35,641 bases of DNA, taken from the NCBI GenBank assembly GCA_017433375.1, contig JAFRHG010000025.1, positions 1 to 35,641 on the forward strand, read 5' to 3'. Under the pieces are notes generated by a model. The model was given only the letters and a program-made list of their open reading frames with translations. It ran no database searches and was not told the origin of the DNA. Source of the DNA: Bacillota bacterium. GTDB taxonomy: Bacteria > Bacillota > Clostridia > Peptostreptococcales > Anaerovoracaceae. A program made the translations under genes and the position numbers. This document shows positions 1-35,641 of this stretch, piece by piece. Within the stretch, counting starts at the first letter, position 1. Every line of letters begins with the position of its first letter.

Positions 1-138
1 CCGGGCCGCTGTCAGCCGGCCCCGATGTGACGGCAGCTGCTTCGGCAGTACCAAACGTGGGAGGCGGAAACGCCGTTTACCACGGGCCAGTCACAAGCTC
101 CCACCTCAGGGCCTCAGCCCAGGTGGTGAGTAGTTGAC
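1..138 (+). mobile_element. Right end of an IS200/IS605-like element (partial, runs off window)
   Basis: Positions 95-138 have the layout of an IS200/IS605 right end: AAGCTCCCACCT, an inner GGGC/GCCC stem (109-112 with 117-120), an outer CCACCT/AGGTGG stem (101-106 with 121-126), then GAGTAGTTGAC. One plus-strand frame is open from base 3 to a TGA at 135-137 and would be the C-terminal tail of a TnpB-like protein, ending in ASAQVVSS. In this family the omega RNA spans the right end and takes its guide from the flank, here the bases after 138. The layout matches the element at the other end of the window, read on the opposite strand, but the sequence differs. Family assignment rests on the hairpin and the terminal bases only; no catalytic part of TnpB is inside the window. 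Confidence 0.5.
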
Positions 139-582
139 TGTCATAAGTATGATCCTTTCCCTTCGCTTCGGCGGTGGCCGGCCGCCGGAAAGCACGACTC
201 ATGATGCGCATCAACGTTCTTCTGTTATTAACTTTACGCCGCAGATTCCGATTCTCTTTTTCTTTTTTTCCATTGGCGGCACCAGCGATAATGGCCTTAT
301 CCTCTCGAGGTATGCGACTGGAAAATAATGTCAATTTCTGTATGGAGCGAAAAGGGCTCCGAAATTATACAGAACGAAGCGGGCATGGATGGGTTGCCGG
401 TCATGCAAAGGCAATCCCGAAGGCGAGGACGATCCTTGGGGTCCCGGCATCCGGGTATAACAAGAACGATCCGGCCCGCGGGTATAACAAGAGCAACCCC
501 GAAACATCGGGGTTGCTCTGTTGCAGTTGTGTCGTTTGATCAGTCAGCCTTGACTGCTCTGTGTTCGATCAGAGAGGATGTC
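139..582. other. Non-coding stretch with small inverted and direct repeats
   Basis: I see no convincing gene here. Visible are a palindrome TGATGCGCATCA (203-214); a nested hairpin with outer arms TCTGTAT (337-343) and ATACAGA (367-373) and inner arms GGAGC/GCTCC; one AAAGGCAA copy (407-414); and a 13-bp direct repeat GGGTATAACAAGA at 453-465 and 480-492. The outer arms of the nested hairpin are 30 bp apart start to start, the same offset as the half-sites of the arrays at 13034 and 33291. An open frame on the minus strand (77-334) has no good start or binding site and was not called. Confidence 0.5.
491..518 (-). terminator. Probable terminator after the MBG-repeat gene
   Basis: A perfect 12-bp stem (GAGCAACCCCGA, 491-502, with its complement at 507-518) and a 4-base loop lies 65 bp beyond the stop of the minus-strand MBG gene. 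On the minus strand it is followed by TTGTTATA, a modest U-rich tail. The plus side lacks a T run. Confidence 0.7.
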
Positions 583-3500
583 TTACTGGACATTCACCTC
601 GACCGTCTGCCAGATGCCGTTGGCTGCCAGGACGTAGAGTCTGCACCAGCCGGTACCGACGCCCGTGATGGTTCCATCCGGGGTTACGGTTGCGACGGCG
701 GGAACTTCACTCTTGTATCTGATCTTTGAGGTGTGGATACCGTTGACCAGCTTCTTGCCCTTCTTGACCTTCTTTACCTTGGCGCTCAGCTTGAACGTGC
801 CGCCCTTGCTGACCGTTACGTTCGTCGCGGAAGCCTTGATGCTCTTCGGGTTCGTGTACTTGCCGCTCACGTTGCCGGTGCAGAAGTGGCTGAGCTCAGA
901 CTGTGCGATCTGCTTGCCAGAACTGTCCAGAGCTACGACATAGAACTTGTAGAAGTTTCTCTTCTTCAGCTTCTTGATCTTCGTGCTGGTCTTGTTTCCG
1001 CCGACCGTCTTGTAATACTTCGGGGTATAGGTCTTCTTCTTGGTGTTGCAGTGCGCGTAGTAGATATCATACTTCGCCGCACCGGTCACGCCGTTCCAGT
1101 AAAGGGTACCCTTCTTGGAGCCGGCCTTTGCCTTTGCAACCAGTGCGGTAAACTTGTCATTCACCGTCAAGGTGCCGGACTTGTAGTTGATGTCATAGTT
1201 GTCCGCCGACAGCCCGGAAATGTTGATCTTGTACTTGCCAGGCTTGCCGTACTGAGCATACGTGTAGGTATACTTGATGGTGCCGTTCACAACAGGGACT
1301 GTTTCTCCCTCGTTATTCTTATACTTGTCAGGCTTTCCATTAACCATATCCGTGTTGAACGGCGTTTCTCCCAGGTCATACTTCTTTGCATACTCCGGAA
1401 TGGACTTGCCATTCTTCAGGCCAGTGTAGAACACGCCGGCGTTGTTGGGCTTGTCCCCATAAAGGATATACCTGTCAATTGCGGTAACGGTCAGCGGGGC
1501 CTTGGCGATAACCATTTCGTTAAATAACGGACTGGTTCCCTCGCCAATTTTGTAGTTCATGCTTCTGTTCACGTCGCCTTCATAAGAAAGCTTTCCCGCT
1601 TCAAATCCATACGTACCTGCATTGATCGGCGGAATGAGATCCTCACCATCTTCCACCATCAGGTATGCGATGACTGTGCATTCCTGCTGCTTATCCGGCC
1701 CCTGCAGGTTTTCGTCATCCATCTTCACTGAGGGTTCCTGCCAGCATGCATTATACGTCTTCTTCAAGCCGGTCCATACAAGGGCTCCCACCTGATACTG
1801 GTCAATCTTGTGCGTCACTTCCCAATGTGCGACTTTCTTATCTGTGATCGTATTCGTTTCCGGATCCAGCAGGCACAGGGAGTAGTTATAGGGATCGCTG
1901 AGTTCAGCCGTATAGATCTCATAGATTCCCGCATCGATGTATTGTCTGTCGGTATCGATGTCCTCAGGATAACCGGTGTGGTGTCCGTCGTTTTCCCAAT
2001 GCTTCATCGACGTGCAGCCTACCGTAACATCACAGTCAAAGGTCTCGCCTCTGTTGGATGTCTGAAGGTTGGTCACCTCCGCGATTGGCTCCTGCTCCTC
2101 GCCGTTGTAGGTAACTGACATGCTGGGTTTGTCCTCGTCACCCGCAAAGGGGATCTCCGCATCCGGAGCCGCGGAATCGCCCACATACCATCTCAGCTTG
2201 ACGGGCCGCGGCACGATCTCATATTTTGTACCTTTCTGGTCTCTCGTATAGTCGGGATTGCTGAAATTGATGTCCCTGACCGTATAGGTCTCAACCTCTA
2301 CCGCGTTGTTGTCCCCTTCTACAGTGACCTCACAGGTGTCCAAAGTCTTCGTGTCGACGGGAGTTTCCAGTTCTTCCGGAATGATCCCTGCTTTCGGAGT
2401 CTGTTTCTTCCCATTGAACACCAATTTGGGAAGGCCTTCTTCAACCGGAACCAGAATGTATGCTCCATCCTGTACTTCCCCTTTCTCCGGATCAGCTGTA
2501 CCGTTTACAAGTTCTCCATACTTATCATACTTGTACTGATACCATAAGAGTTCGACCTCTTTTGGCTCGATCTTGAACTGATAGGAATACTTGCTCTTCT
2601 TGAGTTTGTAGTTTTTAGCTTGTTTACCGATCAGCCCCGTGGTCGGGGGGTCAACCGTATCATCCCTCTCCACGACGGCATTATATGTGCCGGCATGAAT
2701 AGCGACATCCTTATCCTCATCCTCTACTTTAGAAGTCTTGCTTCCGGTGATCTGAACATCCGGTTCGCAGTCATCTCCGGAGAACACGCCGATGATTTCG
2801 ACCGTTGGCTGATGGATCTCTCCATCGTAGACAAAACTGTTGTCCGCGAACTTGATGCTTACCTCCGCAGGAACGATCTCAAAGGATGTCTTGTCGTAAT
2901 CCGGATTAATCACATAATTGTCACTGGAAAGGGCGGTTGCTTTTGCATAATACACTCCGACATCCTTTGACTCCGCAGGCGTTTCACATGTCGCATCGCT
3001 GAAAGTCTCGATCTGCGTTACGTCACATGAATCTCCCGATACCAAGTCCTCCTGATTTACCGTTGCCTCCGGAGTCTGGACATCTCCGTTATAAGTGAGT
3101 ACACGGGGATCAAAAACTATACGAACCGCCTTCGGGGTAATCTTGAATTCTTTATTCAATGTCCCTTCACTGATAACATAGTTGTCCGCATCTCTGCCGC
3201 TCAGTACTGCCGTCGCCGTATGGGTCCCAACTTCACTCTCTCCTGTTGCAGCGACACTAACCTGATCACCACTCATGACAGCATCGGTCGGAATCGAAAC
3301 GCTTGGCGCCTGCTCCTGTCCGTTATAGGTGAACTCTGTGGTACTCCCCCACTGTACGTTGATAGTTCTCGGGGTAATGGAGAAATCCGTCCAGACACGC
3401 CATCCGCCCCCTTCACCGCGAATACTCACATCCGCATAGGCTTTGTAATCTCCCACTGCCTTCGGCGCGGTTGTGCTGCCATACGAAGTGCCATTTCGGC

Positions 3501-3816
3501 CTTCATAGTAAATCGTTCCAAAACTGATTCCGGTGCGACCACCATAGTTCTTTGTTGCAGCGTGTGTTGAACCATTATAGACAATGTCATCCACACTCAA
3601 GCCGATATTAAAACCTGACCAATACTCACACTCACTTGTCCAGCATTCCATGTATACAGACTGAGCACTATCGGTCGTCACATACCTCGGACAATCACTT
3701 GAGTTGTGATCTGGCGTATGGCTGATGGGATCTGCAGCATACGCCATACCCGCCGTGGCTGCCACCATGGCCAGCGCCATCATCAAGATGACCAGCAGCC
3801 GTTTTCTAACTTTCAT
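583..3816 (-). CDS. Secreted multi-MBG-domain surface protein
   Basis: A 1077-residue exported protein. Residues 1-28 form a signal peptide (MKVRKR, then a hydrophobic run ending AYAA). The body repeats an MBG/Ig-like module about seven times, each marked by YNG-x-x-Q-x-P or close variants (YNGQEQAPS, YNGDVQTPE, YDGEIHQPT, FNGKKQTPK, YNGEEQEPI) followed by a beta strand ending in KITPK or EIVPR. The last 200 residues are Lys-rich: a fibronectin-III-like part (VTGAAKYDIYY) and a bacterial Ig-like domain (VATVTPDGTITGVGTG). There is no LPXTG motif or SLH domain, so the anchor is unclear. Such proteins are usually adhesins or matrix proteins; that role is inferred. The start is set by GGAGGAGG just upstream. 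It is transcribed alone, away from the kinase at 4077, and carries a structured leader. Confidence 0.9.
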   Translation of the reverse strand: MKVRKRLLVILMMALAMVAATAGMAYAADPISHTPDHNSSDCPRYVTTDSAQSVYMECWTSECEYWSGFNIGLSVDDIVYNGSTHAATKNYGGRTGISFGTIYYEGRNGTSYGSTTAPKAVGDYKAYADVSIRGEGGGWRVWTDFSITPRTINVQWGSTTEFTYNGQEQAPSVSIPTDAVMSGDQVSVAATGESEVGTHTATAVLSGRDADNYVISEGTLNKEFKITPKAVRIVFDPRVLTYNGDVQTPEATVNQEDLVSGDSCDVTQIETFSDATCETPAESKDVGVYYAKATALSSDNYVINPDYDKTSFEIVPAEVSIKFADNSFVYDGEIHQPTVEIIGVFSGDDCEPDVQITGSKTSKVEDEDKDVAIHAGTYNAVVERDDTVDPPTTGLIGKQAKNYKLKKSKYSYQFKIEPKEVELLWYQYKYDKYGELVNGTADPEKGEVQDGAYILVPVEEGLPKLVFNGKKQTPKAGIIPEELETPVDTKTLDTCEVTVEGDNNAVEVETYTVRDINFSNPDYTRDQKGTKYEIVPRPVKLRWYVGDSAAPDAEIPFAGDEDKPSMSVTYNGEEQEPIAEVTNLQTSNRGETFDCDVTVGCTSMKHWENDGHHTGYPEDIDTDRQYIDAGIYEIYTAELSDPYNYSLCLLDPETNTITDKKVAHWEVTHKIDQYQVGALVWTGLKKTYNACWQEPSVKMDDENLQGPDKQQECTVIAYLMVEDGEDLIPPINAGTYGFEAGKLSYEGDVNRSMNYKIGEGTSPLFNEMVIAKAPLTVTAIDRYILYGDKPNNAGVFYTGLKNGKSIPEYAKKYDLGETPFNTDMVNGKPDKYKNNEGETVPVVNGTIKYTYTYAQYGKPGKYKINISGLSADNYDINYKSGTLTVNDKFTALVAKAKAGSKKGTLYWNGVTGAAKYDIYYAHCNTKKKTYTPKYYKTVGGNKTSTKIKKLKKRNFYKFYVVALDSSGKQIAQSELSHFCTGNVSGKYTNPKSIKASATNVTVSKGGTFKLSAKVKKVKKGKKLVNGIHTSKIRYKSEVPAVATVTPDGTITGVGTGWCRLYVLAANGIWQTVEVNVQ

Positions 3817-3915
3817 AATCCTCCTCCTTAAACTTTTGTGCCTAAACTTACTGCGATGTCAGGCACACCCCTTTTGACGGCTTCACGGGCATAGCCCGCC
3901 GCAGTGCCTGAAAAT
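3817..3915 (-). promoter_or_regulatory. Leader of the MBG gene with mutually exclusive stems (possible riboswitch or attenuator)
   Basis: In the minus-strand mRNA three segments occur in order: TCAGGCAC (3911-3904), GTGCCTGA (3866-3859) and TTAGGCAC (3845-3838). The middle one can pair with the first (8/8) or with the third (7/8), but not both at once. The third segment lies about 10 nt before the GGAGGAGG binding site, so the choice could control translation. Between the first two are a GGGC-ATA-GCCC hairpin and a CTGCG (3904-3900) that can pair with CGCAG (3855-3851). I do not recognise a known riboswitch class; the GEMM-I c-di-GMP core is absent. Confidence 0.5.
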
Positions 3916-3968
3916 ACATGTCTATTTTACTCTTTTCAGAGGTGTAATAGAAGAATAGAAATATGGGC

Positions 3969-3983
3969 GTGACAATATGTCAC
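3969..3983. promoter_or_regulatory. Operator-like palindrome in the divergent intergenic region
   Basis: GTGACA (3969-3974) and TGTCAC (3978-3983) form an inverted repeat separated by three bases. It lies between the minus-strand MBG gene and the plus-strand kinase gene, a usual place for a dimeric regulator to control both. It resembles a CRP/FNR-type dyad only loosely. Confidence 0.4.
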
Positions 3984-4044
3984 ACCAATATATTGACAGG
4001 GTTTCCATTTAATAACAATTTTGCCCTCGAGGGTTGCCTTTGTA

Positions 4045-4053
4045 TGGTATAAT
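4045..4053 (+). promoter_or_regulatory. Extended -10 promoter of the LytS-like kinase gene
   Basis: TGGTATAAT is a perfect extended -10 (TG-n-TATAAT), 23 bp before the kinase start. No good -35 lies 17 bp upstream, as is common with extended -10 promoters. One TTGCCTTT copy (4034-4041) sits directly upstream, within the sigma-contact region. Confidence 0.7.
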
Positions 4054-4076
4054 GCCGGTACGGAGGACTTGCAGCG

Positions 4077-5402
4077 ATGATCATGCCTGTAGTTGACATC
4101 ATTAATCTGATAACCGCATCCAGCGGGCTCATGCTGGCCCTGATCTGCCTGAGCATGTCCGTCAGGACGCGTATGATGGACTCCTGGGGGCGCAGGTTCT
4201 TTACCATTTTCTTTTCCCTGCTGTTCCTGTATGTCGCCTTCGACCTGGCGGAACTGATCAGTACGGATCTGATGGGCAAAGGCAATCCCGCCCTCTCTCA
4301 GCTGTTCCTGTTCCTCAGCTCCATGTTCTCCTCCATGCTGATGCCCATGATCATGGTGCTGATGCTGCATTTCACGGGGGAGCCGCTGCGGGGGAACCGG
4401 ACCTTCTATGCTGTCCTCGGGGTATGGATCGTCTACACGGTTCTCCTCATCGTGACCCAGTTCACCGACTTCATCTACTACTTCACCGAGGACAACGAGT
4501 ATCACCGGGGACCCTATTATCCCCTGCTGCTGATTCCGCCTGTCGTCATCATGATCATCATCCTGATCGCCCTGCTGCGCAGGCGCAGCCAGCTCACCGG
4601 ACGGCAGTTCAGTTCTTTCCTTGTATATATTCTCCTGCCCCTCGCCTGCATGCTGATCCAGATGCGGTTTTACGGGGTCCTGATCATCGTGCTGGGCTCC
4701 TGTCTGGCGGCCCTGTTCATGTTCGCCCAGATCCTCACGGAGCAGGCGGAGAGGATCGCCCGCCAGCGGGAGGAAAACGCGAAACTCCTGGCCGATAACC
4801 GACTGCTGCAGATGCGGCCCCACTTCATCTATAACACCCTGATGAGCATCTACTACCTGTGCGCAAAGGATTCCGAAAAGGCGCAGCAGGTGATCCTGGA
4901 CTTTTCCAGCTATCTGCGAAAGAACTTTACCGCCATTTCCAATACGGGCACCATTCCCTTCACGGAAGAGCTGGAACATACCCGGGCCTATCTGGTGGTG
5001 GAGGAAGCCCGCTTCGAGGATCTCCTTTCCGTGCGGTTCTCCACGCCCCACGTCAACTTCCGCATGCCGGCCCTCACCCTGCAGCCGGTGGTGGAAAACG
5101 CCGTGAAGTACGGCCTGGATCCCGAGGCGGATCCCCTTCTGATCGAGGTGAAGACCCAGGGCACGGACAAAGAGCATGTGGTGATCGTGGAGGACAACGG
5201 GACGGGGTTCGCTGACGGTACGGCCGGACCGGATGCCGACGAAGCCGGCGGACTCACCGACAGCCTGCCGGCGGACGCCGGATTCCACTTCGCCCTGGAC
5301 AACATCCGGCAGCGCCTGGATCAGGTCTGCGGCGGAAGCCTGGACATCGCTCCCCGGGAGGGCGGCGGCACCGTCGTTACCATTCATATTCCGAAAGAAT
5401 AA
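4077..5402 (+). CDS. LytS/YehU-type membrane sensor histidine kinase
   Basis: A 441-residue inner-membrane kinase. Residues 1-225 hold about six hydrophobic segments; a short charged helix (EQAERIARQREENAKLL) follows. The His_kinase (PF06580-type) phospho-acceptor is His249 in LQMRPHFIYNTL, typical of the LytS/YehU/AgrC-like group. The ATPase part has the N-box (LQPVVENAVKYG), the G1 box (VEDNGTGF) and a final FALDNIRQRL plus GGTVVTIHIP. GGAGG at 4062-4066 precedes ATG 4077; a second in-frame ATG at 4083 is possible. No response regulator gene is next to it, so the partner (normally LytTR-type) must be elsewhere. The ligand is unknown. Confidence 0.9.
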   Translation: MIMPVVDIINLITASSGLMLALICLSMSVRTRMMDSWGRRFFTIFFSLLFLYVAFDLAELISTDLMGKGNPALSQLFLFLSSMFSSMLMPMIMVLMLHFTGEPLRGNRTFYAVLGVWIVYTVLLIVTQFTDFIYYFTEDNEYHRGPYYPLLLIPPVVIMIIILIALLRRRSQLTGRQFSSFLVYILLPLACMLIQMRFYGVLIIVLGSCLAALFMFAQILTEQAERIARQREENAKLLADNRLLQMRPHFIYNTLMSIYYLCAKDSEKAQQVILDFSSYLRKNFTAISNTGTIPFTEELEHTRAYLVVEEARFEDLLSVRFSTPHVNFRMPALTLQPVVENAVKYGLDPEADPLLIEVKTQGTDKEHVVIVEDNGTGFADGTAGPDADEAGGLTDSLPADAGFHFALDNIRQRLDQVCGGSLDIAPREGGGTVVTIHIPKE

Positions 5403-5432
5403 CACCCCGGATAATCATCACTCCGGGGTGTT
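5401..5432. terminator. Bidirectional terminator overlapping two convergent stops
   Basis: AACACCCCGGA (5401-5411) pairs with TCCGGGGTGTT (5422-5432). The hairpin contains the end of the kinase stop codon (5400-5402) and the stop of the minus-strand CDF gene (5418-5420), so each gene ends inside the other's terminator. A TTGCCTTT copy begins two bases later (5434). Confidence 0.75.
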
Positions 5433-6431
5433 GTTGCCTTTGCCCGATTTCTGGCGCCTGCGCTCTTCCTGTTTCTCCAGATGGCGGATCAGTTCGTTGC
5501 GGCGGGCGCAGACTTCCTCCGGCGCGAGGACGTGGTACTCCTCGATGTCCGGGATGAGCTGGATGTAGATGCTGTCGAACTCGGCCTGCCCGGCCTCGGT
5601 GATTTCCCTGTGCACCTCCTGCATGCGGCTCAGGTCGATGGTGTTGCCCGCGGGCAGGAAGAAAACATCCGCCCAGACTTTGCGGCCGGTCTTGACCAGA
5701 TCCAGATAGGTCAGCCGGCAGCCTTCCCGGTTCAGGATCCCCTCGCAGACCGCGCAGACCTTTTCCTTGATCTCCTCGTCGGGGGCGAAGAGCACCAGGC
5801 TCCGCAGGGAATCAAAGATCATTTCCACCGGCTCCTTGATCAGGATGACGGCCAGGATGATGGCGATTCCCGGATCCACGTAGGGGCAGATGAAGGCCAG
5901 GGGCGTGCGCAAAAGCAGCAGGTTCAGCAGGAAGGCGCATCCGACGCCCAGGGTACTCAGGGCATCCAGCTTCCAGATGAACAGTTCCGCCTTGATGGAA
6001 GGCGAGGAGTACCTCTTCTGGAAGCGGCTGAGCGTCAGGTAGATCAGAACGCACCCTGCCGAGACCGCCAGCTCAAAGACGGCCACCATGGAGGCGTCCA
6101 CCTCGTTCCCGCCGGAGAGGATCGTCTTCACGCAGTTGATCACCAGGACCACATCGACGCCCAGAAGGATGCTGTACTTGATCAGCACGAAAAGGGACTC
6201 CACCTGAGCGAATCCGAAGGGCCGTTTCTCCGTGGTCGGCCTGTACAGCAGCGGCACCAGAACGATGAAGGGTCCGATCATCACCAGATCCGCGATATCG
6301 TAGACGCAGTCCATGAGCACCGCCTTGGATCCGGTGTAGATGGCAAAGAAAACCTCCGCCAGAAGGAAGGCGATGCTTCCGGCCAGCGAGAGGTTAAGGA
6401 TTCGTTTTTCCGTTTTCAGATTGTTATCCAT
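5418..6431 (-). CDS. Cation diffusion facilitator (CDF) family metal transporter
   Basis: A 337-residue membrane protein with six hydrophobic segments in the CDF arrangement and a C-terminal cytoplasmic domain. The family metal site normally uses Asp/His pairs in TM2 and TM5; here TM2 reads MDCVYDIAD and TM5 reads KLDALSTLG, so the acidic residues are present. Family members export divalent metals (Zn, Fe, Mn, Co) in exchange for protons; the metal cannot be told from this sequence. The start at 6431 follows GAGG at a 7-base distance; an upstream in-frame start would run into the macro-domain gene and lacks homology. It is the last gene of the ADP-ribose operon, 64 bp after the macro gene. 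Confidence 0.88.
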   Translation of the reverse strand: MDNNLKTEKRILNLSLAGSIAFLLAEVFFAIYTGSKAVLMDCVYDIADLVMIGPFIVLVPLLYRPTTEKRPFGFAQVESLFVLIKYSILLGVDVVLVINCVKTILSGGNEVDASMVAVFELAVSAGCVLIYLTLSRFQKRYSSPSIKAELFIWKLDALSTLGVGCAFLLNLLLLRTPLAFICPYVDPGIAIILAVILIKEPVEMIFDSLRSLVLFAPDEEIKEKVCAVCEGILNREGCRLTYLDLVKTGRKVWADVFFLPAGNTIDLSRMQEVHREITEAGQAEFDSIYIQLIPDIEEYHVLAPEEVCARRNELIRHLEKQEERRRQKSGKGNNTPE

Positions 6432-6495
6432 GGTTCGCCTCGCTTTGGTTCCACGGTTATCATAACCGGTGCGGGCAGTACTATCTTGCTGTGAT

Positions 6496-7545
6496 TTACT
6501 CTTCCCAGTCGTTCCCGTACCGGATGGGAAAAACCTCATCCTCCAGATCGTAGACTTCGAGTATCTCGTTGATGTTCCGGATGTTCAGTTCCCGCGTGTC
6601 CAGACAGTACCGGACCACCCGGTCGAAGCCCTCCACGTCCGACAGGGTGTAGCCCACCTTCCGGAGCAGCTCGACCGTCGTCACCGTGTTCAGTTCCAGG
6701 GCGATGGCCAGGGCCAGGATGGTCTTCTTCTTGGGGACGTAGTGTTCGTTGTTTTTGATTTTGCTGAAATTCTGCTTGGTCAGCTGGGCCGCCCGGTAGA
6801 CCTCCGGATCAGACATCCCCCGCTCTTCGATCAGGCGCAGAAGCATTTCCCGGAAGGACTCCGTGGATTCTTCCATGATATCCTTCAGGGGATCCGTGTC
6901 CACGGGTTTGGCCATGGCCTTTTTATAGTCTCCCGCCAGGTCGTACCAGTCCGGCAGCATCCCGCCGGCCAGGCGGAGGTCCCGGAGGGCGTAGCGCCGT
7001 TCCAGTTCCGCGGTGTATTCGTCATCAATAAAGGAAGGGACCGGGCCGAAGAGCCGCTCCACATTCCGGACCGCCTGCTTCGTGAACAGGACCAGAATGA
7101 CCTCCATCCTGTTCTCCGCCAGGAAGTCGGTGATCGCCCTCACCGCGATGGAGATGGCTTCCTTCAGCGGGTAGTTCAGGTTGCCGGTGGACAGGAGGGG
7201 GAAGGCAATGGATCTGCATTTCTTCTTTTTGGCCAAAAGCAGGGACTCCCGGTAGGCGCTGTACAGAAAGTCCGCCTCCCCCAGCTTGCCGCCCTGCCAC
7301 TGGGGGCAGACGGCGTGGATGATCCATCTGGCCGGCAGGTCGTAACCGGAGGTGACCACGGCTTTTCCCATTTCGCAGCCGTCGGGATATCTGAGCCGCA
7401 GCTCCCCTTCCAGCCGCTCCTTTCCTCCAGCCCGGTAGAGTTTTTCACTGGTTCCCGGTCCCACCTGGAGAATGTTGTTCGCCGGCAGGACGACGGCGTC
7501 GGTGTTCACTCTTACGATATCCTGTCTGATGAAACGCAATGGCAT
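6496..7545 (-). CDS. Macro domain protein with C-terminal helix-turn-helix-like region
   Basis: A 349-residue two-part protein. Residues 1-165 are a macro (ADP-ribose-binding) domain: NTDAVVLPANN, then GPGTSEKLYRAGG, MGKAVVTSGYDLPARWIIHA, and a phosphate loop FPLLSTGNLNYP. The two glycine loops differ from the usual NxGG-GVxxA and STGIYGYP motifs, so hydrolase activity is not assured. Residues about 220-290 (EERGMSDPEVYRAAQLTKQN, then ALAIALELN) read as an XRE-like helix-turn-helix, with an ending typical of macro/XRE fusions. The start is ATG 7545, with AAAGGAG eight bases upstream; the GTG at 7554 is overlapped by that site. It lies 25 bp after the ADP-ribosylglycohydrolase gene, pointing to shared work on ADP-ribosyl groups. 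Confidence 0.85.
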   Translation of the reverse strand: MPLRFIRQDIVRVNTDAVVLPANNILQVGPGTSEKLYRAGGKERLEGELRLRYPDGCEMGKAVVTSGYDLPARWIIHAVCPQWQGGKLGEADFLYSAYRESLLLAKKKKCRSIAFPLLSTGNLNYPLKEAISIAVRAITDFLAENRMEVILVLFTKQAVRNVERLFGPVPSFIDDEYTAELERRYALRDLRLAGGMLPDWYDLAGDYKKAMAKPVDTDPLKDIMEESTESFREMLLRLIEERGMSDPEVYRAAQLTKQNFSKIKNNEHYVPKKKTILALAIALELNTVTTVELLRKVGYTLSDVEGFDRVVRYCLDTRELNIRNINEILEVYDLEDEVFPIRYGNDWEE

Positions 7546-7570
7546 GGCGATCACTCCTTTCCCCGGCGCC

Positions 7571-8377
7571 TCACATCTCCTTCGCCGCGAACTCCCGCAG
7601 GACCTCTCTCATGTCCCCTGGGAGCCGCGCTTCGCACTCGGCCTTCAGCTCTTCCGGCACGCCGTAGAAAGCCTCTCCTATGGAGCCGGCCATGGCACCG
7701 ATGGTGTCCGCGTCTCCGCCCAGGGACACGGCCGTCCGCACCACGTCCTCGAAATCCTTTCCTTCTCCAAAGGCAATGATGGCTTCGGGCACGCTCCCCT
7801 GGCAGGTCACATCGAATTGGTATCCCGGCCGGATCTCATCGCAGGTCCGGTCCAGATCGTAGCCGAATTCATCGGCGACGTATTCGAGTATGGCTTCCTT
7901 GGTGCTGCCGGTCCTGGCCAGGTAGATGGCGCTGGCGACAGACTCAGCGCCCTTGATCCCTTCCGGATGGTTGTGGGTCACCTCCGCCGACCAGCGGGCA
8001 AGGGTCCGGCAGTGGTCCAGATCCTCCCCCATCCATCCGGCCGCCGATACGCGCATCGCCGATCCGTTGCCGAGGCTGTTGTAGGGATCTCTTCCCCCGA
8101 ACATCAGCCACTTGTAAAACTTGCCGCCGTATCCCGCTCTGGGATACTGCTGTCCCCACTTGTGCATGGCGTTCACGAGCAGGTCCTTCACCTCCCCTTC
8201 ATCGTCCAGGACGAAGGTTGCCTTTGCTCTCAGCAGAGCGTCCGCCACGGCGATGGTCAAGACGCTGTCGTCGGTGAACCTGGACTCGGGAAGGAACAGC
8301 TCGAATTCCTTTGTCTTGCCCTCCCGGTCAAATTCGTATGGACTGCCGATGATGTCTCCTAAAATTGCTCCGTACAT
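7571..8377 (-). CDS. ADP-ribosylglycohydrolase family protein
   Basis: A 268-residue DraG/ARH-type enzyme, expected to remove ADP-ribose from modified protein side chains with two Mg ions. Both metal motifs are visible: FTDDSVLT near residue 35 and SLGGDADTIGAMAGSIG near residue 220, together with MYGAILGDIIGSPYEF at the N-terminus. The length fits the family. ATG 8377 is preceded by GGGAG at nine bases; an ATG-less extension to 8410 is less likely. It heads an operon with the macro-domain gene (25 bp) and a CDF transporter. The target ADP-ribosyltransferase is not in the window, so it may serve immunity, detoxification or housekeeping; the sequence does not decide. Confidence 0.88.
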   Translation of the reverse strand: MYGAILGDIIGSPYEFDREGKTKEFELFLPESRFTDDSVLTIAVADALLRAKATFVLDDEGEVKDLLVNAMHKWGQQYPRAGYGGKFYKWLMFGGRDPYNSLGNGSAMRVSAAGWMGEDLDHCRTLARWSAEVTHNHPEGIKGAESVASAIYLARTGSTKEAILEYVADEFGYDLDRTCDEIRPGYQFDVTCQGSVPEAIIAFGEGKDFEDVVRTAVSLGGDADTIGAMAGSIGEAFYGVPEELKAECEARLPGDMREVLREFAAKEM

Positions 8378-8437
8378 ATGATCACGCTCCCTTCTTATGT
8401 TCTTCGTCAACTATAGGATAGCACACAGGCAAAAGGA

Positions 8438-8464
8438 CGTGGTCGCTTTGCAGGCGACCACGTT
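8438..8464 (-). terminator. Terminator of the SAH/cysteine operon
   Basis: ACGTGGTCGC (8438-8447) and its complement (8455-8464) form a 10-bp stem with a 7-base loop. On the minus strand it is followed by CCTTTTGCC. It lies 55 bp beyond the stop of the desulfidase-like gene and upstream of the ADP-ribosylglycohydrolase gene. Confidence 0.75.
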
Positions 8465-8518
8465 ACAGTATACCATAGCATTTGGGGAATGGATCGATTG
8501 GATGGGATGACCGGCGGC

Positions 8519-9799
8519 CTATTTGACCATCATGCGGATGATCTCCGCGTTGGTGTCGTGCATGGCCACCCGGCCCAGATGACCGTAGTTGCGGATGGTG
8601 TTCTCCACGCCCTTGAGCACCAGGCCTTCGCCGCTGATGAACTCCTGCCCTTCCTGATACATCTCGTATCCCATCAGGCCGGACTCCACGGCGATAGCGA
8701 TCTTGGCCGCGCAGGACGCCTTGGCCCCGTCGCAGACGATGCCCGAGGAAATGGCCAGGGTGTTGACGATGGTGTGGGAGATGGTTTTCCGGTCGCCGCC
8801 TTTCAGAAAGGCAATCCCGGCTGCGGCACCGGCGCCGGCGATGACCACGCCGCAGTATGCCGACAGTCTTCCGATGCCGGTCTTGGCGTGCAGGGTCACC
8901 AGATTGGAAAGGAGAAGTCCCCGGTACAGCTCTTCCCGGGAAAGGCCCATGTCCTCCGCGTAGACGATGACGGGAAGGGATGTGGTCAGGCCCTGGTTGC
9001 CGCTGCCCGAGTTGATCACCACAGGGAGTTCGCAGCCGCCCATCCGGGCATCGGATCCCGCGGCGGCGATTGCCTTTGCACGGACCCTGACGCTGTCCGG
9101 GTTGGACCGGAGGATCACCTTGCCGATGTTCGCCCCGAAGTCTTTGGCGAGGCCCTCTTCGGCGATGGCTTTGTTGCAGGCGATCTGGTTCTCCAGGATG
9201 TCCTCCAAGTCGGACAGGTCGCAGGTTTTCGCAAAGTCATAAACGTCGGCGATGTTCAGCAGGTCATAGTCGGGCATGTCCTCATCGGATGCCTCCGGAT
9301 CGGCGCTCCCCTTTTCGTAGATGAGGCTGCCGTCCTTCTCCATGGAAATGATGTTGGTGTGCTCGTCCTGGATGTGGACCTTCGCGGAATGCCCCTCGGC
9401 GTAGACGGTGATCTCCACGTCCAGAAGGCGCTCGGAATCCAAAGGTTCCACCCTGATGTCCGCGCTGTTCAGATAGGGTTCGATCCGGTCCTTCACCTCC
9501 CGGGAGATGTCGGCGATGACCAGCAGGTCCGCGTCCTCATCTCCGCCCAGAATGCCGGCGGCAGCAGCGGCCTGAATGCCCCGGCGCCCGTCGGTGTTGG
9601 GCACCACCACGCTCTTGACGTTCTTGATGATGTTGCCGCTGGCCCGGATCTCCACCCGGTCCGGGACCGTGCCCAGAATGCTCCGCGCTTTGGCCGCGCA
9701 GAAAGCGATGGCGATGGGCTCGGTGCAGCCCATGGCGCAGATCAGTTCCCGCCGAAGGATCTCGACGTAGGTCTGGTAGGTTTTGCTCTCCCGGTTCAT
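8519..9799 (-). CDS. cyuA: UPF0597-family L-cysteine desulfidase-like protein
   Basis: A 426-residue protein of the CyuA/YhaM (UPF0597, serine dehydratase alpha-like) family. Members use a [4Fe-4S] cluster to split L-cysteine into pyruvate, ammonia and sulfide. Cluster-type cysteines are visible: ICAMGCTEP (Cys21, Cys25), AYCGVVIAGAG, and GIVCDGAKASCAAKIA near residue 360. The INSGSGNQG motif and the small-residue-rich helices also fit. AGGAGA sits six bases before ATG 9799. It lies 18 bp after the AhcY-like gene, so the sulfur amino acid released there (homocysteine, or cysteine made from it) may be its substrate; this is inference. The gene symbol is by family resemblance only. Confidence 0.85.
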   Translation of the reverse strand: MNRESKTYQTYVEILRRELICAMGCTEPIAIAFCAAKARSILGTVPDRVEIRASGNIIKNVKSVVVPNTDGRRGIQAAAAAGILGGDEDADLLVIADISREVKDRIEPYLNSADIRVEPLDSERLLDVEITVYAEGHSAKVHIQDEHTNIISMEKDGSLIYEKGSADPEASDEDMPDYDLLNIADVYDFAKTCDLSDLEDILENQIACNKAIAEEGLAKDFGANIGKVILRSNPDSVRVRAKAIAAAGSDARMGGCELPVVINSGSGNQGLTTSLPVIVYAEDMGLSREELYRGLLLSNLVTLHAKTGIGRLSAYCGVVIAGAGAAAGIAFLKGGDRKTISHTIVNTLAISSGIVCDGAKASCAAKIAIAVESGLMGYEMYQEGQEFISGEGLVLKGVENTIRNYGHLGRVAMHDTNAEIIRMMVK

Positions 9800-9817
9800 A
9801 GCATTCTCCTTCCCGGT

Positions 9818-11062
9818 TCAGAAGTTCCAGCTGTCGATGTAGGCCTGCTGCTCTTCGGTCAGATGGTCGATGGAGGTGCCCAGGAAGCGGAGCTTTCTCT
9901 CCGCGACCTCCCGGTCGATCTCCTCGGGAACCACGTTGAGCATGGGCAGTTTCTCGTCCTTATGGTCCGCCAGGTATTTGGCGCAGAGGGCCTGGATGGA
10001 AAAGCTCATGTCCATGATCTCCGCCGGGTGGCCGTCTCCCGCGGCCAGATTGACCAGCCGGCCTTCCGCCAGCACATTGACCGAGCGGCCGCCCGGAAGA
10101 TAATATCCCATGATGCTGTCCCGGCGGGGGACCGCTTTCTCCGCGATCTTCTCCAGTCCTTCCATATCGATTTCCACGTTGAAGTGTCCGGCGTTGCAGA
10201 CGATGGCTCCATCCTTCATGGAGAGAATGTGCTCCGGGGTAATCACGTCCCGGCATCCGGTGACGGTCACGAAGAAGTCGCCGATCTTCGCCGCCTCCTC
10301 CATGGGCAGCACTTCAAAGCCGTCCATGATGGCCTCGATGGCTTTGATGGGATCGATCTCCGTCACGAATACCCGGGCGCCCAGGCCCTTCGCCCGCATG
10401 GCGACGCCTTTGCCGCACCAGCCGTAGCCGGCCACGACCACCTTCTTGCCCGCCACGATGAGGTTCGTCGTCCGGTTGATGCCGTTCCAGACGGACTGGC
10501 CCGTGCCGTAACGGTTGTCAAAAAGGAATTTGCACTGGGCGTTGTTGACCATCATCATGGGGATCTGGAGCTGCCCCGCGGCATCCATTGCCTTTAACCG
10601 GTGGATGCCCGTGGTCGTCTCCTCGCAGCCGCCGATCACGCCGGGAATCAGATCCCGGTAGACGGTGTGCATCAGTGTGATCAGATCGCCGCCGTCGTCG
10701 ACGATGATCTGGGGACCCTTCTCCAGCACGCTGGACAGGTGCCGGTTGTATTCCTCATCGGACTCTCCCCGCCAGGCGAAGACATTCACTCCCCGCGCCG
10801 CCAGGGCGGCCGCCACATCGTCCTGTGTGGACAGGGGATTGCAGCCCGTGGCGAAGACCTCCGCGCCGCCGTCGTGGACGACCGTGGCCAGATAAGCGGT
10901 CTTGGCCTCCATGTGGACGGACAGGGCCACTTTCAGTCCCTGGAAGGGTTTCGTTTTTTTGAAGTCCTCGTGGATGCTCCGCAGGACCGGCATATGATCC
11001 GTGACCCACTGGATCTTCCGTTCTCCCGATGGGGCAAGATTCTTGTCACGTACTTCGCTCAT
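9818..11062 (-). CDS. ahcY: S-adenosylhomocysteine hydrolase-like enzyme, possibly S-inosylhomocysteine hydrolase
   Basis: A 414-residue NAD-dependent hydrolase. The core motifs are present: IIVDDGGDL, CEETTTGIHRL, NNAQCKFLFDNRYG, the Rossmann loop VVVAGYGWCGKGVA, and CNAGHFNVEIDM. It has the short archaeal/Thermotoga-type C-terminus (SIDHLTEEQ to the end) and lacks the KPxxYRY tail of the eukaryotic type. The adenine-site motif, usually HMTVET, reads HMEAKT (residues 50-55). Together with a SAH deaminase gene directly upstream, this suggests that the true substrate may be S-inosylhomocysteine. AAAGGA lies eight bases before ATG 11062; the gap to the deaminase gene is 54 bp. The reaction releases homocysteine plus the nucleoside and recycles the product of methylation. 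Confidence 0.88.
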   Translation of the reverse strand: MSEVRDKNLAPSGERKIQWVTDHMPVLRSIHEDFKKTKPFQGLKVALSVHMEAKTAYLATVVHDGGAEVFATGCNPLSTQDDVAAALAARGVNVFAWRGESDEEYNRHLSSVLEKGPQIIVDDGGDLITLMHTVYRDLIPGVIGGCEETTTGIHRLKAMDAAGQLQIPMMMVNNAQCKFLFDNRYGTGQSVWNGINRTTNLIVAGKKVVVAGYGWCGKGVAMRAKGLGARVFVTEIDPIKAIEAIMDGFEVLPMEEAAKIGDFFVTVTGCRDVITPEHILSMKDGAIVCNAGHFNVEIDMEGLEKIAEKAVPRRDSIMGYYLPGGRSVNVLAEGRLVNLAAGDGHPAEIMDMSFSIQALCAKYLADHKDEKLPMLNVVPEEIDREVAERKLRFLGTSIDHLTEEQQAYIDSWNF

Positions 11063-11116
11063 GGTTATATTCCTTTCCCTGTTTCGTTGACTTTGTATTC
11101 TCCGCAGCCGCGGGGG

Positions 11117-12394
11117 CTAAAACCCGCTGACCGCCCGGGCGACCTCCCCGTTCACCCGCTCCTCGTCGATGGTCATCAGCCGGCGGTCCCTCATGAGGAT
11201 CTCCCCGTTGACGATGGTGTCCGTTACCTCAAAGCCCGTCGACGAATAGGCGAGGGCCGCCTTCATGCTGTGCTTCGGCTGGAAGTTGGGGGCCTCCTCA
11301 TCCAGCAGGATCAGATCGGCCAGCCGTCCCTTTTCGACGCGGCCGCCTTCATCGGCCAGGCCCGCCGCCCGATATCCGCCGTCCAGAGCAACCTTCAGGG
11401 TCTCCTCCGCCGTCAGGGCCAGGCAGTCCAGGTTCGCGCCCTTCTGGGTCAGGGTCAAAAGCCCCATCTCCCGGAACATGTTCAGCGCGTTGTTGCTGGA
11501 CGCGCCGTCGGTGCCCAGGCCGACGCAGATCCCTTCCTTCAGCATCCGGGCGACCGGCGCGAATCCGTTGCCCAGCTTCATGTTGCTGGCCGGGTTCGTC
11601 ACCACGGTCACATTCGGATCGCAAAGGCTCTCCATGTCCTCATCCGTCAGGTGGACGCAGTGGGCCAGGATGACCGGCACGTGGAAAAGGCCCAGGCTTT
11701 TAACGTAGGCCACCGGGCTCATCCCGTGCTCCTTCATGCAGCTGTCATATTCAAATTGGGTCTCCGCCAGATGCATATTGATGGGGAGTTGCCTTTCCGC
11801 GGCGAGCTCGCCCACATACCGGAGAAAGTCCTCGCCGCAGGTGTAGATGGCGTGGGGCCCCAGCCCGAACCGGACGTGGGCCTTCGGCTCGCTCTTCGCG
11901 TACTCGATTTCCTCGAAAGCCTCCCGCAGCCTGCGCTGTCCGCCCTCATCCCTGCGGTCTTCGCCGACCACTCCCCGGGTGATGAACGCCCGGATTCCGC
12001 TGTCCGCGCAGGCCCGGACGCACGTGTTGGGGAACATGTGCATGTCGATGAAGCAGGTGGTGCCGGTCCGGATCATTTCCGTGATCGAAAGCATGGTCCC
12101 CCAGTAGGCCTGCTCCGGCGTCATCCTGCCCTCCAGGGGATCGATCTTCCCGAACAGCCACTCCTCAAAAGGCAGGTCGTCGGCATAGTTCCGGAAGACG
12201 GACATGTAGGCGTGGGTGTGGGCGTTGACCAGCCCGGGCATGCACAGCCTGTGCGACCCGTCGATGGTCACCTCCGGCGTGAAGCCCTCCGGCTTCTCAT
12301 CGATGCCGGCGATGCGGCTGCCGGATATATATACATCCCTCCGCACTCCCCTTTCGTCGTCGAGGAGACGGACGTTGCTGATCAGTATGTTCAT
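11117..12394 (-). CDS. mtaD: MtaD-like amidohydrolase (SAH / methylthioadenosine deaminase family)
   Basis: A 425-residue amidohydrolase-superfamily protein. Metal and catalytic motifs in order: PGLVNAHTHAYMS, NMHLAETQFEYD, VILAHCVHL, and GTDGASSNNALNMFREM, ending with the usual composite beta-sandwich piece (GRLADLILLDEEAPNF). The group deaminates SAH, methylthioadenosine or 5'-deoxyadenosine. In methanogens and some thermophiles, deamination of SAH comes before hydrolysis of S-inosylhomocysteine. The start is ATG 12394, with AGGAGA at seven bases; a longer frame to 12445 would begin upstream of the promoter. The neighbouring AhcY-like gene supports a joint SAH-recycling role. Confidence 0.87.
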   Translation of the reverse strand: MNILISNVRLLDDERGVRRDVYISGSRIAGIDEKPEGFTPEVTIDGSHRLCMPGLVNAHTHAYMSVFRNYADDLPFEEWLFGKIDPLEGRMTPEQAYWGTMLSITEMIRTGTTCFIDMHMFPNTCVRACADSGIRAFITRGVVGEDRRDEGGQRRLREAFEEIEYAKSEPKAHVRFGLGPHAIYTCGEDFLRYVGELAAERQLPINMHLAETQFEYDSCMKEHGMSPVAYVKSLGLFHVPVILAHCVHLTDEDMESLCDPNVTVVTNPASNMKLGNGFAPVARMLKEGICVGLGTDGASSNNALNMFREMGLLTLTQKGANLDCLALTAEETLKVALDGGYRAAGLADEGGRVEKGRLADLILLDEEAPNFQPKHSMKAALAYSSTGFEVTDTIVNGEILMRDRRLMTIDEERVNGEVARAVSGF

Positions 12395-12412
12395 TGGTTG
12401 TTCTCCTGAATT

Positions 12413-12421
12413 ATTATACCA
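12413..12421 (-). promoter_or_regulatory. Extended -10 promoter of the SAH deaminase gene
   Basis: The minus strand reads TGGTATAAT here, the same extended -10 as upstream of the kinase at 4045. It lies 19 bp before the start at 12394 and after the stop of the cupin gene, so mtaD-ahcY-cyuA can be transcribed apart from the cupin gene. Confidence 0.7.
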
Positions 12422-12464
12422 TACCGTGCATCCAATAGTGTTCACAGAACTGGGTGCCGAGGGA

Positions 12465-12938
12465 TCAGTCCCCGTAGGCCAGGTGCTTCACTGCATCGTA
12501 ATGCTCCCCGTATTTCATGCTGATCTCGGCCCGACCCACCAGGCGGAAACCGGCGTATTGGAAGTTTGGCGTGGTCGCGCAGGAGATGAAGGTGTATCCC
12601 TCCGGGTCCAGGTTTTCCGCGGCGAAAATCCGACCCTTCGGGATCACGACCATTGCCCGTTCACCCTTCTGGGGATCCCCGCCGAGGAGGAACTCCTCCT
12701 TCCCCTCCTCGGAAAGCGCGGTGATCTTCAGCCCGCAGCCCTCGTGATAGTACCAGATCTCATCGCAGTCGATCACGTGAAAACGGGACACCTCCCCCGG
12801 CTCCAGCAGAAAGTAGATGCTGCCGGCCAGGGGCCGTCCATCCTGCTCAAAGGGCGCCGTGTACACCTCGGCAAAGGACCCTCCCTCCACATGACTGACC
12901 AGTCCATAAACTTCTTTCAGATATTCCGTTCGTTTCAT
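12465..12938 (-). CDS. Cupin_5 (DUF985) family protein
   Basis: A 157-residue single-domain cupin of the Cupin_5/DUF985 type: EGGSFAEVYTA, SIYFLLEPGEVSRFHVIDCDE (metal or ligand strand), IWYYHEGCGLKI, and FISCATTPNFQYAGFRLV. The biochemical role of this family is not settled; sugar epimerase-like or regulatory roles have been proposed. The start at 12938 follows a purine-rich stretch (GAGAGG) at seven bases; the frame remains open to 13004 but would include a Pro/Ala/Gly-rich tail without homology. It precedes the SAH operon in the same direction, and the half-site array at 13034-13286 lies directly upstream. Confidence 0.8.
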   Translation of the reverse strand: MKRTEYLKEVYGLVSHVEGGSFAEVYTAPFEQDGRPLAGSIYFLLEPGEVSRFHVIDCDEIWYYHEGCGLKITALSEEGKEEFLLGGDPQKGERAMVVIPKGRIFAAENLDPEGYTFISCATTPNFQYAGFRLVGRAEISMKYGEHYDAVKHLAYGD

Positions 12939-12978
12939 CTCTCTGCCTCTCCCTTTCTCTGTCTGTTCCAGCCTGCCC

Positions 12979-13022
12979 GCCGCGGGCCGGGCAGCGTTCT
13001 GCATCCCTGCCGCGGGCCGGGC
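12979..13022. repeat. GC-rich 14-bp direct repeat
   Basis: GCCGCGGGCCGGGC occurs at 12979-12992 and 13009-13022, 30 bp apart, between the cupin start and the half-site array. Each copy contains a GC-rich dyad. Nothing else in this stretch is recognised. Confidence 0.6.
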
Positions 13023-13033
13023 GGACCGGGACT

Positions 13034-13286
13034 GGTGTATAACATGCCTTGTTGGAATTATTCATTCACCAATACCGCTTTTTCAGCCGTTAAAAATTAT
13101 AGTTATTTCCATTTTGTGAATAAAAACGTCCGCAATTTGAATCCATACACCATTTTCTCAAAAAGTGGTGTATCGCCCCGTGGGAATTGCCTTTTTATTC
13201 ACAGAGGCAGCCGAAAAGGGCATTTTCGGATGGGGAATCCGGCCGACTGGTGTATTTGAAGCAACAGGGGCGGCCAGATATTCACC
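13034..13286. repeat. Eight-half-site nested inverted array, copy 1
   Basis: Half-sites alternate in direction: GGTGTAT 13034, ATTCACC 13064, TGTGAAT 13115, ATACACC 13145, GGTGTAT 13167, ATTCACA 13197, GGTGTAT 13249, ATTCACC 13280. Start-to-start offsets are 30, 51, 30, 22, 30, 52, 31, symmetric about the centre. Sites 3 and 6 extend to an 11-bp perfect inverted repeat (13116-13126 with 13192-13202), and sites 4 and 5 form a central hairpin. The 23-24 bp between paired half-sites differ from pair to pair. A TTGCCTTT copy (13187) lies inside the third pair. The array lies between a GNAT gene and the cupin gene, upstream of the latter. Copy 2 is at 33291. Confidence 0.9.
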
Positions 13287-13330
13287 AGCGCCGTCTGGAT
13301 GATCGTTTTACTAAACCGCGTAGAAGCAGA

Positions 13331-13582
13331 TCACTCGTGCTTCTCCAGCCATTTGACCGCGTAGGAGCAGGTTGCCCGGACCTGGCCGCCCTGACTGCGG
13401 ATGTCATCCACCGCTGCCTGCACCAGCTTGCCGGCGATCCCCTGCCCCTGCAGGCTGCCGTCAACGATGGTGTGCTCGATGGTGAACACACCGGGTTTCC
13501 GCTGGGGGAAGGTGATCTCCGCGACCACCTTTCCATTCTCGTCCGTTCCGTAGATTCTTTCCGGTTCGTGTATGAATTCCAT
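13331..13582 (-). CDS. Short GNAT-like N-acetyltransferase (YjdJ/Gcn5-like type)
   Basis: An 83-residue protein of the minimal GNAT type: VVAEITFPQRKPGVFTIEHT, then the acetyl-CoA loop SLQGQGIAGKLVQAAVDDIR (Q-x-x-G-x-A) and a final YAVKWLEKHE. Such mini-acetyltransferases bind acetyl-CoA; their substrates are mostly unknown. ATG 13582 has AAGGAGG nine bases upstream. It follows the larger GNAT gene by 40 bp and probably shares its transcript. The half-site array begins 45 bp beyond its stop. Confidence 0.85.
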   Translation of the reverse strand: MEFIHEPERIYGTDENGKVVAEITFPQRKPGVFTIEHTIVDGSLQGQGIAGKLVQAAVDDIRSQGGQVRATCSYAVKWLEKHE

Positions 13583-13622
13583 TTATTCAGTCCTCCTTGT
13601 CGTCGTGCTCATCCGGCGCGGC

Positions 13623-14144
13623 TCAGAGCTTTTTCTCGATGAGCACCAGGTCCACTCCGGGGATTCCGTTGAACACCGTGGGCACGGTGCCGATCTCCCG
13701 GTAGCCGTGCTTCCGGTAAAAGTCCCTGGCCGCTTCATTCCGGGCGTTGGTGTCCAGGCGCAGGTACGGGCATCCCTGTTCCCGGGCGTAGTTTTCGTAG
13801 AATTTTAGAAAGGCAACGCCAAGGCCCCGCTCCCCGGTCTTTCGGGAGACGATCAGGGTATGCAGCACCATGACTTCCCGGTCCGGGGCCGGATACTTCC
13901 AGTTGCCTTTGGCATAGACGTCGACCTGGATCTGGTTGATGATTCCCGTGCCCACGATCCGGCCGTCCTTATCCTCCTGCACGAACATGTCGCCCCGGGC
14001 CACCGCGCTCTCCGCGGTCCCGCGCACCGGGTACACGTCCCGCAGCCAGCCGGTCGTGGTCTCGCCGGCTTCCTCCCGGGAATGGATCTCCTCGTAGAGA
14101 TCCGCGATGGCGGGGATGTCCGCCGGGGTTGCCTTTCTGATCAT
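13623..14144 (-). CDS. GNAT family N-acetyltransferase
   Basis: A 173-residue single GNAT domain: MIRKATPADIPAIADLYEEI at the N-terminus, VMVLHTLIVSRKTGERGLGV (acetyl-CoA loop R-x-x-G-x-G region), then LRLDTNARNEAARDFYRKHG near the end. The acceptor is unknown. The start is uncertain. ATG 14144 has no close binding site, whereas an in-frame TTG at 14153 has GGGAGG nine bases upstream, and that GGGAGG lies inside a hairpin (14162-14202). A TTG start would add three residues. It is followed by a second, smaller GNAT gene. Confidence 0.85.
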   Translation of the reverse strand: MIRKATPADIPAIADLYEEIHSREEAGETTTGWLRDVYPVRGTAESAVARGDMFVQEDKDGRIVGTGIINQIQVDVYAKGNWKYPAPDREVMVLHTLIVSRKTGERGLGVAFLKFYENYAREQGCPYLRLDTNARNEAARDFYRKHGYREIGTVPTVFNGIPGVDLVLIEKKL

Positions 14145-14161
14145 CGTTGACAAAATTAATA

Positions 14162-14202
14162 TCCTCCCTGTGATATGTGCTTCCATCATACCACAGGGAG
14201 GA
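14162..14202 (-). promoter_or_regulatory. Hairpin containing the binding site of the GNAT gene; may also terminate the upstream gene
   Basis: TCCTCCCTGTG (14162-14172) pairs perfectly over 11 bp with 14192-14202, leaving a 19-base loop. On the minus strand the 3' arm is the GGGAGG that would serve the GNAT gene, followed by ATATTAATTTTG. The hairpin could act as a weak terminator for the small gene at 14219 or mask the binding site. Confidence 0.6.
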
Positions 14203-14218
14203 CCGTAATGGGTGGTTT

Positions 14219-14437
14219 CTATGCCGGATCCGGTGCAGGTTCCTCGGTCTCCGTGACCTCCGCTTCGCCTTCCGGATCACCCGCTTCCTCTTCCGGATCG
14301 TATTCGATCAGATCCGGATCCACGTCCTGGAACAGGTAGTCCAGTGTCTTTCCGACGGCGTACAGTGTCAGACCGCAGAATGCAACGGCGGCACCCACCG
14401 CCAGGATTGACTTTCCAGCCATTGCTTCCTTAATCAT
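14219..14437 (-). CDS. Small single-pass membrane protein with acidic tail (paralogue at 22486)
   Basis: A 72-residue protein of unknown function. Residues about 10-30 form one membrane helix (ILAVGAAVAFCGLTLYAVG); the last 35 residues are very acidic (EYDPEEEAGDPEGEAE). It shares FCGLTLYA and the block LFxDVDPDxIE with the protein at 22486-22671, so the two are paralogues. ATG 14437 has AAAGGGG eight bases upstream; the GTG at 14446 is too close to that site. It lies after a DUF1232-like small protein gene in the same direction. I do not know the family. Confidence 0.75.
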   Translation of the reverse strand: MIKEAMAGKSILAVGAAVAFCGLTLYAVGKTLDYLFQDVDPDLIEYDPEEEAGDPEGEAEVTETEEPAPDPA

Positions 14438-14489
14438 TCCGTTCACCCCTTTCTTTTGTATTCCCGTCCCCGATAAGGGCGGGCGCTGT

Positions 14490-14666
14490 TCAGTAGTCCC
14501 TTTCTACCCTGATATACTCCTGATCCCTGTTTTCCTTAGCGCCGGCGACCAGCGTGGAAAGCACTGTGCTCGCCAGGAGGACAAGCACATCATCCGCCGG
14601 TCCAACGAACAGGTCAGGAGCCACGCAGTAACATATTGCTCCCAAAAGAATCAATAGTCTTTTCAT
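14490..14666 (-). CDS. Small DUF1232/YkvA-like membrane protein
   Basis: A 58-residue protein with two hydrophobic stretches: LLILLGAICYCVAPDL and PADDVLVLLASTVLSTLVAG. The CVAPDLFVGPADDVLVLL block resembles the P-D-x-x-P-x-D-D core of DUF1232 (YkvA) proteins, though it is shorter than usual. ATG 14666 follows GGAGG at eight bases. The tail (KENRDQEYIRVERDY) is charged. The function is not known. A GC-rich hairpin (about 14466-14487) separates it from the next gene. Confidence 0.7.
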   Translation of the reverse strand: MKRLLILLGAICYCVAPDLFVGPADDVLVLLASTVLSTLVAGAKENRDQEYIRVERDY

Positions 14667-14757
14667 GACCCTCACCTCCGTTCGGTTTTCTCGACTATAC
14701 TCCTGTTTGCGTCTATATGATATCCCCCGGGCGTCCTTCAGAACATCGCAGAAAATG

Positions 14758-14789
14758 CGAAAAAAGGGCCGGTTACCCCGCAGCCCTTA
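14758..14789 (-). terminator. Intrinsic terminator of the 16072-14875 gene group
   Basis: On the minus strand an AAGGGC/GCCCTT stem with a GC-rich loop is followed by TTTTTTCGC (plus-strand A run at 14760-14765). It lies downstream of the basic small protein gene and ends that operon. A 10-bp direct repeat GCGCTAGCGG lies just upstream (14812-14821 and 14872-14881). Confidence 0.75.
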
Positions 14790-14874
14790 CGGATTCCGGC
14801 GGGCCTGCGCGGCGCTAGCGGATTGGACGGATCTGCGGCTGCGCCGGTGCTCGCTGATCGGATGAACCAGAGCG

Positions 14875-15135
14875 CTAGCGGCTGCGCGACCGCTTGAGGC
14901 GTAAAGAAAAGAGAGCCGGATCTGAATGATTGCATCGTTCCCGCTCCCTTTCCCGCTCGTATTCTCTTTTCCAGTTTTTCTTTCTCGGCCGGTCCTTCTC
15001 GGTCAGGTGCTTGCCGGTTCGGAATCCAGGAACCTGGTAAGCCTTAGCCAGCTCCGCCTTCTTCATGTCGATGACCATCTTTTTCTCCTGCTTCGGCGGA
15101 GCGGTCGGCACCGACTTCTTCCGTTTTCTGCTCAT
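14875..15135 (-). CDS. Small highly basic protein of unknown function
   Basis: An 86-residue Lys/Arg-rich protein: MSRKRKKSVPTAPPKQEKK at the start, a short middle part (MVIDMKKAELAKAYQVPGF), and a strongly charged end with alternating Glu-Arg. There is no signal peptide or membrane helix. It may bind nucleic acid or be disordered; I recognise no family. ATG 15135 has AAGG about nine bases upstream. A GTG at 15144 overlaps the stop of the preceding gene (15141-15143), so the genes are translationally linked. Confidence 0.55.
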   Translation of the reverse strand: MSRKRKKSVPTAPPKQEKKMVIDMKKAELAKAYQVPGFRTGKHLTEKDRPRKKNWKREYERERERERCNHSDPALFSLRLKRSRSR

Positions 15136-15140
15136 GTGCT

Positions 15141-15539
15141 TCACCTTCTTTTCTTGTTGTACTTTTCCGTTATGCGCTGAACCGCCTCTTCCGGAAGGTT
15201 CCTCAGATAGATCCTTCCCCGGGCCCCTGGATAATACTCCGCCACGATCCAGCTGTCAAGTTCCTCCGCCAGCGGCTGAAGGTCATCGTCCACCTCTTTC
15301 TCGTTGGCCGTCCGGGTCATGATCAGGCAGAACCGGTTCAGGTCCTCCGTCTTGAACAGGATCTCATAGGTCCCCGCGTACCGGACCTCGCCGGAGGACT
15401 TGTCGAATTTGCGGAGGATCTGCTTCCCCTCCGCGTCGTCCATCTGGAAAAACACGTCCGGGGAATCGATGTTCGCGTCGAATATCTTCATCACTACGTC
15501 CCTGAGGGGATCCTTCCTGTTTCGGTCAAACAGTTTCAT
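15141..15539 (-). CDS. Conserved-looking hypothetical cytoplasmic protein
   Basis: A 132-residue soluble protein I do not recognise. It begins MKLFDRNRKDPLRDVVMKIF and has alternating strands (VFFQMDDAEGKQIL, VRYAGTYEILFKT) and a central RFCLIMTRTANEKEVDDD. Codon use is like that of the neighbours. Its start lies six bases after the stop of the GNAT gene upstream, without a strong binding site of its own, so translation is probably coupled. Its stop overlaps a possible GTG start of the basic protein gene. Confidence 0.7.
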   Translation of the reverse strand: MKLFDRNRKDPLRDVVMKIFDANIDSPDVFFQMDDAEGKQILRKFDKSSGEVRYAGTYEILFKTEDLNRFCLIMTRTANEKEVDDDLQPLAEELDSWIVAEYYPGARGRIYLRNLPEEAVQRITEKYNKKRR

Positions 15540-15544
15540 CTTTC

Positions 15545-16072
15545 TCACCAATACTTTCTTCTCACCAGCTCCTCATCGTACTCATCATCCGTCCCGGGCC
15601 TGAGGGTCCGCCTGATCTCCCCCGTCGATTCAAACCCCACCGACTCATACAGGGAGGCGCCAGTGTCGTTGTCCAGGTAATGCATCAGCTCCACGAAGGC
15701 CGCCGTCGGATACTCCTTTCTGAAGTATTCCAGCGCAGCGACCATGGACGCGCGGCCCAGGCCCTTTCCCTGCTCACTCTCATCCAGCATCAGCCGCTTG
15801 AAGTAGATGTAGTCCCTGCCGTTCGCATGGATCTCATGCACGCCTTCCCCAGGGCCCATCTGCCGCTGAACACCGTGAGGCTGAAAGTAGTACAGCATGA
15901 ATCCAATGAGGCGATCATCATCGTACACCGCCCTCGGCTCAAGATAATCGAACACTCTGGCTTCCGCCAGGGAATACAGATTGCTCTCCAGGAATCCGAC
16001 CTGATCGTCCCGAAGCCGCAGATTGATCACGCCCTCAAAATTGTCCGGTGTCACCTGTTCAAAATGGATCAT
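15545..16072 (-). CDS. GNAT family N-acetyltransferase (PaiA/BltD-like)
   Basis: A 175-residue GNAT protein. It starts MIHFEQVTPDNFEGVINLRL, close to the spermine/spermidine acetyltransferase group (PaiA, BltD). The acetyl-CoA loop is ESEQGKGLGRASMVAALEYF (Q-G-K-G-L-G), followed by VELMHYLDNDTGASLYESVG, the usual late motif for neighbour residues and a Tyr. ATG 16072 has AGGAGG at nine bases. It is the first gene of a tight three-gene run (6-bp gaps) with two small unknown proteins. A polyamine substrate is plausible but not shown. Confidence 0.85.
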   Translation of the reverse strand: MIHFEQVTPDNFEGVINLRLRDDQVGFLESNLYSLAEARVFDYLEPRAVYDDDRLIGFMLYYFQPHGVQRQMGPGEGVHEIHANGRDYIYFKRLMLDESEQGKGLGRASMVAALEYFRKEYPTAAFVELMHYLDNDTGASLYESVGFESTGEIRRTLRPGTDDEYDEELVRRKYW

Positions 16073-16130
16073 TGCTTCGACCCTCCTGCTCACACTAATC
16101 ATACCAGAAAATCCCCTTGCCTGACAGGGA

Positions 16131-16154
16131 AAGAGCCGGGTTTCGTCCCCGGCC
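16131..16154 (-). terminator. Terminator of the small gene at 16196
   Basis: GCCGGG (16135-16140) pairs with CCCGGC (16148-16153). On the minus strand the hairpin is followed by TCTTTCCC. It separates the 65-residue gene from the GNAT operon. Confidence 0.6.
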
Positions 16155-16195
16155 CTCCCTTTGTGGTGTATCCGTTATCCGGCAAGGCGTCGAAT

Positions 16196-16393
16196 TTAAT
16201 ACGCATAGTCCTCGGAAGCCTTTGTGCGTTCCTGCAGCATGGCGCCGACCATTTCCGCTCCGGTTTCCACGCTGGCCCCGAAGGACCGCATCCTCATGGC
16301 CACAACCGCCGCCATGATCTCGTTGTCGACTCCTGCGATGGAGGAGATCGCTCCTCTGCAAATGTTCGCCATTCTTTCGTTCATCATCTTCAT
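16196..16393 (-). CDS. Small protein of unknown function (65 aa)
   Basis: A 65-residue, Met- and Ala-rich protein (MKMMNERMANICRGAISSIA at the start, EIMAAVVAMRMRSFGASVET in the middle) that reads as amphipathic helices without a clear membrane span. It has an excellent AAAGGAGGT binding site seven bases before ATG 16393, its own promoter (16445-16473) and its own terminator. It is therefore a real single-gene unit despite its size. No family is recognised. Its promoter carries the 47-bp element also found before the EamA transporter gene. Confidence 0.75.
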   Translation of the reverse strand: MKMMNERMANICRGAISSIAGVDNEIMAAVVAMRMRSFGASVETGAEMVGAMLQERTKASEDYAY

Positions 16394-16444
16394 TGGGGTA
16401 CCTCCTTTGCATCTGGTTTTGGTGTTATCCTTCTTTCTGTCTGT

Positions 16445-16514
16445 ATTGTACCCCGTGCAAAGGCAACAGTAAAACGGTGATATCTTTTGTGTTAACTATA
16501 GTTTTCTTATATCC
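16445..16514 (-). promoter_or_regulatory. Promoter with 47-bp conserved upstream element, copy A
   Basis: The minus strand reads TTTACT (16468-16473), a 17-bp spacer and TACAAT (16445-16450). The spacer contains a TTGCCTTT copy. The block 16468-16514, covering the -35 and 40 bp upstream of it, matches 21719-21765 at 42 of 47 positions, whereas the -10 regions differ. That pattern points to a regulator site rather than shared ancestry of the genes. Confidence 0.8.
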
Positions 16515-16575
16515 CCTTGAATGAGCCCGGTTCCGGACTCAACATAGGCTGCACCAGAAACCTGACACACAGGTC

Positions 16576-16805
16576 CAGTATGTCGAAATTGCCGTTTGAC
16601 CGTGATTCCGCATACCAGATATACCGACCCAGTATGCGCAACCGGCCTGAAACAGCGAAAACGACATACTGCGACAGCCGAGTGCCTCAACATTGCCTGT
16701 GCTTTTCTGTAACTATACAGAGGATATTGAATAGTCACAGAAAAAACAGCCGCATGGGGCTGTTTCAGTATGTCAAATGCATGGATTTCCGCCGATTCCG
16801 CATAC
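16576..16805. repeat. Nested inverted array with AGTATGY half-sites
   Basis: Outer arms CAGTATGTCG (16576-16585) and CGACATACTG (16662-16671) are a perfect 10-bp inverted repeat; inside are GCATAC (16610-16615) and GTATGC (16632-16637). Half-site starts 16577, 16610, 16631, 16664 give offsets 33, 21, 33. A further pair at 16767 (AGTATGT) and 16800 (GCATACT) has offset 33 again. GATTCCGCATAC occurs at 16604 and 16794, each 28 bp after a CAGTATGTC. The topology is that of the arrays at 13034 and 33291, with a different half-site. A small dyad TCTGTA/TACAGA lies at 16706-16721. Confidence 0.75.
16741..16765 (-). terminator. Intrinsic terminator of the acyl-CoA synthetase operon
   Basis: AAACAGCC (16744-16751) pairs with GGCTGTTT (16758-16765). 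On the minus strand the stem is followed by a run of T (plus A run 16741-16746), a classic Rho-independent terminator 75 bp after the synthetase stop. Confidence 0.85.
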
Positions 16806-16839
16806 TCTCGGCGGATCGGCCTGAAGGGTCGCGCCGCGC

Positions 16840-18588
16840 CTACTCCTCCTCGCCGAGGGCTTCCTCCTCCAGCTGGCGGTAGGCGACCTTGCCCACGAGG
16901 GTCGTGGGAAGCTCGCTGCGGAATTCGATGTCGTAGGGCATGGCGTACTTGGCGATGTGTTTCGCGGCGTAGGCCATGAGTTCTTTCTTGGTTTGCTCGT
17001 TGGCGGGGACGCCTTCCTTCAGCATGACGAAGGCCTTGACCCTATGCATCCGGAGGCTGTCGGGCACGCCGATGATGCAGCTCATGTGCACCTTTTCGTG
17101 GGCGTCGAAGATGTTCTCCAGCTGGGCCGGATAGATGTTGTAGCCGGAGCTGATGATCATCCGCTTGATCCTGCCTTTGAAGTAGATGAAGCCGTCCTCG
17201 TCCATGGTGCCCAGATCCCCCGTGTAGACCCAGGTCAGGCCGTCCCCATGACGGCGCAGGGTCTCCGCCGTTTCCTCAGGCATGTCCATGTACTCCTTCA
17301 TGACCGAGGGGCCGGCGATGAGGATCTCGCCCTCTTCCCCGTAGGGAAGCTCCCGCTCCGTGCCCGGCTCCACGATCTTGTAGTAGGTGTCGGGGAACGG
17401 GATGCCGATGCTCCCCTCCCGGCTCTGGCTGGGCGGGGTGAGACAGGACGCGGTCACGCATTCCGTGGTCCCGTAGCCCTCCCGGATCTGGATGGAGGCG
17501 TTGTGGTTGTAGAGGAAGCGGTCGAACTTGCGCTTCAGCTCGATGGACAGGGAATCGCCGCCGGAGAACACGCCCTTCAGGCAGGACAGGTCGGCCCTTT
17601 CCACGGACTTCAGCCGCAGCAGGGCTTCGTACAGGGTGGGCACGCCGGCGATGAAGTTACATCTGTATTTGGTGATCAGTTTCGCGTAGCTCTTCGCCGT
17701 GAACCGGGGCACCAGAACGCACCGGCCGCCGTGGGCGAGCATGGTGTGGATGCAGACCCCCAGCCCGAATCCGTGAAAGAGTGGCATGGCCGCCAGCATC
17801 CGGTCGCCGGGTTTGAACATGGGATTGGTTGCCTTTACCTGTTCGCCCAGAGCGTTGAAGTTCAAGTTGGTCAGTACGATCCCCTTGGTCTTTCCCGTGG
17901 TGCCGCCGGAGTAGAGGATGACGGCGGGATCGTCCGCCTTCCGCCGGACCTTGTAGTCCGGGAAGCTGGAGCGGCCCAGTTTGATGAACTGCTTCCAGGA
18001 AATGATGGGCGCGTCCCGGGGGATGCGCTCGATCTTCCGCCCCTCGGTCACCATATAGCCGGCCCGGATCGGCCGGGTCAGCTCGTCTTTGATGCGGGCG
18101 ATGATCACGTTGCGCAGCTCCGTGTTTTTGCGGATCGCTTCGATCTTCCCGTAGAACTGATCCAGGGTGATGACGGTGGTGCTGTGGGAAAGGTTCAGGT
18201 ACTCCTCGATCTCCTTTTCCGCCGACAGGGGGTGCACCATGTTGGCCACGGCCCCTACCCGGTTGATGGCGTAAAGCATATAGATGGCCTGGGGGCAGTT
18301 GGGCATGGCAATGGTGATCCGGTCCCCCGCCCGGGTGCCGATGGTCCGCAGGGATCTGGCGCAGGCGTCGATATGCTGGAGCATCTGCCGGTATGTGGTG
18401 GACCTGCCCATAAAATCAAAGGCAACGTTATTGGGGTATTGCCTCGCGGTCTCCCGCACGGCGTCGTACATGGTTCCGCAGCAGTATTCGATGGTGACCG
18501 GCAGGTCGCCGCACTGGGAAAACCAGGGTGTGCGGACGGTGTCCGGAATGGGAAAAGTGATGGTTTCTGGGGTCTGTTTCTTGGTCAT
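16840..18588 (-). CDS. AMP-binding acyl-CoA synthetase-like enzyme
   Basis: A 582-residue class I adenylate-forming enzyme of the FadD/4-coumarate-CoA ligase group. Motifs in order: P-loop ILYSGGTTGKTKGIVLTNLN (about 220-240), REGYGTTECVTASC (A5), VYTGDLGTMDEDGFIYFKGR (A7/A8), MIISSGYNIYPAQLE, and the C-terminal catalytic Lys region TTLVGKVAYRQLE. It should activate a carboxylic acid as the AMP ester and pass it to CoA or a carrier. The bases before ATG 18588 contain an AAAGGCAA copy that also supplies AAAGG as a weak ribosome binding site. It follows the acyltransferase-like gene by 21 bp, suggesting that the acyl-CoA is used by that protein. The substrate is unknown. Confidence 0.88.
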   Translation of the reverse strand: MTKKQTPETITFPIPDTVRTPWFSQCGDLPVTIEYCCGTMYDAVRETARQYPNNVAFDFMGRSTTYRQMLQHIDACARSLRTIGTRAGDRITIAMPNCPQAIYMLYAINRVGAVANMVHPLSAEKEIEEYLNLSHSTTVITLDQFYGKIEAIRKNTELRNVIIARIKDELTRPIRAGYMVTEGRKIERIPRDAPIISWKQFIKLGRSSFPDYKVRRKADDPAVILYSGGTTGKTKGIVLTNLNFNALGEQVKATNPMFKPGDRMLAAMPLFHGFGLGVCIHTMLAHGGRCVLVPRFTAKSYAKLITKYRCNFIAGVPTLYEALLRLKSVERADLSCLKGVFSGGDSLSIELKRKFDRFLYNHNASIQIREGYGTTECVTASCLTPPSQSREGSIGIPFPDTYYKIVEPGTERELPYGEEGEILIAGPSVMKEYMDMPEETAETLRRHGDGLTWVYTGDLGTMDEDGFIYFKGRIKRMIISSGYNIYPAQLENIFDAHEKVHMSCIIGVPDSLRMHRVKAFVMLKEGVPANEQTKKELMAYAAKHIAKYAMPYDIEFRSELPTTLVGKVAYRQLEEEALGEEE

Positions 18589-18609
18589 GGGTTGCCTTTC
18601 CTTGCCTCG

Positions 18610-19485
18610 TTATTCGTAGTCCACTTCCCGAGCCAGGGGCTGTTCCAGAAGCTCCGGATTCTCCAGGAGCTTTTTCACCAGCTTGATGGTCTTCGCGTAG
18701 TAATAGCCGTCCGCCAGCCGTTCGTCGATGGTGATGCCCAGGTCCAGGCTGTCCTTCATCTCGTAGCTGCCGTCGTCGGCAAAGAAGGGGCGCATCTTTT
18801 TCTCGCCGATGATGACGACGAGGGAGTTGGTGCCCCAGTTCGTAAGATGGTGGTAGCCGCTGCGCAGCTTGATGGAGCCCAGATTGGACAGGACGGCGGA
18901 GGTGTAGTAGGGGTCGCTTTCGATGAGGCTCTGGGGGACCTTGCCGTGGATGTCCAGCCGGCGGCATACCCAGGCGATAAATCGGATCAGCCAGAAAGGC
19001 AGTTTGCCGATCATATCCATGGCTTCCGTGGAGCCGTCTTTTTTCTCGCTGCGTCCGCTGTAGACCTGGGCACGGATCTTTTCGTGGATCGTGTCGATGG
19101 TATCCTCGTCCTCTCCGTAGAGCACCGCCAGGGCCTCTGCCCCGTGATCGGAAAACTTCTTCTTGATGACGAAGGATGCGCTGATGTGGTTGCGCTCGTA
19201 GATCCGCTTGTTGGCGATGAACCAGTTCATCTTCGGCCGCAGCCGCAGCGTGCGCATCACCGCGGTGACGATTACGTGAAAGATGGTGTAGCGGAAAACG
19301 TCCTCCCCTTCCGGCGTTTCCGATGCGAGCTGGTTATTCTTTCGTTCCAGAAAAGTGTTGATGTTCGTCAGGTCGATGCGCTCGGAGATGAACGCTTCGT
19401 TGTCGCACCGGCCGGGATACAGAAGGGGCGTAAAAATGTGTAGCGAGTCAAGGCTGCCGACGAGTTTGCCGTCTCTTCTTCCCAT
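18610..19485 (-). CDS. E2-like acyltransferase (2-oxoacid dehydrogenase acyltransferase / CAT fold), lipoyl domain absent
   Basis: A 291-residue protein with the catalytic-domain fold of E2/CAT acyltransferases: VFRYTIFHVIVTAVMRTLRL, ISASFVIKKKF, then YYTSAVLSNLGSIKL and LGITIDERLADGYYYAKTIK. The last motif normally reads DHRxxDG or HHxxxDG, with His as general base; here that position is Glu255, while Asp259 and Gly260 are kept. There is no lipoyl or peripheral-binding domain, so it is not a normal dehydrogenase subunit. ATG 19485 has AAAGGA eight bases upstream. It is cotranscribed with the acyl-CoA synthetase gene and divergent from a LysR gene. Confidence 0.65.
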   Translation of the reverse strand: MGRRDGKLVGSLDSLHIFTPLLYPGRCDNEAFISERIDLTNINTFLERKNNQLASETPEGEDVFRYTIFHVIVTAVMRTLRLRPKMNWFIANKRIYERNHISASFVIKKKFSDHGAEALAVLYGEDEDTIDTIHEKIRAQVYSGRSEKKDGSTEAMDMIGKLPFWLIRFIAWVCRRLDIHGKVPQSLIESDPYYTSAVLSNLGSIKLRSGYHHLTNWGTNSLVVIIGEKKMRPFFADDGSYEMKDSLDLGITIDERLADGYYYAKTIKLVKKLLENPELLEQPLAREVDYE

Positions 19486-19505
19486 ATGTTGTTTCCTTTG
19501 CTGTT

Positions 19506-19580
19506 GCTTTTGCCTGCCGCGGAGGCGGCGGCGCTGCTGCTTTTGCCTGCCGCGGAGGCGGCGGCGCTGCTGCTTTTGCC
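19506..19580. repeat. 33-bp GC-rich tandem repeat in the leader of the acyltransferase gene
   Basis: A 33-bp unit starting GCTTTTGCC and containing CCGCGGAGGCGGCGG occurs at 19506-19538 and 19539-19571, with a 9-bp third start at 19572-19580. The full copies are identical. It lies in the 5' leader between the promoter (19629) and the ATG at 19485. Each unit can fold through its CCGC/GCGG parts. Copy number could change by slippage or recombination. Confidence 0.85.
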
Positions 19581-19628
19581 AATGGCCGGCCGGAGGGTAA
19601 GTCCGGCTGGTCTCTCTTTCCTCCCTGT

Positions 19629-19657
19629 ATTATAATATCTGGGAAAGCAAAAGTAAA
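19629..19657 (-). promoter_or_regulatory. Promoter of the acyltransferase-synthetase operon, overlapping the LysR promoter region
   Basis: The minus strand reads TTTACT (19652-19657), 17 bp, TATAAT (19629-19634). The -10 is part of ATTATAAT, which also gives a plus-strand TATAAT (19631-19636) for the LysR gene. The -35 hexamer and spacing equal those of the promoters at 16445 and 21698. Confidence 0.75.
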
Positions 19658-19682
19658 ATGCCGCTCCCCGGGAGGGATCCTC

Positions 19683-20552
19683 ATGGAAAAAATCAACGCC
19701 GAAGTTTTCATCACTGTCGCGGAACTGGGCAGCTTCAAGAAAGCCGCCGACAAGCTGGGCTACACCCAGGCCGGCATCAGCTACATCATCAATTCCATGG
19801 AGGAGCAGGCCGGCTTCCGCCTCTTCGAGCGGGAGTTCGGCGGCGTCCGCCTGACCCAGGAGGGCCGCACTCTCCTCCCCGCCATGCAGCGGCTGCACCG
19901 GGACGAGCAGATCGTGGGGGAACAGGTGGACCAGATCAAGGGTCTGGAGCGGGGACGCATCCGGGTGCTGTCCATCAACACCGTCATCGTCTGCTACCTT
20001 CCCGACATCCTCAGCGAATTCAAGGAACAGTACCCCGGGATCGAGATCGAGCTGTCGGAGTGCGACTCCCATGAAAAGGCAACCCGGCTCATCCTGGACA
20101 GCGAGGCGGACTGCACCTTCACCCAGCTGGTCGCCTCCGATAAGATCCAGCTCATTCCCCTCTGCCGCCAGGAGGACATGATCGTGGTATCAAAAAAGCA
20201 TCCTCTGGCGAGGCGGAAGGTCTTCCCCATCAGCGAGCTGGGCGACCACCCCTACATCGGATGCACGGAGGCGCTGGATCCCTACAACTATGACCTGGCC
20301 CGGAAGTTCGACGTCAGCCTGAACCAGATCATCGAGATCAACAACGACTACGGTTGCTTTTCCATGATCAACAAGGGCCTGGGCTTCGGCATCTACCCGA
20401 AGATCATGGTCGAGAAGAGCACCTTCCCGGTCAAAGGCATTCCCTTCGACGTGAACTCCTTCACGGACATTTCCCTGGGTTTCCGTTCTTACGATTCCCT
20501 GTCCCTGGCGGCCCGCGCCTTTGTGGACTTCGTCAAGGGCTGGGAGTTCTGA
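19683..20552 (+). CDS. LysR-family transcriptional regulator
   Basis: A 289-residue LTTR. The N-terminal winged helix-turn-helix is clear (VFITVAELGSFKKAADKLGY, then AGISYIINSMEEQAGFRLFE, LTQEGRTLLP), followed by a periplasmic-binding-protein-like effector domain (GRIRVLSINTVIVCYLPDIL, MIVVSKKHPLARR). GGAGGG precedes ATG 19683 by about seven bases. It is divergent from the acyltransferase/acyl-CoA synthetase operon and shares its promoter region, so control of that operon is likely by the usual LTTR arrangement. The promoters at 16445 and 21698, which share the -35 and spacing, might belong to the same regulon; that is inference. Confidence 0.92.
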   Translation: MEKINAEVFITVAELGSFKKAADKLGYTQAGISYIINSMEEQAGFRLFEREFGGVRLTQEGRTLLPAMQRLHRDEQIVGEQVDQIKGLERGRIRVLSINTVIVCYLPDILSEFKEQYPGIEIELSECDSHEKATRLILDSEADCTFTQLVASDKIQLIPLCRQEDMIVVSKKHPLARRKVFPISELGDHPYIGCTEALDPYNYDLARKFDVSLNQIIEINNDYGCFSMINKGLGFGIYPKIMVEKSTFPVKGIPFDVNSFTDISLGFRSYDSLSLAARAFVDFVKGWEF

Positions 20553-20581
20553 TTACCCTCCCGCTCACTTCGGCAATCTGT

Positions 20582-20617
20582 ATCTTCGCGGACTTCGTCA
20601 GGAGTTTGCGGTTCTGA
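20582..20617 (+). pseudogene. Remnant duplicate of a LysR C-terminal end
   Basis: After the LysR stop, a second stretch would read IFADFVRSLRF-stop, matching AFVDFVKGWEF-stop at the true end, including TTCTGATTA around the stop. The copies are 65 bp apart, in another frame. It looks like the tail of a second LysR-type gene left by deletion or recombination. It directly abuts the stop of the EamA gene. Confidence 0.6.
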
Positions 20618-21616
20618 TTATCCCTGGGCGGGGCCGGGCGCCCGCTCTTTCGCGGCGCTGACCGGCAGGTTGGCGACGATGATGGCGGCGAACATGACCA
20701 CGCATCCCACCGTTTCCCGCAGGGACATCATTTCCCCCAGGAACATCATGCCGGCGAGCAGGGCGAACACGGACTCCAGGCAGAGGATCATGGAGGCGAT
20801 GGTCGGCTCGGTATCCTTCTGGCCCAGGACCTGGAAGGTAAAGGCAATCCCGCAGGAAACGATCCCCGCGTAGAGGATGGTGAACCAGGAGGCAAAGACG
20901 TTGCCCGCCGTGGGCAGGGCGAATCCCAGAGCCGGATCCACGAAGGGCATGAGGATCAGCGACACGCCGCCCGCCACGAAGAACTGGATGCAGGACAGCT
21001 TCACGCCATCCACCTTCGGGGAAAAGTGGTCGATGATCAGGATGTGCACGGCGAAGCAGATCGCGCAGACGAAAATGATGATGTCCCCCACGTTGACCTG
21101 GCCGAATCCGCTTGCGGGAATGCAGAGCAGATAGAGCCCCACAGCCGAGGCGGCTACGCAGCACCACATGACCGGGGAAACCCGCTTCCCCAAAAGGAGT
21201 CCCATCAGCGGAACGATGACCACGTAGAGGGCGGTGATGAATCCCGTGTGGGAAACGGAGGTGTAGTACAGACCGATCTGCTGCACATTGCCGGCTGCGC
21301 ACAGGGCCAGCCCGCAGCAGATACCGCCGATGATCAGGGTTCTGTTGGCGGGGTCCTGCTGCTGCTGGTCCTTCTGCTGGTCCTGAGGCTGCGTCTTCGT
21401 CTTCTGCTGGTCCTTCTGCCGTTTCCTCTGCTGACTCCGGCCGGTGATCAGGATCACCGGGACCAGGGAAAGGGCTCCCACCAGAGTCCGGATCCCGTTG
21501 AAGGCGATGGGCCCGAGCAGGTCCATGCCCGCCTTCTGGGCAACGAAAGCGGTTCCCCATATCATGGCCGTCATCATCAGCAGGATATTGCCTTTCATTC
21601 TGTTCTTGTTCTTCAT
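20618..21616 (-). CDS. EamA (DMT superfamily) transporter
   Basis: A 332-residue membrane protein with about ten hydrophobic segments in two EamA repeats: MKGNILLMMTAMIWGTAFVA at the start, VSHTGFITALYVVIVPLMGL, and the second repeat ending FLGEMMSLRETVGCVVMFAA. Members export amino acids, metabolites or drugs; the substrate is not evident. The loop after TM2 carries an unusual Gln/Lys-rich insert (about residues 62-92, QQKDQQ-type), encoded by an imperfect CTGCTGGTCC repeat near 21357-21425. AAAGGAGG precedes ATG 21616 by five bases. Its promoter carries the 47-bp element shared with the small gene at 16196. Confidence 0.9.
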   Translation of the reverse strand: MKNKNRMKGNILLMMTAMIWGTAFVAQKAGMDLLGPIAFNGIRTLVGALSLVPVILITGRSQQRKRQKDQQKTKTQPQDQQKDQQQQDPANRTLIIGGICCGLALCAAGNVQQIGLYYTSVSHTGFITALYVVIVPLMGLLLGKRVSPVMWCCVAASAVGLYLLCIPASGFGQVNVGDIIIFVCAICFAVHILIIDHFSPKVDGVKLSCIQFFVAGGVSLILMPFVDPALGFALPTAGNVFASWFTILYAGIVSCGIAFTFQVLGQKDTEPTIASMILCLESVFALLAGMMFLGEMMSLRETVGCVVMFAAIIVANLPVSAAKERAPGPAQG

Positions 21617-21697
21617 GGAATCCTCCTTTCGCGCAGTCGCTTTCTTCTTTGTCTCCCCGCCCCGCTCCCGCGAGGGGTTGCTCTCTTCTCTGTCTCC

Positions 21698-21765
21698 ATC
21701 TTAATCTGTCCGGGGTGAAAAGTAAAACGGTGGTATCTTTTGTATAAACTAAAGATTTCTTATAT
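21698..21765 (-). promoter_or_regulatory. Promoter with 47-bp conserved upstream element, copy B
   Basis: The minus strand reads TTTACT (21721-21726), 17 bp, TAAGAT (21698-21703). Upstream of the -35 the block to 21765 matches 16468-16514 with five mismatches in 47. It drives the EamA transporter gene. Confidence 0.8.
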
Positions 21766-22103
21766 CCTACGCTCTAACCCATGGATAAATCGCACGCAGC
21801 CAGACGCCCCAGCCGAGCCTCGCGCATTGGCTCGACCGGTCGTCAGGATGTGCACGACTTTCCCACCGGCCGGGGCCGGCTTCTGGGTTCATTATGGTCT
21901 CTGTTCGCTCGTTCTGATTCCAATATATTTCCATATTCAGTCAGATGGGAATATATGGGAGCATTTAAGTGCGGGTGGGGAAATACAGAATTGCCTTTGC
22001 CGCAGGCCGCCCAGTACAGAAAAAAAGGACTGACGCATTATTCCCATAATGCATCAGCCTCTATGGTTGTGATTGCAGCCTGAGCGGGGTTGCCTTTGCC
22101 AGC
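21766..22103. other. Intergenic region rich in inverted repeats
   Basis: I see no gene. A long imperfect dyad (21920-21934 with 21945-21959, 13 of 15 pairs) has an AT-rich stem and a 10-base loop. Near-identical arms CATTATGG (21890-21897) and CCATAATG (22044-22051) flank it. A compact hairpin with 11-base arms (22031-22041 and 22046-22056, one G-T type mismatch) lies after the stop of the oxidase-like gene and may act as its terminator. Two TTGCCTTT copies (21991, 22090) are present. The nested layout recalls the arrays at 13034 and 33291, but the spacings do not match. Confidence 0.5.
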
Positions 22104-22502
22104 CTAATCCAGCAGGTTTTCCCCGTCGCCCATGACCATGATGTCCACGGCCGTGGCATCCTCCAGGTGGAAGACCATCATCTTGTTTCCGGTCTCGTCG
22201 TTGTAGATTTTGCGCAGGTCCGGCATCATGTCCAGCATGGCCTCCGCGTACTTCGGATCGGTTTCGAACACCGCCCTGCCCGTGTAGCGCAGCCAATGCC
22301 CGTCCGGCTTGCAGGCAGCGATCTCGACTTTGGGATTGGCCGTCATCTGCCGGTACACGTTCTTGAAGTCGCCCACGCCGAAGAGGACCTTGCCGTCCAT
22401 CTCAAGGTGCGCACCCAGGGGCCGCAGCTTGGGCTGATCGCCGTCCACGGTCGCCATGAAAAATACGCCCGATTCGGTCAGGAAATCATTCAACTTGCTC
22501 AT
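22104..22502 (-). CDS. Pyridoxamine 5'-phosphate oxidase-like flavin protein
   Basis: A 132-residue split-barrel protein: MSKLNDFLTESGVFFMATVD, KLRPLGAHLEMDGKVLFGVG, NPKVEIAACKPDGHWLRYTG, and VFHLEDATAVDIMVMGDGEN. Small single-domain members of this group bind FMN, heme or F420, and most have no assigned reaction. The start at 22502 has GAGG at six bases and overlaps the 3' end of the small membrane protein gene by 17 bp, so they are translated together. Longer in-frame starts (to 22541) lie inside that gene. Confidence 0.88.
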   Translation of the reverse strand: MSKLNDFLTESGVFFMATVDGDQPKLRPLGAHLEMDGKVLFGVGDFKNVYRQMTANPKVEIAACKPDGHWLRYTGRAVFETDPKYAEAMLDMMPDLRKIYNDETGNKMMVFHLEDATAVDIMVMGDGENLLD

Positions 22503-22671
22503 CTTGCACCTCACTTTCCTCTTCGATGACATCCACGTCATCCTTCTCGATCCTGTCCGGATCCACGTCCCGGAACAGGAAATGCAGAACCCGGTCCGCC
22601 GCGTACAGGGTCAGCCCGCAGAATGTGATGGCGGCACCGAGGACGATGGCGCCCTTGTCTTTGTTCGTCAT
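22486..22671 (-). CDS. Small single-pass membrane protein with acidic tail (paralogue at 14219)
   Basis: A 61-residue protein with one hydrophobic helix (AIVLGAAITFCGLTLYAA) and an acidic C-terminus (DDVDVIEEESEVQDEQVE). FCGLTLYA and LFRDVDPDRIE match the protein at 14219-14437 almost exactly, so this is a small paralogous family. ATG 22671 has AAGGA nine bases upstream; an ATG at 22680 directly adjoins that site and is less likely. It overlaps the flavin protein gene and follows a small basic protein gene, just as its paralogue sits among small basic and membrane proteins. The function is unknown. Confidence 0.75.
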   Translation of the reverse strand: MTNKDKGAIVLGAAITFCGLTLYAADRVLHFLFRDVDPDRIEKDDVDVIEEESEVQDEQVE

Positions 22672-22676
22672 TTTGC

Positions 22677-32200: not shown

Positions 32201-33114
32201 TAGGCCACGGGTGCCAGGTCCGGATTGGTATAATCGACGGGTTGGTCGATAACCGCGACCACCACTTCCTCGTCCATGTTGGAGCCTTCCTCATCGAAAA
32301 AGCCCGGAACGTTGATGGACATGCCGTCGGGGTCCCCCTTGGCGTGGAGGCTGGCGCTGTCGCTGCTGCTCCACTGGAAGGGCCTCAGATCGGCGATGGA
32401 GGAGGCCTCCTGCAGGGCGACTCCGCCCGGGGTCTGGCCGGGGTCGGTGCCGGTGGTTGCGGCGCTGTCGGTGCCGGTGGTTGCGGTTCCGGTCGCGGTG
32501 TTGTCGGTGCCGCTGCCCGCGGCGCTGTCGGTGCCGCCGCCCGCGGCCTGAGCCGCGTCGTCATTCTCTTCTTCTATGATATAGTCCGGCTCCGCGAAGA
32601 TGACGCTGTCGTCCTTCGCCAGCTCCTTCAGGATCTGCTCCGTCGTCATGTCATCCCGCTGGATGCAGGTAATGCTGACGCAGTCCTCCTGAGCCGCCGC
32701 GGTCTTCTTGCCGCCCTCGGCCTCAACCGTCTTGCCGCCCTCGGCCGCTGCAGCTTCCTCGCCGCCTTCCGCCACGGCCTCCGCTTCAGCGATCGCCTCA
32801 GGATCTCCCGCCGCAGCTTCCGCTGCCCGGGCATCCACGGTCATGATTTCCTCCGCGTCTTCCGACACGTCCTCTATATCCTTCACCTGCCGCAGGTCGA
32901 TCCCGGCGAAGACCACGCCTTCCCGGTACTTTCCGGCCTGCAGCATCCGGGGAATTTCCTCAGACCAACTGCCCCCTTCCTCCGCGGAAGGAGTTCCCGT
33001 CGTCTGGGCGGACGCCACGCCGGTCACCGGCGGCGTCACCGTGATCACCAGCATCATCAAACAGGTGATCAGCGCCACCTGGATTCTCCATGATAATCTG
33101 ACATCCTTATTCAT
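29242..33114 (-). CDS. Large secreted subtilisin-like (S8) serine protease
   Basis: A 1290-residue exported protease. The signal peptide is residues 1-36; a propeptide-like part (YREGVVFAGIDL ... DSVIFAEPDYIIEEEND) is interrupted by Glu/Ala-rich and Gly/Thr/Ser/Asp-rich low-complexity linkers. The triad is visible: Asp290 (VVAVIDQPVDY), His341 (DHGTHCAGI), Ser687 (NGTSMATPAVSG), with NNSWG for the oxyanion Asn. A beta-rich insert of about 170 residues lies between the oxyanion region and Ser687. The C-terminus has an IPT-like domain, Kelch-like repeats and a Lys-rich beta domain resembling the end of the MBG protein. The start at 33114 has AAAGGA at eight bases; a longer frame to 33267 lacks a site and would precede the signal peptide. 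It heads the five-gene operon. Confidence 0.9.
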   Translation of the reverse strand: MNKDVRLSWRIQVALITCLMMLVITVTPPVTGVASAQTTGTPSAEEGGSWSEEIPRMLQAGKYREGVVFAGIDLRQVKDIEDVSEDAEEIMTVDARAAEAAAGDPEAIAEAEAVAEGGEEAAAAEGGKTVEAEGGKKTAAAQEDCVSITCIQRDDMTTEQILKELAKDDSVIFAEPDYIIEEENDDAAQAAGGGTDSAAGSGTDNTATGTATTGTDSAATTGTDPGQTPGGVALQEASSIADLRPFQWSSSDSASLHAKGDPDGMSINVPGFFDEEGSNMDEEVVVAVIDQPVDYTNPDLAPVAYTFTDAEQQTLGCDVHGYNATWQSTDGKLSYWPKGDHGTHCAGIIGAAWDGHGISGVGSKVKLISVQNCLGDGKTSLINVLRGMAFIKRANEECHANIRITNNSWGLNQSSRALDAAVRELGEEQGIISVFAAGNDSSNADEMDNVSDLLINNPYAVIVAATDPGGELAAYSNFSDRLVTLGAPGSGILSTIQSTRECDSAIYIPDATPGTNKLFEGFEDGEPSISINLVDDDMQPVGEPTITGKEGLGYAGEHALRIDLDPDKNPSTIRMDLGDVYGKGVRSGDYLGFAFGQEGTGVIGRTFSYYDDSTHKWVQFTSENTNFYSENDCFGNIWISLPQGADLKDLRIAFKYDAYDDYTDAMYMDSVGIGTQRVPYRMMNGTSMATPAVSGGAAVLASRYPEATGAELANLVTSSVRQLPALAGKTQTGGILDLAVNASPDGTTPAARQPGPDITSASLDGLTLTVEGRNFGGEAGSATVKRPTPGTAGKSQSASVSSWSDKKVVLQLKEKLQGIGQVSLRSKGNGKQDSYTWFVSRSDCVYSEDLPLNKGTRKPFLFDGEGDREASGPLQALKGKLYFLPATVKVEVEPAHRQLMVYDQAEKTWEALEELPVWLEKPSAAVHDGKLIVKGAVMEVASAGGEEVPSSAENPQAAVYAYDPGKDSWTACSAENVTPDDTLVAAGENLLLVGHMPAETGGNASVRTYDPASGGGEKVADFSGSPKNPSAAVSGDVLYMYNKEQYCLESVDLKAGTGGQSQRYDLPGYVGQAPRDETSNDTISKRNGVLVPVSSGVLFLGPAAADGSSDTFLLKTGENSLASCPRRISEDSLLNLTAAADGDQIYVIASAMVEPDGRLFRTDSLENITKKPSVDPTPIPAPAQVVDNPMVARGKTVKLKAKKLRKKSVKVKPSKAYSITGAKGKLTFKKVKVNKKKYRKKFLVNKSTGRITVKKGVRKGVYKVTVRIHAAGDEHHAPKIVKVKVRIRVR
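32447..32550. repeat. Degenerate GC-rich repeat encoding the subtilase linker
   Basis: Repeated GCGGCGCTGTCGGTGCC-type units encode Gly/Thr/Asp/Ala-rich linker residues between the propeptide and the catalytic domain. The units are imperfect and keep the reading frame. Length differences between strains would be expected. Confidence 0.6.
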
Positions 33115-33161
33115 GACTCCCGTCCTTTCCCTCCGGATCTGTACCGCTTCAGTACTGTATG

Positions 33162-33170
33162 AGTATACCA
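33162..33170 (-). promoter_or_regulatory. Extended -10 promoter of the subtilase operon
   Basis: The minus strand reads TGGTATACT, an extended -10, 48 bp before the start at 33114. A small dyad CCGCAAATGCGG lies just upstream (about 33190-33201), then an AAAGGCAA copy (33216), then the half-site array. Confidence 0.6.
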
Positions 33171-33290
33171 TATTCCGGCCGCAGATGTCCCGCAAATGCG
33201 GATTTCCAACTGGAGTTGCCTTTGCATAAACGATTGCCGGGACAACATCCCGACGGAAGAGCGACAAACTATTTATCAGCCGGAAGGACT

Positions 33291-33543
33291 GGTGAATGAC
33301 AGGGGTCTGCCGGACTCATTTTTTCACCAAAAGCCCCGAATCGGCCTCGAAAAATCCCATTAATTTCCATTTCGTGAATGAATCCGCCACGATTTGAAAT
33401 CCATACACCATTTTCTTTAAAAACGGTGTATGGAATTCTTTTCGCCGCTCATTTATTCACGAGAGCCTGAAAAAGGGCCGATTTCGCTGGAAATAATTGG
33501 GAATCTGTGAATAAACGGCCCTGCACTGGAGCCGTTATACACG
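33291..33543. repeat. Eight-half-site nested inverted array, copy 2
   Basis: Half-sites: GGTGAAT 33291, TTTCACC 33322, CGTGAAT 33373, ATACACC 33403, GGTGTAT 33425, ATTCACG 33455, TGTGAAT 33506, ATACACG 33537. Offsets are 31, 51, 30, 22, 30, 51, 31, against 30, 51, 30, 22, 30, 52, 31 in copy 1. The middle part (33364-33480) is still alignable with copy 1 (13104-13220), while the outer spacers are unrelated. Sites 3 and 6 changed together: TGTGAAT/ATTCACA in copy 1, CGTGAAT/ATTCACG here. It lies between the lipoprotein gene and the subtilase operon promoter. Confidence 0.9.
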
Positions 33544-33597
33544 AGCGGCTGTTTGATGGTGCCGGCGCGGCGAAATCGGCGGCGCCACGGCGCCTTA

Positions 33598-34284
33598 CTA
33601 CTCGAATTTGATCACGCCAAAATACTCGGGGCAGTGGAAGTTGGGCGACGGCAGATCGATGGGCGCCCACGAGAGATAGTGCTTGTGCACGGTCTTGTTG
33701 CCGCACTTGTAGAAGTTGGCCGCCAGTTCCCCCTGGAACTGATAGTCCGGGTAGAAGAGCTGGAAGAATTTCAGCGGGATCTTGTAGTAAACTTCCCACC
33801 CGTCGGCGGTTCTGTCGGTATGAATGTCGAAGTACTCCTTCGCGTCGTCCCGGACGATATCGATCCGGTCCGTCTTTTCCGGGCCGAACTGGGCGCAAAG
33901 GCAACCATTGGGGTTCATCTCAAAGTTGAAGTAGTTCGGCGAATCGGGAACCTGGAAGAAGAACTCCAGGCAGCTGTCCTCATATATGGGCGAAAGGGGT
34001 TCGGTGTTCACGGCGCGGATGTCTTTCTCGGTCGCGCTGAGATGAACGAAGAGAGCCTCGTCGGAATAGCACAGCTGTCCCTGGCCGCGGATCCCGTAAT
34101 CCTCCGTCCACAGGACGTCGTCGATCTTCAGGACGGGCACATCGCTCCAGTCCGGCTCGCCGTCGGTCTTGACGACGGTATAGGTCTCCTTTTCCGCCTG
34201 GGGCTGATCAGCCTCTTCCTTCTGACAGGACGTTGTCACCAGCAGCAGGGGCAGGGTGAGCAAAACAAACCATAGTCTTTTCAT
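33598..34284 (-). CDS. Lipoprotein with CBM9-like carbohydrate-binding domain
   Basis: A 228-residue exported lipoprotein. The N-terminus (MKRLWFVLLTLPLLLVTTSC) ends in a lipobox with the acceptor Cys20. The mature part resembles the family-9 carbohydrate-binding module / DOMON-like fold: SDEALFVHLSATEKDIRA, YEDSCLEFFFQVPDSPNYFN, FEMNPNGCLCAQFGP, and GWEVYYKIPLKFFQLF. It probably binds a sugar or related ligand at the cell surface; no enzyme is attached. GGAGG precedes ATG 34284 by nine bases. Its stop lies 55 bp from copy 2 of the half-site array. A rare TGC-CTT-TGC codon run (Cys-Leu-Cys) comes from an embedded TTGCCTTT copy. Confidence 0.85.
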   Translation of the reverse strand: MKRLWFVLLTLPLLLVTTSCQKEEADQPQAEKETYTVVKTDGEPDWSDVPVLKIDDVLWTEDYGIRGQGQLCYSDEALFVHLSATEKDIRAVNTEPLSPIYEDSCLEFFFQVPDSPNYFNFEMNPNGCLCAQFGPEKTDRIDIVRDDAKEYFDIHTDRTADGWEVYYKIPLKFFQLFYPDYQFQGELAANFYKCGNKTVHKHYLSWAPIDLPSPNFHCPEYFGVIKFE

Positions 34285-34327
34285 GACACTACTCCTCCTT
34301 ATTCTGTTCCATGATGGCCGGCTCCGG

Positions 34328-34792
34328 TTACTGTTCCCCGCCGATGAGTTCTTCGTACAGCCGGCGGACGGTCTTTCCGGAGCGGGGGTCCACCGTGTCC
34401 GGGGCGATCTCGCAGATGGGACCCAGCACAAAGGTCCGCTGTGCGAAGTCGGCGTGGGGAATGTGCAGGTCTTCCTCATCGATGATCTCATCCCCGTAGA
34501 AGATGATGTCCAGATCGATGGTCCGGGGGCCCCAGTGGATCAGCCGCACCCGGCCCAGTTCCGCCTCGATGCCCTGCAGCACCTCCAGCAGCCGGCGGGG
34601 GCTCAGCTCCGTGTCCAGGAGCGCCGCTCCGTTGAGGAAGTTGTCCTGCTCCGTATACCCGTAGGGCTCCGTCTCGATGACTTCGGACACAGCCAGGATC
34701 CGTCCGACCCGCTCTTCCATCATCTTCAGCGCGTCCTCGATGGTCTCCTGTCTCTGTCCCATATTTGATCCAAAGGCAACGATTGCTTTCAT
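34328..34792 (-). CDS. folK: 2-amino-4-hydroxy-6-hydroxymethyldihydropteridine pyrophosphokinase
   Basis: A 154-residue HPPK, which transfers pyrophosphate from ATP to the pterin in folate synthesis. Family motifs: IVAFGSNMGQR at the N-terminus, ETEPYGYTEQDNFLNGAALL, GRVRLIHWGPRTIDLDIIFY (the R-W-G-P-R-x-I-D-L-D-I signature), and LHIPHADFAQRTFVLGPICE. GGAGG precedes ATG 34792 by eight bases; the frame stays open to 34837 inside the upstream gene but has no better start. It follows the phosphorylase gene by four bases and was probably cotranscribed with it. Other folate genes are not in the window. Confidence 0.95.
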   Translation of the reverse strand: MKAIVAFGSNMGQRQETIEDALKMMEERVGRILAVSEVIETEPYGYTEQDNFLNGAALLDTELSPRRLLEVLQGIEAELGRVRLIHWGPRTIDLDIIFYGDEIIDEEDLHIPHADFAQRTFVLGPICEIAPDTVDPRSGKTVRRLYEELIGGEQ

Positions 34793-34796
34793 TTCA

Positions 34797-35468
34797 TTAT
34801 CCTCCGAACTGCCGTCCAGCCAGGGTTGCTTTTTCACTCGGTGCCGATTTTTTGACCGTCCGCTTAATCAGCCGGATGAATTCATCGCCCATTTTCGCGG
34901 AGGTCTCGTACACTTCGTCATCGGTTGTCGCCGAGTCGACGATATTCGGGCAGTAGTTGGTAACACAGCTGATGCCCAGGACCTTGACACCCATGTGGCG
35001 CAGGGCGATCGTCTCGCAGACCGTGCTCATGCCCACGATATCGGCTCCCAGGGAGTGATACATTTCCGCTTCCGCCGGCGTCTCAAATGTGGGGCCGGTC
35101 ACCTGCACATAGACACCGTCCTTCAGGGTGATGCCCGTTTCTTTGGCTGCCTTATGGGCAATCTTTCTCAGGGATGGATCATAGGCGTCGACCATGCCTA
35201 CGAACCTTTCACCCAGGTCTTCATCGTTCTGTCCGATCAGCGGGTTCGGAACAAAGGAAGAAATGTGATCGTTTATGCACACCAGGTTACCCGGCGCAAA
35301 ATCTTTGCGCATGCTGCCCGAGGCGTTTGTCAGGATGACGGTCTGCGCACCCAGCCTCGCCATGAGTCTGTCCGGCGTAACGACCTCTTCCATGGTGTAT
35401 CCTTCGTAGTAGTGGATGCGGCCGTCCATGAGAATCACGGGCACGCCTTCAAGGTAGCCGAGAGTGAC
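34797..35468 (-). pseudogene. Purine nucleoside phosphorylase, 5' end removed by an IS605-like element
   Basis: The remaining 223 codons or so are a class II purine nucleoside phosphorylase: VTLGYLEGVPVILMDGRIHY, TVILTNASGSMR, VQVTGPTFETPAEAEMY, and GMSTVCETIALRHMGVKVLG. The family is about 270 residues, so some 50-60 N-terminal residues, including the phosphate-binding G-S-G-L-G loop, are missing. At 35466-35468 the coding sequence runs directly into the right end of an IS200/IS605-like element. A GTG at 35444 could start a shortened product, but without the phosphate loop it should be inactive. The N-terminal part may lie beyond the element, outside the window. Confidence 0.8.
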
Positions 35469-35641
35469 ATACTCCCACCACTTTCGCTTCGCTTAGAAGT
35501 GGGGCTTCTCGTTTGACCAGTCTTACGATACGGCGTTGTACGTATCTGCTGTAACAGTGCGAGCTATCCCCGTGTGCCCCACGGTTCTTTGTTCACATTT
35601 GATCGTTTATGTTATGCTGTGTTTTGCGTATGCTGGTTCCG
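35464..35641 (-). mobile_element. Right end of an IS200/IS605 (TnpB) element, interrupting the phosphorylase gene
   Basis: Read on the minus strand, 35510-35464 has the IS605-type right end: GAAGCCCCACTT, a loop with GC-GAA-GC, AAGTGG, then TGGGAGTATGTCAC. Upstream, one frame reads GTSIRKTQHNINDQM followed by TGA (35593-35595), then NRGAHGDSS and EAPLL in the same frame. The GAHGDSS and EAPLL words are familiar from the C-terminal tails of TnpB proteins. The tail is either short by nature or broken by this stop. The omega RNA, if made, would take its guide from the phosphorylase sequence after the right end. The rest of the element lies outside the window. Confidence 0.7.

Follow-up and report, generated by a model that had tools for sequence, protein, structure and literature searches.

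The genome that contains the window, a stretch of 35,641 nucleotides from a Bacillota bacterium of the family Anaerovoracaceae (contig JAFRHG010000025.1), carries an abundant octamer, AAAGGCAA, that is scattered genome-wide without regard to strand. Its relatives carry dispersed words that share a core and differ in their outer bases, which is the new observation made here. We favor, with somewhat better than even confidence, the reading that AAAGGCAA is this genome's dialect of a DNA tag akin to the known uptake sequences, kept by biased uptake and molecular drive. A search of the open-access literature (PMC, no preprints) turned up no description of a sequence of this kind in Bacillota; for Veillonella parvula, also of the Bacillota, an uptake bias was found, and no sequence is named in the portion of the study available to us (PMC5397411).

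An overrepresented octamer in the window and its genome

A recount of the window gave 33 exact copies of AAAGGCAA, 14 in one orientation and 19 in the other, as originally predicted (Table 1). The expectation, put at about 0.6 in that prediction, was 0.78 as the mean of dinucleotide shuffles, and 0 of 100 shuffles reached 33. In a Markov test, AAAGGCAA was the top-ranked 8-mer of the window. The word is non-palindromic, with the opposite strand reading TTGCCTTT. The flanks had been described as constrained beyond the octamer, and they are indeed biased, though softly: G is found at -2 in 20/33 copies and C at -1 in 22/33, and on the 3' side C or T is found at +1 in 30/33 and C at +2 in 17/33. 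In a larger sample from the same genome (394 kb, 236 copies), the flanks were G at -2 in 62%, C at -1 in 67%, and C or T at +1 in 79%. Given the biased flanks in both samples, GCAAAGGCAAY stands as a soft consensus. The commonest deviation within the octamer was an A replacing the first G (16 copies of GCAAAAGCAAC; 0.1 expected).

By our own gene calls, 8 of the 33 copies lie between genes, one fewer than the original prediction gave, while 15 are sense and 10 antisense. All three codon phases were found in both orientations, in agreement with that prediction, and the words it had singled out (ERQLP in the deaminase, TTA-AAG-GCA in AhcY) fit the phases observed. No RNA families were found in the window. 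Among the 80 database matches to AhcY listed, most carried names of Lachnospiraceae, Oscillospiraceae, Ruminococcus, and further Clostridia, and three were named as Bacteroidia, which places the host in Bacillota.

Table 1. Exact copies of AAAGGCAA in the window, with their orientation relative to genes
Positions	Strand	Orientation	Gene or ORF
407..414	+	intergenic	
1128..1135	-	sense	ORF 583-3816
4034..4041	-	intergenic	
4278..4285	+	sense	ORF 4077-5402
5434..5441	-	sense	CDF transporter-like ORF 5418-6539
7769..7776	+	antisense	ADP-ribosylglycohydrolase-like ORF 7571-8410
8218..8225	-	sense	ADP-ribosylglycohydrolase-like ORF 7571-8410
8807..8814	+	antisense	ORF 8519-9799
9070..9077	-	sense	ORF 8519-9799
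10588..10595	-	sense	AhcY
11789..11796	-	sense	amidohydrolase/deaminase, phase 1, E-R-Q-L-P
13187..13194	-	intergenic	
13809..13816	+	antisense	GNAT-like ORF 13623-14189
13903..13910	-	sense	GNAT-like ORF 13623-14189
14129..14136	-	sense	GNAT-like ORF 13623-14189
16459..16466	+	intergenic	
17829..17836	-	sense	acyl-CoA ligase-like ORF 16840-18588
18418..18425	+	antisense	acyl-CoA ligase-like ORF 16840-18588
18592..18599	-	intergenic	
20075..20082	+	sense	ORF 19683-20552
20840..20847	+	antisense	ORF 20618-21616
21588..21595	-	sense	ORF 20618-21616
21991..21998	-	intergenic	
22090..22097	-	intergenic	
22983..22990	-	intergenic	
24996..25003	+	antisense	ORF 23877-25571
26018..26025	+	antisense	histidine-kinase-like ORF 25595-27484
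29214..29221	-	sense	C69 dipeptidase
29441..29448	-	sense	ORF 29242-33267
30560..30567	+	antisense	ORF 29242-33267
33216..33223	-	sense	ORF 29242-33267, near its uncertain start
33897..33904	+	antisense	ORF 33598-34491
34772..34779	+	antisense	ORF 34328-34837

The density remains high outside the window. The whole assembly (1.95 Mb) holds 1132 copies, or about 580 per Mb, divided 568/564 between the strands, while the reversed word occurs 134 times. About a fifth of the genome (394 kb) was read closely and contained 236 copies, compared with 11.4 expected. When replication direction was represented by the coding strand as a proxy, the copies did not follow it, with 100 in sense and 89 in antisense orientation; a further 44 were intergenic and 3 lay at gene edges, all phases were used, and non-coding sequence made up 13% of the bases examined. 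Counted in 195 bins of 2 kb, the copies were spaced approximately at random (variance/mean, 0.89). The 394 kb contained 3 inverted pairs within 60 bp, against 4.3 by chance; with no excess of such pairs, use of the word as a terminator was rejected.

Dialects of the word in related genomes

Dialects were scored from whole-genome word counts in all 49 genomes of the genus. Dispersed words were present in 33, with 15 non-carriers and 1 weak case. The words of the carriers have the common core GCAAARGC and different outer bases, and de novo word counting in the relatives recovered the core again. CAAAGGCAA occurs alone in genomes G000, G024, and G034, CAAAGGCTG is the main form in G001, G009, G010, and G044, and other forms are found elsewhere among the carriers. 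Whole-genome counts were 789 CAAAGGCAA, 21 CAAAGGCTG, and 29 CAAAGGCAG in G000 and 1143 CAAAGGCTG, 37 CAAAGGCAA, and 49 CAAAGGCAG in G044. The dialects fit the phylogeny, and the split between carriers and non-carriers requires a single change in each of two trees, ComEC (31 rows) and TadA (22 rows).

Retention of individual sites was compared between species. In genomes with the bare core, the word was kept at the same place in 26/66 cases, with 7.6 expected from the flanks, an excess that stems partly from counting either of two words as kept. Sites of the window's own dialect were kept weakly above expectation (7/17 versus 4.5; z, 1.4), and same-place retention in non-carriers was 4/25 versus 3.5 expected. 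Across all carrier pairs, CAAAGGC was identical in 24% of aligned sites, compared with 17% for the reversed control.

Competence and pilus genes

The original prediction had pointed to competence genes as a check. A search of 27 carriers detected ComEC in 24 and a Tad ATPase in 23, but none of the genes read tracks the word. ComEC, ComEA, and Tad were found in non-carriers too, ComEC and the Tad ATPase being present in most of both groups, and none of the uptake genes read (ComEC, ComEA, Tad, and the com-pilus marker) separates carriers from non-carriers. ComEA was rejected, being ordinary in both groups; its HHH_3 domain was found neither in G034 nor in the assembly that contains the window (89% complete).

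The com-pilus operon marker was detected in 20/33 carriers and 10/15 non-carriers. Two nearly complete carriers, G029 (98%) and G020 (96%), are without the marker and its ATPase, and the sister genomes G020 and G014 have kept the word with the marker and ATPase missing. Because the marker does not track the word and is missing in G020 and G014, the com-pilus operon was rejected as the sole reader of the word. The genome of the window also has a type IVa pilus, which was likewise set aside as a reader, a PilB-size ATPase being found in 3/37 genomes of the genus (G000, G034, and G008). One N_methyl match was seen in G002 as well. Since the type IVa pilus is rare in the genus and its region in the window's genome contains word-free gaps of 6.5 and 10.8 kb, this region is perhaps a late arrival.

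A Tad-adjacent gene (cluster 10), present in 12 carriers and 0/6 non-carriers read, appeared by eye to be an amino-acid/sodium symporter of an ordinary neighborhood and was discarded. A TadE-like pilin whose tail carries a Cys/His repeat occurs in both groups and was rejected; its Pfam match to TadE is sub-threshold, and a PDB search gave one chance-level match (E, 1.1). Among the Tad and ComEA loci that were read, no receptor candidate separated carriers from non-carriers.

A candidate tag for DNA uptake

In Neisseria, the receptor for the DNA uptake sequence (DUS) is ComP. For the tag proposed here, a putative DNA-binding component of the transformation machinery, perhaps located on one of the pili (Tad or com) or acting together with ComEA, would prefer DNA bearing a word about 10 bases long that is built around GCAAARGC. 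Uptake and recombination would then be more frequent for DNA from the same or a closely related species, and copies born by mutation would be favored in exchange and build up across the genome by molecular drive. A shift of the binding preference would shift the outer bases genome-wide, giving rise to dialects (CAAAGGCAA here; CAAAGGCTG, CAAAGGCAG, and others in relatives). Binding, uptake, drive, and the receptor are the parts of this scheme that we infer. The uptake-type reading, already offered in the original prediction, is favored by the density, the strand neutrality, the random spacing, the dialects around a shared core and their fit to the trees, the retention of sites in bare-core genomes, and the presence of ComEC and a Tad ATPase in most of the carriers searched. 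Neither of the two outcomes that the original prediction named as refuting it was observed: density elsewhere in the genome is not at background, and copies do not follow the coding strand, the proxy for replication direction. Against the reading stand the lack of a gene that tracks the word and of a receptor among the loci read, the weak retention of sites in the window's own dialect, the lean toward the sense strand in some relatives, and the number of inverted pairs, which is no higher than by chance.

A more specific proposal, tentative and in our judgment rather unlikely, is that a Clostridia clade evolved its own transformation self-recognition with dialects, apart from Neisseriaceae and Pasteurellaceae, with the tag read by a Tad-pilus uptake machine. 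A Tad-pilus reader is proposed on the grounds that nearly complete carriers lack the com pilus, whereas Tad and ComEC are present in most of the genus. If the uptake reading is true, Bacillota would supply a third, independent case, suggesting that biased uptake generally leads to the tagging of self-DNA. Transformation would then be expected in a genus rich in species, whose many natural dialects could serve to find the receptor by co-variation.

Alternative explanations

It is quite improbable that AAAGGCAA is a methylation-linked repeat, a non-palindromic counterpart of HIP1 that an orphan methyltransferase and a repair process would make and keep, with dialects tracking methyltransferase specificity. 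Some 10 positions of graded preference are long for a methyltransferase site, which counts against this explanation, although the soft outer and firmer inner bases of the word would suit it. HIP words, according to the accessible part of PMC4390886, reach 1000 to 2000 per Mb, give way to alternates in some lineages, and are associated with methyltransferases, which lends the idea some support at the density of AAAGGCAA, but they are palindromic, whereas this word is asymmetric.

We give equally little credence to the word being bound by a protein that organizes the chromosome or otherwise handles DNA, with a preference that drifted from species to species. The genome-wide, strand-neutral, non-clustered scatter is what such a protein might produce, the trend in position being judged from local spacing in the 394 kb of 1.95 Mb read closely; against this, we know of no Bacillota nucleoid protein with a word of about 10 bases at such density and with species dialects.

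A recombination site of the Chi kind, recognized by AddAB or RecBCD, is very unlikely. Chi words are over-represented and vary from species to species, and the words of some relatives lean toward the sense strand (100 versus 48 in CAAAGGCAA/G genomes, 187 versus 143 in bare-core genomes, and 27 versus 18 in CTG genomes), a lean that may instead reflect codon fit, because the commonest sense phase in relatives reads Lys-Ala. However, Chi is active in a single orientation and usually runs with replication; a Chi site was rejected for this genome, which lacks such polarity both by strand and by coding orientation, and in the window 19/33 copies lie with the dominant gene strand. That the word is a side effect of codon usage or peptide content, or derives from a mobile short repeat, is largely refuted as the main cause and is the least probable reading of all: AAA-GGC-AA can encode Lys-Gly-Lys, and in many genomes from other families of the order AAAGGCAA is modestly in excess over the reversed word, but of the 236 copies 89 are antisense and 44 intergenic, all phases are used, and the words are absent from related genomes scored as non-carriers.

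Comparison with known systems

Like Chi, AAAGGCAA belongs to the short over-represented words that vary between taxa; unlike Chi, it is without strand polarity in this genome. It resembles cyanobacterial HIP1 (GCGATCGC) as a short genome-wide word with other words in some lineages, and differs from it in that HIP1 is, in the portion of PMC4390886 available, denser and tied to methyltransferases. The uptake signal sequence (USS) of Pasteurellaceae (AAGTGCGGT, ACAAGCGGT) has subclade-specific versions and is described as arising through mutation rather than copying in the part of PMC1626085 available to us. AAAGGCAA is likewise an abundant genomic word with clade-specific versions, but it is unrelated to the USS and belongs to another host phylum; the AT-rich flanking repeats ascribed to the USS in the same part of PMC1626085 were not seen within 15 bases of AAAGGCAA in the window. 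Terminator inverted pairs, common but not essential in known uptake systems, are not in excess here.

The Neisseriaceae DUS, in the accessible sections of PMC3630211, are 10-mers with 943 to 5918 copies per genome, with dialects that map onto the phylogeny and motif-less relatives in the wider family. The word described here is unrelated, has a Bacillota host (judged from the relatives of its AhcY), and is less numerous (789 CAAAGGCAA). It resembles the DUS, as far as those sections describe them, in being a non-palindromic word of about 10 bases in many hundreds to thousands of copies, with a shared core, species dialects that fit the phylogeny, and motif-less relatives. As with DUS and USS, a non-palindromic word is enriched many-fold, it is scattered without restriction of strand or phase in this genome, and related species share dialects; such dialects around a shared core resemble what we regard as the hallmark of both systems.

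Distribution of the octamer in its own genome

The octamer AAAGGCAA was the most over-represented 8-mer of the window, where 33 copies (14 on the forward strand and 19 on the reverse) were counted against 0.78 expected from dinucleotide shuffles. In the whole assembly of this genome (G000; 1,953,975 bases in 38 contigs, 89% complete), it occurred 568 and 564 times on the two strands, compared with 73 and 61 for the reversed word; the average density was 1 per 1.7 kb, against about 1 per 1.1 kb in the window. A close reading of the window and 20 other stretches of G000 (394 kb, about a fifth of the genome) yielded 236 copies with soft flanks: G at -2 in 62%, C at -1 in 67%, and C or T at +1 in 79%. 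Among single changes to GCAAAGGCAAC within the octamer, replacement of the first G by A was by far the commonest (16 copies; 0.1 expected), followed by two changes with 3 copies each, and GCAAARGCAAY was therefore taken as the working form.

On the gene calls of a simple script, 44 of these 236 copies were intergenic, 3 lay at gene edges, and the remainder ran sense (100) or antisense (89); non-coding sequence made up 13% of the bases, and all three phases were used in both orientations. The window copies divided into 15 sense, 10 antisense, and 8 intergenic. Spacing over the 394 kb was about random (variance/mean, 0.89; 195 bins), and no excess of inverted pairs within 60 bp was found among the 236 copies (3 versus 4.3 expected).

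Dialects and taxonomic reach

The word was then followed in 49 genomes of the genus, most of them incomplete drafts; close analyses of relatives covered roughly 3 to 100 kb for most, and G039, G042, and G043 were covered by whole-genome counts only. AAAGGCAA was most frequent in G000, G024, and G034 (~580, ~580, and ~375 per Mb), and in some other genomes it was sparser yet above the reversed control (e.g., 343 versus 47 in G006). Unbiased word counts in 40-kb samples recovered the core GCAAARGC in 7 of 10 relatives (G003, G006, G007, G017, G020, G026, and G029) and did not return it in G021, G022, and G036; bigger samples were consistent with these counts.

Dialects became apparent when three 9-base words were counted over the whole of each of the 49 genomes (reversed control in parentheses). 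CAAAGGCAA alone was abundant in G000 (789 [38]), G024 (435 [21]), and G034 (308 [11]); G000 was low in CAAAGGCTG, 21 (23), and in CAAAGGCAG, 29 (54). CAAAGGCTG predominated in G044 (1143 [28]), G010 (783 [17]), G009 (457 [7]), and G001 (415 [7]), with CAAAGGCAG as a minor word in G001 (153), G010 (125), and G009 (76). A third set carried CAAAGGCAA and CAAAGGCAG jointly (e.g., 403 and 337 in G007, 289 and 360 in G006), and G045 carried CAAAGGCTG, 479 (14), and CAAAGGCAG, 607 (44), at once. In the sequence sampled, sense and antisense copies numbered 27 versus 18 in CTG genomes, 100 versus 48 in CAAAGGCAA/G genomes, 187 versus 143 in bare-core genomes, and 13 versus 17 in G024 and G034 together. 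The sense lean in relatives may reflect codon fit.

Using 9-base counts, GCAAARGC counts, and Markov expectations in the sequence sampled, we labeled 33 of the 49 genomes as carriers of the dispersed core word, 15 as non-carriers, and G031 as weak; G040 and G048, scored on little sequence, were two- to six-fold over reversed words at low density. Elsewhere in the order, GCAAARGC ratios were high at low density in other families (e.g., 400 versus 14 in 2.8 Mb of G092), and in the same family G051, G055, and G057 reached ratios of 2.5 to 4.8 over the reversed control, which contains CG and is thus a poor control in AT-rich genomes. Confinement of the dispersed word to the genus is only likely.

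Phylogeny and conservation of sites

In a ComEC tree built from 31 members of the genus, one branch (97/91) split 7 non-carriers from 24 carriers, and presence or absence of the word amounted to one change on this tree and on a TadA tree of 22 members. Both trees are unrooted, so that one gain and one loss are indistinguishable. The three CAAAGGCAA genomes clustered on both trees (with G024, 85/73 and 81/70; G000 with G034, 100/100 and 100/99), and on the ComEC tree a larger clade held them together with the CTG genomes G001 and G010. Nine changes in total were required for the dialect labels on the ComEC tree.

Words kept in place were counted once per genome pair, with expectations from the flanks; in groups scored with at least two words, any word counted as kept, which somewhat raises the observed numbers. 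These were 26 of 66 in bare-core genomes (7.6 expected), 3 of 4 in CTG genomes (0.5 expected), 12 of 47 in CAAAGGCAA/G genomes (7.4 expected), and 7 of 17 in the window's own dialect (4.5 expected, a weak excess), with no excess in non-carriers (4 of 25; 3.5 expected). Over all carrier pairs, CAAAGGC was identical at 282 of 1170 aligned sites and the reversed control at 128 of 736, a small difference.

Candidate uptake machinery

ComEC, Tad ATPase, and HHH_3 were searched for in 37 genus genomes (27 carriers, 9 non-carriers, and G031). Of the 27 carriers, 24 had ComEC, as did 7 of the 9 non-carriers; it was not found in G031. G018 (97% complete) lacked both ComEC and the word. A Tad-size ATPase, assigned by us from length and score, was present in 23 carriers, 8 non-carriers, and G031. 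HHH_3 matches occurred in 35 of the 37 genomes; the whole genomes of G000 and G034 gave none, and hence neither ComEA nor the ~750-residue HHH_3 protein common in relatives, which could be due to assembly gaps or loss. The ComEA proteins examined were ordinary in carriers and non-carriers alike. In the compact, divergent competence-pilus operon, the four small proteins had no N_methyl match, and the ATPase comes in two sequence types across the genus, with identities of 68-76% and 51-55%. The marker of the operon, DUF4860, was found in 20 of the 33 carriers and in 10 of the 15 non-carriers. As these genes are spread over both groups, none examined (ComEC, Tad ATPase, ComEA, or the DUF4860-marked operon) separates carriers from non-carriers.

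A PilB-size ATPase was limited to 3 of the 37 genomes (G000, G034, and G008), and the type IVa pilus region of G000 holds two stretches, of 6.5 and 10.8 kb, free of the motif. In Liberibacter crescens, mutation of a Tad ATPase is reported to lower the uptake of extracellular double-stranded DNA (PMC8513845); the word may therefore be read by the Tad pilus. For the TadE-like pilin, the match to TadE fell below threshold and a PDB search gave nothing meaningful; by eye, its cysteine repeats recall zinc modules.

Pilus loci of G000 and a gene pair in the window
Location	Feature	Remarks
Contig C7, stretch L123: 4150-7913	Divergent competence-pilus operon	T2SSF, four small proteins including the DUF4860 protein, ATPase
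Contig C3: 10763-18990 (L111)	Type IVa pilus cluster	Pilin, PilB, PilT, PilC, PilD, PilM, two small proteins in PilN/PilO places
Contig C3: 32677-36633 (L112)	Second pilin-like gene set	Adjoins ~4190-aa surface-protein-like ORF
Stretch L227: 571-1329	TadE-like pilin	Two YHxxxC...CxxC repeats in C-terminal half; orthologues in genus Tad loci
Window: 6496-8410	Macrodomain ADP-ribose hydrolase-like gene adjoining ADP-ribosylglycohydrolase-like gene	Both under curated cut-offs of best NCBIfam models

Interpretation of the word

Taken together, the traits of AAAGGCAA match those of the DNA uptake sequences DUS and USS, and for this reason we lean towards an uptake-sequence-like tag, with moderate confidence, slightly lowered because the words lean to the sense strand in relatives and because conservation at sites is weak. 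The main rivals are a methylation-linked repeat and a site for a chromosome protein. A Chi site is unlikely, since the word has no polarity in G000. If the word is an uptake-like tag, biased uptake together with recombination would maintain it genome-wide.

To our knowledge, the systems that combine these traits are the DUS of Neisseriaceae and the USS of Pasteurellaceae. Like the word described here, they are genome-wide and asymmetric, span about 10 bases, and pair a firm core with dialects that differ between species and follow phylogeny, and they share its strand neutrality in G000 (PMC3630211, PMC1626085, PMC7811141). The two-word state of G045 likewise resembles that of Simonsiella muelleri, a member of the Neisseriaceae with two dialects (PMC3630211).
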